64,000 nt of DNA, from assembly GCA_947184155.2 (NCBI GenBank), contig CAMXCT020006268.1, positions 111,001 to 175,000 on the forward strand, written 5' to 3'. The first letter of the stretch is position 1. Each line of letters starts with the position of its first letter. Origin of the DNA: Cladocopium goreaui. Its lineage: Eukaryota; Sar; Dinophyceae; Suessiales; Symbiodiniaceae. The position numbers and the translations under genes are program-made. This document shows, piece by piece, positions 1 to 64,000 of this stretch. Under the pieces are notes generated by a model, which was not told the origin of the DNA, did not search any database, and saw only the letters and a list, made by a program, of their open reading frames with translations.

Positions 1-444
1 GAAAAATTGCGACTTTGAGTTGTCAATCGCAACCCTTACGCACGAAATGGACGTTGGACGTCAAAAACTGAGGAAAAAATGCGACTTTGAGTTGTCAATC
101 GCAACCCTTACGCACGAAATGGACGTTGGACGTCAAAAACTGAGGAAAAATTGCGACTTTGAGGTGTCAATCGCAACCCTTACGCACGAAATGGACGTTG
201 GACGTCAAAAACTGAGGAAAAATTGCGACTTTGAGGTGTCAATCGCAACCCTTACGCACGAAATGGACGTTGGACGTCAAAAACTGAGGAAAAATTGCGA
301 CTTTGAGTTGTCAATCGCAACCCTTTCGCACGAAATGGACGTTGGACGTCAAAAACTGAGGAAAAATTGCGATTTTACTTTGTCAATCGTAACCCTTTCG
401 CACGAAATGGACGTTGGACGTCAAAAACTGAGGAAAAATTGCGA
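1..444. repeat. 72-bp tandem array, family A (about 6 copies)
   Basis: A 72-bp unit repeats with exact spacing; the landmark GCGACTTT or its variant falls at 9, 81, 153, 225, 297, 369 and 441. Copies differ by a few substitutions and no indels. Because 72 is divisible by three, one frame stays open from 20 to 481 and reads as a 24-residue repeat (SIATLTHEMDVG...). Period and conservation fit a satellite, and the open frame follows from the period, so I do not call a gene. The left edge runs off the window. The array changes abruptly into the 16-bp array at about 445-465. Confidence 0.9.
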
Positions 445-459
445 TGGACGCTTTCGTTT

Positions 460-897
460 CTGTACAAGTGTCTGTGTGTAAAAGCGTCTGTGTGTAAAAG
501 CGTCTGTGTGTAAAAGCGTTTGTGTGTGAAAGCGTCTGTGCGTGTGTAAAAAGCATCTGCGTGCAAAAGCGTCTGTGTGTAAAAGCGTTCGTGTGTCAAC
601 GCGTCTGTGTGTAAAAGCGTTTGTGTGAAAGCGTGTAAAAGCGTTTGTGTGTGAAAGCGTGTGTGCGTGTGTAAAACGCATCTGCGTGTAGAAGCGTCTG
701 TGTGTAAAACCGTCTGTGTGTAAAAGCTTTTGTGTGTAAAAGCGTCTGTATGTACAAGCGTCTGTGTGTAAAAGCGTCTGTGTGTAAAAGCGTTTGTGTG
801 TAAAGGCTTTTGTGTGTCAAAGCGTCTGTGTGTCAAAGTGTGTTTGTGTAAAAGCACCATGTGTAAAAGCGTTTGTGTGTAAAAGATTTTGTGTGTA
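460..897. repeat. 16-bp tandem array (TGTGTGTAAAAGCGTC)
   Basis: Imperfect copies of a 16-bp unit, about 27 in all, with occasional 2-10 bp indels. On the minus strand the unit has no stop in any frame; as 16 leaves remainder 1 on division by three, all three minus frames read the same 16-residue cycle RRFYTQTLLHTDAFTH. Long minus-strand ORFs here are therefore by-products of the repeat. The same family recurs at 4800-5350, 5860-7060 and 8878-9262. Confidence 0.92.
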
Positions 898-1760
898 CTT
901 TAACCGCACGACATGGAACTGTTAGAGATTGAGGGTGACAATGCTTGCTAGTGTATCCGTGCTAGGACGTGCGGAGCTTGGTTCGTTTGGTGTGGTAATC
1001 TGTGTGGGAATTGATATGTTCATAGTGAGCTTCACTGTTCAGTTTGCATGTCTATGCGACAATGATTTTTGCTTGTCAAACGCAGGAGTCGTGGTCTCAG
1101 GCTTCGAACAACACATTCTTTGCATTGAATTGTGCGAGTGTGTAGCAGGTTAGTGCATGAAGTTGTAGAAGTTACCAAGTACCTCTTTCCTGGGCTCAGA
1201 CGTGAACGTAGAGACAAGATGCATTGTGCACAGAGTGAACATCCATATTCTTATATGTACGCTGAATGTTCGTGAAACAAGTGACGATTGGCAAACGGGT
1301 ATCTGTAACATTTCTTGCACTTCTCGAGTTTTCTGTAGGGGCTGTCCGTGAGATCTCGAGAATTGCATTGTGACAATGTCAGTGTTTGTTTACGATGCAG
1401 TGGATCTATGTGATGTATACCACAAAAAAAATATATGTGATGTTTTCATTGAAATGCATGAGCAGTGGACAAATCTGGCATGGAGCTGTTTTTTTGGGTA
1501 ATCTGTCTTGATATTTGTATATGCTCGTATGGCAGTTTTTGTTACGCATGCCATGGAGGAGCACTGGAAATGGCAGCGGTTCTACAGCATCATGGCATCG
1601 AGTTTCGGCTTGCAACTCAGTGTCACACTTATGACCTGTAGTTGTGCATTTGCACTTCGTTGCCGCGGGAGGTAGTTTTGTTCTTGCATTGTGCTTGCAT
1701 TGTCGTCGCTCGCGTGGCTTGCGGATCAATGACCTGTAGTTGTGCATTGCGGATCTGTTA
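898..1760. other. Gene-free stretch with a dispersed repeat block
   Basis: No convincing gene. The block at about 1068-1222 (around GGAGTCGT, ATTGTGCG and GGCTCAGACGTGAACG) is clearly related to 3060-3175, but has an extra piece of about 40 bp between ATTGTGCG and the TTCCTGGGCTCAG part. A 20-bp stretch containing ATGACCTGTAGTTGTGCATT occurs twice, at about 1629 and 1729, just before the phosphatase-like gene. Confidence 0.6.
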
Positions 1761-1815
1761 AATAGCTTGCGTCGTGTTCAAGGTAGGGAACGTCTGTTCG
1801 ATCACAGTTGCTGCC

Positions 1816-2547
1816 ATGACCACCGGCGCTTGCGAGTGGAGAGCGGCGCGAGAAGAAGATATCAGGAAGGCTTACGCCGGCAAAGAATGCTGGAATGACT
1901 TGGACCGCATTACCTCTCGGCACCCTTACAGTTTCGGGTCCATAGAGGAGTGGCCATTGGACGCTGCCGTGATCTGCAAACCTACGGCTCGAGCGTCGGT
2001 GCTGCTTGGAAGCATCAAAGCGGCCTGCAGCTTGAAAGACATTTTCGAGACTCTGTCGGTGAAGGTCACCGTGGTGGTGACCATGTGCGCAAATGAAATG
2101 GAGATTCGAGGCGCCCCAAAGGATTGGGCGCAGTATTTCCAGCAAGAAAATGTCTATCACGTCAAGTGTCATTTGGAGGACACGACATTGAAGCCGCCGC
2201 ACCGTTGGCAGGAACGAATCCCTGACTTGGTAACTTCTTGTTTGGAACAGTGGAAAATTGTTTGTGGCCAACTCTGGAAACAGTCCATGCTGGCAGTGAC
2301 CAGGGGCGAATCCATGCACGTGCTCTTCCATTGCTTTGGAGGCATCAATCGAAGCGCTGGGGTTTTATGTGCTTGGCTCGTCGTGGGTTACAACTACTCT
2401 GCAGAGGATGCCGTCCAGTTGCTGCTTGAGAAAAGACCTGCCTTGCGCCCTTGGCACAATCGCCCCTATGTCTTGGAGGCCTTGTGGCAGCTGGAAGGTT
2501 TGCGGGCCAAGTGGCACATGGAACTGAGTGCGGCGGGCAGAAATTAA
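1816..2547 (+). CDS. Dual-specificity protein phosphatase-like protein, intronless
   Basis: Predicted to hydrolyse phosphate from proteins or another phosphorylated substrate through a cysteinyl-phosphate intermediate. With the ATG at 1816 (good context, GCCATGA) it has 243 residues; the frame extends upstream only to a GTG at 1774, so I chose the ATG. The signature HCFGGINRS (residues 172-180) fits HC-x5-R-S with Cys173 as nucleophile and Arg179 in the phosphate loop. Asp122 in CHLEDTT is the likely general acid, further upstream of the Cys than usual. Residues after the loop (about 190-215) resemble the helix that packs behind it in the family. There is no intron, unlike genes on the right of the window, which would suit a retroposed copy. 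The last codons and the 3' flank are duplicated nearby (4284-4544). Confidence 0.72.
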   Translation: MTTGACEWRAAREEDIRKAYAGKECWNDLDRITSRHPYSFGSIEEWPLDAAVICKPTARASVLLGSIKAACSLKDIFETLSVKVTVVVTMCANEMEIRGAPKDWAQYFQQENVYHVKCHLEDTTLKPPHRWQERIPDLVTSCLEQWKIVCGQLWKQSMLAVTRGESMHVLFHCFGGINRSAGVLCAWLVVGYNYSAEDAVQLLLEKRPALRPWHNRPYVLEALWQLEGLRAKWHMELSAAGRN

Positions 2548-2920
2548 TTTGCACCACTGTTCGCCTGGAGGGACTGTTCGTGGCGAACGTGCTAAATCAG
2601 TAGCCAAGTGTTGTTAGTCTGTAAAGATTGTTCGATCCTCTAGAGACATCGGAGAAATGCAGTGAAACAGGTGTCATCCATGCCATCATGATATCGAACT
2701 TGTTTTTGTGGAATCATTCACTGCGTTCACAAATTAATTTGCACCACTGTTCGCCTGGAGAAACTGTTCGTGGCAAACGTGCTAAATCAGTAGCCAGGTG
2801 TTGTTTGTCTGTAAAGATTGTTCGATCCTGTAGGGACATCGGAGAAATGCAGTGAAACAGGTGTCATCCATGCCATCATGATATCGAACTTGTTATTGTG
2901 GAATCATTCACTGCGTTCAC
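2541..2920. repeat. 190-bp direct duplication of the phosphatase gene's 3' end
   Basis: 2541-2730 and 2731-2920 are near-identical 190-bp copies starting at AAATTAATTTGCACCACTG, which includes the stop codon of the phosphatase-like CDS. They differ at scattered positions only. A third, more diverged copy lies at 4352-4544. Confidence 0.9.
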
Positions 2921-3175
2921 TTGTTGTTTTCGGATACCATAATACTGAGCCTTTGTTTGTGCACTTTTGCAATTTTTAAGCATTTCCATTGCAACTACGT
3001 TTGCGCACCTTTGTTTGCAACTGAGGTCATCCACGGTATCATGGTACCGAGCTTATTTGGTATGTCAAACTCAGGAGTCGTTTTTTCAGTTTCGAACTGC
3101 AAGAGCAGATGCTTCGCATTGGATTGTGCGTTGTACATTCCTTGGCTCAGATGTGAACGAATGGACAAGATGCGT
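2921..3175. repeat. Dispersed repeat blocks (CATGGTACNGAGCC type)
   Basis: Short blocks such as GCACTTTTGCAATTTTTAAGC, TTGCAACTGAGGTCATCCAC and ATCATGGTACCGAGC recur in altered order at 4563-4790, and partly at 5445-5490 and 1068-1222. They look like fragments of one old repeat; no coding signal was found in them. Confidence 0.7.
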
Positions 3176-3349
3176 TTCGCTCAAGAGATGTGACGTTTGT
3201 AGGTGAAGCTGTAGTGGAAATATCGAAACCTGACGCTTTCAAGTAATACTTCTGTAGTCTGTACTAACAGCATGTCGGGCCTGGCAGCCGATTGCTTTGC
3301 AGCTGCGGGGAGATTGTAATATACTTCGTTTCAAACAAATTCAGTTGAT

Positions 3350-3622
3350 TTGAACGATGCGCTGTTGGTATCTATTCATGACTGGAAGGACGCCGGTTCG
3401 AGAGAATTGTACATCTACGATCAAGTGCACATGAACGGCCCTCCGGAAATGGGCCGCCATTTCTGGGGCCATTTGCCACTAGCTTGGATGCATGAGCTCA
3501 TGCTCGATTTCACATTGTATTACGTTCTGTTTTCAAATGAAGAAGCAAGAGATGATGCCAACCGATTATGGGTCTTGGTGTTGAAAGATACTCGGCGGCA
3601 GCGCCCACATCGTTGGACATGA
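3350..3622 (+). CDS. Open frame of unknown function, possibly a gene fragment
   Basis: About 90 codons are open, but the upstream end is a TTG; the first ATG is at about 3431, so either the protein is short or this is an exon or remnant. The translation is rich in Trp, His and Met (WKDAGSRELYIYDQVHMNG early, RRQRPHRW at the end) and does not look like repeat-derived sequence. I do not recognise it. The next ORF begins 38 bp downstream in another frame, so both may be pieces of one decayed or spliced gene. Confidence 0.3.
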   Translation: MNDALLVSIHDWKDAGSRELYIYDQVHMNGPPEMGRHFWGHLPLAWMHELMLDFTLYYVLFSNEEARDDANRLWVLVLKDTRRQRPHRWT

Positions 3623-3659
3623 CGGCAGTTAACAACAAACACAGTTTTAGTGCACAAAC

Positions 3660-4214
3660 ATGTCGCATAAAGTATTTGGGGATTTAAGTGCAGCGAATGT
3701 CTTTGATGACCAAATTCTACGACACATTCTTTCATTTGTGCCTGGGAGCTCTGAATTGGCTCCAAAATATTCTTTGCAACCAGAAACCGGACACTATCTG
3801 GTAAAAGCTGGTTGGCCGGTTGTTTTGAAGAAAATGTGTCATTGGAAGGAGGCAGACACCACCATCTGTATTTGCTGTGGTGCCAACCAAGAACCCGGCG
3901 ATCCAAACGAGTCAGACGATAGCTGGACATCTCAGCAAGTCTCTGCTGGCTGGGCAAAGGTCATGACCGTGACAATACCACACTTTCGTCATCATCATAT
4001 GAAATATATCAAAAAAACAGTCAGAAGCATAGAAAATGTTTGGGGGACAATGGCAGCCGAGAGATGTTACATCTGCGGGCACTGCAACGACTGCGTTGTG
4101 AATCTCGAGTATGAGCATCCTGCTGACTGGCTGGAAGATCTTTCTGTGTTCACAGAGATGCTGGAACTTAGGTCGTGTCCGTGGAGGTGCCCAGATAAAG
4201 ATCGACCGCAGTAG
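3660..4214 (+). CDS. Unknown Cys-rich protein with an F-box-like N-terminus
   Basis: Complete ATG-to-TAG frame of 184 residues. Residues about 13-32 (NVFDDQILRHILSFVPGSSE) look like an F-box or similar short helical domain. Further on are Cys pairs CICCG, CYICGHCNDC and CPWRC that could bind zinc. No transmembrane segment. I do not recognise a family, and the F-box idea rests on a short stretch only. Downstream (4284-4358) sits a fragment matching the 3' end of the phosphatase-like gene. Confidence 0.4.
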   Translation: MSHKVFGDLSAANVFDDQILRHILSFVPGSSELAPKYSLQPETGHYLVKAGWPVVLKKMCHWKEADTTICICCGANQEPGDPNESDDSWTSQQVSAGWAKVMTVTIPHFRHHHMKYIKKTVRSIENVWGTMAAERCYICGHCNDCVVNLEYEHPADWLEDLSVFTEMLELRSCPWRCPDKDRPQ

Positions 4215-4283
4215 CCGGATTGCTGCAGTAGTAAAAGCGGCAAACATGCCACATCTGCAGCATCATGGTACCGACCTTTGCTT

Positions 4284-4358
4284 GGAAGCAGCTTGTGGGA
4301 GCTGGAAGGCTTGCATACCGAGTGGCACATGGAACTGAGTGCAACTGGCGCAAATTAA
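4284..4358 (+). pseudogene. C-terminal fragment of a second phosphatase-like copy
   Basis: About 22 codons plus the stop match, in the same frame and length, the end of the gene at 1816-2547 (both read LEGL..xWHMELSA.xx.N then TAA). The copy of the 190-bp 3' flank follows directly. No catalytic part was found upstream, so this is either a truncated duplicate or a terminal exon of a paralogue. Confidence 0.7.
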
Positions 4359-4798
4359 TCTGTAGCAGTGTTCGTCTGGAGAGACTGTTCGTGACGAACA
4401 TGCAAAACCAGTAGCCAACTGTTGTTTGTCTGTAAAGATTTTTTTTTTTCCATCCTGTAGGGACATCGGAGAAATGCAGTGAAACAGGTGTCATCCTTGC
4501 CATCATGATATCGAACTTGCTATTGTGGAATCATTCACAGCATTCTTGCACGGACTTCTAGATTCTCTTGGATGCCATGGTACGGAGCCTTTGTTTGCCC
4601 ACCTGTGTTGGCAACTGAGGTCATCCACGGCATCATGGTGCCGAGCTTATTTTGTATCTCAAAGAGCGGATGCCTTGCATTGGATTGTGCGTTGATCATG
4701 GTACTGAGCCTGGTCTTGTGCACTTTTGCGATTTTTTAGCATTTCCATTGCAACTATGTTTGCGCACCTTTGTTTGCAACTGAGGTCACCCAGTGGTG
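4352..4798. repeat. Third diverged 190-bp copy plus dispersed blocks
   Basis: 4352-4544 is a third copy of the 190-bp unit with an added T-run at about 4440. 4563-4798 holds rearranged copies of the blocks seen at 2921-3175 (ATGGTACGGAGCCTTTG, GGTCATCCACGGCATCATGG, GCATTTCCATTGCAACTATG). Confidence 0.75.
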
Positions 4799-4799
4799 C

Positions 4800-5350
4800 C
4801 GCGCTTTGTGAGCGTCTCTGTGTAAAAGTCTCTGTGGAAGCGTCTGTGTGTAAAAGTGTTTGTGTGTAAAAGCGTCTGTGTGTAAAAGGGTCTGTGTGGA
4901 AAAGCGTCTGTGTGTAAAAGTGTCTGAGTGTAAAAGCGTCTGTGTGTAAAAGCGCCTGTATGTAAAATAAAAGTGTTTGCGTGTAAAAGCGTCCGTGTGT
5001 AAAAGCGTATGTGTGTAAAAGTGTTTGTGTGTAAAAGCGTCTGTGTGTGAAAGGGTCCGTGTGGAAAAGCGTCTGTGTCTGTGTGCAAAAGCGTCTGTGT
5101 GTAAAAGCGTTTGTGTGTGAAAGTGTGTGTGCGTCTGTAAAAAGGCATCTGCATGTAAAAGCGTGTGTGTGTGTAAAAGAGTCTGTGTATAAAAGCGTAT
5201 GTGTGTTAAAGTGTTTTCGTGTAAAAGTCTCTGTGTGGAAATGCGTCTGTGTGTGTGCATGAAAAACGTCTCTGTGTGAAAGCGTCTGTGTGTAAAAGTG
5301 TTTATGTGTAAAAGATTCTGTGTGTAAAAGCGTCTCTGTATAAAAGCGTC
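4800..5350. repeat. 16-bp tandem array, second block
   Basis: Same TGTGTGTAAAAGCGTC unit as 460-897, about 34 imperfect copies, with local variants (AAAAGTGTTTG). Minus-strand ORFs of up to 258 codons here are repeat by-products. Confidence 0.92.
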
Positions 5351-5514
5351 GCGTTTCTTCGCGTTCACGGAATGATGGTGCCGCGCCTTTTTCCGCAATG
5401 TGTGTGGGAATTACCATAATAAAATGAGATAGCACATGTCATTCGCAGACTCATGGCACTGAGCCTCCTGTGCACTTTTGTTGCTCACATTACATTTCTT
5501 CATGTTTTCTTTCT

Positions 5515-5615
5515 ACCCCCCCCTTTCATTCTCTCTCTCTATCTCTTGCTTTCTCTTTCTCTCTCTCTCTCTTTCTCTCTCCCTCTCTCTTTATCTCTGC
5601 CCCCTCTTTCTCTCT
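5515..5615. repeat. CT-rich microsatellite
   Basis: Mostly (TC)n with TTTC interruptions. The following 5616-5855 is unique sequence in which I see no gene. Confidence 0.9.
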
Positions 5616-5859
5616 GTGGTTGCAAGACACATGTCATCTGATGCCCTTTACCAAATATTCTCTTCTTGATCAATCTTACTTTTTCACACCATATCTTTCA
5701 CACTATTCACCGACTATCTTTTACGACTACCATCCTCAGAGCTGCTTGAAAAACATCTTTTTCGCTCTCGGGCCAACCGTCGTCTAGTTTTTGGCTTTGG
5801 CGTCAAGATCCATCCGGCTTGGGAGCTGCAATTTCTGGCGCCGTTGTACGTAGTTCTAT

Positions 5860-7060
5860 TGTTCTGTGTAAGAGCTTCTGTGTGTAAAAGCTTCTCTGTG
5901 TAAAGGTTTGCTGTGTGTAAAAGCTTGCTGTGTGTAACAGCTGCTCTGTGCAAAAGCTGCTCTGTGCAAAAATTGCTCTGTGTAAAAGCATCTGTGTGTA
6001 AAAGCTTCTCTGTGTAACACTTTTGTGTGGAAAAGCTTCTCTGTGTAAAAGCTTCTTTGTGTAAAACCTTCTCTGTGTAAAAGCTTCTCTGTGCAAAAGC
6101 TTCTCTGTGTAAAAGCTTGCTGTGTGTAAAAGCTTCTGTGTGCAAAAGCTTCTTTGTGTAAAAGCTTCTCTGTGCAAGCTTCTCTGTATGTAAAAGCTTC
6201 TGTGTCTCAAAGCTTCTGTGTGTAGAAGCATCTGTGTGCAAAAGCTTCTTTGTGTAAAAGCTTCTCTGTGCAAGCTTCTCTGTATGTAAAAGCTTCTGTG
6301 TCTAAAAGCTTCTGTGTGTGTCAAAGCTTCTGTGTGTAAAAGCCTCTGTTTGTAGAAGCTTCTGTGTATAAAGGCATCTGTGTGTAAAAGCTTCTGTGTG
6401 CAAAAGCTTCTTTGTGTAAAAGCTTCTCTGTGCAACCTTCTCTGTGTAAAAGCTTCTCTGTGCAAAAGCTTCTGTGTGAAAGCTTCTCTTTGTAAAAGCT
6501 TCTATGTGTAAAATGTATCTGTGTGTAAAAGCTTCTCTGTGTAAAAGCATGTGTGTGCAAAAAGCTTCTCGGAGCAAAAGCATCTGTGTGTAAAAGCTTC
6601 TCTGTTTAAAAGCATCTGTGTGTAAAATTTTCTCTGTGTAAAAGCTTCTTTGTGTAAAACCTTCTCTGTGTAAAAGCTGCTCTGTGTAAAAGTTTTTTGT
6701 GTGTAAAAGCTTCTCTGTGTAAAAGCTTGCTGTGTGTAAAAGCTTCTTCGTGTAAAAGCTTGCGGTGTGTAAAAGCTTCTCTGTGTGAAAGTTTTCTGTG
6801 TGTAAAAGGTAGCTTTGTGTAAAAGCTTTCCTGCCTAAAAGCATCTGTGTGTAAAAGCTTCTCTGTGTAAAAGCTCCTGTGTGCTGAAGTTTGTTGTGTG
6901 TGAAAGCGTCTGTGTGCAAAAAGCTTCTCTGTGCAAAAGCATCTGTGTGTAAAAGCTTCTGCTTGTAAAAGCTCCTCTGTGTAAAAGCGTGCTGTGTGGA
7001 AAAGCTTGCTGTGTGTAAAAGCTTCTCTGTGTGGAAGCCTCTGCATGTCAAAGCTTCTTT
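5860..7060. repeat. 16-bp tandem array, variant AAGCTTCTCTGTGTAA
   Basis: The longest block, about 75 copies of a sister unit with AAGCTTCT in place of AAGCGTCT. Units of 14-17 bp occur, so the minus-strand frame hops, yet it stays open (peptides such as EAFTQRSFYTQKLLHT) because no frame of the unit contains a stop. Confidence 0.92.
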
Positions 7061-7064
7061 TTGG

Positions 7065-7625
7065 CGCAGGTCTTGGGCCAGAGAGGAGCCGAGATGATCT
7101 GAGAGTGCGCTGAAAAGAGCTGAGAAGAGGTGACAAGAGCTGAGCTTAGCTGAGAAGATGCGAAAAAAGCCTAGAAGATGTGAGAAGAGGAGAGAAGAGA
7201 TGAGAAGACGTAAGATGAGCTGACATGAGCTGCGGAGAGCTGAGAGGAGTTGAGAAGAGCTGTGAAAATCTGAGAAGAGCTGAGACCAGCTGAGATGAGA
7301 TGGCATGAGTTGAGACGACCTGACAGGAGAAGCGTGGTGCAGCTCTGAGAAGAGCTGAGCTAAGACGAGCTGCGTAGAATGGAGAAGCTGAGAAGAGCTG
7401 ACAAGAGAAGAGTTCAGATGAGCTTAGAAGAGATGAGAAAAGTTTAGAGGTGACATGAGAAGAGATCAGAACAGATGTGATCAGCTGAGACAAGCTGCGC
7501 AAGGAAGAGAAGACATGAGATGGGATGAGATGAGATGAGGTGAGAAAAGTTGAGAAGACATGAGATGAGATCAGATGAGATGAGATGGGATGACATGGAC
7601 TGCGGTGACAATGGGATGCAATGAG
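7065..7625. repeat. Purine-rich GAGCTGAGAAGA array
   Basis: Imperfect 5- and 10-bp periodicity of GAGAAGAGCTGAGA and GAGATGAGAT. Almost every pyrimidine is part of CTGA, ATGA or GTGA. The strand asymmetry is strong: purine-rich on plus, and Ser/Leu/His-rich open frames (LISSHLISS) on minus. No gene is called. Confidence 0.85.
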
Positions 7626-7985
7626 CAGGTTCCAAGAACAGCCGCGATGCGGTGAGATCAGATCAAAGACATGGGACTGCAGCGGCAAGTCAAGAGATGG
7701 CACTGCCAGCAATCTAGAGGCACAGCTTTTGTTCCGCTCTATAGGGTATAACTTCCGCCCCCGGCTTGCCCGGGAACTACTTGTATGTTTTGAGCGCTTT
7801 TTGATGTTGTTTTGTTTTTTGTTGTTTTTTGTTTTAATTTGGTGATTGTTTTGTTTTTCATTTTTGTATTTGTTTATGCTTGTTTTTTTTGGCATGTTTT
7901 CTGTTTTTTTTTTTTGTTTCTTTGTTTTGTTTTTTGTTGTTTTTCCCCAGGCAGTGTGTCCACACTAAGGGTTTCTTACGGTAAG
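7626..7985. other. T-rich unique segment with an acceptor-like site
   Basis: No supported gene. 7800-7945 is T-rich (TTTTGTTTTTTGTTG) and ends in TTTTTCCCCAG at about 7950, which resembles a 3' splice site; no convincing exon follows. The minus-strand frame at about 7858-8205 is lysine-rich because of the T-run and is not credible. Confidence 0.4.
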
Positions 7986-7989
7986 AGTA

Positions 7990-8650
7990 ACGCCTGCTTC
8001 GTTGAATCACGGACTTTGGGGCGCGGCTTTTTCGTCGACCCTCTCGCATAAAGTGGCTCTTGTTGAACGTCCATGTGCATTTCGAGTGCGCAGGCTCGTG
8101 CAAAGTGACCGGGGCCGTTTTGGAACTGCGCATTTTCGTCGGCCCTCTCGCACAAAAGTTTTCTTCTGACATGTCTATGTGCATTTCGACTGCGCAGGCT
8201 CGCACGAAATTGGGTCTGCGCCGGGTCTATTCCGCGGGATCTCGTTTTACAAGCATGCCGTGGTCGTTTTTGGAGCTATGTCCATTTCGCGTGGCAGGCG
8301 TGGGGCACCCGTGCCATTTGGAGGCCCCAAACGTTTCCAAACGTCGTTTTGCGCGACAGGTGCGGGACATCGGGCGCTTGTGCAAAAACGTGGAAGGCCT
8401 GCGGCTTTTGGCAGGTTGCTAAAACGTTGGCGTGGGTCAAAATGAGACGCGCTTTCGGATCTCATTTTTCGTGGCAGGCGCAGTATTTGGTGAATTTTGA
8501 TGACACGGTCCAAAATCGCGTTTTGTGAAACCGTCGTCGAATTTGACTCGTTTTTCGTGGCAGGCACAGTACTCCGTGGACCTCGACAAAGTGCCCAAAA
8601 CCTAGGTAAAACGTCGTTTTTGACGTTTTCCATCTTCATTTTTCGTTTTG
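7990..8650. repeat. Degenerate GC-rich repeats (TTTTCGTNGGCCCTCTCGCA, TTTTTCGTGGCAGGC)
   Basis: 8027-8105 and 8132-8210 are diverged direct copies about 105 bp apart. TTTTTCGTGGCAGGC occurs at about 8466 and 8551, and a related form at 8283. No gene supported; open frames here are short and in conflict. Confidence 0.6.
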
Positions 8651-8654
8651 CGCG

Positions 8655-8877
8655 CAGCTTGGGATGCAACCTTTTCGCACGAAATGAAGGTCCAACGGCA
8701 TACAATGCGGTAAAATTGCGATTTCACAACTTGGGATGCAACCTTTTCGCGCAAAATGAAGGTCCAACGGCATACAATGCGGTAAAATTGCGGTTTCACA
8801 ACTTGGGATGCAACCTTTTCGCGCAAAATGAAGGTCCAACGGCAAAAACTTGTGTAAAATTGCGATTTTGCAACTTG
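8655..8877. repeat. 72-bp tandem array, family B (3 copies)
   Basis: Exact 72-bp period; CTTGGGATGCAACC starts at 8658, 8730 and 8802. The unit shares its frame of landmarks with family A at 1-444: GCAACC-YTTTCGC-CGAAATG near one end and AAAATTGCGATTT near the other, at the same spacing. The middle has diverged. As in family A, a 16-bp array follows directly. Confidence 0.88.
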
Positions 8878-9262
8878 TGTGTAAAAGCTTTTGTGTGTAG
8901 AAGCTGTGTGTAAAAGCCTCTGTGTGTAAAAGTTTCTGTGTGTAACAAGGTCGTCTGTGTAAAGACTTCTCTGTGTAAAAGCTTCGTGTAAAAGCTTCTG
9001 TGTCTAAAAGCATCTATGTGTAGAAGCATCTGTGTGTAAAAGCTTCTGTGTGTAGAAGCTTCTGTGTGTAAAAGCTTCTGTTTGACAGAAGCTTCTTTGT
9101 GTAAAAGCTTCTGTGTGTAAAAGCTCGTGGGTGTAAAAGCTTCTGTGTCTAAAAGCTTCTGTGTGTAGAAGCATCTGTGTGTAAAAGCTTCTGTGTATAA
9201 AGGCATCTGTGTGTAAAACCTTCTGTGTGTAAGAGTTTCTGTGTGTAAAAACCCTTGTGTGT
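8878..9262. repeat. 16-bp tandem array, fourth block
   Basis: About 23 copies of the AAAAGCTTCTGTGTGT variant with indels, directly abutting family B. Confidence 0.9.
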
Positions 9263-9865
9263 GTAGGTCTGTCTTGCATCCGAGGCGGGATTGTTCTGTC
9301 TTGTTTGTTCTGTAGCACAGTGTTTCTCTTCGCATCCGAAACGCATCCGAGGCGGGGCCGTCGCATTCGGCATCCGTAACATATCCGAGGCGTGATTGTT
9401 CTGTCGTGTCTGGTCACTGTGTTGTCCTGTCTTGTGTCTTGTCTGCCACATGTCCATGCCAGTTGCACAGTGATCCTTGTCGCATCCGAGTCGCATCCTA
9501 GGCAGGGCCGTCCTTATCGCAGCCGCGTCGCATCCCAGGCGGCGTCGTCCTGTCTTGTGTCTGTCTCGTCTGCCACCGTTGTTCCGTCCATGATATCTGC
9601 GAAGATTGAATGCACTGTCTGTCATCTGCTCATGTCAGTTGCCTCGTGTTCCTTATCGCATCTGAGTCGCATCCTAGGCGGGGCCGTCCTGTCTTGTGTC
9701 TTGTCTGCCACCTGCATGCAAGGCGGTCTTGTCTAGATTTTGCCTCCGAGGCAGGGCCGTTTTGTCTTGTGCCCTGACTGCCACAAACACATGTCAGTCG
9801 TGCAGTGTTCCTTCTCCAAAACGGGGTTGTCCGGTCTTGTCTTGTTTCCTCGTATCTTGCTATCA
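9263..9865. repeat. Diverged repeats with GCATCCGAGGCGGGGCCGTC
   Basis: The phrase GTCGCATCCNAGGCGGGGCCGTC followed by CTGTCTTGTGTCTTGTCTGCC recurs at irregular steps of roughly 150-180 bp (near 9340, 9490, 9530, 9666, 9745). Heavily decayed. 9866-10119 holds nothing I can name. Confidence 0.65.
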
Positions 9866-10119
9866 TCTAGCTTACAACCAAGAACTTGGTCCGTCCCTGT
9901 GCAATAAATCCTACTTGTATTTACGTAGCAAAGTGCCCCAGCCGATTCTCCTTTGCTGATCTCGTTCGCTTGGCTTGATCATCTCAACGATCCTTTGGTT
10001 GAACGCGACGCGTCACTGAAACCATGCAACCTATTCACCTGAAATCTCTTGCTTGTGGCGGTGATACACAACATATCCTACATCAAGTAAGCCAGTAAAC
10101 CCAGTTTTGCGCACCATTC

Positions 10120-11290
10120 TTGCTTTTCTTGTCCCATGTTCCTTTAGAAGTCTCCTTCTCAAAAAGTTCCGAGAATGAACTTTGAATGGTAGATGTTGGA
10201 TTCCAGTTTTTTTAATTCCATTTTCCTTTCAAACGTTCCTCTAAAAAATCACGAAAAATGAATTTTGGATGGGTAGATGTAGAGGAATGGGCACAACGCA
10301 CCACAAATACACACTTAATCCCATGCATCCTTTTGAAAGTTCAGTTATACCGATGGCTCTAGAGTATATTCTATCTATAGGTTTGTGCACCTGTCCTGGC
10401 ACAGCGCTGGTGAGAATTAACTTTGGATGGTAGATCTTGGATTCTTGCGTTTCTTGTCCCATGTTCCTTTCAAAGTTTCCTTCTCAAAAAGTTCCAGGAA
10501 TGAGCTTTAGATGGGTCGATGTTGGATTCCAGCTCAAAAAGTTCCGAGAATGAACTTTGAATGGTAGATGTTGGATTCCAGCTTTTCTTATTCTGTTTTC
10601 CTTTCAAATGGTCCTTTCAATAATCACTGATCACCCAAAAATGAATTTCGGATGGGTAGATGTAGAGGAATGGGCAGGACGCACCACAGATACACACTTA
10701 ATCCCAAGCATCCTTTTCAGAATTCGGTTGTATCCATGGCTCTAGAGTATATTCTATCTATAGTTTTGTGCACCTGTCTTCCCACTTTTCTTGTCCCATG
10801 TTCCTTTCAAAGTTTCCTCCTCAAAAAGCTCCAAGAATGAACTTTGGAGGGTAAGATCTTGGATTCCCACTTTTCTTGTCCCATGTGCCTTTAAAAGTTT
10901 CCTTCTCAAAAAGTTCCGAGAATGAACTTTGGATGGTAGATGTTGGATTCTTGCTTTTCTTGTCCCATGCTCCTTATAAAGTTTCCTCCTCAAAAAGTTC
11001 CAAGAATGATCTTTGGATGGTAGATGTTGGATTCCAGCTTTTCTTATTCTGTTTTCCTTTCAAATGGTCCTTTCAATAATCACTGATCACCCAAAAATGA
11101 ATTTCGGATGGGTAGATGTAGAGGAATGGGCAGGACGCACCACAAAAACACACTTAATCCCATGCATCCTTTTGAAAGTTCAGTTATACCGATGGCTCTA
11201 GAGTATATTCTATCTATAGGTTTGTGCACCTGTCCTGGCACAGCGCTGGTGAGAATTAACTTTGGATGGTAGATCTTGGATTCTTGCTTT
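10120..11290. repeat. Composite of 84-bp repeats and about 456-bp segmental copies
   Basis: An 84-bp unit (CTTTTCTTGTCCCATGTTCC ... GATGTTGGATTC) is tandem at 10785, 10870, 10954 and 11038, with further copies near 10127 and 10448. A longer segment running from the unit through GGATGGGTAGATGTAGAGGAATG to TGTGCACCTGTC is present near 10241-10460, 10573-10775 and 11029-11290; the last two are offset by 456 bp. Short open frames here repeat with the segment and are not genes. Confidence 0.85.
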
Positions 11291-11683
11291 CCTTTTTTTG
11301 GAAGATTTTGGGTTGAAATGGGCATGTCAGAACGAAATCCACCAGCAAAATAACACCTATTTGTGATTTTGTGTTCGTTTCAAAAGCCCAAACACGCAAT
11401 CGGGAACCAAATCACAACCTAAATGACCCTTTTGTGCTCATTCTAGAGGCCAATTTTTTTGGGAATATTTTTATTGGAATATTTTGAATGTGAACGACCC
11501 GGATTTTTGAGCCATTTTCGGATTCTATCTAGGGGTCTTTTTTGAAAACTCAGAGATTCCAACTACTTTAGGATTATTATATATGATGAACCTCCCCTAA
11601 AACCACCTACATGATGAAATTCAGCAGCTCGTGGTCAGAAGTCTTGAAAAGACGATGGTTGACACACACGTTCTCATGGCAAG
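11291..11683. other. Unique stretch before the nitrite reductase exon
   Basis: No gene. It probably ends in the intron upstream of the nitrite reductase exon: an in-frame stop lies at 11660-11662 and an AG at 11682-11683 precedes the first homologous codon. Confidence 0.4.
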
Positions 11684-12835
11684 GCATTACGCACCGTGAA
11701 GAGCTGCGTGGGCACAAGCTGGTGCCGCTATGGCCAGCAGGATTCTGTCACCATGGCTGTGACTTTGGAGAATCGCTACAAAGGTCTTCGCGCGCCTCAC
11801 AAGATCAAGATGGCTGCTTCCGGATGCTTGCGTGAGTGTGCAGAGGCTCAGGGAAAAGACGTGGGCGTCATCGCCACGCAGGCTGGCTACAATCTCTATG
11901 TGTGTGGCAATGGTGGGGCCAAGCCAGTGCACGCTAAGCTTTTGGCCACAGACTGCTCAGTCGAGGAGTGCCTGAAATATGTCGATCGATTCTTGATGTA
12001 CTACATTTCTACAGCCAAGCACCTGCAGCGCACAGCACCTTGGCTGGCTGAACTTGAAGGTGGCATTGATTACTTGAAGAAGGTTGTCATCGAGGATTCT
12101 CTGGGCATAGCTGCTGATTTGGAGCAAATGATGGAACGCAACCGAGCCAACGAAAAATGTGAATGGAAGGCAGTGGCATATGATGAGGAGTTGCGCCAGA
12201 AATTCCAACAGTTTGCGAACACCAAAGAGATTCATGACTCAGAACAGATTGAATACATTGACATGCGAGGCCAGCGCCATCCCAACCTTTACAGTCCACC
12301 AGACATCACTGGCCCAGCACTATACAGAAAAGAGGACAGCCACTCGAGTGACTGGGAGTGGATCTTTGCAGGACTGGTCAGCGCCTACCCCAAAAATGGT
12401 GGGCTCAGTGTGAAGCATGGCATGCAGGAACTGGCAGTGTTCCACCTTCCAAGCGCAGAACCAAAGGAACAGTGGTTGGCGACGCAGAATCTATGCCCCC
12501 ACAAGCAGGCTCGGACTATTTCGCGCGGCCTTGTGGGAGTGCAGCCCAACGGGACATTGACCGTGGCAGACCCCATCTACAAGACCACCTATAACCTTGT
12601 GACCGGTGAGGGCATTAGCAACCCGAACTTCAACCTTTCAACTTTCAAGACGAAGGTGGAGGATGGCAAGGTTTTTGTGCAGGTTCCTCCCTGCAGTGAG
12701 ATGGAAGAGAAAATGGAGAAGATGATCCAAGAGTCCTTCAAAGCTGACGGGAGAGAATACTTGGCAAAGAAGACAGGTGGACCTGTGGACCACATGGGTC
12801 AATGCTTGTCAAAGCAAAAGGACTTGTCATGGTGA
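11684..12835 (+). CDS. nirB: Assimilatory nitrite reductase (NirB-type), C-terminal part only
   Basis: Reduces nitrite to ammonium with siroheme and a 4Fe-4S cluster. Counting from the GTG at 11696, Cys4 and Cys10 (KSCVGTSWCRYG) and Cys44 and Cys48 (SGCLRECAEAQ) give the C-x5-C and C-x3-C cluster ligands, all present, followed by the conserved VCGNGG stretch. Homology continues upstream of 11696 (ALRT), so this is an exon that starts near the AG at 11682-83; there is no start codon. The FAD/NAD(P)H and N-terminal siroheme halves found in full proteins of about 1000 residues or more are absent upstream. From about residue 222 a NirD-like Rieske fold follows. It keeps the first pair, Cys267 and His269 (CPHK), but the second pair is Asp292 and Tyr295 (ADPIYK), so a normal 2Fe-2S site is unlikely. 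It ends in a stop at 12833-12835. Confidence 0.85.
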   Translation, partial: ALRTVKSCVGTSWCRYGQQDSVTMAVTLENRYKGLRAPHKIKMAASGCLRECAEAQGKDVGVIATQAGYNLYVCGNGGAKPVHAKLLATDCSVEECLKYVDRFLMYYISTAKHLQRTAPWLAELEGGIDYLKKVVIEDSLGIAADLEQMMERNRANEKCEWKAVAYDEELRQKFQQFANTKEIHDSEQIEYIDMRGQRHPNLYSPPDITGPALYRKEDSHSSDWEWIFAGLVSAYPKNGGLSVKHGMQELAVFHLPSAEPKEQWLATQNLCPHKQARTISRGLVGVQPNGTLTVADPIYKTTYNLVTGEGISNPNFNLSTFKTKVEDGKVFVQVPPCSEMEEKMEKMIQESFKADGREYLAKKTGGPVDHMGQCLSKQKDLSW

Positions 12836-13440
12836 TTCATTCCTTGCCATGCGCTGATTCATGTGATGACTTGATGTTTTGTATTTTGATGCCTTGCATT
12901 CATGGTGCAAAAAGCGCCCAGATTAGCTGGAGGTTAGTCTGGTGAGGCTTGCTTGCTCTTATCACTAGGCAGAATGAACATATCAACACCTTGGAGGACG
13001 GGTATAGAAATGTAGGACGCGCCAACCAGTACGTTTCATGTCACCGGGTCAACAGGAGAACTTTTTAGCTCTTGTATTCTCGAGATTTGGTTTGTTTTGA
13101 AGGATTGCCTTGTCAATGTCAAGCAAGCAGCAAGATGTTTTCCACAACTCCACAACTAATTGTGGGAGCTGTTTCGTTGCTGCTGTTGCCAAGAGATGGC
13201 ACCGATGAGAGAATTTTCGCGGATGAGCCTTGCATGGAGTGCAGGACCGCGAAATCATTCGAAGTCAACAGTGCTTCGAACCAATAGGTACTCACAGGAA
13301 TGCAAAAAAAGTGCTCAGGAGCTGCTGATTGAATCTAAAGGTCAGTGCTTTGATCTCTCGACTTCTCGCAATAGTCAATCAATAGAAAGACCCGGCCGCC
13401 TTCCCACCGCGTCCACCTCCTCCTGCCTCCTCCCGCCATC
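12836..13440. other. 3' flank of the nitrite reductase exon
   Basis: Probable 3' UTR and spacer. Short plus-strand frames (13072-13287 and 13160-13714) are not supported; the second runs into the 48-bp array. Confidence 0.4.
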
Positions 13441-13655
13441 ACACACAAACTTGTCACATTGTCACATACCGACTTTTCGCATGCCAACTTATCACATACT
13501 AACTTGTCATCACATACTGACTTTTCGCATGCCAACTTATCACATACTAACTTGTCATCACATACCGACTTTTCGCATGCCAACTTATCTCATACCAACT
13601 TGTCATCACATACCGACTTTTCGCATGCCAACTGATCACATACTAACTTGTCATC
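13440..13655. repeat. 48-bp tandem array (4 copies)
   Basis: Unit with GACTTTTCGCATGCCAACTT, landmark at 13470, 13518, 13566 and 13614, exact 48-bp period. It is divisible by three, so it reads as a 16-residue repeat (IPTFRMPTYHILTCHH); considered non-coding. Confidence 0.9.
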
Positions 13656-14147
13656 ACATGGGGGCCGATCGCAAATGCAAGTCTAAGAATTATGAATGGG
13701 TATGTATATCTTGACATCCGCGATTGTAAAACGCTGCATCGCGATTGCTCGGCGATTGGTTTGCGATTGATGCAGTCATCTACTGTGTATATGGGAGAAA
13801 ATCATATATATTATATGTAATTGGAATGCTGTGCACAGATGATGTTCAATTCATTGCACTTTACAGCTTCGCTCTCTCGGCCTTATGGCTCAAGTTACTA
13901 ACGCTCTGGTTCATGGAAAAGGCGCGTGCTGCCCGGCGGCTGGGTCGAGGAGAACAAGAAGGAAACGACCCCAAACGAGTACAAGCACAGGAGCTGGACC
14001 ACAGCCCATTCACAGGTTATCAGCCGTATGCTCACGCTGAGCGTACGGTGGTCCCACGTAATCTTCTACCTCATCGGCATCCTGGTCCTCCTGCCCTACT
14101 ACAAGTCGTGAGCTTGGAGCAAACGGAGGTGGACTGACAACAAGAAG
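13656..14147 (+). other. 5' flank of the mobile block
   Basis: Contains a GCGATTG cluster (about 13720-13770), a stretch ending in TGGCTCAAG at 13886-13894, and an open frame without ATG at 13902-14111 that ends in a hydrophobic tail (HVIFYLIGILVLLPYYKS) and a stop. Parts around AGCTTCGCTC, GGCTCAAG and GGAAAAGG resemble 32485-32545 beyond the other end of the block. I found no clear LTR, primer-binding site or target duplication. Confidence 0.35.
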
Positions 14148-15236
14148 ATGTCGCAGAAGAACCAGTCGAGCAGCAACGACACAAGTGTTTCCTTCGGAGC
14201 GAATGCTGCTCCGGCCCAGGCAATCAATGACACGCATGGATCCCAAGAGAGCGGCGGCGGCACGATGTCTTACCGTGCAGCTGGAAGTATAGCATCAACA
14301 AGCAGCTTCACAGTGGTCAATCAAGCTGACGTAGTTCGAGGAGGAAGTGCCAGAAGAGCAACATCGGCAAGATCACCTCGCGCTGCAAGATCTCGCATTG
14401 CAGAAGACGGCGGTGGCCGAAGCCCGTCGGGCGCGGCCACGCGGGAGGATGAGGCAGGTAAGTCTACCACCTCATCCAAACGCAAGCCATCGACCAGCGC
14501 TACGAGGAATGAGAGCGAGGCACGTCTTCGACGTCAACTACAACACAACACCGAGAAGCTGGAGAGGAGCGAACGGGCAAGGACTGAACTGGAAAACAGA
14601 CTAAGTCTCTATCAGGATGTTCTTGCACACCGTGATCAGATGATTAACAACATGGAGATCTATTCACATCAACATCATGAGGAATATCAAGAACATGTCA
14701 ACTCCGAGATGGAATTCATGAGAGTTTCCCTCATCGACGCACACCATGTACTTGAAGAGCAAACGATCGCACTAGCCGAGGCGCATCTCCTGGACGAAGG
14801 TTCAACAATGAGGATCATCGAGCTGGAGAAGCGTGGTCAACTCGCTGAAGCAGGTGCGGCACACATTGTTCGGGAAAGTATTGAGATGAGGGGAAAGTAT
14901 CTCACTGAACTAGAGAACGCATCACAACTCATTCGTCAACAACATGACACATCTGAAGCTATGACAGTTCACTTTCGTCAAGATGGGCTACAACTGCGTG
15001 AAGCATGTGCACAGTATGTTCAAGACAGGGAGAATGCGAGCAAGGAAGAAATGGAGCAATTGAAACTGAAACTATCAGAGCAATCACACATGATGGCTGA
15101 CAACAATGAGATGATCATGGAATATGGCCAACAAGCTGTTGCAGTACGTGATGAACAGTTGGTAGAGATGCAATCAACTATCGACGATAAAAAAATAAGA
15201 AGGAAAAAATACACAAAAACATACACACAAAACTAA
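14148..15236 (+). CDS. Coiled-coil leader protein of the retroelement (Gag region)
   Basis: Starts at ATG 14148. Residues 1-120 are Ser/Gly/Ala/Arg-rich and low in order; from about 125 onward heptad-rich helices dominate (RLRRQLQHNTEKLERSERAR and on to about 345), typical of a long coiled coil. The sensible reading ends at about 15185 (VEMQSTIDD) and the last codons belong to the A/C-rich block. The coiled coil resumes after that block in another frame (15398), so both were probably one protein. Role inferred: assembly part of Gag. No nucleic-acid motif seen. Confidence 0.6.
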   Translation: MSQKNQSSSNDTSVSFGANAAPAQAINDTHGSQESGGGTMSYRAAGSIASTSSFTVVNQADVVRGGSARRATSARSPRAARSRIAEDGGGRSPSGAATREDEAGKSTTSSKRKPSTSATRNESEARLRRQLQHNTEKLERSERARTELENRLSLYQDVLAHRDQMINNMEIYSHQHHEEYQEHVNSEMEFMRVSLIDAHHVLEEQTIALAEAHLLDEGSTMRIIELEKRGQLAEAGAAHIVRESIEMRGKYLTELENASQLIRQQHDTSEAMTVHFRQDGLQLREACAQYVQDRENASKEEMEQLKLKLSEQSHMMADNNEMIMEYGQQAVAVRDEQLVEMQSTIDDKKIRRKKYTKTYTQN

Positions 15237-15385
15237 ACCAACCCACCCCCTCCAACAAACACCACCACCCTGCACCTCACTCCCCCCCACCCACCCCCAG
15301 TGGGCGGCCCCCCCAACCCATCGCCACCACCACCCCTCCCGCCCCAACTACCCCCAATGTCTACACCTCCGCCCAACCCGACGAA
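15190..15385. repeat. A/C-skewed low-complexity block inside the Gag region
   Basis: On plus this stretch is almost only A then almost only C (AAAAAATACACAAAAACATA grading into CCACCCACCCCCAG). It interrupts a continuous coiled-coil sequence and shifts its frame. It may be a simple-sequence insertion or a consensus error in the assembly. Confidence 0.75.
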
Positions 15386-15397
15386 CTGACTGCCAGT

Positions 15398-16207
15398 TTG
15401 TCGCACAAGGACAACCTCATTGCTATCAGGGATGACGCGAATCGTGATCACATTGTGAAGGTTCGTGACATGAAGAACATGATTCGGGAGAGAGAGGAGG
15501 AGTACAACCGGAAGCACAACGAGCTCGAGGTGGAGATCAGAAGCCTCATGAGAATGAATGAGAACGAGAGTGCTACCCGGGAATGGTATACAAATCGATT
15601 CATTGATGAGAAGAATGAGTTCCGCCAGTTCAAGCATGATGAACTTAGTGCATTCAAGGACAGGGAAATCACCATTGAGCGCGTCAAGGACGAACTCATG
15701 GATGAGAACATGGCTTTGATCGAGTCCACCAACCAGTTGAGAACACGAGTTGCTGAACTGAATGAAGAACTACGTGAGGAACTTCGCAAAGCCAACATGG
15801 AGATCAGTCGACTTCAAGAAGCAGTGGAAAGCAATCCAAAGCTCACTGAGGCACTCATCGACGCCGAAGAGGCAGAAGCAGATAGGTACAAGAAGCTCTA
15901 TCAATCGGCCTGTTCTGAACGCGACCATGTGATCAGGAAGAATGACTCATTGAAGCAATCACTCCACGATGCAAGACTGACAATGAGTACGGTGCCAGCT
16001 TCATGGAGTAGAGTATCGACCAGAGCCACAGTACCAGCTTCACCATCAGCGGTGCCTCCAACGACCTTAGTTTCGAGGACGACTGCACTTACTGGCAAAA
16101 CTCCATCATTTGCAGTATCGATTTCAACTCCTATGGGACGCCCAAAGCATCTTCTACGACGAAGAATCATGATCCTGCTCTACCACCACCACTATCACCT
16201 AGCATGA
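15398..16207 (+). CDS. Second coiled-coil segment of the retroelement leader
   Basis: The frame is open from about 15374 and has no ATG at its start (the listed first codon is TTG), so it is an internal part. About 190 residues of charged helix (REREEEYNRKHNELEVEIRS, LREELRKANMEISRLQEAVE), then a Ser/Thr/Pro linker (about residues 195-240). The last 20 or so codons are out of frame: from about 16135 the linker continues naturally in the next ORF's frame, so a single-base change is likely there. Confidence 0.55.
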   Translation: MSHKDNLIAIRDDANRDHIVKVRDMKNMIREREEEYNRKHNELEVEIRSLMRMNENESATREWYTNRFIDEKNEFRQFKHDELSAFKDREITIERVKDELMDENMALIESTNQLRTRVAELNEELREELRKANMEISRLQEAVESNPKLTEALIDAEEAEADRYKKLYQSACSERDHVIRKNDSLKQSLHDARLTMSTVPASWSRVSTRATVPASPSAVPPTTLVSRTTALTGKTPSFAVSISTPMGRPKHLLRRRIMILLYHHHYHLA

Positions 16208-16440
16208 ACAATGCCATCAACAACCAGACCAACAGTGAGATCGATGATCTTCGTGAGAAGCTCCGTCGGTCTGAAGAACGAGCTCAACAGAACTATGACG
16301 AGATGAAAGAATACCAGAGTTGGCTGGAACAAGTTGAAGAAGGGCAAGAATCTTTGAAAGACAACAGAGCCCCTGAGTTCGAACCCGTTCCTGACAATCC
16401 TCCTGGACTATGGGAACGGAAAAGATGGCAAAGATGCTAG
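16204..16440 (+). CDS. Retroelement leader, third frame segment
   Basis: Short helical stretch (DDLREKLRRSEERAQQNYDE) joined to the preceding linker. After about 16400 (DNPPG) the reading makes sense only in the frame of the Gag-Pol ORF (YGNGKDGKDASVASSDAGQD), so another single-base change is inferred. The ATG at 16204 may be incidental. Confidence 0.5.
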   Translation: MNNAINNQTNSEIDDLREKLRRSEERAQQNYDEMKEYQSWLEQVEEGQESLKDNRAPEFEPVPDNPPGLWERKRWQRC

Positions 16441-16570
16441 TGTTGCAAGCAGTGATGCTGGTCAAGACGGCAAAGATTGGGTAACTAGGATATCCAGGAA
16501 AGAGCACGAGAAGGTCACTGTCAAGCCATGGCCTAAATGCCAAGATCTTGATGTTTGGCGTTCCAACGTC

Positions 16571-19500
16571 GTGCAGGCCGTATGTGTTGCATCAGGTGAT
16601 CCAGACACGGCTGCATGGAGAAGGTGGCTATCCCCTGCTCTATTACCCAGTCCTGATTATGCTGAACTTGCCGATTCAGGAGAATTCCGTTTCCAGTCCA
16701 TTGACTCCAAGTTGTCCATTGCCTTGCAGAACATGGTAGACTCCGCTGGTGAGACGGCATCGGAGGTCAAGGTTCGGATTAGACAGAGGAGCCAAGTCCT
16801 GGGAAAAGAAGGGAATTTCCTGATGGGCAGGGAGATCTTGGCAATGGTATTAGATCATTTCAGAACAACGTCGAAAGATGAAGTATTGTTCAATGCCAGC
16901 CACATCTATAAGTTACAGTATCGTGGCGACAAAGAGATGGATAAGTTCCTCCATGCTTGGATTGAGATTATCGCCAACATGAAGGCTGAAGACATTCCAT
17001 CCGACAACACACTGCGTGATCATCTGCTGAGGAAGATTGATGGTTCCCAGGCATTACACGTCGACCTCACGATCTTCAAGGGCAGGGACAATGATGACAA
17101 GAAGAAGTCATACGGTGAACTCTTGGAGATAATGAGGAGGCACATAGCCCGTGCACGCGAAGATCGCAATATCGCGGCCAGGGACCACAAGTTTGTCCAC
17201 TGCTACCCATCACCTACGCCGAAAGATGGTAAGACCGGAAAGCCGAGCGCTCCTGCACCCAAAGGTAAGCCTGGAGCTCCTGTACTACCTTCCGGCAATC
17301 CTAAGAGCCATGGCAAGGGGAAAGGCAAAGGTGGAAAAAGATCGAGATCACCTTCCACAAGAGACACATCGAAGACCTTTTGTCACTTCCACTTCAACAA
17401 GGGCAATTGCAAGCATGGTGACAAGTGCCAATACAGTCACTCCCAATATCATTGGGACAAGAGGAAGGACAAAGGTGGCAAAGGTAAGAACAGCAGATCG
17501 GCTACTCCAAGAAGATTGCAGACCCCTGGTGGAAAGAAGGATCGACATTGCTATGGTTGGTTAAAGGGCGATTGTCAGAAGGGAGACAAATGTACCTTCA
17601 AGCATGATCCAAGCATGAAGGGCAAGAGGGCGGCGCCTTCTACGAAGACGCCCGACGCCAAAGCTACTCCGGCATTGATCCGTGAGTACGATGATGACTT
17701 CATCGTGAACGCAGTGCCTGTCGAGAAGAAGAACAAGATGGATGTCAAGTTCAATGACAAGGTGGAAACCATCGTGTATGTGAAGCCTGACTTTGTGGAA
17801 TGTTCCAACAGGAAGCCAAAGAGAAACATGTCCAGAGCTCAGAAGAAATCATTGACGTGCAGAACTACCAAAGAAATCATGGATGACCAACAATGGGTAT
17901 TACAATCCAAGTTGGGAATGACAAGAGCACGTGCAATTGGCATACTGATGGACGACTATGGTGAATTCTCTGATGTCGACGAAGTACACATCATCCTGGG
18001 ACCCAAGAATGATATCAAACTCAAGATCAACGACATTGATTTCTTGGAGAACAACTCACGAGCTGAGATATGCTATGAGGAAGTGATTCCTCATGTCCCA
18101 GGACAATATGGTCGTCGTGGCAATGTCATGTGCATCACTATGCCGATCGAGCTCAAGGACCGACGTTTCATCATGGACTCTGGCAGCGGTCATGACCTTA
18201 TCTCATCTACTAGAGTGGATAGGATGGACATTGACACCTACCAGAGCGACCGTGTTAACTTCCACACTGCAAATGGCATCACATCAACAACTACGATGGT
18301 GGATTTGGATTTCGACACGTTCAATGATCCTGCAAGGGCTCATGTGTTGGAGGATGCCCCATCTGTTTTGTCATTGGGAAAACGATGCATGGAGCAAGGC
18401 TACACCTTTGTATGGCCTAGCGGAAGAGAACCCTACATGATCAACTCTGAGGGTGGCAAGATCAAGATGGAAGTTCATGATCTCATCCCATATGTCTACC
18501 TTGGAGCCAAGGACTACAGGCCATCGTCAGACTACGAGGCCGAGTTAGTGATGAAAGTGTTGGGTCTCAGTGGCAACAACCATGCATCAAGGACAATCTA
18601 TCTTGATGGTGAAAGTGGTGATGAAATGTCCGAATCAGATGATGGAGTTGGTACGTACGTCGACGGACCAACGAAGTCTCTGAGGAAGACGAGAAAGAAG
18701 AAGCGTTCCAAACGAAAGACGACTCCGGCAGCGGCTGGTGAAGAACTCGATGATGATGATGACTATGAACAGTCCATCCGCGAAGAGGATCCAGAAGATG
18801 ATGAAGTTCACGTTAATGAAGTTCCTGGTGCGGATGAAGACAAGGAAGATGATGATGATCGAGTACCAGCAGCTGATGATGTTCCAGGAGTCGATCAATC
18901 CGATGAAGATGAAATTGGTGTTGAACATGGACCACCTGAAGAAGAAGATGATGAGGATGATATCGATGTTGACGATCCTGATGGAGGAGTACGTCTATCG
19001 AAGAGAGGTACGTTGAAACATGAAGCTCGTACTCTTGAACATCTTCTGACACATCGATACAAGAACCCATACTGCAATTCTTGCGTAAGGGCCAAGATGA
19101 AGCATCACAAAACCTACAGAGGTGCATTTCGCCGAAAGCTCACAAAGTTCGGCGACCTCATCACCTTCGACTTCATGGATACTCGCAAGACGACCAAGTT
19201 GGGCTACGACACGGTCAAAGAGATTCTTGTCATTCGAGATAGGTATACCGGCATCATTCAGAGCTACCCTTCTCCAACCAAGAACACTGAAGATGTTGTG
19301 AGAGCGGTCAAGTACTTCATGGGAAGACGAACAATCAGGGAAGCCTACTCCGACAAAGCCAGACAGTTTGTCAAGGGCATGGAGGCTCTCAAGATTCCCT
19401 TTGATCATGCCCTGCCGGGAAGACCTTCGACAAATTCTCTTGCCGAGCGCAACAACCAGTTCGTCATTGCAACTACTACCACGTGCTTACTCGAGGCTGG

Positions 19501-19990
19501 ACTACCAGCGTGTTTCTGGAAGTTTGCCATACGATGTGTATGTCATCTACTCAATGTGGAACCTGGCGAAGACGATGTGAGTGCTTGGTGTAAGCTCCAT
19601 GGCGCCGAGTTCAAGGGCGACAAGATCCCATTTGGTGCATTGGTTTACTTCAAACCGAGTGGAGCCCGGGCCAATGAACAAGCTCACAAGTTTGATCCCA
19701 AGGGCATCCCTGGTGTCTTTGCAGGCTATGAAATAGCCCCAGGCGTCAATTGGCGAAGGCAATATATGGCATGGGCCTTGTCTGATATGACGAAGCAGAA
19801 CTATTCGTTCAATGCTAAGACAATCATTGACAAGCTACGCCATCCACATCTCACTGAGAAGATCGAAGTGCACTTGCCATTGACGTTCCCATGCAAGGAC
19901 ATCTACGAGAAGGTGAACACCACGTTGGAAGGGTTAGCAGTGAAAGATCGTCTTGAAGGATCACCAGACTTCCTTGAAGATCAGCAAGAC

Positions 19991-20021
<31 letters not shown>

Positions 20022-21976
20022 ACGACGATGATGAAGGCGATGGTGATGACAAACCTAAGAAAGGTAAGATCACCAATCAAGTTGAACGTCAGGAAGAAGA
20101 GTTCCACCGCCTTATGGAGGAAATGGACATCAAACTCGACAAAGAGAAAGCTGACGATGCAGAAGTTGTTGATGGTCCTCCTCTACCTCCTCCTGATGGT
20201 GAACCTCCTTATGATGGGCCTGAACACCACTCTATGGGCAAACCTGGTGACGGCATCATCTACCTCAGCGACATTGGCGAGCACGTCAAGCTCGACAAGC
20301 GTGGACGACCGTATCGTGTTGGTCCAGATGGTCGCAAAGAAGTACGAGGGTCACCAAGGCCAAAGAGCAGTTACAGCCCTGAAGAATGGAGAGCACTATC
20401 TGCTAAGGAGAGGGATGTCATCATTCGTCGTGGAAAACTTGAAGAAGAAGCTGAGAAGCTCAAGGAGATCAAGTTGAAGAAGGAGAAAGACAAGAAGGCC
20501 AAGGCCGAAATCTCCGAGAAGAAGAAACATGATTCAAGTTCCTCCAAAGATCCAGCCAAAGATGAAAGTCGAAAGAAGAAGAAAAAGGATAATAAGAAGT
20601 CAAAGGAAAGCTCAGGCAAAGATGGTGGCAAGGACGGTGCTGTCGGTGTGGGGACGCTCCGAGGAGAGTGGGAACGTATATCTACGCCCCACAATCCGAT
20701 GACGAGACCGATCCACAAACGAGGTCGCAACCCATGGGAACGTTCGTCGACGCCCCATGGAGCGAGTGATCTCGACGACATCAAGAAGCGCAATGCCACA
20801 TCTCCTTCAGCACCCAGTGAAACGAGCACGAACGTCCCAAGTGATGATGATGGTCAAGAGTTCTTGAATGAGTGGGACGAATGGTCTGAACATGAAGTTG
20901 GAATTGGACCAAGAGCCCACTGGGAAGATGTTCACTATGACTTCAATACCGGGAAAGTCACAGCACCTGCTAATGTTGCACCAGCGACTCCTACCTCAAT
21001 AGACTCCAACGGCAAGTCCAAGGTCAACCACTTCGTGAGTTCAGTTCCTTGTATGCCTTGTGTTCATCAAGACCTTGAACATCGTGAGAAGTTCGGTCAA
21101 ACTGGTGTGAGGTTTGGGAAGTTGTTCAATGCGATGGTCTCACGTCCTGTTGGTCGTAAAGAGATGATGGAAGACCCGGACGCCAAGGCTTCTATGAGGA
21201 ATGAGTGGTTGGGACAGCATAAGCAGGGAGTGTATGACTTCTCCGTTATTCGTGAATACGATGATGTTGTGGCAGAAGCAAAACGTGAAAGAAAAGAAGT
21301 CCATATGGCACGAGTTCACGGCATTTGTGTCGAAAAGAACTATCAGCTACCAAAGGGGAGCCCTGGACGCAAGTTCAAAGGAAGAGGCGTTCTTCTTGGC
21401 AATCAAGTTAAGAACCAGCACTGGGAAGCCGCGTTCTTTCAGGACCTCGGCAACTCTCCAGCGACATTTGAAGCCTCTCGATGGGCAGATTTCTATGGTT
21501 GCATCCCCGGTCACAATGTGAAGTTAGCAGATGCTATTCAAGCATATATTCAAGCGAGGCTCACGGGACCTCCTTGTTGGGTCGAACTCCCTGAAGATGC
21601 ATGGCCGGACGACGTTGACATCCGGAAGTTCAGAAGACCGGTAGTGCGACTTGTCAAAGCACTTTATGGTCCTCCTGATGCGGGCACGATGTGGGAACAA
21701 CATTGTGACAAACATGTCCGTGAAGTTGGTTTTATGCCAGTAGGGGAGGAATGGCCATCAATGTATTTCCATAAGGAACTCAAACTTTTGTCAGTCATCT
21801 ACGTGGATGATCTAAAGTTAGCTGGGCCAGCGCAGAACCTCACCAAAGGTTGGGAAATGTTAAGGTCTAAGCTGCACATAGAACCAGAGACTGATCTGGG
21901 TCTTTATCTTGGTTGTTTGCTAAGCAAAGGGACCAATCGCCTTCATGATGGCACAGAGGTCACAACTATGACCTAA
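16571..21976 (+). CDS. Ty1/copia-type Gag-Pol polyprotein (Gag to reverse transcriptase)
   Basis: Coordinates begin at a GTG; the frame is open from about 16405 and continues the leader. Residues 1-215 are a Gag-like helical domain. Two CCCH fingers follow: C-x8-C-x5-C-x3-H at 271-290 and C-x7-C-x5-C-x3-H at 327-345, set in Lys/Gly-rich RNA-binding linkers. The protease active site is DSG at Asp536. An acidic region (about 715-810) precedes the integrase: zinc-binding HRYKNPYCNSC (Cys835, Cys838) and a probable catalytic triad Asp867, Asp928, Glu959. A poly-Asp stretch lies near residue 1140 and a long charged linker leads to the RT (about 1545-1800), with a motif-A Asp in KLADAIQAYIQA and the YVDD box at 1744-1747. 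The frame ends at a TAA (21974-21976); RNase H continues in the same frame 3 bp on. The protein would copy and integrate the element. Confidence 0.9.
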
Positions 21977-21979
21977 AAT

Positions 21980-24900
21980 ATGGAGGGTCTTTTGAAGCTC
22001 TCTGTTGAAAGGTATCTTGAACTTGTTGGGAAGGATACCAAATTAAAACAGGTCTCAACGCCTAGTCTCCCTGAAGAGACAAAACAACATAAGTCTCGAG
22101 CACCAGCACCTGGGGACCCTAAGCATGCAGTTCAATGTCCTTGGTGTTCTACAAAATTTGATCCTAGATCGTCGGTTGCCTTACAGCCCGATGCCTCCGA
22201 TTTCCGGCCGGAATCTGTTGAAGTCCAACGAGGTGCACTTGCCCCTCATGCTGCTAGCATCTTGATGAAGCTTCTATATGCAGCAAGGATCGCCCGTTTT
22301 GATTTGTTGAGATCGATCAATACATTAGCACGCAATGTGACAAAATGGTCCATACAAGATGATGCAAAACTATACCATCTTATGTGCTATGTCAACTCTA
22401 CCTTAGGGAAGAGAATGATTGGATGGGTCGGCAATGATATGAAAGATCTATCCATTGCGTTATATGCAGATGCTGACTTTGCGGGATGTGCACAATCTTT
22501 GAGGTCCACATCAGGTTCTCATATGCATATTCAGGGGAAACGTACTCGGTTTCCGTTAGCTGGTGGAAGCAAACGCCAGGGGTGTGTGAGCCATTCTACA
22601 CCTGAAGCTGAGATCGTAGCCGCTGATGTAACCCTTCGAACAATGGGTCTTCCTGCGCTCAGTATTTGGGAAACGCTTACAGAATCATCTCCCAAGCTGT
22701 TGTTTCATGATGACAACCAAGGGATGATTGGTGTGGTTCGTTCTGGAAGGAATCCAACAATGCGGCATCTGGAAAGGACTCATGGAATTTCTATTACGTC
22801 GTTACATGAGCATTTCAGCAAAGATCACTTTGTTCTCATGTATGAGATCACAGCGAAGATGGCCGCGGACATCCACACAAAAGGGTTTACAAACCCACTT
22901 GCCTGGAAAAAGGCATGTATGTTGATCAATCTTTTGGAACCCGAAGACCTTGGTTCGAAGCAATTGGCAGACCTAGTGCAGCCCACTACGGATGTTGACA
23001 CTACAGTTCGTCAAGTTTTTCAGTCAAGGACAGATGAGGTTCCCAATTTTCCATATACTGAAACACCCATACTGCCACCTGAGGTGTACCGTAAGGGTCT
23101 TTCAAGTCGAGAAAAGCTTCAAGAGCTACCTGGTATGGATCCTATCTTTGCGGTCAAAACCCCTACATTGTTCAGAACAAGACCAGCTGGTGTCAAACTT
23201 CCTGCAGATTGCCTTCGGAGCACCTGGATCTTAGTCCACGGGAAGTGGGAACGAGTTGAGGATCGTGTTCCCCCATTGTTACAACAATCACGTTTTGACA
23301 AATGGATTGCAAGGGCATGTTTTCAATATCACTATCCCACTTCCGCTCCGATTGTCTCACTGCCCGCATGTGCGTCGACGGCGGCCAGAGAACAGTTCTC
23401 ACGTGCGGCGACGTTTGAACTGGACAATCATCCGAGCCTCACATTCAGTACTGAAATTCTCTTTGAACAAGCTCAACGTCCTCAGAAGATTCCGTTTTCG
23501 TTATATGAAGGGAATCCCATGACTATACGGGTGATCAATGCCCTAGTACGCCTTGTTCATGGGGGGAGAGGCATGGAGGATTCAAAGTCGTCAAGTTTCA
23601 AAATAAAGTTAACAAAATCGCCAATGCGGAGAAGAAACATCAAGAAAGTAGCATCAGCAACTGAATGTGGTCATGATGAAGTTCCTGTTCGTGATGAATG
23701 GAGATGGATAGGTGATCATATTCTGGAAAGGATCCACAATATACCAAGAAGAGAAATGTTCGTTCCAAGTGATTGTGAAGATTGTCCTTGTGATCATCGT
23801 TTGATTCAAGATTGGAGAGAAACTCAATCGAAGTTCCAGTCGAATGTGAGGGTGGACAAAAGTAATTGGCGTCTCCCTGGTGATAATGGAGAAAGGTCAA
23901 ACAATCGAAATGAATTCTGGACTGGAAAGTCTATCTTTCGTGTTTTGAGACATCAGGAGGTTCTTCCGATTGCGAGTTGCATTATGGATGATAATCTGAT
24001 GGCTTGTGTTAACACCATGGGTCTGGACATCATTTCACCGAGCAAGATATTTATTCCCCACACATATCGGATGATGATCGAAGAGAACAAGAATGACAAT
24101 GAGTTGAATATATTTGCGGACAGTCTGATCAATTTATTATTGGTTCGTGACAATGGGCAATGCATGAAGTATACGTTCGTCAGATCTATTCCCGATCTCG
24201 AGAGTACAAAATACTTGGGGAAGAACGTCACTATTACATTGCAAGAGTTGCCCGAAAGTACACCCGCTATGATATTGATGTGTGCGGAGCCTTCAAGTTT
24301 GATGACAAAGAGATACAGTACAATTATGGATACATCTACTCATCTGGAATTGATCACGGAGGATGATGACCTTCTCTCCAGATATGGGAGTGCGAAGTGG
24401 AGGAGATGCCTCCGCAGTAACAAGGATTGCGTCTTCTTCGCTGGACCTTGCACAGGCGGATCTCCATGGAACAGGCTGAACAAAAGAGTTAGTTGGTTTA
24501 CTGCTCACTTGATCAACGCCAAAGCACGTCTATACTGGAAGTTATGGGAAGAGTTTTCGAATTGTCTTCTGAAAGTGATCGAGTTGGATGCCATGGCACT
24601 ATTGGAATTACCAAGAGGTTGCGACTATTGGCATGATGAACGGATGAAGTGCATGATTGAAGGCACAGAATCACATATCCATGACTTTGACGGATGCATG
24701 TATGGTCTGAAGACACAGTTTGATGATCGTCATATTCCTATTAAGAAGCCATGGAGGATTGTATCGTGGGGGGTCAAATTTGATTTACACAAGAAGTGTG
24801 ACCGAAGACATGATCATGGGAAGTGTGAAGGTCGTGAAACAAGGATCACTCAGACCTACACCCGGCAAATCGTCGACATCATCTTGAAAACGATATGTCG

Positions 24901-26776
24901 AAATGTGTCTATTCGGTTCAAGAAGTCGTTGTCGAATGGAGATGACACATGCAGCAGTTGCGTGCATGATAGACGTTCCATCAAGAAGACAGCGGTATCA
25001 GTTGCATACAACAGTGATGAAGTTGCAGCAGATCTCATGTGGTTGATGATGTTTCACAAGAGTAGATGTCGGATCAATGTTGACCCTGATTTCTCAGGAC
25101 ATCAAACTACGGGAAGTCAATCTTGCAAGACTTTTGCGGCTTCTCACTCATCGTGTGCCACCGGACGAGTGATCGGAAACCGGATCGGACGTCGCCGACC
25201 GGGAGTACGTGACCTCAAAAGGGCTCACTCGCTGCGCACCGCCGAACAGGGGATTGGAAACCGGATCGGACGTCGCCGACCGGGAGTACGTGAACCGATC
25301 GGTAAGGTTGCCATGTCGAACTACTCGCAGATCGTTGGTTCTGCGCAACATGATCTCAACGACATCAGCAAAATCCTCATCACGTTGAGAGAGAATGGCA
25401 GACAAGGTGCCATCCCAGCCATGTACAAGGAGTATGACCCGACCATCAACAGCCAGCCTGACGTTACGGTCAACAAGTGGCATGCGATAGGAATTAGTCC
25501 GATCGCGGCGACTTCAGCCTGCTACTTGGGTAAGGTGCCATCGAACCGGGTGAACCAATCTGTCCCTGCTGAGGACACGTGGTTGAGTGCAACAAGGAAG
25601 AAGGACGGAGTCCTCAATCCGTCCGACCCTGATGCGCCCATCACCATCTCGTTCAGGGCAATCCATCGAGAACTCCATTACTTCGACATGGGCACGTCAT
25701 GGCAGTCGACATCAACCCAGAACACATTCAATGCGATGCTCGATGAGTGGCAGCGTCAAGTCATCCATCTTGGGCATGCATGGAGATGCTACAACCAAAA
25801 GGTCGACGATGAGGGAGAGATGGTAGATCCTATGACGTTGGAGACAACGATCAATGACCTCATCGAGCAGAATACCAAGTTGGGCCGCGAGCGAGCTGCC
25901 GCAGTGAATCACTTCACTTGCATTTTGGCTCTATCGCCACCGATCTTCAGGGCCAGGGCGAAGCTGGATAGGTTGTGGCATTTTTCCGAGATTGCAAGGA
26001 CGAACATCAAGAAGATTGACGATTACTTTGCTAAGATTCAACAATCTCTGATGCTCACTTCGGAAATCTTGCAGAACCATGGCTACAATGTCATCAACGT
26101 CGAGGAAGGCAACCACGGTGAGATCAAGAAAAGAAACAAATGCTTTTCTGCCCTGAGGGATTTCATGACAACCCTCTCTGAAACTCAGGCTGGTGGAGGA
26201 CAACCTGGAGTACAAGTGGCTGCAAGTGGATGGAGAAAAGTCTTGAGGTTTGGTGATGGAGTTTGGCCACCAGAACCGCCGAGGTCGTGGATTCCTGAAT
26301 GGGTCACGATCCAAGACCCAACAGTGCCTGCACCGAGGGTCACCAGGTTCACGCCGAAGCCACCTCCTATGCCACCACCTGGATACAAGGCACCACCACA
26401 GCCTTACCCATCGGCACAACCACCACCGCCGAAGGCAAGACCAACATCACCAACGGCACCACCAGGACCGAGTGCATCGGGATCTCAGGCGTCAGGTTCA
26501 GCTGGACCACCACCGCCACCGCCACAGGCGGCACCCAAGCCTGCGGCGAAGCCAATGCCAAGGCGTGAGACTCCGGCAACGGACTACGTCCCACCAATGA
26601 CACCATCAAATGTGATTACATATTGTAGAGTGTTGACGGACTACACGGGGACTCAGGTGAGATCGATCTTGAATACCCATGTGAGTGCTACCGACACCGA
26701 GTTTGCCTGTCGCATGTTCAAGGACCTATGGCGTACAATGTGCAATCAACTTGGCGTCAATACCTCAGAAGGGTAG
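21980..26776 (+). CDS. RNase H end of copia Pol, C-terminal extension and ORF-A
   Basis: Same frame as Gag-Pol, separated only by one stop. Residues about 85-320 are the copia RNase H: YADADFAG, TPEAEIVAAD, HDDNQGMI and ITAKMAADIHTKGF supply the acidic residues. About 320-550 is unassigned. About 560-980 is a Cys-rich extension with DCEDCPCDH and the methyltransferase-like segment described separately. Two copies of GNRIGRRRPGVR occur at about 1065-1105. From the ATG at 25313 (ORF-A) the style changes: about 270 helical residues, then a Pro-rich linker (KPPPMPPPGYKAPPQPYPSA region) and a short C-terminal segment ending at 26776. ORF-A could be a separate protein. I recognise no family for it; a Gag-like role would fit its shape. 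Confidence 0.75.
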   Translation: MEGLLKLSVERYLELVGKDTKLKQVSTPSLPEETKQHKSRAPAPGDPKHAVQCPWCSTKFDPRSSVALQPDASDFRPESVEVQRGALAPHAASILMKLLYAARIARFDLLRSINTLARNVTKWSIQDDAKLYHLMCYVNSTLGKRMIGWVGNDMKDLSIALYADADFAGCAQSLRSTSGSHMHIQGKRTRFPLAGGSKRQGCVSHSTPEAEIVAADVTLRTMGLPALSIWETLTESSPKLLFHDDNQGMIGVVRSGRNPTMRHLERTHGISITSLHEHFSKDHFVLMYEITAKMAADIHTKGFTNPLAWKKACMLINLLEPEDLGSKQLADLVQPTTDVDTTVRQVFQSRTDEVPNFPYTETPILPPEVYRKGLSSREKLQELPGMDPIFAVKTPTLFRTRPAGVKLPADCLRSTWILVHGKWERVEDRVPPLLQQSRFDKWIARACFQYHYPTSAPIVSLPACASTAAREQFSRAATFELDNHPSLTFSTEILFEQAQRPQKIPFSLYEGNPMTIRVINALVRLVHGGRGMEDSKSSSFKIKLTKSPMRRRNIKKVASATECGHDEVPVRDEWRWIGDHILERIHNIPRREMFVPSDCEDCPCDHRLIQDWRETQSKFQSNVRVDKSNWRLPGDNGERSNNRNEFWTGKSIFRVLRHQEVLPIASCIMDDNLMACVNTMGLDIISPSKIFIPHTYRMMIEENKNDNELNIFADSLINLLLVRDNGQCMKYTFVRSIPDLESTKYLGKNVTITLQELPESTPAMILMCAEPSSLMTKRYSTIMDTSTHLELITEDDDLLSRYGSAKWRRCLRSNKDCVFFAGPCTGGSPWNRLNKRVSWFTAHLINAKARLYWKLWEEFSNCLLKVIELDAMALLELPRGCDYWHDERMKCMIEGTESHIHDFDGCMYGLKTQFDDRHIPIKKPWRIVSWGVKFDLHKKCDRRHDHGKCEGRETRITQTYTRQIVDIILKTICRNVSIRFKKSLSNGDDTCSSCVHDRRSIKKTAVSVAYNSDEVAADLMWLMMFHKSRCRINVDPDFSGHQTTGSQSCKTFAASHSSCATGRVIGNRIGRRRPGVRDLKRAHSLRTAEQGIGNRIGRRRPGVREPIGKVAMSNYSQIVGSAQHDLNDISKILITLRENGRQGAIPAMYKEYDPTINSQPDVTVNKWHAIGISPIAATSACYLGKVPSNRVNQSVPAEDTWLSATRKKDGVLNPSDPDAPITISFRAIHRELHYFDMGTSWQSTSTQNTFNAMLDEWQRQVIHLGHAWRCYNQKVDDEGEMVDPMTLETTINDLIEQNTKLGRERAAAVNHFTCILALSPPIFRARAKLDRLWHFSEIARTNIKKIDDYFAKIQQSLMLTSEILQNHGYNVINVEEGNHGEIKKRNKCFSALRDFMTTLSETQAGGGQPGVQVAASGWRKVLRFGDGVWPPEPPRSWIPEWVTIQDPTVPAPRVTRFTPKPPPMPPPGYKAPPQPYPSAQPPPPKARPTSPTAPPGPSASGSQASGSAGPPPPPPQAAPKPAAKPMPRRETPATDYVPPMTPSNVITYCRVLTDYTGTQVRSILNTHVSATDTEFACRMFKDLWRTMCNQLGVNTSEG
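24270..24880 (+). other. Methyltransferase-like segment in the copia extension
   Basis: After a hydrophobic strand (CVFFAGPCTGGSPWNRLN) comes a Pro-Cys plus Gly-Gly loop, then LLELPRGCDYWHDE, then FDGCMYGL and IPIKKPWRIVSWG. The order (acidic strand HLELITEDD, PC loop, E-x-P) recalls SAM-dependent cytosine methyltransferases, and methyltransferases captured by eukaryotic retrotransposons have been reported. The match is by motif only; the SAM-binding Gly-rich loop is not clear, so this is a lead. Confidence 0.35.
25171..25294. repeat. 38-bp direct repeat, 81 bp apart, inside the ORF
   Basis: GGAAACCGGATCGGACGTCG... through GGGAGTACGTGA occurs at 25175-25212 and 25256-25293 with no mismatch seen. 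The 81-bp offset keeps frame. It sits exactly where the sequence style passes from the copia extension to ORF-A. Confidence 0.9.
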
Positions 26777-29376
26777 CTACGTACACCTGCTTGTGTTTCG
26801 GACTCGCCAATGCAAGAGAGATCGGTGAAGCATCCTACCCGTTCAGCGACATGGAATGGCTGAGAGTCTACAACGCTGCAACGAAGCGTGGGGGGTTGGT
26901 CTACCAGAACTACTATCTCTCTGTTGGGTCCATGACGGTCATGGTGGAGAAGAACGATGATGCACGGGCCACCGACCGCAACTACGACAAGTGGAAGCGA
27001 GGCCTGATGTCAGGCATCGGTGGGACCATAGTGGACAAGCCAATGGTGAGGAAGGAGAAAGATGAATTGGCAGGAAAATTCAGGTTCGGCAAGACCATTT
27101 TGATCACGGACCACAACTACAAGTGCCAATCGAACTCAAGGGGAACAACGAACATCCAATATGGGCTTGACGAAATGGGATATGCCGTCACGGTCATCGA
27201 CATCAACAGCTTCAAGAGCGTGACCAGAGCCCAGAAGTTCCTCGATGCAGTCGAGCACTTGATCAAGGGCGTGATGCCAGACATTGCGGCCGAGGAGAAT
27301 GTGACCATCCATTTTTGGATATCATTTGCATTCCTCATCACGGACACTCATCCATATCATGTTTGGGTCGAAAGAAACTATGCAGAGAGGCTCGCTGAGG
27401 CGATCCGAAGTGTCGACAAGTTGGCGACAAGACCAATCTTTGTGTCGCTCTGCAAGGATCCAAGATTTCATGGTATCCGATCAGGCATTCAGGACGTCGC
27501 CATGGACTCAGCCGACATCCTGAGGAGCTTCGGTATCATGGTCACAACTGATGATGGGATGTGGCGATTGATGTATGGTCATGCCGGCAATCACTATATG
27601 AACAATCAAAATAGGCCGGAACGATTGGGAGTCTTCGCCACCATGGAGAAGTTCTTGTTTCGACAGAGGGTATTGTTGATGTGCTCCCTCAATGTTGAAG
27701 CTGCAAAAGGGTTGAACGACATGGTGAGGGAATCTTCCATGAAGGTCGGCATCAACCTGGAGCTGATGGAGGATGTGCTCAAGGAACCTCTTTCAATTCG
27801 AATTGGAACGGGAGGCGGAGTACCTGACACCGCGAGCACGGAATCAACGCGCCCAGGTACCGTTGGAGGTGGAAGAAGATCAAGTGTTGAGTATGAGAAG
27901 GCACCATGGATCGAGGCCACAGTCAGATCGGTTCTTCCTGAGCCATCGGCAAACATGTATGACATGTGGTTCTACGTCAACCATGGGCGAGATGAGATGA
28001 TTCTATGTCAAGGGCATTACAATGGGGATGACGATGAAGTTATGCCAACCGACCAAATGAGGCAAGACTGCAACTGTGGAAAAGAATGCATCGCTTGCCG
28101 AGCAAGCGAGACGATGAGGGACTACCAGCTTTGGCCGCCAGAATACCAGAGAAAGACGATCGTGAAAACGGCGGCACGGTCCCGTGCATTCTTCAACATT
28201 ATGTTGGAATCAGGCAATCCAGTGACAGACCCTCAGAAGGACTTTGTGCAGTTCCTCAAGGACATCACCAAATCGATGGTGGGCAACAAAGGGTGCGAGC
28301 ACGGTGAAATCCTCATGAAGGCGCTGTCGCACTTTGGAATGGTCAGAGTTCCCAGAGATCGAGTCAAACAGATCTTCGTTGGGAAACGTGGGAGACAATA
28401 CGGTGTCATCCGAGAAGAGTTCACTCTGGGTGATGGCAACGATGCCCATGATCGATTTGCATATCGTGTTACCAAGGATTATGGGAATGTCTTCTACAAG
28501 GACTACCTCAAGATGGTGCTCGGAGATGATTTCACGGAGGTCATGGGATATGCTGATGTGACGGCCGAAAAATGTGGCGATGTAGTCGAAATGTGGCTTG
28601 GAATGTTGGATTTGGCCAACATGACGAAGTCCCAGATCACATTCATGGAGACAAAGGCCGATCCAGGTGAACTTCTTGCAGGCCTGGAAGCATCCATCAA
28701 CATCTTCCATGGGACGACAAGATCTACCACAACTCCAAACACGAAGAGAGGTGGATCAAGGATCACCGAACCTACCAACTATGAGGAGGCGCTGGTGAAC
28801 CAAATCCTGCGTGACATCCCAATGTACCATGGATTGCAATATGCATGCCTGATTGAGGACAAGGAGATCAGCGTCATCAACGAAAACTACAAAAGGTCCA
28901 AGGCTGATGACACCAATGATGACAACATGGAGTCCGAAGGTCCAAGGACCGGGGAAGGTACGTCGACCACCCCAGGACCGACGACCGGAGGAATTGGAGC
29001 TAGTGCTGAAGGGGCAGGTACGTCGACCACCCCGGATATGCGCGAAGCGCCTAAATCTCCATCGAATCCTGAAGAGGAGTTCCAGATCTCTCAGGACAAA
29101 GGTGCCATCGTCGAGGCCATCAACGCGCTCTTTGCCCTGGCGGACGACAACAACGTCTGCCTAAAATGTGGCGAAAGTGGCCATCCCAACTATGAATGTC
29201 CCAAGCAAGGCAATGATCCAGTGAAGTCAGCATTGATCAACTTGAGGAAGAAACTACAGGGCGACGATGTAGAAAAAGATGATGCTCCCAAAAGAGATGA
29301 TGAGGAGGAGCAACGGAAAAGAGCATCAATGGAGTCAGAGCCGAAGAGAAGGGCCCCAAATCGAAAGATGAGCTGA
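26728..29376 (+). CDS. ORF-B: large accessory protein ending in a CCHC zinc knuckle
   Basis: 882 residues from the ATG at 26728; its frame is open back to 26629, so it overlaps ORF-A by about 148 bp and lies one frame back. Residues 100-290 look like an alpha/beta domain (KTILITDHNYK, VTIHFWISFAFLITDTHPYH, RPIFVSLCKDPRF, DDGMWRLMYGHAGNH); an SGNH-hydrolase-like fold is possible but unproven. A Cys cluster CNCGKECIACRAS is at about 450. The Ser/Thr-rich tail holds CLKCGESGHPNYEC, with Cys811, Cys814, His819 and Cys824 of a classical C-x2-C-x4-H-x4-C nucleic-acid-binding knuckle, as in retroviral-type Gag. It ends in a charged tail that overlaps ORF-C. Family unknown. Confidence 0.65.
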   Translation: MAYNVQSTWRQYLRRVATYTCLCFGLANAREIGEASYPFSDMEWLRVYNAATKRGGLVYQNYYLSVGSMTVMVEKNDDARATDRNYDKWKRGLMSGIGGTIVDKPMVRKEKDELAGKFRFGKTILITDHNYKCQSNSRGTTNIQYGLDEMGYAVTVIDINSFKSVTRAQKFLDAVEHLIKGVMPDIAAEENVTIHFWISFAFLITDTHPYHVWVERNYAERLAEAIRSVDKLATRPIFVSLCKDPRFHGIRSGIQDVAMDSADILRSFGIMVTTDDGMWRLMYGHAGNHYMNNQNRPERLGVFATMEKFLFRQRVLLMCSLNVEAAKGLNDMVRESSMKVGINLELMEDVLKEPLSIRIGTGGGVPDTASTESTRPGTVGGGRRSSVEYEKAPWIEATVRSVLPEPSANMYDMWFYVNHGRDEMILCQGHYNGDDDEVMPTDQMRQDCNCGKECIACRASETMRDYQLWPPEYQRKTIVKTAARSRAFFNIMLESGNPVTDPQKDFVQFLKDITKSMVGNKGCEHGEILMKALSHFGMVRVPRDRVKQIFVGKRGRQYGVIREEFTLGDGNDAHDRFAYRVTKDYGNVFYKDYLKMVLGDDFTEVMGYADVTAEKCGDVVEMWLGMLDLANMTKSQITFMETKADPGELLAGLEASINIFHGTTRSTTTPNTKRGGSRITEPTNYEEALVNQILRDIPMYHGLQYACLIEDKEISVINENYKRSKADDTNDDNMESEGPRTGEGTSTTPGPTTGGIGASAEGAGTSTTPDMREAPKSPSNPEEEFQISQDKGAIVEAINALFALADDNNVCLKCGESGHPNYECPKQGNDPVKSALINLRKKLQGDDVEKDDAPKRDDEEEQRKRASMESEPKRRAPNRKMS

Positions 29377-29414
29377 ACGACATCGTCGACACAGCGAGTC
29401 AAAGGGGCATCACT

Positions 29415-31934
29415 GTGACTTGCAAGGAGGTGAAATCGGCTGTTCCATACTCCGACCACAGGATGTACAAGAAGCTCAACATCGGCACGGACATTGGGAA
29501 GCTCAAGATTCTCCCGGTCAATGGTGGCAAGTTCTACTCCGAACGCTTTGTTGGACCCGGAGTGGAGTATCCACTACCGACCGAGTCCAGAGCCAACCGT
29601 GTCTTCATGGAAGATTGGGAGAAGACGTACAGTTACTACTTCAACAAGGCCCTGAGACACCACATCGGACGAAAGGAGGTGTGGGAGAAGGCTTCTGGTA
29701 GAAGGAGAACGACATTTTCCGGGCTCAGATGTGATGAAGCCGGATGGGTGGACATCATGGAATTCCTGCATCACCCATGGATCTTCGATCACGAGCAAGT
29801 CAAGACGGAGGATGACGGACTTGTTGATGTCGACTACCGAGCGGAGCGCATCAAGACCATGATCAAGACTGTTTGGTCAGAGTTCCAAGAGAAGAACAAA
29901 ATCCGCATCCAATTCCTATGCATCGTTCTCGATTCTACATTCGTCAAACCCGATGATTACCTCAAGAATGTCATGGGAGTCGGTGATGACATCCATGATC
30001 TCATTGCGCAACGTGGTGAAGTCTTCCTAGCACCCGTTGCTGTGCGTTCACCTGGAGGATTTTCTGCCCGTGGATCAGATTTTCGCCTTGATTATTGCAA
30101 GATTTGTCACCCGATCACAACGAGGATCGCAGACGATATCTGGTTCTGCTATCATGTTACCGAGTTCAAGAATGTGATCGGCATCATCAAAGAAGGTCTA
30201 CGACCTGGAGGACACCGAGAAGGACGAACACAAGTTTTCCTCAACCCCTTTGTGCCATGGGACAAGCGATATAGGGAGATCCTAGGAGGACAATTGACAC
30301 ACCTAGGGCAACCACGCATGGTCCTCGCATTCAGCGTTCATCGACTCATGAGTCTTGGAGTCATGATCAACGCATCTGGCCAAATGGTGGTAAACGGAAA
30401 CATTCCCTTCTCCGAGGTGACCGCAGCGTGGTATCAGAACAACAACTATGATTGGGAACGACTAGTGGTTGATTCTGGAAAGTTTCAATTGGTAAGATCA
30501 TGTCAAGAACCAAAGGAGATTGCAACGGCAAACACGGCGCTTCGTGTCTCCAAGGCCTTGCTGGACGACATTGACAGCGAGGACAACATTCCGTTCTACG
30601 ACAAGTTCGTCGAGGATGTTGCAAAACTTGAATCACTCAATGGAGCCCTCAGCCCTAATAGTGAGCTGAGGAACGACATCGTGACGTTCATTTCCGAGAA
30701 CTACACTCCGGGAGAAGCTGGACACTTGATATGCCCAGCATGCCTTACTGAGACTCCAAACATTCTATCCATCTGCATCAGGTGCCATGGAACGCTTGTC
30801 AGCTGGGGGGAGAAAGAAGCAGAGAAAGATGAGAGCACTGCCCCTGGAATGCCAGAAAGAGAAAGGCATGAAAGCGGAGATGGTCAAGATGCTGATGACG
30901 ATGACGTCGAGATGGAGAATGAGGACCAGGAGGAGATTGACAGACTGGTCAGGGAATCAAAGAAGAATACCGAGGAGGCTCCGGATGATGACATTGACAT
31001 GACTGACGCCAGATCAAGCCACGAGAACGTCAGACCTGAAGAAGAACGCCGACGCAATGTGCCTGATCAGAAAGTTGTATTCGGTGACAACACCAAAGAG
31101 CAACAAGAAGAAGAAGATGAAAAGGTTGCCAAAGAACAAGACCAAGATGAAGAGCGCCGGGAAGCAAGGATGCGGTTGCCTGTGTGGACAACAAGGATCA
31201 TGCAAGCTTCACTTATTCAATGTATCGATATTGCCCAGAATGAGGACGCCATCGACAGCACAGCTCGCGCGATGGACTGCATGATTCTGAGCTACCTCAA
31301 GGATCGATATCATCTATGGACTTCAGTGGCGCCAGCCCAGCAGTATCATGACCACGTGATGAGACTCAAGCTTATTCCTGAATTTGACGGATACATTCCA
31401 TACGTGGGCGAAACTGCAGATGGCGAATTGAAGGAACCAACAGAAGCACAGCTGATCGCTTCATTCCATGCGAATGCCAAGAATGGAAAGATCGGCGGAC
31501 GTGATTTAGAAACCTATTTGAAGGGTGTGAATGGTATTCGAGTACTTTGCAAAATTATGAGGTACTTGGTCCAGATCGGCATCACCCCTCAGCTCATCTT
31601 CTCCAAGGTTGCCGACAACACGGACGAGGACGACGAGCGGCAATCGGAAGCACGACGGGAATCATCTGACTTTGTCAGGAAGATTATCTCCGGTGCCTTT
31701 GCCGTACGTTCCTATGACTATTTTCGAGTCACACCACCTCGACGGGACGATCATGTTCATATTGATCCTGTAGAACTAGCATGTGCAGTGACGGAAAGAT
31801 GCAGAACATTTACCATCCTCGTGACGCTCAACAAGATCGGCCTGGAGCTACCTCAGCAACTACGCAAAGTTTGGCAAGGAAAGAGCTGTACAACAGAGCG
31901 CAGCACAGATGGCTACATGTCTCAGATCGCTTGA
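29415..31934 (+). CDS. ORF-C: Tpt1/KptA-like RNA 2'-phosphotransferase fused to zinc ribbon and acidic region
   Basis: Coordinates start at a GTG; the frame is open from 29304, overlapping ORF-B one frame back, and there is no good ATG. Residues 78-125 match the Tpt1 N-terminal lobe (KALRHHIGR with Arg81 and His82; GLRCDEAGWVDIMEFLHH). Later come VAVRSPGGFS, in place of the usual R-A-x-Q-G-H-S; CYHVTEFKNVIGIIKEGLRP (His247), in place of HGT...I..GL; GRTQVFLN; and VMINASGQMVVNGNIP, in place of S-x-N-G-V. Tpt1 enzymes remove a 2'-phosphate from RNA splice junctions using NAD. The first Arg-His pair and one Arg are kept; other catalytic positions have changed, so activity is uncertain. A zinc ribbon (Cys440, 443, 454, 457) and an acidic region (about 475-585) follow. 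Near 31870 the natural reading moves to another frame that ends at 32058 with a basic tail KKRRKR. Confidence 0.6.
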   Translation: MTCKEVKSAVPYSDHRMYKKLNIGTDIGKLKILPVNGGKFYSERFVGPGVEYPLPTESRANRVFMEDWEKTYSYYFNKALRHHIGRKEVWEKASGRRRTTFSGLRCDEAGWVDIMEFLHHPWIFDHEQVKTEDDGLVDVDYRAERIKTMIKTVWSEFQEKNKIRIQFLCIVLDSTFVKPDDYLKNVMGVGDDIHDLIAQRGEVFLAPVAVRSPGGFSARGSDFRLDYCKICHPITTRIADDIWFCYHVTEFKNVIGIIKEGLRPGGHREGRTQVFLNPFVPWDKRYREILGGQLTHLGQPRMVLAFSVHRLMSLGVMINASGQMVVNGNIPFSEVTAAWYQNNNYDWERLVVDSGKFQLVRSCQEPKEIATANTALRVSKALLDDIDSEDNIPFYDKFVEDVAKLESLNGALSPNSELRNDIVTFISENYTPGEAGHLICPACLTETPNILSICIRCHGTLVSWGEKEAEKDESTAPGMPERERHESGDGQDADDDDVEMENEDQEEIDRLVRESKKNTEEAPDDDIDMTDARSSHENVRPEEERRRNVPDQKVVFGDNTKEQQEEEDEKVAKEQDQDEERREARMRLPVWTTRIMQASLIQCIDIAQNEDAIDSTARAMDCMILSYLKDRYHLWTSVAPAQQYHDHVMRLKLIPEFDGYIPYVGETADGELKEPTEAQLIASFHANAKNGKIGGRDLETYLKGVNGIRVLCKIMRYLVQIGITPQLIFSKVADNTDEDDERQSEARRESSDFVRKIISGAFAVRSYDYFRVTPPRRDDHVHIDPVELACAVTERCRTFTILVTLNKIGLELPQQLRKVWQGKSCTTERSTDGYMSQIA

Positions 31935-32058
31935 TCCTGCAGAACGTGAAATTGCCAGGCAATACGTTCGAGCACTTGGTGATGAACAACCCGCAGAAGA
32001 GGAGGCTTCGGCGAGCACCAAGGGGACCGACACTGGCAAGAAACGGCGCAAAAGGTGA

Positions 32059-32806
32059 ATGCCTCTAGATCTACATCAATGAAGAGATCTTATGAGAGGA
32101 TTCTGAGTGCCGGGCTAATTCATATGAATCCTATGCATTTAGGATACGAAGATTTCCTAATGCAAAAGGATGATTTTTTCAAAGGCATAAGAACTGCGAA
32201 CTAATTCAAAAGGGTAAGCGGAACGCCGAGGGTAAATCTACCACGGCTAGTACGCGAACCCAAAACGGAGCAATTGCATGTAGATGCAAGGTGGAGAGTA
32301 ATTGGCGGGAGAGCGAGTTTATATCCCAATTTTTTGAATCTGACACGCGCGATCCTGTGCTCGGCGCCCCGGTCGTAGGTAAGGCTACCGCGACCAGGGG
32401 ACGCCGGGCATGGGGGGTGTGATTGGTATATAGGCTACGGTGAGCATATCATTTGCACTGAACATTCCTGTGCAGACCTTTTCAAGCTACGCTCGCCCCG
32501 CCGGTTTGGCTCAAGACGCCACGCCCCACGGAAAAGGAGTGTCCGCATGCTGCAGCCATAAACCATTGAGAACCGCAAGTACCACAATCACATTAAGAAC
32601 CTCTTGTACACGGAGTCTGAAGAGGGCAAAGGTGATTCACAATATTTATATGTATGTATGATAAATAATTATCCGTATATGCATGTGTATTCATGCACCT
32701 ACATATATAATACAACTGCATATTCATATGCTATTCGTGTTTTATAAATTATATAGTTGCTACATGTTGCTACAGTAGCATGTGTTTATATGTGTGCGAG
32801 AGTTAC
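32059..32806 (+). other. 3' flank of the mobile block with hairpin and leader-like site
   Basis: No ORF. 32362-32406 can fold as an imperfect GC-rich hairpin (CGGCGCCCCGGTCGTAG paired with CTACCGCGACCAGGGGACG). TTTGGCTCAAG at 32505-32515, preceded by GCC, matches the last 11 bases of the dinoflagellate spliced leader. From about 32640 the composition becomes AT-rich and intron-like. Confidence 0.45.
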
Positions 32807-35800
32807 CACAACTCCAGTGGCTCAACTTGCACCGGGCCTGCATGGCTAATGGGCTTGCCCACTAAGACCACATCATCGCTCCGGAGGGCAAAGGTCTCTG
32901 CCGCGGTCTGGATGGCAGCCCAACAGCCTGTTGAGAGCATCGTTCCAATTCATTTTTAGCATACAACCGGTGTCAAACCCAGACCGTCCCAAGCCCAACT
33001 GCCATCCGCGCCTCCATGGGAATGCAGCACCCCCTTGGGACGTCCCGTGGACCCCGACGTGAAGAGAATCAGCGCTGGCTGCTCCGCTGGCGCCGGCCGC
33101 AGCGCCGGCAGCGCCGGATCTGCGCGGCTGCGGAAGGCGTCCCAGGCAGGGCCCGGGGTGGCGACCACCTCCGGTGCCAGCTGGGAGGCACCGGGGAGCT
33201 GCTGTAGCTTGCCTTAAGGAGACGATGGGAAAAATGATAAACTGTGGGGGATGAAGGTTCAATGGAAGTTGGAGCTTTAGTGGAAAGATTGGACAATTGG
33301 AAACACAGATTAAAACAACCCACTATAAAGGGACAAGAGCTCCATGTTTTAGCTGTGCAAGATGGTCGTGGGTTTTCTGTAGATATTTATGACTATTCAT
33401 GGCTTGAACATTTCTGACCGATTCACTGTCACTAAATCCTGTGTGACTTCAAAAAAGCGCGACTTTCCAGACGCAGGCTATAGGCTGTAGATCTCTCTCT
33501 CGCTCTCTCTCTCTCTCTCCATCGCCATCCCGACGGCTGTAGATCTGTAGATCTATATGCATATATATATATATATATATCTATCTATCTATCCATCCAT
33601 CCATCCATCCATCCATCTATCTATCTATTTATCTACTCGTCCTGAAGTAGGTAAGAATCCCATATGTGTGAATTGTTTTTGAAAATCCCATATTCTACTC
33701 CAGGATCACTATATATATATATATTAATACATACTATTACAGTATATGACAGTTCCCATCAGTTCCCCATGTCTCATATTTCGAGTCACTGCTGTGCAGG
33801 AACAGCATCTTCGCCTGGACCTTACCGACCATGTAGGCCACCTCTGGTGCGCTGTAGCGCAAGTTGATGGGGACAGAGATGGCTGCCACCTGGAGCTGCT
33901 CACCGGGTCACCGGTAAGATGTCATGGTAGAAATCTTCACCTTTGGATGGTTGAAAGATGTTGAAAGCCTATAACGGGATAGACCTATCAACTGGTGTGG
34001 GATTTCTTCCATCCACAATCTGATTCTGGAGACCTCACCGTTTGCATCTCTCAAATCATAATTCAATGAATTCTGATCCACCAATCACTGAATATTGAGA
34101 GAGTCTGACCTTATTCATTGCGTTTTACCTTAGTTGAAGGAGTTGAACGACTTGAACCCGCCCTTTTTCGGTCCAATTCAAGCCCATTTGTAATGTATTT
34201 TGTACAATCAGACAATTCAGTTTCATTGTTTTAAGTCCGCCTGTTCCGAGATTTTTCCTCACTTCCAACAACTCAAGCTAAAACTCCCCATGTTTCCCCA
34301 TTTTCCCTCAGGGTTTTCACCTTTTTCCCACTGTTTTCCGGGAAAACCTACCTGGTAACATGCGCAGCTCAGCTGCAGCGCTTCGAGGCCGTTGGGCAGC
34401 AGCCAGACCACGCGCTCGCCGCGCTGCACGGCCGAGCGCAGCAGGGCGGAGGCCACGGAGGAGATCGAGGCGCGGAGCTCGGAGAAGGTGCAGCTGAAAC
34501 CATCTGCAGATCATGGGATGAACTACTCATTAATGGGAATGGGAATAGATTTACAATTATTAATAATGAATAGTTAATCCCATTCCATCAAGTCACTCAG
34601 GTTATTAAATCTATTCCCATAGGTTACATTTATAATGGTTTTATTTGCACCAAATAACCGTTGGTGCTAAACCCCCCAAGCATCAATTGGTTGGAAGCCA
34701 TACGGGTGAAATTCTCGGGATTTCATGGTGATTTGAATAGGGTTTATCTGCCATGAATATGGTTTAAATGATGTTTAATGGAGATATTTAATATGGTATA
34801 AACCATGGATTAATATGGTTTAATAGTTGATTATCCCATGGATTTTAATGATGTTTAATAGGATTTTACCAGCCAAAAAATCATCATGGAACTAATGAGG
34901 AAATATGTTGATATATGTTGATTGAATGAAAATTAATGCTGAAACCATCAAACCATCTGCAGACCATGGGAATAGAACGATTGGGAAATAGAAGGGATTA
35001 TTTCACATTGATTTTAACCGTTATTAACCACTGATTTTTCATCAACTATTGGTATTATATAACCAGAGATTGGGGATTTGATGGGGATTGAATGGAGGTT
35101 TTACCAGCCAAAAATCGAACTTATCATTGGAATCATGGATTATTGTTGGGAAATAGAAGTCATCATGGATTCATAACCACCAATAACCTGCAGTGGTGAT
35201 GGTATGATGGTTTAAGGAGGGATTGTCATGGTGATTTTCCCAGCCAAAAATGGCTGGCTTCACATTGATATTAACCATTGATTCTTGTCAAATAGAATCA
35301 ACTGTTATTGTTGGTTGTTAAGTTATTCATGGAACAAACAACAACAATCAACAATAACCAACAATAATCAACAATTTCCCAATCATCAGTTATATTGTTG
35401 GTTATTAATATGGTCCTTTTTTGGGAAATAGAACTTCTAAATTTGATTTTACCAACCAAAACTGATGATTCCATGTGACCTGGCCAGTGCTGATGGTGTG
35501 ATGCTTGAAATTTTGGGATGGCCATGGGGTGGTTATGGTGGCTTTACCAGCCAAAAATGGTGATATTAAAAACGACAATTTAATGATGATGTAATTGCGT
35601 GTTTGCCATCAATCAATGGTGGTTTTTCATGATCTTACTGGGATAGAATTATAGAATGGTGATGGCGATTTAATGATAATCTAACGATTGTGTAGTAGCG
35701 ATTTTAATGAACGTGTAATGTTAACCAACAAAACTAGAGATTTTACCAACAACAATGAGGGCTTAACCGTCTTAACCCATGAAAATGAGGATGCTTCATC

Positions 35801-37372
35801 GGGATTCGGTGAGATGATTTAAGGATTAATTAGCGACAAAAAAAGATGATTCAATATGAGTGGGGATCAGAGGCTAAACGGTAGTTCCATGGTGATAGAA
35901 CACCTGGTATAGTGGTGATTTAGCGATGCGATGATGTAATGCTGATATCATGGGGAATCTATATGAATTTATGGAATTTGATATGAGATTAAGCCACCGG
36001 TTGGTGATGGTGACTTACTTTGAAAAACATCGGAGAGAAAAAAAAAAAACTGCATTTACTTGGGATTTAATGGGGCATAGACATAGTTTTTTTAAAAAAA
36101 TTAGTGATAACTAAGCAACGATAACCAGTGGGTTGGTGTTGGTGAATCTATGGGGGTTGGAGGTCTCCAACATCTGCCGATGGCGTTGACGTATGTTTCA
36201 TGGTGATTTACCCTCTGGTGATTTAACAGGGTGCTATGCACCATTTTTTTCATATTTTTTACTTGGTAAATCATCTATAAATTGGACATGTTCAATAGCT
36301 ATGTTAAACTACAAGATATTACAAGAGGGTAATGGGAACCCAATGGTGGTTTAATGCAGCCTCGATGGGCGGAATGGGGAAGTGGTAAAACACATATTCA
36401 CTCGTGGATTTGCACCCAACAAATTGGATCCAAGGTAAATGTTCAAACCCAAGATGCAAAAATTCATGGACATGTCATTGGGGGTTAATCAATCATGTTT
36501 GTTTCAAACATGTGAGCCATCACTGGGCCCTTTCCCATTTCCTATTGTGGCTCATAACAATCCCAACTGCACCTGGTGATGTAGACCAGGACTCATCACA
36601 AACAAAGGTCTTTTCAATAACTCGGGCAAATCAAATGGTGATTCAATGGGTCTACGTCTTTCTCTCTCCCTCCATCCCCTTTTCAAGGAGTTCACCAAAG
36701 CATAGCAGAGCTAAAGGCAAATAAGGTTTACGTCTTTGGGTGAGGATTCAATGCCAAATCATATTTGATCCCTATGATAAAATATGATTACTTTTCCATA
36801 TAATCCATTAACAAGTCCTTTCGTGATATTAACACATCATCTCATCATATGATCCCTCTAATCTTGGTGATTTTTCATGTGTTTCACCCAATGATGAGGA
36901 TGGGTGGACGCCCGGTGATGCAGTTGGGTGGAAAATGCAGTCCAATAGCTGCAACATGATGTTCTAGCTATAGCTCAATTATCCGCAACAAACAATAGCA
37001 CCAAACATGGAGGTGCTGCTAGCAATACATTGGCTTTAAGCACCCAACATGAGGGTATAGCAATCAAAATTGCATCGATCTACTGAGTCCACATATAGCC
37101 ACATATGACGGGAACTTAATCGACAACAGGAATTCCACCTCAATGGAAAACCCGCCATTTCGTTCGATGATTTTCCCATGAAACCTTGAATTTATAAATA
37201 GGGGATTTCCATAAACCTGTATGTTTAAATTTTCTAGCCATATTTGATTACCATAACATAGATCCGTGGGTTTTGACTGATCCCCCTGGATGATTGAACT
37301 GAAGTAGACGCCCAGTGATTCACCTGGAGATCTGATCGCGACCTTCTCCGGAAATTCCCGGGCAGGTTTGTC
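32807..37372 (-). CDS. AMP-binding (acyl-CoA synthetase-like) enzyme, five phase-linked exons, 3' part missing
   Basis: Exons by splice phase: 37372-37324, 34503-34352, 33889-33826 (or to 33790), 33212-33003 and 32927-32807. Sites are CAG|GAC..CAG|GTGAAT, CTGCAG|ATGG..CAG|GTAGGT, CAG|GTGG..GTAAGG, AAG|GCAAGC..ATG|GCAGTT (a GC donor; a GT at 32985 is an alternative in the same phase), and CAG|GCTG..GTG|GTAACT. Spliced, it reads [67 protein letters not shown], the core P-loop motif [25 protein letters not shown] segment, then [14 protein letters not shown]. This is the N-terminal half of the ANL superfamily, which activates acids as adenylates; the substrate cannot be told. No downstream exon (YGxTE motif, C-terminal lid) is found: the mobile block starts within about 200-750 bp. 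The first exon is uncertain (see 38032-38162). Confidence 0.8.
33490..33640. repeat. Microsatellite cluster in an intron
   Basis: (TC)n at 33497-33525, (TA)n near 33560-33580, then (ATCT)n and (ATCC)n to about 33637. Other (TA)n tracts lie at about 33710, 38255-38290, 38645, 45945-45990, 54285-54350, 61270-61315 and 63060-63085. Confidence 0.9.
34504..37323. other. Long AT-rich intron of the AMP-binding gene
   Basis: 2.8 kb without a gene. It is rich in loose repeats of GGTGATTTAATGG, ACCAGCCAAAAATGG and AACAATAACCAACAATAATC. It contains one inverted-repeat element (36207-36332). Confidence 0.6.
36207..36332. repeat. MITE-like inverted-repeat element, copy 1
   Basis: Begins TTTACCCTCTGGTGATTTAA and ends AGAGGGTAA, with the inner right-arm box TTCAATAGCTATGTTAAAC. 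The arms have decayed; assigned by comparison with the best copy at 50481-50585. Confidence 0.65.
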
Positions 37373-38031
37373 CTGGGTGTGCAGTTAGGGGTATTAACAA
37401 TTACAACTATAACCACATATAACCCACATATAACCCACATATAACCATCATATTACAACTATAACCCATATTATGGAGGTTATTACAACTATTACAACTA
37501 CATAATAACCTCCATAAGCCCTGTAGCTATGGTGGTATAACCCACAAACATTAGTGGAACTGCACCCCCGACCAAATCTACGGCATGGTCAGCATGGATA
37601 CAGTATCGTTCTCTAAATGCCACAAATGTAGATCATCCAGGAACAAACTGCTTGGTGATGCTTTGCCCTATGCCAACAGTATATAGTTAGCTTGATGGCT
37701 GCGAAACCTTACAAAAACCGTAGCCAACATTGATCGTCGCAAACGTTTATTGATTTATGGGTTGATACCACCAAGCAAATGCAACAAAAAAATAACTTTA
37801 CCCTAAAGTTTTCAGCAATACCCGTTGACATTCTCAAAAGTCCACTTCCTCTGGGTTGTGGGCGGAGGCCCGAGTGCACAGGCATACTTACATAATATAT
37901 ATGTATGGTATGTCAAGAATTGGAAACTCCCAAACCATTGAGCTCAAAACTACCGATCCACACAAATGTGCAACTCATATCTACATATGTAAGGCGTTAC
38001 GGAGATAATATTAATTATAGTAATCAGATAC

Positions 38032-38162
38032 CTGTACCGCCGAGTTTCCAAGAGCTGCTGTAGGCCGCTTGGAGTCATGTCACTTCCCTCAGGTGCCATG
38101 GGATCGCCGCTAAGCCGCACGCTAAGCTGCCGGGCTGCTGACCAAGCTGCGGTGCAAGGCAT
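38032..38162 (-). CDS. Candidate first exon, possibly of the AMP-binding gene
   Basis: Opens with ATG at 38162 and reads through PMAPEGSDMTPSGLQQLLET to a donor CAG|GTATCT at 38032. LQQLLETRR would suit the segment before [13 protein letters not shown] in this family. However, the exon leaves phase 2 while the next recognised exon needs phase 0, so an intermediate exon or another donor is required. Confidence 0.4.
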
Positions 38163-40454
38163 GTAATCGTTGGCTATATTTACACACAGAAATGGATGTA
38201 TACATAAAATGTATGTACGTACGTACGTATGTATGTGTGTAATATGTTTGTATGTATATATATATACATATGTATAATTATATATATATGGGTTTGTGTG
38301 TGTGAGTGTGCATGCCCATTTGTGAATTATCGTTCAAAAACATGCAGATAGATTGACAAATAGAATTAAATCGGCAGAAAGATATTGCAAATGAAAAATA
38401 TTTAAAAATCAGTCCAGTTTCTTTCCTCACATCGATTTGATTCATCAAAAAACGGAGGATTGTTTGGTAACATCACCATGAGGACTCAGATATTGTAGAC
38501 CCCTCGTGGGTCCATGTCACTATTGGGCCTTCACCATTATACACCCGACACCCAATACAGCATATCTGTGTATATGTACATGTACAAGCTCAATAAGCAC
38601 AGTACTTTAGAAAAACCAACGCTCAGAAGGGAAGTACATATACATATATATATATATACATATATACGTATATGTGCATTTAATTAATTGTTATGATATT
38701 ATATGTTTTCATTAATATACATGTAGATATATATATATATAGTCACATTTACTAAATATCAAAATGGATGGCATACCATTTATGCATCTCTATGGATTTC
38801 GCTGAGATGCCTCCAACTCCTCAGCCAGCTCGCGCTTGGCGGGCCGACGGCCTTGACATGTCCCGGAACGTCTGGATTTCATGGCCGATTTCATGGGATG
38901 ATGAATGGTGGATGAACCATTTTGACATGGTGAATGGTGGATTGTTGAATGGTGGTTCTACCATCCCCCCAACAGACCTATGACCTCTAATCCCCAAGAA
39001 GAAAGCGCTCTTCCAACCACTGATTCGAACGATTTCATAGTAAGTTGCTGACTGCTTGACTCTTTTGGGACGCTGGTTTGCCAATCTTTAAAGCTGGATG
39101 TTCCAAATATATAAAATAAATACCATAAAACTGAATGTCTCAAAAATATTCGAAAACCATGAAGATTTGGATGATTCAAAATCATCGCCAAATCTGATTT
39201 CTTGGGCCATGACAAGGAACTTTCCCCACCATATTTACCATCTACGGGGCTTGGTCGTTTGGGCCATAGAGTTGCCATGCCAATGTGCTGATGTGCACCT
39301 CTACTTGCAGATCACAATGCTGGATTGTTTAGTGGATTGTTTAATGGTGGATTTGGATCGTTACATCGCTAGTTGGTTGGTCATACCACCTACTGGAGGT
39401 ATTGTTCGTCAAGTGGAGGTATTTTAGTTTCATCTTCTGTCTTGTTCATCATGTGGGAGTCCGTTTTCCAATTCTTTCCTGGCGTCTGATACTCAACTCT
39501 GCCAAGGCCCAAACCCACAGTTCACTGGATGATATTCTTATTGAAAGCATGGACTTCCCTGGGTTCACTCAAGGCTTGTCTTAGATTGGCAAATGGCACC
39601 CTGGCTTCACCATGGCCTCCAGTGGTCGCCCGAGCAGTGGACACCGGCGCCTGCGACACAGCGGGGCCAGGAGATTGCCAACCTGTCAAAATCAGGACTG
39701 TTTCAACCCGGGAACAAAGATGGATTGATTCAACATATACAGTATCCAACATCTTCAACCACCACAAAATTGCGGATAACATCAACCAGCAAGAGCTGTG
39801 ATTCCCAACCAGCAAGCATCTGTTTTGTTCGACCGTGGACCGGGAGCCTCACCTATACAGGCCGATGCAACCAATGTGGATGCAGAAAAGGTCGAATTTA
39901 TCGCTATTGTAGCGGGATTTTACCAAAAGCTATCTGATATTTTGGGGGGAAGCCTACGATGTTAATATATTACATTTTAACCAACAATCTTGAGATCTTG
40001 AGGACACAAAAGTTAAGCAAACCAAGACTTGAGTTTGATCATCATCCCTATGCATCCGACAAGTGAACTGGGGATGACAACCAAAACATATTTTGCTGCT
40101 TACTTCACATCATGTTGAGTTGTGCAAGCCCAAAGCAACCATTGAAATCAGTAACTATACTCCACTATACTACACGACACGATACTATATTGTATTGACC
40201 CGAGGATTTTTTTAAAGGTCTGAACATGTTTAAGTAGGATGGCACCATCATCCCATACCACTGGCCTTTCTTCGCGACCACTCCTTCAGCTGTGTCTCAA
40301 ACCTGGGGATGGCCACAATGCCGCGAGAAGACCCAGTGCCTCTAACTGCCTCTAACATCCTGTAACCCAAATGATTCCTTCCCGGGTGGTTTGCCAGTTT
40401 ATAGGCCAAACCCTTTAAATTACTTTCTTCAAGTGATCCCCACCAACTGATATT

Positions 40455-40600
40455 CTATCTGGCACATATTTGGACATTATATCTGGCATTCTGTCCGACA
40501 TATATTCCGACATTCTCTCTGGCATTCTTTCTGGCATATATATTCTGACATTCTATCTGGCATTCTGTTTGGCATTTTTATCGGATAGTCGGATATATAT
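40455..40600. repeat. Degenerate 15-bp repeat (TCTGGCATTCTATCTGGCAT)
   Basis: Imperfect copies of TCTGGCATTCTA and TCTGGCATATAT. Same family as 42890-43318, but with more divergence. Confidence 0.75.
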
Positions 40601-41013
40601 ATATATAAATACACACTCTATCACACCTTTTTCCCGGTTTCAGCCCCAGTGTTCCATCCTTTTCCACCAAACATCGGCATTTCTGCAGCTGTGGCACTGC
40701 CGCCGCAGCGCTGCATCGGGCACACGGCCCAGCAGGGCGCCAAAGAGCTGGGCCTTGGGGCCGAGCTGATTCCTCCCAAAAAAATGAATTTCATCAGTCA
40801 CTGGATTGGTTTAAGGGAAAATCTACAGGAAACCATGGTTTTTACCATCAAATATAGGGCTTTCCTGTAAATTTTCCCATCATCCAATTCTATGAATCAG
40901 CAAAAATGGAGGTTTGACCATGAAAATTATGATTCCACTGGATTTGTATGGGATGTTTGTAGTGATTAGTAGTGATGGTGATTTGATGGGATCTAATGGC
41001 GGTTGAATGGTGA

Positions 41014-41134
41014 TTTACCCTCTGGCAGTTTGACTGTTTGCGAAAATCATCATTTTCAAAGGCATATAGATCATCATAAATCATCTGTAAATGGACCAAG
41101 TTCCATAGCCATGTTAAACAATTCAGAGGGTAAA
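41014..41134. repeat. MITE-like inverted-repeat element, copy 2
   Basis: TTTACCCTCTGGCAGTTTGA at the left, CCATAGCCATGTTAAACAA then CAGAGGGTAAA at the right. Confidence 0.65.
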
Positions 41135-41291
41135 TGGGATTTGTGTAGTAGTTTATTTATGGTGCTTCAGCTGCTGTTTAAGGGTTGGTTGGTGATGATT
41201 TAATTGGTGATTTAATTGGTGATTTAATGGGATCTAATGAGGATTTCATGGTGGCTTCACAGTGAATTACAATTCATTTAAGGAAGGTTTG

Positions 41292-41350
41292 GTGGGCATT
41301 TGATGGGCATTTGATGGGCATTTGATGGGCATTTGATGGGCATTTGATGG
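41292..41350. repeat. 11-bp tandem repeat (GGGCATTTGAT), 5 copies
   Basis: Five perfect copies in a row inside GGTGATTTAATGG-rich DNA. Confidence 0.9.
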
Positions 41351-42889
41351 GGGCTTAATTGGTTTCGTGGGATTTTGGTCCAAACAAAAGGGTGGGACCT
41401 ACTGGAAATCTATAGCAGAATCTATATGAATTTGTCGGGGAATCTATGATAGAACAATCAATAAATTACAAGGGGAATAATCCAAGTAGGAAAAAATGAT
41501 TATATAAATGGTTGGTTAATGTGGATTTACCCCAAAGAAGGCAAATTGATGGGAAATGTTCCAGCCAAAATAATGGAGATATAGAATGGGCAATCAAATT
41601 GTGATCTATGGGGAATCTATGGCACACGTAATGTCAATCCCCGATTCATGATTCGCTGGACTGTGCCATTGTGCAGGCACTTTCCGACAAGCAAATTATA
41701 TCAAATTATCACGCTTCGGGGGTGTCGTCCAATCCATATCATAAATCAACCGGCCGGTGTTCATAGTTGTCGCAGCTTGACATGTAGAAGACTCCCTAGC
41801 TTTACTCGGGCTGCCACCACTCTCAGCTCGACCAAGGTTTCACTGGTTCCCAGCCTGCCACACCAGTACCAAATGACTGAAGGGCAAAATTGTCTGTCTG
41901 GGCAAGATCCAGCTGCGTCCGTTTTCTCTCTCTCTATGTAGTCATGCATGTGTTTGCATTCAGTGTGTGAAATGGATATCCCATACTGGCACGGACCCGA
42001 AAAATCAAAGCAAGCGAGAATGCCGCGTGCTTTTTCATCCAATGTAAGATTAAGGGCAGCAGAGGGCGAGGTGCGAATGAATCAAGCAAAATCAAGCAAG
42101 AGCCGTGCACGTTCATGTTCTTTGTGCTAGCAACAGGGTCCAGGTCTTCGCACCCCGGGAGCTGCAAATTTGATACCCTGCGGAAATGACACATGGAAGC
42201 TGCGACGATCAAGTCGATCAAGTGGAGCCCGCTGGCTGGAAATTATAGATTAGCAGGGCGTGGCTTCTACCACCTAATTTAGGGATTGTGATTAATTATT
42301 ACTAATTAATTTAGATATTTAGGGAGTGTGATTAAATATGTTTAATTCTGGTAATCCTTCACGGGATGGGATAGGTTTTTCTTCAAGTTTCCTGGCTTCG
42401 AAGAGTCATCTCAGGGAGGCATCCGAAACGAACGTGTTGTTTTTTTCATGGGCAGTGGCATCTGATGGCATCTGTGTACCCCACATATAACCCAAGTAGA
42501 TCAAGTAGTTTAACTCCCTATGATGACCAATCAGCAATGGAAATTTTACATAATTCCCAGGTTCCATGCCAGATTTCTCAGGGCGCGGCTAAGAGATTCG
42601 GCACCTTTAATGGTGCGCTGCATTGGCCGTGCCGTCCAAATGGTGCGGCAACGGAGGTGCAGCGGGTCAATGTCAAGGGGAAAAACTGGCTGGTCTTGTG
42701 GGGGAAACATGTGGGAACCATGGTGTTAAATGCACTCGGATGTCTGATCCCATATGTATATGAAAATAGATTGAAATCAGGACTTCCTCGATATATTTCA
42801 CTATAGGGACTCCCCCCCCCAAAAAAAAAAATACTTTACTTCGTGTGATCCCCACCATGACATTTATACATTTTGTTACTGGCAAATCT

Positions 42890-43318
42890 TTTGGCATTCT
42901 ATCTGACATATTTTCTGTCATTCGATCTGGCATTCTATCTGGTATATCTTCTGGCATTCTACCTGGCATATCTTCTGGCAGATGTTCTGGCATATCTTCT
43001 GGCATATCTTCTGGCATATGTTCTGGCATATCTTCTGGCATTCCATCTGGCATTCTATCTGGCATATTATCTGGCAAATCTTCTGGCATTCCATCTGGCA
43101 TTCTATCTAGCATATCTTCTGGCATATTATCTGGCAAATCTGCTGGCATTCTATCTGGCAAACATTCTGGCACTTTATCTGGCATATCTTCTAGCATTCT
43201 AGCTGACATTCTATCTGGCATTCTATCTGGCATACCTTCTGGCATTCTATCTGGCATATCTTCTAACATTCTATCTGGCATATCTTCTGGCACTCTATGT
43301 GGCATATCTTTTGGCGTG
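42890..43318. repeat. 15-bp array (TCTGGCATATCT / TCTGGCATTCTA)
   Basis: Nearly 28 copies of a 15-bp unit alternating TCTGGCATATCT and TCTGGCATTCTATC types. Divisible by three, so open frames of MPEDMPDRMPE (minus) and SGILSGISSG (plus) arise; these are not genes. Confidence 0.9.
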
Positions 43319-43319
43319 G

Positions 43320-43636
43320 ATACTCGCGGTTGAGGTCCGGCAGGGAACACTGGGCGTGGATGGTCGCGGTTGAGGTCCGGCAGGGAACACTGGGCGGGGA
43401 TACTCGTGGTTGAGGTCCGGCAGGGAACACTGGGCGTGGATGGTCGTGGTTGAGGTCCGGCAGGGAACACTGGGCGGGGATGTTCGTGGTTGAGGTCCGG
43501 CAGGGAACACTGGGCGTGGATGGTCGTGGTTGAGGTCCGGCAGGGAACACTGGGCGTGGATGGTCGTGGTTGAGGTCCGGCAGGGAACACTGGGCGTGGG
43601 TGGTCGTGGTTGAGGTCCGGCAGAGAACACTGTGGA
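43320..43636. repeat. 40-bp tandem array, 8 copies
   Basis: TGAGGTCCGGCAGGGAACAC starts at 43331, 43371, 43411, 43451, 43491, 43531, 43571 and 43611. 40 leaves remainder 1 on division by three and no minus frame of the unit has a stop, so all three minus frames are open and read one 40-residue cycle (QCSLPDLNHDHPRPVFPAGP...). Confidence 0.92.
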
Positions 43637-43644
43637 TCGCGGGT

Positions 43645-43795
43645 CGCAGTTGAGCAAGGACGACGAGGACGACAAGGACGACAAGGATGACAAGGAGGAC
43701 GAGGAGGAGGAGGAGAGGAGGACGAGGCAGGAGGAGGCGGAGGAGGAGGAGAAGGAGGAGGAGAAGGAGGAGGAGGAGGAGGCAACTGACATAAA
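43645..43795. repeat. GAC/GAG trinucleotide tract
   Basis: GACGACAAGGA grading into GGAGGAGGAGG; purine-rich on plus. It directly extends the 40-bp array. Confidence 0.9.
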
Positions 43796-44317
43796 ATCTA
43801 ACAACCCTCACCTGGCAGGTGGGGAAAAAAAATATTTCCCAGGATGATCTGAGCATATCTGAACATCTTTAGCCCGCAGCCACTGGAGCTGAGAATCTTA
43901 GACATAAGTCATGCGAGACGCGCGCAGTTTATCTGGGACTCTTGTGACAAACAGTATCTGGTTGGTGGTTTCAACCCCTCTGAAAAATATTAGTCAGTTG
44001 GGATGATTATCCCATATATTATGGAAAATAAAACATTTTCCAAACCACCAACCAGGTATGTATGTGAAAGTCATCTTGATATCATTCCATTCCCGTGCTT
44101 GTTGTTTTTTCAAGCCACAATGAACATAGGTAACCAGTTCTAGAATCCACATCCCATCTAGCAACTATGCTTTTAAAAAATAAAAGATAGATGGGATGAA
44201 CAACAACATCAACATCCATCATTGAAGCCATCACTGAAGCCATCAACATCAACATCCATCAGCTCTGCGGGTTTCAACGCTTGACCCTGCTAGGTGCACC
44301 CCTTCGGTGCTTCGGAA

Positions 44318-46926
44318 CTACCAACTGCGGTGCTTCCAGCCCTGCCAGTCCGGCCAGCTTTGCGCATAGAGATGCTCAGGCGGTGGAGCTGACGGCGGTT
44401 TCCTGAGGCCGGAACCATGGGAAGCAACATCCATGGTATGAACATCCATGGAAAATCCATGGTATAAACTGGATTTTCGTTCAGAAATTCCAAATGATGT
44501 TTCAGTATGTTTCAGTGTTTTGTTTTAAACCACTGGTGTTCATTGACACTTCCAAGATACCAAGATTGGATGCCTTGGTCAAAACCTCATTCAGTTTTTC
44601 CTGCTTCAAGGTGGCCCGAATGGTGAGGTAAATACCCAGCTCCCAGGCCCCTGTGTCACCTAGTTGCAACGACTTCTCATTGGCAGCTCAAATGGGCCAA
44701 AAACCACCCAAACCCGCTGAAACCATGCCCCTCTGTGCGAAAAACTGGCTGTAAACTGTAAACAGTTCCTCTATTTTATGAAGCTCACCTGCCCACTCTC
44801 GGCAGACTTTTCTGGCCCTAGTCCAAACGAAGGCGCTCAGCAGACGCCATTTTGCAAGCAATCACCGCCAGGAAAATATCTGAGGCGCAAATCATGGGGC
44901 CAGCTGCGCTCCAGAAGGTGACCCTACAAAGAACACCTGCATCGTGATTTCAACCAGTCGAAAGTCAAACGATTCCCAGGGAAAAGAATTACATTCCCTG
45001 CTTGTAGTTATGCATCCCCCTTTTTATGGGGCATTGGTGTTGTTTTTTTCATCACTTATTGGGCAACTGCTGGGATGCCCAGCCCGAAAATTGAAGCGGC
45101 TTCAGCCCGGAAACTGGGGCCAGCTAAGTCGCCCGTCTCTGGCTGAATCATCCACGGACCAACCGTTCTCACCGCTGCTCAGGCAGCGGCGGGCGACTCA
45201 GTAACCAGGCCACACCGCCGAAGACGGGCAGCGCGGCGCAAAGGGCGAACTGCGCCTGACGACGGCCGTTGGATGTGCCACCACGGCAAGAACGGTACTG
45301 TTACGGAAAATGATGAGTTATGGTGAGTTGATGGGATTTATCTAGCACAAATGTTGATTTCATGGGACTTCATGATTCAAAATGGTGATTCTATGGTGAT
45401 GCTTATTGTGATTTAATGGGCTTTCTATGGGGATTTCATAGCCATATGAATGCGGATGTTTATGGTGATAAAATGGTATGTGTAACTATACTAAGAATAT
45501 AGTGATGAATGCGGCATATACATGATGAGAAGCAGCAGAAGAAGAAGAAGGAGAAGAAGAAAAAGAAGAGGATAATAATCATCATTTAATAATTGTACTG
45601 TGGTACTCCTGGGTTAAGAAGAAGATAACAATCATGTAAGATAATACATATATATATATGTGGATATGTATGTACATATGTAGCAACAAGAAGCGAAAGA
45701 ATGATATTCATTGATATCTGATATATAATGATCATGATGTAGTTCTAATTAAAATGGCAACTGTTAATCCAAATGTGTAATGTAATGATGACTGGGAATA
45801 ACTGATTGCAACACCGATTGGAGTAATTTAAGATAAAATCACATGTTTGATTATTCTTACTGGATCCAACACAGAATTGAATAAACAAATTACAATGCGG
45901 ATAACCATGGCCATAATGGTTGCAATTCGACTATACATATATATATATATATTATGCTGTATTAATACATGTGTATATATATATATATATATCACCCACT
46001 TCGACTCCACTCATCTCCACTCTGGTCTAACCTATAGGAATATAGGATACTCACTGGGATGCGCTTCCAAGCAGCGAGCTCATGGAAATCCAACAGCATC
46101 ATAACATAATGCCATAAAGCATCATGGTTCGCAAGTGGCATGTGAGTGCCGAATTCACAGGCTGGTAGCCGTCTAGATCCTCCAGATTTTCCCATGGTTC
46201 CATGCCGGGTGTAAAGTAGACTACTTGGAGGCGCATCTCAGCTGGTAGGTGGTTGACGACCCCTTACCGGAGTAGATCCCGTGCATAACTGGTTCCAATA
46301 AATCAATGTTGATTATCATTTACTACTCGTTGATTAATCATTTAAAAAATTGCTGAAGTAAAGCCATTTGGGGATGATTCCCCCAAACCTAACCATCATT
46401 CCAGTGACGTCACGACCCCAGGTCATTATCAAAATCATTCAGATTTATATGTCCAATATATCCCCATGAATATCCCACAATATCATCAATGTAGTTAATG
46501 TAGTTGGTTCAATTCCCATCCTCACTATTATCATTGTCCCTAATAAACCACAGAAAACACCCACGGTGAGCCTTCTCACTGGTCACCCACTCATCGGGTT
46601 TTCCCACAAAGACGCCTGGAGAACTTACCAGGGGCTCACCACAACTGGTGATACAGCGATGGTGGTTGCTTATATATCCCTGCATTGAGGGGCTTCACAA
46701 CTGATACAATTAAATATCATAATTAACAATAATTATAGATACACTGAGAGCGTCATGCAAAGGAAACAAAAACTTTTTGGGGGGCGCCACTATGCACTTT
46801 CCCGATCTAATTTCCGGATGGGAAAGGCTTGGACGATCATCCAACCGCTTGTGGCCATGACAGCTCAGTCGGGCCTCGCCGACGACCATCTTCCAGCAAG
46901 ACCGGGCCAAAGAACATCCACAAAAC
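44318..46926 (-). CDS. C-terminal exons of a polytopic membrane protein
   Basis: Three exons join in phase: 46926-46846 (81 nt, phase 0 to 0), 45255-45173 (83 nt, phase 0 to 2) and 44402-44318 (ending in TAG at 44320-44318). Each acceptor is AG|G, and the donors are GCG|GTTGGA and GCG|GTGAGA. They read VLWMFFGPVLLEDGRRRG, then a membrane segment FALCAALPVFGGVAWLL, then a Pro/Trp tail KPPSAPPPEHLYAQSWPDW ending in W. Two likely membrane spans and a short soluble C-terminus. Probably the end of the gene that starts at 56057; at least one exon between 48083 and 46926 is not identified. No family is named; the style recalls membrane proteins shared by cyanobacteria and plastids. Confidence 0.65.
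45256..46845. other. AT-rich intron
   Basis: No exon recognised. Contains GAAGAAGAAGGA purine runs (about 45535-45575) and TA tracts near 45945-45990. Confidence 0.5.
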
Positions 46927-47186
46927 CTCCGTAAAATCCAACGGCACTGGCAGCTATAATAGCTATATGTGGATGCCCATCCAACTATCCCAGTACAGCT
47001 GTGCTCATGTGTATTCATGTGTCCAATAGTTTCATCAGGGTTGCCTGGAAGTATAGCGAATGTTCATGGCTTGCGCCAATCACATGGGCGTGAAAAACTA
47101 CGTATTCGATTGGGGCCCTCCAGGTGGACGGGGATATGGTTTCCCCAGTTGCGTTCCTGATCATGCTTAATCCAAACAATTATCTT

Positions 47187-47278
47187 ACCCATAGGATCCA
47201 TGTATGCTATATATGGTAACATTTATCATCAATATACCACAAATGTTAGCATATATACCATACATGGATCCTATGGGT
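47187..47278. repeat. Near-perfect 38-bp hairpin in an intron
   Basis: Left arm 47187-47224 and right arm 47241-47278 are reverse complements at 36 of 38 positions, with a 16-base loop. Both mismatches are a C/G swap in the CTATATATGG part. Confidence 0.92.
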
Positions 47279-48082
47279 TATATCTTGGTCGATTTCCCAA
47301 GTTCTGGGCTTCGGCAAACACAAAGAGGTCTATGCATCTCATCACGCTCTCACAATCAAGGGAGTAATCGAGGTGCGTTATTTTCAGACAAAAATGGCGG
47401 TCACGGGCAGGTAAACTGAGCAGCCTCACATCTGAACATCTTATTACGCAATCCAGCTACCAGTTTCGTGTTTGCTATTGTTTTCTGATCGTCGGGGCCG
47501 CAACTGCGTCTCTGTAAAAAAAAAATGCACCAAAGTGTTTTACAGTTGCCAAAAAATCAGCCATGTGACATGTTAAGCTGTTGAGCTTATCGTTTTTTCC
47601 ACTTGTCATCTTTGTTTCTTGACGCTTTATTTGGGGGTGCAGTTGGGCTTATTATTTTTTTCACAACTATGGTAAGTTCCATAACCTGGGATATAACCCC
47701 TACAGCCTACAACATCCTACAACTATGGTTGTATAACCCAAGTAGGGAGCCAGGTGGCCATAAAATCCACGCTGGACACGTGAGCCGTCAGGCTGCCTCA
47801 GCACGCGACAGCTGATGCGACAGGCCATGTCAAGTGATGCTCTATCAATATCCCGTCGTCCCTATCGTGATTATCCCAGGATTATCCCACTATTCTCTTT
47901 ATCCAACCATTGAGGGAAAAAAACATATATCATATATATTTCAAAAAAAAAATGGAAAACTAGAAAACCGTATAACACCATGTAATTTTTGTAGTTCAAG
48001 AGATTTCCCAGCCATGTTTGATGCTTCAGCGATAGATATGTTGCCCGTCGGCCCCGTCGGCTTCCACTCCTTAAACGGGCGC

Positions 48083-49221
48083 CCAAGTGGCTGGTGAAGA
48101 TCGGCAAAAAAGAGGCCCAGGCGGCAGCCGGTGCCACGTCACCGATGACACCGTTGCCTCGAGGGCAAGAAGATCGAAATGGATCTAAATGGCGTAGGCT
48201 ACCCTCTTGCACACAAACTCCGCGTGCTGGAAATGTATGGAAATGTTGCCACTTGTCGATGGCTCACATCTTCAACAGGTACATCTTGGAGGTCGGCCCA
48301 ACCCAAAAATATTATCATATACATTCTGATCAAGAATGTCGAGATCTTCATCCCTATGTTTTTTTTCAAATGGCACACCGCCCCAAAAACCCGGCCGTTG
48401 ACTCCGGCCGGCACCTAGGGCGAAAAGGCTCAAGTAAAGGGCCCCAGCCAGCAGCAGCAAAGCCGTCAGGCGGCTCTCCAAGAAGTTGCCGGTGAACCAG
48501 TCCAAGTTGCCAGAGCTGCCTGTGACTTCTGTGACTGGCGGATGAAGAAAACACATGGTGAAAACCTGGAGATTCCTGGGAAACAATGCAAAGTTGATGG
48601 TGATGTCTATTTGATGTTAGTTCATTCGTTCTAAAGTTGTGGAAACTCTTGATAATTACTAGGTTCTCCCTTTCTGAGAAGAGAACAATATCTATGAAAT
48701 CCATGATGATCCATGGGTAACACCCGGGACTTGAAAAAGAGGTTAAGAGTTGGACAGAACTTGTCCATGCGCACTTGTATTTGTGGGCGAAGCCAAGGAG
48801 AAAAAAGAAAACGTTGCCGGGACAATGGCTAAAGTGCATCAGGAACCTCTATCGATTGATTCTTGGGGTGTGATTATTGGGATCTTTCGCTCCCATTTTT
48901 TAGGATGTTGATCATACCTGGCTCCAGACAGCTCCCCAAGATCCTAAACATATATAATATCTTTATAGATCTATAGATATATATTAATATGATATATTAT
49001 TATAATATGTGTGTTTTTGTAAATATATACAGTACTCATCCATAGACATCTGTATAGTATGTGTAGCCCTTAGTATCCTGATTGGCCAGTTACTGGAACC
49101 CCTTTGGTGCGATTACCGCCATGTCGTCGCCCCATGAGGTCCTGCCGTCCCGCGATACTCGCGCAGAGCCAAGTAGGGGCTCAGGGCAAAAGCACCCAAG
49201 AAGAAGGAGGCGAAGACCAAC
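48083..49221 (-). CDS. Middle exons of the polytopic membrane protein
   Basis: Exon 49221 opens at CAG|GTTGG and reads LVFASFFLGAFALSPYLALR plus REYRGTAG. It can end at a GT donor (49117) or, matching the phase of the next exon, at a GA donor (CAG|GACCTC, 49142). Exon 48519-48415 (CACAG|GC..CTAG|GTGCC) reads GNLDWFTGNFLESRLTALL and a membrane segment LLLLAGALYLSLFAL. Exon 48157 to about 48083 (GAG|GC..TTGG|GCGCC, GC donor) reads GVIGDVAPAAAWASFLPIF. Three membrane spans in about 90 residues. The motifs are consistent within the chain but I cannot name the family. Confidence 0.6.
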
Positions 49222-49530
49222 CTGGTTGGCGAATATGATTCGAATGGCATTTAATCTGTGATATTTCAATTGTATTTATGGGATATCAAAATGGCATTTA
49301 ATGGTATTAATGGATATTTATATAATGGCATTTAATCTGGGAGATCCTGTTCAATGGTATATAACTACAATGTTCATATAGAATCATTAAAATGGAATAT
49401 TTAATCTGGTATTACCAACCAATCTGGATATAAATCTGATAGAAACAGAAATTTAATATGAATATTATGAATGAATTAATGGAAATATCACCAAACCTGC
49501 CAATACCAAAATGGAAAAATAGTTCCGAAT

Positions 49531-49653
49531 GTGAACCCCAGATTAATACACCCCTAAGCTGTATAATTGGGTGGTACAAGTTGCGAACTATCACTATTTG
49601 GAGGGAACCCCCTAACTAATCAACCAGTTTTTTTTTTAGTTTGGGGTTCGCAC
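49531..49653. repeat. Possible member of the TCAACCCC inverted-repeat family
   Basis: Left GTGAACCCCAGATTAATACA and right TTTGGGGTTCGCAC are short inverted ends. The left end resembles the element at 57314-57437. Confidence 0.4.
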
Positions 49654-50059
49654 TAGATTAGTCATGGGTATCAATATCCTCATTTATAAGATACCATATG
49701 AAACTGGGATAAACATGGGCTAACCTGTATCTTTCTTAGATGGTCATTGGGTTCATTGGTTGAGAAAAGCCACGAACTACCCCACTCATTACGGTTGAGT
49801 CCTCATTTTTTGGCTGGTCATGTTCCCATTTGTGGTTGGTTTTTCATCCCTGCCATGTTATATAACCCGACTATAAGATCTTTCTGCTTGGTAACTGACC
49901 CCAGGTATTGTTGCTTCAATCCCACCCTGGATTTGCCTCAAGGAACCATGAAAAACATAGATATAATTAAATTAGTGAATTCACCCCGTCCCAGTATCCC
50001 CGGTATATCCCCTGGCTGAAATCTCCACCATGCCCCACCACTAAGGGCATCTCCGACAA

Positions 50060-50165
50060 AACGTGCCGAGCGACGGATACGCGGGCACAGGAGATTGGCG
50101 CTCCGCGCCCGGCAGCAACGTGGCTGAGTAGATCACGGGCCAAATGCCTCACAGCACCATACAGC
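50060..50165 (-). other. Exon-like GC island, frame unresolved
   Basis: Minus reads either PVIYSATLLPGAERQSPVPA (phase 1 acceptor) or LYGAVRHLARDLLSHVAAG. The first matches the exit phase of one reading of 52150-52306. It would lie within the membrane-protein gene. Confidence 0.35.
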
Positions 50166-50480
50166 ACAGCTAGCCTTGGAGATTTTTAAAAAAAAGCTAG
50201 AAAAGTAGCCCCAAAAAGGATAGGAAATAGTGAAATCCTGGTAAAATAGTGAATCTATTCTGTTCTATCTTTTGGGGGGTTGCTATACCAAGTTTTAAGT
50301 TAGATGACTCTTGAATTGCGGATGAACATAGCATTATCCACCCTCAAATATGTAGTTTATAAACTGGGGTGACATGGATATGTGTATTTATTTTTCGCCC
50401 TCTTGGATTTATATCTAACAATTTGCACCTGGAGCCTAAGAATCCAAAAATCATCCATCAATTCTCACAATAACAACATA

Positions 50481-50585
50481 TACCCTCTGGTAATTTAACA
50501 TAGCTATGGAAAATCACCATTTTTAATTGGAAAATCCACTATAAATGGGTCATTTTCAATAGCTATGTTTAATTACCAGAGGGTA
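50481..50585. repeat. MITE-like inverted-repeat element, best copy
   Basis: 105 bp with terminal inverted repeats of 27 bp (50481-50507 and 50559-50585) matching at 26 of 27 positions; each end begins TACCCTCTGGTAATT and the arms close with ATAGCTAT. No coding capacity. Five clear relatives and one lone end are found between 36 and 63 kb, none in the left third. Confidence 0.88.
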
Positions 50586-50932
50586 ACCGCAGGTTGCCGA
50601 AGTTCACCACGGTAGGATGGTTGCGCCCCCCACATCACCTTGCCCAGCCTAGCATGTTGAAGATGCACACAAATAAAGGGCTCACTGATCCATCAAAGGG
50701 CGTGGACAGAACCTGGTTCAACAGAGCCTGCCGGGGATTTGTGGACAGCAAGAATCGGCGGGAATCAGCCGTTTGTCGGAGATGCATCTCAGAACTGAAG
50801 CAGGAGGCCTGGGTGATATGCCCGACAAGAGAAAAAATGCGAACAATCATTTTCTGTTGGCAGTGCGTCCTCAAGTCTGCAGCACATCAATCCATACTAG
50901 TCAACACACGAGAGGGTCGCATCTTTGTAAAA

Positions 50933-51600
50933 TCAACTACAACGTCCCGGGCTTTTTTGAAAGATGGCAGACAAGCGGTCGATGCACGTCAACTCTTCCA
51001 TCATTCCATGATCCTGCTTGAAATCGTTCCACGCCTGCATCACGTCAGGTATAAACATCATCAAAAATGACATAGCCGCCCACTTGCACAAAGCTGTACA
51101 TAGTACAGAGCATCTTGGTAAGAACCGTAGAAATTACCATCCACAGGAAAGACTGCAATTTTTGCGGCGGAATTTTTGGCACGAAATTGCGGCACTGTGT
51201 CATTGAAGAGGCCCTTGTGCTTGTGGAAGATAACCTTCGAATCCAAGGCCTGGTACATCTCAAAATTTGTACGCACTGTTTCTTCGGAAACTGCGAGGAA
51301 ATTCTCCATGACTCTGTACCCTGGAATGTCTTCAAAAGATTTTAAAAGCATCAAACACATGGACTGCACAGTCGTCCTCGCCCATCGCATTCAGAATTGA
51401 TTTGGCGAAGGTGCAGGTGCCCCTCGGAATTTTGTGTGAAATCACGTGCCAAAGAATATCCGCCACATCCTTCAATCGAACGAGGCCTATCATAGTAAGA
51501 CCAACCGGTGGCCAGTCATTGCCACAGGCCCTTTCGAGAGAGTCCATCACTTTTCGGTTCTTGCACGCCCAGCACAAGCGCTTGCACCTTGTGTCAAGGC
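50933..51600 (-). pseudogene. Decayed TylF/macrocin-type O-methyltransferase copy
   Basis: Minus-strand pieces in different frames line up with this SAM-dependent methyltransferase family: NDWPPVGLTMIGLVRLKDVA and FAKSILNAMGEDDCAVHVFDAF (about 51550-51350), then EDIPGYRVMENF, VRTNFEMYQALDSKVIFHK, GLFNDTVPQFRA and IAVFPVDGNFYGSYQDALYY (to about 51085), then GGYVIFDDVY, then VMQAWNDFKQDHGMMEEL and CIDRLSAIFQKS with a stop at 50935-50933. There are frame breaks near 51350, 51085 and 51060. About ten residues holding the Gly-rich SAM loop (the E-x-GVWRGG type) are missing after HKIP. It lies inside an intron of the membrane-protein gene, so it is probably a retroposed dead copy. Confidence 0.75.
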
Positions 51601-52149
51601 TCCAACGAGAGACAGCCCCAACAGGCGGATCTGTTGCTTGAGCTCTGGGTCCGGCTGCCTCGATCATCACGCTGGTTGCTTGGCTGCAGGTTCTGGTGCG
51701 CCAGGTGCCACACTGTCTGGATCATGGCTGTGTCACTCACCAAACATTCTTCGGCAATGGGGTCCCAGCACTATTACAGTTAAAAGAATACAGCCAGTGA
51801 ACATGTCCAGGCTTTCGGCATAGGAAGCAGAAATGAAGGTTGCACACGAAAGTGCGTGGGCCGGAGGAGAGATTTGATCCAAAAAATGCGAACAATCAAA
51901 ATGATGAATTCACTTAATTACAACATGTTACACCACAACCATGATCAACCATGGCCATCTAATCGGTCTGAGATGTAAACTGATGCTAATGCTAATCTGA
52001 TGTAGAGGTGACTCATGACTGGTGAATTTTGCCGGTGGGAATGTTCACCAACACTGAGTCATGAGGATATCACTGACTTGTGCAGTAACCATGGGTCAAT
52101 GATGGACATCATGTGGTACAGTAGAACGAATTCCAAAAGCTGCGTCAAC
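51601..52149. other. Intron-like DNA between pseudogene and next island
   Basis: No gene. Several plus-strand frames (51446-51823, 52015-52236) overlap the antisense of better-supported sequence and are not credible. Confidence 0.45.
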
Positions 52150-52306
52150 CGATTGCTGGCAACACTCCCGGCTTTGGGATGCAGTGCCCCATGCCTGGTC
52201 GGCTGCCTGTGCTTCTGGACCCTTGCCCGGAGCTAGAAAGAAAGAGTAGCCCAGAAAGGCCACCCAAACCAGCGCGATCGCTGCAGTCCTGCGTCTCCGT
52301 TGAGAT
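52150..52306 (-). CDS. Probable exon of the membrane protein, frame uncertain
   Basis: Acceptor TTAAGTACAG|ATC at 52306 and donor ATCG|GTTGAC at 52150. One frame gives RRRRTAAIALVWVAFLGYSF, a typical stop-transfer span, followed by APGKGPEAQAADQAWG. The frame that fits the phase of the preceding exon (phase 0) instead reads ISTETQDCSDRAGLGGLSGL. Either a small exon is missing or the second frame is right. Confidence 0.5.
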
Positions 52307-52642
52307 CTGTACTTAAGAGAAACATATGGTTGACATGTCATGGTTCCCCAATTTCAAATCCACATGTATCAGTATGGTGTTGCTAGTTAAAAGTTAACTC
52401 TGCATCATGTCGGGTAACCAAAGTTTACCAAAAACAAAAACGATCATTTTCACGGTGATTACGCATCTTGGAGCGGATGCAACAATTCGAATCACCAGGT
52501 CTGGAAAATATCAAATATTGCAAATGGGGGAGAAATAGACCAAATCGATAATTAAATGTGTCATTCTGATTGTACTCTTTTATCTTACCATTTTGTCTGG
52601 GACATTGATGAATTCCACTGAAAGAACGCTGCCACCACCAAC

Positions 52643-53028
52643 CTCGTGATCCCCTGCTCCTGCCAGCCCAACGTTCTGGTCCAAAGAAGCTGCCCGGGCC
52701 AGCCTGGCGACTATATAAATGTTTTGACATCAAATTCCTCTACCCAGCACTTGTCTCAAGTCTTGAAAAAACCTCTAACCGAAAGTTGTGCAGCTTCAAA
52801 AAATCATGAAACTCCCAATTCACCCACCTTTTTCCACATGGTTTTCCCATGTTTCCTCGAGTTTTTCCCACGTTCCTATGGTTTTTTCCCCAGGATCCCC
52901 CACCATCTCCTGCCCCGCGCCTGGGGCTGCGCCTGGCCCGCCCGCGCCAGCTGCGCAGTGGAGGCCGCCAGGGCGCCCAGGACCACCGTGGAGATGCCGG
53001 GCAGAGAGGACTGCGCCACCTGAAGCGC
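52643..53028 (-). CDS. Two phase-linked exons of the membrane protein
   Basis: 53028-52904 (CCAG|GCG..GATG|GTGGG, phase 0 to 2) and 52703-52643 (CCAG|GCT..GAG|GTTGG, phase 2 to 0) join as RW-LA and read LQVAQSSLPGISTVVLGALA, STAQLARAGQAQPQARGR, then AASLDQNVGLAGAGDHE. One weak hydrophobic segment and a helical Ala/Gln-rich part. By position they follow the plastid presequence exons. The join from 55439 is not in phase, so an exon is probably missing in between. Confidence 0.6.
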
Positions 53029-53121
53029 CTGGAAGCGAAGAAATCTCAACATTTTGGTGATCAAGAATCACCATATTACTAGATTATCACTAGATTATCC
53101 AAGATATCCATATATCACTAG

Positions 53122-53212
53122 TATATATCACTAGTATCACTAGATTATCCAATTCTTATCTAGTATCACTATATCACTAGTATCACTTGGACAATCTAAA
53201 TAGATATCATGA
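53122..53212. repeat. Left flanking direct repeat of the 127-bp array
   Basis: Shares the order ATCACTAGTATCACTAGATTATC, ATTCTTATCTAGTATCAC, CACTTGGA-AATCTAAATAGA and AATCATGAT-type end with 54170-54268, at about 85-90% identity by eye. Confidence 0.8.
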
Positions 53213-53229
53213 TATCACTGAATCAATAA

Positions 53230-54165
53230 CCTAACTATAACCATCATAATGGTAATCATCACAGGTATGTGATATGTCATTGATATATACTGATGATAAT
53301 GATAACTGATCAATTGATATATTAATCATCAATAACCACTAGGTGTGGTACATCGTCAGATCAATAACCATCATAATGGTAATCATCACAGGTATGCGAT
53401 ATGTCATTGATATATACTGATGATAATGATAACTGATCAATTGATATATCAATCATCAATAACCACTAGATGTGGTATATCATCAGATCAATAACCATCA
53501 TAATGGTAATCATCACACGTATGTGATATGTCATTGATATATACTGATGATAATGATAACTGATCAATTGATATATCAATCATCAGTAACCACTAGATGT
53601 GGTATATCATCAGATCAATAACCATCATAATGGTAATCACCACACGTATGTGATATGTCATTGATATATACTGATAATGATAACTGATCAATTGATATAT
53701 CAATCATCAATAACCACTAGATGTGGTATATCATCAGATCAATAACCATCATAATGGTAATCATCACAGGTATGCGATATGTCATTGATATATACTGATG
53801 ATAATGATAACTGATCAATTGATATATCAAGCATCAATAACCACTAGATGTGGTATATCATCAGATCAATAACCATCATAATGGTAATCATCACAGGTAT
53901 GTGATATGTCATTGATATATACTGATGATAATGATAACTGATCAATTGATATATCAAGCATCAATAACCACTAGATGTGGTATATCATCAGATCAATAAC
54001 CATCATAATGGTAATCATCACAGGTATGCGATATGTCATTGATATATACTGATGATAATGATAACTGATCAATTGATATATCAATCATCAATAACCACTA
54101 GATGTGGTATATCATCAGATCAATAACCATCATAATGGTAATCATCACAGGTACATATATGATAC
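53230..54165. repeat. 127-bp satellite array, 7 units
   Basis: CCATCATAATGG falls at 53241, 53368, 53495, 53622, 53746, 53873, 54000 and 54127: steps of 127 except one of 124 (a GAT lost from GATGATAATGATAA). Units are above about 95% identical. Each contains CTGATCAATTGATATATCA, a near-palindrome. Confidence 0.93.
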
Positions 54166-54169
54166 ATCA

Positions 54170-54268
54170 CTAGTATCACTAGATTATCTAATTCTTATCT
54201 AGTATCACTATATCACTTGTATCACTAATATCATTAGTATCACTTGGATAATCTAAATAGAAATCATG
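54170..54268. repeat. Right flanking direct repeat of the 127-bp array
   Basis: Same orientation as 53122-53212, with a short insertion (CACTAATATCATTAGTAT). Confidence 0.8.
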
Positions 54269-55438
54269 ATCACAGTTATGATGTGTATATATATGTATAT
54301 ATATATATATATGTACCAACATCATGATATCTAGAGATATATATATATATACATCATAGTAGGATCTAGTATCTAGTATATAGGAATCTGTTTGATAACC
54401 TAACCTATTCATTACTGATAATATTTCACATTTACATTTACATTAACATTATGATGACAATACAAATGTTGATGTATATAGATAATAACAGTTGTAGTCA
54501 TAATAATAATCAGGATATATCTAGATATATAGATATCTACCTCATAATAGCAATGAAAACCAGTGGTATATACCGCGATATGGTATATATTCAGCGCCGT
54601 ATTACCCACCATTTTTGTCGCCTTAATGGTGATTAATAACGCTAGCAAACAAATATGTCTAAATGAGAGTAGCTAATGAACCGCGCTATACGTCTAGATA
54701 TCATAATATCTTTACTTTCACTAGCTACTTTCATATAATTAATATGCATATATGTATATATATCATATATATCTAATGGTTAATAAGCAAAACTAGATTT
54801 ATCATTGTAAACAGCGGTCATGATCTATACGTTCATGATATCTACATCTAGGTATTATATCTATATCTAGCATTCATGATAAATCTAGATATAGATAGTT
54901 TAATAAGTGTGATAGCTAGTTGATTATAGATAAGAAAAATCAAACTTGAAATCTAAAACAAATGATGTAAATTATAAGCTATATTTAGCTGCTATATTCA
55001 TAACCACAAAATGCTACAAAATGTAATGGTATATTATGTGCTTAATATTAAAGACTGCTATGCATGCTTTCAAAAATCCTACACAATCATCTTAAAAATA
55101 GAACTTATAGATACCGCATTTGTATAATACGTCTGTGTATCTATAAATGTATGTATATATCTATTTATTTTGTATTTATAGCAAATACAGGTATGGCAAA
55201 AACTGAGACTCGAGAATGGCACACAAGCCATGAATATGCCATGAACAAATGCGAGACACGGATCATATGGGATCATGCTAAATCTAGGTATGGTTGGTAT
55301 TGATATTTCTTGATATGCATTGATTGGTAACATGTTGAAATGTGATAAGAAAAATGGATGTCCGATCCGATTCATCCCAAAAAAAAATGGAATTCATGGA
55401 AATTCACATGTGTTGATCCATCTCCAAATCTGTTTAAC
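54269..55438. other. AT-rich intron
   Basis: TA tracts, ACATTTACATTTACATTAAC runs and many ATCTAGATATAT palindromic steps. No exon recognised. Plus frame 55064-55303 is AT-driven and unsupported. Confidence 0.5.
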
Positions 55439-56057
55439 CTCCTAATGATCCCAGCTTCGGCGCCTCCGACTCCACGGCCGCCCTTCGCGGCAGCAGCCGT
55501 TGTGGCGGCCGCGGGGTGGTGGGGAAGCCGCTGAAGGGCAGAGCCAAGGGCAGGAGCCCAAGGCCTGCCATAAGCTGGGCATGGTCATTGGATTGGATGT
55601 GAGAGACATTTTACTGGAAACCCCAATGAATTGGTAAAAACCAATAAATTTACCTGGGGTAGCTTTACGTGACATCAACTTACAAAATCTTTCACAGTTT
55701 CCCATCAACGTGTTTTCAAAGTGAATGAACGTCCCCGACCTCGAAAAAATGGTACACGAAGTACACATTAAGTAGGAGGACTCCAACCATGAATTCGTGC
55801 GCGTATTGAACAGGCATTGCTCAAACAGGTCATCGAGATTCCTCAAGAAACATTTATCAACTACTGAAGCATATACCAAAACACAAACGAAGTGATATTC
55901 TGATATTCTCATAGTTTACAATACATACAGTGATAAAACAATGTCTATGTGTGTGATCAGTGAAATGGGAGGTTTCAATGCTTTGATACACAAAAAGTCT
56001 GCGGTTCCGCAACCCACCTCCTAAGAGCAGCAAACCCAGCGCCGACCGCCGCGCCAT
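55439..56057 (-). CDS. First two exons: plastid-type presequence of the membrane protein
   Basis: ATG at 56057 in GCCATGG context. Exon 1 (56057-56018) codes MARRSALGLLLLGG and leaves phase 1 at GAG|GTGGG; exon 2 (55564-55439, CAG|GC..GAG|GTTAAA) continues in phase. Together they read a hydrophobic signal peptide (ALGLLLLG, GLGLLPLALPF), then a Pro/Arg-rich, acid-poor stretch FPTTPRPPQRLLPRRAAVES. In peridinin dinoflagellates a signal peptide followed by such a transit peptide directs nuclear-coded proteins to the plastid through the ER. An AG at 56080-56079, 20 nt before the ATG region, could be the acceptor for the trans-spliced leader. The mature protein is presumably the membrane protein whose exons run down to 44318. 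Confidence 0.65.
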
Positions 56058-57313
56058 GGCGGGCCGTGATGGTGATATCTGCAATGTGTGGATACCTAGA
56101 TATAACTTAGACCCTAGTTTTCGGCTACATCTATTGTATACTTGCTATTGGTATGATACATAGTAACTTAGATACATGGTTGATATTACTATGATATATG
56201 TATAATCTCCGTGGATGTGCCACAAAAAGATGGTTCTAAACGGTTGAGTTTGCAAAGCCTGTGGCAGCTGGCCGATCAATTTCTGGTGCCGGCCGAGGGG
56301 GAGTTGCTCGCCGACGGAGCTTTGTTTCTTACACTCCCAAGCATGCATATAATATGTATCTAATATATTGTAATATATTGTAATATGTATGTAATATATT
56401 ATATAGTAATATGGTAAATCCACTGCAATAGTCACCATCCCCATTATGATGTTTATGAAATGGGGTCTACTACCCTAGTCATGGGATGTAAAATGACAAA
56501 TGACCCCCTTCGAAGGTTGGTGAATGGGCCGTAGACCCCATGAAGTGTCCGTGATTTGTTTTTGTCCCATGGCTTACCCGACGCTCGAACCATCAGCAAC
56601 TGTCAGGCGGTGGTGACCCCAGAAAAGGTCAAAGGCTCACTTAGGACGACATTTTGAGATGTGGACTTCAACCTTCAGGGTTAACTCCATTGGATACAGA
56701 CCTTTAGGGTAACACTTGGGGACACGGGGCTGGGACATGGGGTGGGTTTAGGGGATAAACCAACTCTCAAATTGGAACTAGATCCAACTTGGATGTCACA
56801 AACCTGAAGGTGAGGAAAGGGGGGGGAATTGTACCGGGACACCGTCACTTTTGTTGGGGGCTAAACCCAAGAATCACTCTCTAAATTATGCATGATATAT
56901 AGAAAACCATAAAACCAATCTGGAATGGAAAGCCATAACACCATATAAAACCGAATAAAACCTACTTCCTGAAAAAACCATGGCTTGTCCAAATCTATGT
57001 CAATTTACCCCAGATGCCGAAATAACCAGGGGTTGAAACTTGTCAAGCGGCGGCACTTTGGCATCAACCTGCCGGTGACTGGTCGCAACCATTGAGTTTT
57101 TTTTTTACCGGGAATCTAGGATGATTTCAGGTAGACAGGAAACAGCAAGCAAATCGGATAATGTTATATATATATACACATAGGTACATGAATTCTTATT
57201 TTAATAGACGTCTGGAAGTATATGGAAGTATATATAGAAAGTTGGATAAATAGATAAATGAATAGAGCGAAGCAGAGATAGAGACACACATATATATATA
57301 TGTATATATAATG

Positions 57314-57437
57314 TCAACCCCGGATTAATAAACCATGGTTTATTAATTAGGGGGGTACTCCTCCAATAGTCATAATCTAATACTTAAATGGTACCCTCCC
57401 AAGTAAACAGCCTAGGGGTTTATTAATCCAGGGTTGA
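57314..57437. repeat. 124-bp inverted-repeat element, second family
   Basis: Ends 57314-57334 and 57417-57437 are inverted copies (20 of 21 match; TCAACCCCGGATTAATAAAC). The left arm is followed by its own inverse, so 57325-57348 is a perfect 24-bp palindrome. It is flanked on both sides by TATATATA, which may be target sequence. Confidence 0.8.
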
Positions 57438-57561
57438 ATATATATATATATGTGTGTATATATATATATGCACCTAGCTATTCATGTGTATGCTCATAGT
57501 GCTCTGATTGCTGTCTATGGTTTTCTACTTGAATCATCTTGAATCCACCATTTGGATCCAT

Positions 57562-57638
57562 TTGGAGCAACTTGGATTAGAGCGAAAAGAGCTGCCATCA
57601 GGAATTGGGAAGTTCCAGGCCCTGAAGCTGTTGATCCG
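57562..57638 (+). other. Possible plus-strand exon with leucine-rich-repeat pattern
   Basis: Reads LEQLGLERKELPSGIGKFQA and LKLLIR, which fits LxxLxLxxxxLPxxIGxLxxLxxL, and ends at a strong donor CCG|GTGAGG. One repeat only, no chained neighbour; it would be on the strand opposite to the nearby exons. Confidence 0.35.
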
Positions 57639-57849
57639 GTGAGGTTACATCCCAGGGTGTAGTTCACAGGGGAAGGTGTAAGGTGTAACCAAGAAAAAAC
57701 AAGCGTTGTGGCGAAGAAAACTGCTTGGGCCCCTCTGCGCTCCCAATCATTCCCAATTAACCTACATTAACTTCAATGCCATTTATTGATTTGTTGTGGA
57801 TGACATTCAGAAATGTTCAGCATGCCGTAGGTACCCTTTATCCACCTAC

Positions 57850-57980
57850 CCTCCGCCGCAGGGGCCTGGGAAGCCAAGGCCGAGGCAGACGCGGAGGCCT
57901 GGGAGGCCTGGGAGGCCTGGGAGGGCAGCGGCAGCAGTGAGGGCTGCCAGACCTGGGGCGTGGCTTCCCCCAAGAGTTCA
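57850..57980 (-). CDS. Candidate exon, Ser/Ala/Gln-rich
   Basis: Donor GAGG|GTAGGT at 57850 and acceptor ATCCAG at 57981-57986. Reads ELLGEATPQVWQPSLLPLPS then a QASQASASASA repeat. It belongs with the Pro-rich exons further right by style. Function unknown. Confidence 0.5.
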
Positions 57981-59084
57981 CTGGATGCAATTGAAGTTTT
58001 GAGGTTACTGGGAAATCTATTTGATTTCACCAACAAAATTGGGGGATATGAGGAAACATGGATGAGCAAACCCACTCATTTTCCCAGGGAAACCATGGAT
58101 TTTCCACATCTATGCTAGTTTACCCCAGGGTAATGAGATAAAATCAAACCATGGGCATATAATGTGTATAAAATGTGTATATATTGGGATGTGCTGTGAT
58201 TATCTCCCCCCATTTCGCTGACCTCCCCAACAATAGGGCTACATTCAGGGTTGATTAACAATCAACAATCTCGTTTATAGGGTCTTTTTGGGGGGCTACT
58301 GAATTTCCACGATAAACAAGTTGGAAGTTCAACCAGCTTTATATAAAGAAAACAAAGTGGCAATAATTGGGATATACACCGGGATGAATGGACATGTTCA
58401 ACCATCGAATTTCAGGGTGATATGATTTCAATCAGAATGACCGTCTAAGGCAGCATGGAAAATGGTAAAATATGTTTTTGGTTGACATATAAAAATGGGT
58501 GATCTACATGGATCTACAATCATAAACCATCCCCAATCTGTGGTTGATTGTTGTGTGGCCCTCAGACGGTGGATAATTGGGATTGTTGATTGTAGTGAGC
58601 CTGACATTAAACAATTTTAGTTTCCAAGTTCAAGTTGGTTTATATTTACCCCAGTGATATCTCATGAAGACAACATTGATCATTCTAGATCCAAATCAGT
58701 GGCTACAAGGGGGAGAAAAAAAAAAAACGTATGACATCGTATGACAGTGACTTTCGCGATGGCCAATTGATAGTGACATGGTAGGGTGGTGGAACCCACA
58801 TGACCCCGGATGTTTGATGTTTGACCCTCCGTTTTAGGCATCAAGACCTCCAAAAGAGCCATTTATCGGTTGCATTCGGTTGCCAGGTAGATATAGGAGG
58901 GCATAACTATATGTATAACTCTCAATTTTGCCATCATGGGGAACTCCATGGGTAGTATAACTATGTATGATTATATACAAAGATGTATAAAGCCTGTGAT
59001 GGTGTACCATGGTGTACCTAAGTATGATGGTCAACTTTCCACCTTTTCCACCTGCTCCACCTGCTCAACCCCCTGCCTTCACCC
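57981..59084. other. AT-rich intron-like DNA
   Basis: No exon recognised; one A-run of twelve at about 58717. Confidence 0.45.
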
Positions 59085-59160
59085 CCACGGGTGGCGGTGG
59101 CGGTGGCAAGATGCTTTTGGGTGGTGGACGGCTGGGCGACTTTGGCCGTTGGCCTGCACG
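59085..59160 (-). CDS. Candidate Pro-rich exon
   Basis: Acceptor CTCACCTCGTGCAG|GCC; reads RPKSPSRPPPKSILPPPPPP. The plus reading (GGGGGGKMLLGGGRLGDFGR with donor GAG|GTGAGG) is also possible; minus is preferred because it continues the Pro-rich style of 59485-59690 in phase if a GA donor is used there. Confidence 0.4.
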
Positions 59161-59484
59161 AGGTGAGGATCACCCCCCTTGGGTGCGGATCCTTTGAGAT
59201 GGGTCAATGATGGTGAAATGATGGTATGTTCCTGAGGTCTATGATGATGTACATGAAAAATATGGTGCAATTTGCTTCACCTAATCATACCCCCATCAAC
59301 TTAAGATCTTTCAGGATCCTTTTTGGAGTTGGTATAAGTTAAACATAAGGTAAACCAACAAATCTCAGACACCCAAGTCACTACAATAAAAATCTACAAA
59401 CTCTGAATAGAGGTTTTCAGATGTTTTCAGTAAACATTCAAGGGTTAAACCTCCACTAATCTTGTAAAACCCCCCCAACCCATC

Positions 59485-59690
59485 CTCCTTGCGGTGGCTG
59501 CGGTGGCGGCGGTGGCTGCGGTGGCGTCGGTGGCTGCGGTGGCGTCGGTGGCGCGAACACCGAGCGTGGCCGCAGCGGCTCCGGGGGCGGCCCCAGCGGC
59601 TCCGGGGGCGGCTGGGAGCCGAGCGATGGCGGCGTGATGGCGCCGTGGAGCTCGTCGTCGGGGTCTGGCCTGGGTGGTACCCTCTGGGCT
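59485..59690 (-). CDS. Candidate Pro-rich exon
   Basis: One minus frame reads VPPRPDPDDELHGAITPPSL, GSQPPPEPLGPPPEPLRPRS and VFAPPTPPQPPTPPQPPPPP, a natural Pro-rich linker. The two other minus frames are open because of the CCACCG repeat. It ends near CAAG|GAGGAT (GA donor) or GGATGG|GTTGG. Such segments often bind SH3, WW or profilin; no domain is attached here. Confidence 0.5.
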
Positions 59691-59737
59691 CTGGAAAATC
59701 ATAGGAAAACCATGGGAAAACCATAGGAAAATGGAGG

Positions 59738-59846
59738 TTTACCCTCTGGTAAACTAACATAGCTATGGAAAATCACCATTTTTAATAGGTAAATGAACTA
59801 TAAATCACCGTGTTCAATGGCTATGCTAGATTATACCAGAGGCTAA
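59738..59846. repeat. MITE-like inverted-repeat element, copy 4
   Basis: TTTACCCTCTGGTAAACTAA at left, GGCTATGCTAGATTATACCA then GAGG at right. It lies about 45 bp from the edge of the Pro-rich exon. Confidence 0.75.
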
Positions 59847-61373
59847 TATATGGTAATATCATCATCGTTGCATGGGAAAATCAAGGAAAGATTGTGGGCA
59901 TATTATGAGAATAATGGAAATAATAAGGATATATGATATATATGGTAAAAAGATGGTGACTTAATCATCAAAAAAGTTGTTTGATGGGAAGTGAAGGTGT
60001 GGTGTAATGATGCGTAATGTACAGGAGCACGCGAAGGCATCAAATGCTCCAAGCACTGAGTGCAGCATTCAGGGAAGGTGAAAGGTTTAATTAATGGGAA
60101 GATCGGAAGATCGTGGGAACAATGTGAATTTGATGGGATAAATGAAAATCTGATGGGAAATACAATGGAGATAGAATTCACTGGCGGTTTAGTTTAAACT
60201 AAAACCCACTTTTCCATGGCCAATCCCTGCTTGATGTTAGATCCCCCCAAACGAAATCCTGATTTAGTAATGGATCTATTGATGAATTGGGGTCCCAAAC
60301 ATTGAGGGTATTCAATCATGGCTAGGGAGATTAGGGGATGGGACTAATTGGATTAACAATTGTTTGGGTTGTCAACTTATCATGTGCTATCATGACTGAC
60401 GTGATGATGTCTTAAATCTTGAAATTAGCATCCGGAGCAAGATCTTAAAATGTTCAAAATGAGGATCATCAGCAATGTACTACGTGGATGCATATAGGAT
60501 TAATTGCATGATTTACATGTATCTTATACCAGCCAAGTCTGGGTCCTATCTATCATCTCATAGCACCATGGTCCAAATCCATGCTTAACGTCAAACCTTG
60601 GACAGTAAGTCTATAGATTTTCTTTCATCGACACTTGTGATATGAAATAGCTTTCCGTCAGGGTTTGTGCCCCATCCCTGGTCCATGTCAAATTTGGGGG
60701 GTTGGGATGAAAATGGATGTGATAAATCGATGCCCGAGACGGAATCATCAGTTTAATGGGGTGACATCACAGCTGAGATCTCATCAAATGATCCAGATTC
60801 CCATCATTGGTGGTTCCATCTCCATTTTGTCAAATAAATCCTTGTTTTTTTGGGCAGGTTACGTAATTACATCCCATTCTTGCAGGTTAATCCCCATGTC
60901 CAAATCATGCTGCAAATCTTGTGGCAAAATTCTCGTTCGCAGCTGTTCCCACAGTGTTCACTCGATGCCGAAATTTACGTTTTCAGTAATACGATGATCC
61001 CATCATTATCCTTGTTTACGCCAAGTTTATGCAGCTGTTATGCCATTTGAGGGGTTATGACGACCATATAACCACTCATGTTTAACCACCATACCCCGCA
61101 TGATCCGAAGTATCTTTGCCATCTAACGACCTATAACCACCGGGCCATGATGGAACCACTGGAGGATGATCCAAGAATGTTGCTACATCTACATGTGTAT
61201 GCATGTGTATATATATATATGTGTGTGTGTTATAGTTCTACATAGGGTTATATAAATATACATGTTTAAATAAACAAATAAATATATATATACATATACA
61301 TATATATATATATAGATATAGATTAGTTATTATGTGTGTGTGTGTATTGATAAATATCCATCTAGTTCCAACT
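59847..61373. other. AT-rich intron-like DNA
   Basis: No gene recognised. TA and TG tracts at 61200-61345. Confidence 0.5.
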
Positions 61374-61457
61374 GCCATGGCTCGAGGAAGGCACGAAAGC
61401 GGGCTCGCTGCGTGCGTTGCTCCGCGCGCCGGAGCTGGGCCGCACAGGCGGCCTTTT
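61374..61457. other. Exon-like GC island, strand undecided
   Basis: Minus (acceptor CTAAAAG|GCC) reads AQLRRAEQRTQRARFRAFLE; plus reads WLEEGTKAGSLRALLRAPEL. An inverted-repeat element abuts its right edge directly. Confidence 0.4.
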
Positions 61458-61574
61458 AGGGTGGATCCTAGTGATAAACTAACAGGTTGCTATTGAAAAT
61501 GGACCATAGAAATAGTTAATTTACCTATTAAAGATGGTGATTTTCCATAGTTATGTTAGTTTACCAGAGGGTAT
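61458..61574. repeat. MITE-like inverted-repeat element, copy 5
   Basis: Right end CCATAGTTATGTTAGTTTAC then CAGAGGGTA is clear; the left end (GGGTGGATCCTAGTGATAAA) is diverged. A lone left end of the same family (TACCCTCTGGTAAACTAACA) is at 62319-62338. Confidence 0.65.
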
Positions 61575-63505
61575 GTGTATTGGATATGTGCGTGCGTGTG
61601 TGTGTGTGTGTGCAGAATATTGTATATAGGTAATGTATGGTATTGTATCATTGGGGGAATTTACCAGGCAATTCTATAATGGTGATTTACCCAGCAAAGA
61701 GATAGATTTTTTAACACGTGAAAACTAAGGGGCAAACATGATCTATAGAATCTAGACAACATCCTAGAAAAGATTCTTCAATCTTTTTGAGGACCTCTAT
61801 AGTCTTTATAGTCTCTGTACTCTATAGGCGACAAAAAATATGGATGGGTTAAATGGTTGTTTCAACCCATTATGGGAATATCCCCGGTGTATGGACAAAA
61901 TTCAATACCCTCCGCACCACAGGTTTTACCAACACGTGGTTTCTGAATTGGTGTAATTATCCCAAAAAATGGGATGATTGAGATAATAGCCCTCAAAATG
62001 GAGAATTGGGGATGGTGCCAACATGTGCCAACGGCTAAGGCCGTGGATCCCACACTATGGTTGCACATCAAATGATCTTTGAAACCTCCAACAAGATATA
62101 TCCTCTCAAAACTACACTCCACTGGTTGCATCCACCTTTTTGTTGATGACATCCCAATTTTTGCTGGTTAAATTGAATTACAGTAAATCTCAATTGTTGC
62201 TGCTTCATTATGGTTTCATATGGCTCAATCCCTAATGTTGATTGATTAAATATGAGCGAAATCCCCATGTTTCTGGCTCAAAGATAGTCAAATCACATCA
62301 AAAATCTCCATTTTTCCTACCCTCTGGTAAACTAACATAGCTATGGACAATAGGTTTTTTTTAAATAAATTATTGAATAATTGGTAGTTGATTAGTTGAT
62401 TTACCGCTTAAAAGTGGTGATGTTCACAGCGGACTGCCTGCCGACCGGCGTGGATGGAACTTCATGGACTTCATGGACTTCGGTGTCCTGGGCAGCCAGG
62501 TATGATGGGATGTCAACGGCTCCCCAAAAATTTCGGCTTTTTCAGAATGGGTCAATGGGTGACCCTATTGAATCCTCATGAAACACCAATAAATCACCAT
62601 TATTGTTGGTTATTCCCCACTAAATCGGGATTCAGGGTGTCTTAAATGGTGTTACATCAAACTTCAATATCTTCAATGGGATTTTCATGTTTTTTTTGAA
62701 TGCTGGTTTAATGATGCTTTAATGATGGCCTTATAGTCTGGTTTTTCATGGGATTCAGTGTATATATAAATAATGTAACTATCAAATTTGTAAATGTTAA
62801 CTTAATTTGAGGGGATGTGACCGCCATTAATTCAGATTTAATTCATGAGCGTATCAATGGAGTGGGTTCTTGGAAATCAGGAAGCTATGTGCCAAGTGTT
62901 TTTTCCTTGGACATCGTTACAAACTGAACAAAATATATAATATGGTTAAACAATGGTGATAATCTGGTGATATATCTAGCTATATACTGGTGATATATCC
63001 ACCATGATAGTGGTGATAATATGGTGATACGTCTATTTTGCATTGAAAACAAGCATTACATATATATATATATATGTATATATATACATAGATCAGGCAA
63101 TCAACGCGGATGTGGTTGTAACCTAATCAGCATGGATAATGAATGACTGAAACAGATCTTAACATAGACACTATTTTAGTATCTGTTATAAGTGTGTTTT
63201 CCTAAGTGAACCGCAAGTGTATCCAAAAAAGGTTGCATAACAAGGTGCATTTTTCATCATTTGTTAAAGAAGTGGTATAACCAAAGTATTTACCAAACTT
63301 ACCCAGCTGGTTGTTAAATCATGCTAAGCCTTGAGCTTCTTTTAATTTCAGATAGCTACTCTCAAGATATTTCATATACTACTGGGTAAATTAAAATATT
63401 TCACCAACCTGAATAGTTCGGCCATTTGGGGATGATTTCCCTTCTTAACCATGAGCCCAGGGCTCGGTCGCAGGGCTCGGTCGTTATAATTTACCCAGAT
63501 GATCC
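61575..63505. other. AT-rich DNA with one exon-like island
   Basis: Island 62414-62492: plus reads GLPADRRGWNFMDFMDFGVL with donor CAG|GTATGA; minus reads AAQDTEVHEVHEVPSTPVGR after acceptor GCCCAG|G. AGGGCTCGGTCG is directly repeated at about 63451-63483. Nothing else supported. Confidence 0.4.
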
Positions 63506-63576
63506 TCTATTATCATCTATTATCCTATCAATTATTGGCTATAATTCCCATTTATAGGATAATAGATGATAATAGA
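63506..63576. repeat. Perfect 22-bp hairpin
   Basis: 63506-63527 and 63555-63576 are exact reverse complements (TCTATTATCATCTATTATCC type) with a 27-base loop. Confidence 0.93.
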
Positions 63577-63739
63577 AGATACACTCCCTAATAGATTGAT
63601 GGAATAATATTGGCTATTACATATTACCTATATGATCACAATAGATTATCCTATCTTTATTATCCCATTTATTCCCATTTACCCAGATATATGTATTCCT
63701 GGTTGTTTGCTGGTTAAATCTCCACGGTGGGTCAACATA

Positions 63740-63815
63740 TCTCAACATGGCCCCAGCCTCCAGGTCCAAGGGCGGAGTCATGCCGCCGCCCAAGTCCTGT
63801 GAAGCGGACGAGCCA
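63740..63815 (-). other. Candidate minus-strand exon at the window edge
   Basis: Acceptor CGCTTCACAG|GAC; reads LGGGMTPPLDLEAGAMLRYV. Short and unchained. Confidence 0.35.
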
Positions 63816-64000
63816 CAATTGTGGTTTTTCAATTCTGAAACGATTTGTGGGTGAGACTTGTATATATAATTAATTATAATTATATCAAATTGTATTAATG
63901 TAATGTACGTTATGTTCAATGTACATATATGCATAGGTGCAATGCTCTGATATCTTGTTGTTCCACATGCCTATCCTGCAATGGATACAAAATTGACCCA

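Follow-up and report, generated by a model that had tools for sequence, protein, structure and literature searches.

The feature at positions 13816-32641 of the window, the whole 64,000-nucleotide stretch of Cladocopium goreaui DNA that was analysed, is a decayed Ty1/copia-type LTR element in which the parts of a predicted polyprotein extend beyond RNase H to a domain of the Tpt1/KptA type. Taken as a whole, it is probably best explained as a member of an abundant family of giant (~19 kb) Ty1/copia-type LTR retrotransposons in Symbiodiniaceae, with the Tpt1 domain as part of the polyprotein and a role of this domain on the element's own RNA or primer. An earlier note, made from the letters of the window, had described a plus-strand block at 14148-32058 in which a copia element was joined to a separate cassette of three overlapping ORFs (A, B, and C). 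The element was confirmed, and its limits were corrected by the LTRs.

Anatomy of the element

The following parts were distinguished in the window copy:

13816-14014, plus strand: 5' LTR (199 bp, TG...CA), recognized by alignment with the 216-bp LTR of the intact copy L015/L031/L032 and highly divergent from its 3' counterpart
14015-14048, plus strand: leader with a primer-site-like stretch, then an 11-bp hairpin (14024-14048)
14148-16422, plus strand: N-terminal gag, coiled-coil-like, in three frames; tblastn with the first 983 aa of the intact copy, 89-94% identity
16421-21973, plus strand: gag CCCH fingers, protease (DSG at 18176), integrase (HHCC 19019-19084, D 19169, D 19349, E 19436), and reverse transcriptase (RT; YVDD at 21800); from Pfam and motif coordinates
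21974-21976, plus strand: in-frame stop codon within the RT/RNase H polyprotein; position open in relatives
21977-23230, plus strand: RNase H (motifs at 22469-22720), from motifs and single-frame relatives; end approximate
23624-24946, plus strand: module A, with a conserved core at ~24341-24907 (PCxGGSPW)
26707-29322, plus strand: module B, ending in a CCHC zinc knuckle (29158-29199); co-linear in relatives
29601-30473, plus strand: Tpt1/KptA-like domain with RNA lobe (LRH 29652, KxR 29898-29906) and NAD lobe (YHxT 30150, GR 30222, PWDKR 30255); motifs spanning 29652-30269
30732-30785, plus strand: zinc-ribbon-like CxxC...CxxC after the Tpt1 domain; by motif, no Pfam match
31873-32055, plus strand: C-terminal end of the polyprotein, in a different frame; tblastn with the C-terminus of the intact copy, 92%
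32412-32417, plus strand: polypurine tract GGGGGG directly before the 3' LTR; read from the sequence
32418-32641, plus strand: 3' LTR (224 bp, TG...CA), by homology to the intact copy

The motifs, which were picked by eye and located by script, follow the order protease, integrase, RT, RNase H, zinc knuckle, Tpt1, and zinc ribbon. As the integrase precedes the RT, this is the copia order, as had been proposed before. The integrase upstream of a copia-type RT (RVT_2), which defines Ty1/copia elements, was recognized by its motif only, and no Pfam model matched it in the window copy. RVT_2 itself was found with an E-value of 3.4e-7 and 30.5 bits, slightly below the Pfam cut-off of 31.6, perhaps caused by the stop codon cutting the frame; the relatives P0084 and P0092 score above the cut-off. 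Pfam also recognized the CCCH fingers and, weakly, an aspartyl protease (E 0.003).

Terminal repeats, which the earlier note had not seen, are present at both ends and were revealed by homology to the intact copy elsewhere in the genome. Plain self-comparison and repeat searches of the window did not detect them because the two LTRs share only 51% identity (192 aligned bases). In the intact copy, 216-bp LTRs with TG..CA ends, as expected for a Ty1/copia LTR retrotransposon, are 100% identical, and the window pair is their diverged counterpart. Judged by eye, the flanks of the intact copy agree at four of five bases (the copia expectation for a target-site duplication is 5 bp), and no clear 5-bp duplication is visible in the flanks of the window copy. 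The leader hairpin is predicted in both copies, with RNA fold z-scores of -3.8 (window) and -4.9 (intact copy).

The intact copy holds one frame of 6,080 aa, and the RT sits in the same open frame of 6,092 aa. In relatives, gag, protease, integrase, RT, RNase H, A, B, Tpt1, and zinc ribbon likewise form a single reading frame. Measured against these uninterrupted relatives, the reading frame of the window copy changes near 15.2-15.4, 16.1, 16.4, 26.7, 29.3, and 31.9 kb, and with the stop codon in addition, its overlapping ORFs are fragments of one frame. A, B, and C thus do not make up a cassette of their own, and intact members are predicted to encode one polyprotein of ~6,000 aa comprising gag, protease, integrase, RT, RNase H, A, B, a zinc knuckle, a Tpt1/KptA-type domain, and a zinc ribbon. 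In a subfamily with ~75% identity in the RT, all three copies checked have Tpt1 where it is expected and in frame with the RT; these frames are 5,946-6,048 aa long.

Module A is homologous to the module following RNase H in the loci L043 and L044 (hhalign 99.4%; BLASTP E 3e-16 and 5e-15) and has no match in Pfam or PDB. Its Pro-Cys and Glu motifs had raised the idea of a C5-DNA-methyltransferase (PF00145). This was rejected, as hhalign against three DNMTs of the same genome gave a probability of 0.7%, compared to 0.0-0.4% for five shuffled controls. The zinc knuckle of module B, noted earlier in the middle ORF, matched Pfam zf-CCHC_3 below the cut-off (E 5e-4). Apart from this, module B matches nothing in Pfam and nothing credible in PDB, and comparison with the middle part of L043/L044 revealed no homology.

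The Tpt1 domain and its association with copia elements

By sequence comparison, ORF C carries a Tpt1/KptA domain. In hhalign comparisons, copia Tpt1-like sequences were homologous to Tpt1 with probabilities of 97.6% (E 4e-12) and 98.7% (E 4.5e-16); template set A4 consisted of three canonical Tpt1 sequences and two from a second type of retroelement. This bears out the Tpt1-like domain that had been proposed, together with the zinc ribbon, for the last ORF. A match to the PTS_2-RNA model (PF01885), on which the earlier note had staked the enzyme claim, was obtained in relatives (P0139, 27.9 bits; L043, 47.4; L044, 44.7; Pfam cut-off 26) and not at this cut-off in the window copy (15.1 bits, E 0.025). 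P0001 and P0048 reached 16.4 and 17.4 bits, respectively; the Pfam search gave no match to PF01885 in P0017, P0084, and P0092, and no NCBIfam Tpt1 model matched the window copy. A profile search of PDB placed Tpt1 at E 0.4, after an unrelated dehydratase at E 0.009, which was treated as spurious since it starts in an N-terminal overhang present in only some rows of the alignment.

The residues of the catalytic tetrad and the NAD site, named after PMC6333775 and mapped by alignment and motif, are largely retained among 73 aligned sequences. Excluding gaps, the tetrad is kept at R118 (60/60), H119 (60/60), R201 (58/60), and R308 (55/56), and the NAD site at H284 (57/57) and T286 (58/58), compared to 8.5% fully invariant columns in the same alignment. 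In L043 and L044, the tetrad histidine is replaced. ORF C is under strong purifying selection, with a median dN/dS of 0.081 over 189 pairs of 20 copies. The apparently intact state of the enzyme in many copies suggests that the copying of the element is influenced by RNA repair or RNA-end chemistry.

The genome searched was that of C. goreaui (1.17 Gb). The finding is not due to chance: ORF C gave 59 match rows in this genome, of which some are fragments of a single copy, and a public database contains 33 clusters of matching proteins. ORF C lies within 13 kb downstream of the RT in 27 of 44 close RT loci, and the gap measures 7.6-8.0 kb in 21 of them. Including two loci recognized by direct look, 29 of the 41 close loci that could be tested have ORF C after the copia RT. 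This supports the earlier claim of a copia element carrying a Tpt1-like enzyme, the more so as one frame spans both in several copies, and it is not the picture of a stand-alone cassette beside copia elements that lack it. The adjacency is regular and not universal: in the other 12 loci C is missing at the expected place; in ten of them the 1.5-kb stretch examined lacks B as well, and in two B alone is present. Tpt1 may be dispensable in such copies, or they may be truncated or shifted.

The association is wider than could be seen from the window: more distant copia families and the second retroelement type likewise have Tpt1 fusions, and the C. goreaui genome yielded 150 Tpt1 matches of Pfam grade. 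Together, these data show long co-inheritance of the domain with copia RT. For relatives on viral contigs, none of nine pattern matches was confirmed.

Possible functions and alternative explanations

The domain would likely perform NAD-dependent removal of 2'-phosphates or ADP-ribosylation of 5'-ends on the RNA or primer of the element. The element protease, or the fused form itself, would bring the Tpt1 domain inside the virus-like particle, and the zinc knuckle and ribbon on either side of the domain could guide it onto the RNA or primer of the element. In the particle, it would strip internal 2'-phosphates resulting from cleavage-and-ligation repair, ADP-ribosylate 5'-phosphate ends, or both, and the treated RNA might survive to be reverse transcribed.

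A primer tRNA was sought under the assumption of half-tRNA priming. An anticodon-arm pattern complementary to the primer-site-like stretch occurs at 35 places, and no primer tRNA was found among them, three being examined with ARAGORN and the other 32 judged by eye. ARAGORN reported one tRNA-Met, on the bacterial-looking contig C1, and no tRNA at the other two places. This tRNA-Met was rejected as primer, as its arm deviates in the anticodon from the complement of the element's stretch. A genome search for the fungal-type tRNA ligase domain (PF09511) gave no match, and neither did the controls. These negative results weigh against the preferred reading, as do the imperfect target-site duplication, the low Pfam, NCBIfam, and PDB scores for Tpt1, and the loci without ORF C.

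Chance nesting, in which an unrelated A-B-C element or gene was inserted beside a copia element, would fit the different frames of the parts in the window copy and the ten loci lacking both B and C. It was rejected, and is hardly credible, as a single frame connecting RT with Tpt1 is present in the 6,092-aa copy as well as in three members of the second subfamily, the spacing between RT and ORF C is regular, and identical LTRs enclose the whole unit in the intact copy. A counter-defence function is unlikely but deserves more weight. Here, the domain would be a host-manipulating ADP-ribosyltransferase that modifies host RNAs, RNA ends, or proteins and blunts RNA-based silencing or decay instead of repairing element RNA. 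The family is far diverged from canonical Tpt1 (19% identity by profile comparison), fast divergence of viral ADP-ribosyltransferases has been taken as a sign of conflict roles, some RNA-virus polyproteins contain KptA (PMC9503650), and Tpt1 enzymes can ADP-ribosylate 5'-phosphorylated RNA (PMC6582358). However, the low dN/dS among copies is not the signature of an arms race, the residues contacting the junction 2'- and 3'-phosphates are preserved, and a domain within the gag-pol frame would be expected to be packaged with the RNA.

Somewhat less probable still is a non-catalytic role, in which the domain would bind RNA or serve as a structural component of the particle. The flanking zinc motifs, the divergence of the domain with a window copy under the Pfam cut-off, and the replaced histidine in L043 and L044 are compatible with it, but the tetrad and the NAD-site His and Thr are conserved at 58/60 or better in the lineage of the window copy, in an alignment with only 8.5% fully invariant columns. 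The preferred reading, a Tpt1 domain acting on the element's own RNA or primer, can be extended tentatively to RNA-end repair as a built-in step of retrotransposition. In this view, an NAD-dependent RNA 2'-phosphotransferase would be carried by copia elements and by one or more unrelated types of retroelement, and cut and religated element RNA or a cleaved tRNA primer might be cleaned before reverse transcription or capped with ADP-ribose. This extension is doubtful; if true, dinoflagellates would be expected to have an RNA-cleaving defence or repair pathway that has yet to be discovered.

Relation to known systems and significance

LTR elements with captured enzymes and RNA-virus polyproteins with a KptA domain are already known (PMC9289625, PMC5408684, PMC6431247, PMC9503650). 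In agreement with the earlier note, which was aware of no such combination, no description of Tpt1 in a retroelement was found in the literature. DNMT-bearing retrotransposons of Symbiodinium and charophytes (SymbioLINE-Dnmt, SymbioDIRS-Dnmt3, KnitGypsy-Dnmt3; PMC5890265) are similar in being multi-copy elements with a captured nucleic-acid enzyme under purifying selection, partly in the same algal family, but the enzyme is a different one. The same study describes the abundant copia elements as lacking a DNMT domain, and its main text does not contain the terms 'Tpt1', 'phosphotransferase', or 'ADP-ribos'. KptA domains inside large polyproteins of RNA-based genetic parasites are described for a few positive-strand RNA viruses (Beihai picorna-like virus, Botrylloides leachii nidovirus; PMC9503650), which, unlike the copia element, are RNA viruses; 'retrotranspos', 'retroelement', and 'reverse transcriptase' are absent from the main text of that source.

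Orchid elements of 25 kb with an AlkB m6A RNA demethylase, shown to be active in vitro (PMC9289625), are also giant LTR elements with an added RNA-modifying enzyme. In contrast to the copia family, they are Ty3/Gypsy elements carrying a demethylase in an additional ORF, and the abstract makes no mention of Tpt1. Bdelloid LTR elements and Terminons with DEDDy exonuclease and GDSL esterase ORFs (PMC5408684, PMC6431247) resemble the present case in that unrelated retroelements share the same extra enzyme types, but the enzymes are others and lie in extra ORFs; the main texts do not contain 'phosphotransferase'. With canonical Tpt1/KptA, represented by the Clostridium thermocellum structure (PMC6333775), the copia version shares, by alignment, the RNA and NAD lobes, the Arg-His-Arg-Arg tetrad, and the H-x-T motif. 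The canonical protein is a free small enzyme, whereas the copia version is part of a polyprotein and, judged by eye, contains additional residues where the KxR motif is separated from the next Arg motif.

With the copia family, an RNA-repair enzyme would join the list of enzymes captured by retroelements, and the family would also provide a concrete case of a retrotransposon polyprotein of ~6,000 aa. Tpt1 is widespread in organisms without a known source of RNA 2'-phosphates, and its natural substrate outside fungi and plants is described as an open question (PMC6333775, PMC6582358). A retroelement in which purifying selection has preserved a Tpt1 of catalytic appearance, across numerous copies and in several families, would offer a direct route to this substrate, which would be expected on element RNA, cDNA, or primers.

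Coding frame and decay of the element

The earlier note described a copia element in the order protease (PR), integrase (INT), reverse transcriptase (RT), and RNase H, joined to a cassette of three overlapping ORFs (modules A and B and ORF C). Motif coordinates bear out the order, with gag CCCH fingers, PR, INT, RT, RNase H, a zinc knuckle, Tpt1 motifs, and a zinc-ribbon-like motif following each other on the plus strand of the window. Pfam placed RVT_2 just under the cut-off, supported the CCCH fingers and the zinc knuckle, and supported the aspartyl protease and PTS_2-RNA weakly; the integrase is recognized by its motifs.

A separate cassette has to be given up, as A, B, and C are in-frame parts of one polyprotein in intact copies. 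The intact copy on contig C302 of the same genome has two 216-bp LTRs, which are 100% identical, and reads from ATG to stop over 6,080 codons in one frame; together with 12 codons upstream of the ATG, the open frame containing RT and ORF C comprises 6,092 aa. In a second copia subfamily (75% identical in RT), three copies have frames of 5,946-6,048 aa, and Tpt1 is found at the expected place and, by coordinate arithmetic, in the RT frame in all three copies fetched. Three protein searches, one contributing the best 120 of its 135, led to at least 184 public protein clusters, many of which run across the boundaries seen in the window. Cluster P0036 spans PR to module A, while P0048 (RNase H, A, and B) and P0050 (A and B; 1,335 member sequences) extend into Tpt1. 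P0139, P0144, P0146, P0147, and P0148 span A to Tpt1 with 26-34% identity outside the better-conserved core of module A. Because relatives and intact copies read through its ORF boundaries in one frame, the window copy is identified as a broken member of a single-frame family. Compared with read-through relatives, its frame switches near 15.2-15.4, 16.1, 16.4, 26.7, 29.3, and 31.9 kb, and a stop is located at 21974.

Copia families that split deeply have in common, after RNase H, a well-conserved core of module A (24341-24907 in the window; PCxGGSPW...N, EL, CxYW, FxGCxxG, KKxW, CDxxHxH); it had no match in Pfam or the PDB and none to DNMTs. A 70-base unit occurs as two direct copies, 81 bases apart, at 25143-25293, about 250 bases before the site of 108 extra residues in P0050.

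The termini were located by homology to the intact copy:

13816-14014, plus strand, 5' LTR
32418-32641, plus strand, 3' LTR
directly before the 3' LTR (32418), plus strand, polypurine tract

The two LTRs have their ends in common, yet their 192 aligned bases show only 51% identity, and identity to the LTR of the intact copy is 54-62% for either one, whereas the coding stretches are 89-95% identical to that copy at protein level. A single simple insertion would not yield such a combination; exchange or recombination between elements may be the cause. Directly downstream of the 5' LTR, an 11-bp hairpin (14024-14048) is predicted, as in the intact copy, where pairs are changed on one side (fold z of -3.8 in the window and -4.9 in the intact copy). 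Upstream, an ORF on the same strand with nitrite/sulphite reductase 4Fe-4S and Rieske domains (11663-12832), probably host gene sequence, ends about 1 kb before the 5' LTR. An RT locus near a contig end (G000:C195:288422-289639) encodes a protein 100% identical to the window RT and is either a sister copy of very recent origin or a duplicate made by the assembly.

Identity and constraint of the Tpt1 domain

Taken alone, ORF C of the window copy scored below the Pfam cut-off for the PTS_2-RNA family and had no Tpt1 match in an NCBIfam search. The assignment nevertheless holds for the family: P0139 exceeds the Pfam cut-off, as do two more distant copia relatives, L043 (47.4 bits to PF01885) and L044 (44.7 bits), and when the copia set was compared, profile to profile, with canonical Tpt1 and Tpt1 of a second retroelement type, the E value was 4e-12 (4.5e-16 with L043 and L044 added). 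On these grounds, the family of ORF C is Tpt1. A PDB profile search gave a weak result. The essential tetrad (R118, H119, R201, R308) and the NAD-site residues H284 and T286, as named in PMC6333775, have predicted counterparts, mapped by alignment and motif, which are kept in 60/60, 60/60, 58/60, 55/56, 57/57, and 58/58 covering sequences of 73 aligned; fully invariant columns make up 8.5% of this alignment. The tetrad His is replaced in L043 and L044.

Pairwise dN/dS (Nei-Gojobori method, own script) was computed among 20 ORF C copies of the genome. Its median over the Tpt1 domain was 0.081 (189 of 190 pairs kept); the tail and the N-terminal part gave medians of 0.086 (189 pairs) and 0.085 (179 pairs), respectively. 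The two parts of module B, also in 20 copies, had medians of 0.106 (187 pairs) and 0.117 (190 pairs). This test of constraint is strong but not formal, because the pairs are non-independent, and because four C copies contain stops and one B copy (L017) contains seven.

Linkage and spread of Tpt1

The whole genome (1,165,616,438 bases in 6,202 contigs; the window is G000:C5831:111001-175000) was searched for linkage of RT, B, and C, with lists of best-scoring candidates that give lower bounds. Among 44 RT loci with at least 88% identity (two pieces on C4998 counted once), ORF C follows within 13 kb on the same strand in 27, in 21 of these after a gap of 7.6-8.0 kb. At three of the remaining 17 loci, the contig ends before the expected place; inspection of a 1.5-kb stretch at that place in the other 14 revealed C in two, only B in two, and neither in ten, one of which holds gag of the same family instead. 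Adjacency of copia RT and the Tpt1-like ORF, the point raised in the earlier note, is therefore seen in 29 of 41 testable loci. Viewed from ORF C, B lies at most 1.5 kb upstream in 27 of 30 loci, including the window; of the remaining three, one begins at the end of a contig.

The best 150 of 1,496 candidates for PF01885 in this genome were scored, and all exceeded the cut-off. Three, at 174-180 bits, resemble free enzymes; two of these lie on contigs that look bacterial by eye. Frames open over 1,000 aa or more hold 114 of the 150, among them 14 in frames of 4,015-4,045 aa. Nine of the 147 other matches were inspected, including the two copia relatives:

L043, 3193-9999, minus strand, frame of 4,025 aa
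L044, 3-7028, plus strand, frame of 3,924 aa

Their RT is 38% and 42% identical to that of the window, with 34% identity for RNase H; RVT_2 of L044 is under the cut-off at 22 bits, and RNase H is followed by module A, Tpt1, and a zinc-ribbon-like motif. Seven of 22 matches at 92-101 bits (L036-L042) have an RNase-H-like stretch in common and represent the second, non-copia retroelement type, whose Tpt1 domain is near canonical (100-101 bits). The upstream part of the one copy examined for it (L045) contains an MDD motif within a stretch that resembles RT. From its likeness to SymbioDIRS features, we take this type to be possibly DIRS-like, an identity that Pfam did not confirm. The inspected copies are located on C3624, C2112, C251, C2623, C3201, C680, and the window's own contig, C5831 (307165-307665).

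Tpt1 genes that look bacterial are present on C1, which also carries a tRNA-Met, and C5523 (L034, L035, L046); these contigs probably stem from associated bacteria in the assembly.

Symbiodinium sp. KB8 contributes P0092, which combines a copia RT (RVT_2, E 7.9e-9) with a Tpt1-like domain (E 5e-31), as well as P0111, in which the Tpt1-like domain is partial (E 2e-8). In P0084, Tpt1 directly follows RNase H. In an unrooted tree of 14 Tpt1 domains, a branch (100/99) sets the window lineage, P0139, P0146, P0084, and P0092 apart from the second retroelement type and from L043/L044; being unrooted, the tree does not fix the number of captures.

A captured, putatively RNA-modifying enzyme

Captured enzymes in retroelements (PMC5890265, PMC9289625, PMC5408684, and PMC6431247) and KptA in RNA-virus polyproteins (PMC9503650) are already known. 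No description of Tpt1/KptA in a retrotransposon was found in the literature searched, with subscription papers and preprints largely outside its scope.

At the level of sequence, a copia polyprotein carries a Tpt1 domain with conserved catalytic residues under purifying selection. Tpt1 enzymes remove internal 2'-phosphates (PMC6333775), which arise when cut RNA is sealed by a Trl1-type ligase (PMC6456296), and with the same tetrad they can ADP-ribosylate 5'-phosphorylated RNA (PMC6582358). A search of the genome for the ligase family PF09511 found none, but no control genome gave a match either. Inside the particle, the Tpt1 domain would act on RNA, and both 2'-phosphate removal and the 5'-end reaction are kept in this proposal, because the latter needs no Trl1-type ligase.
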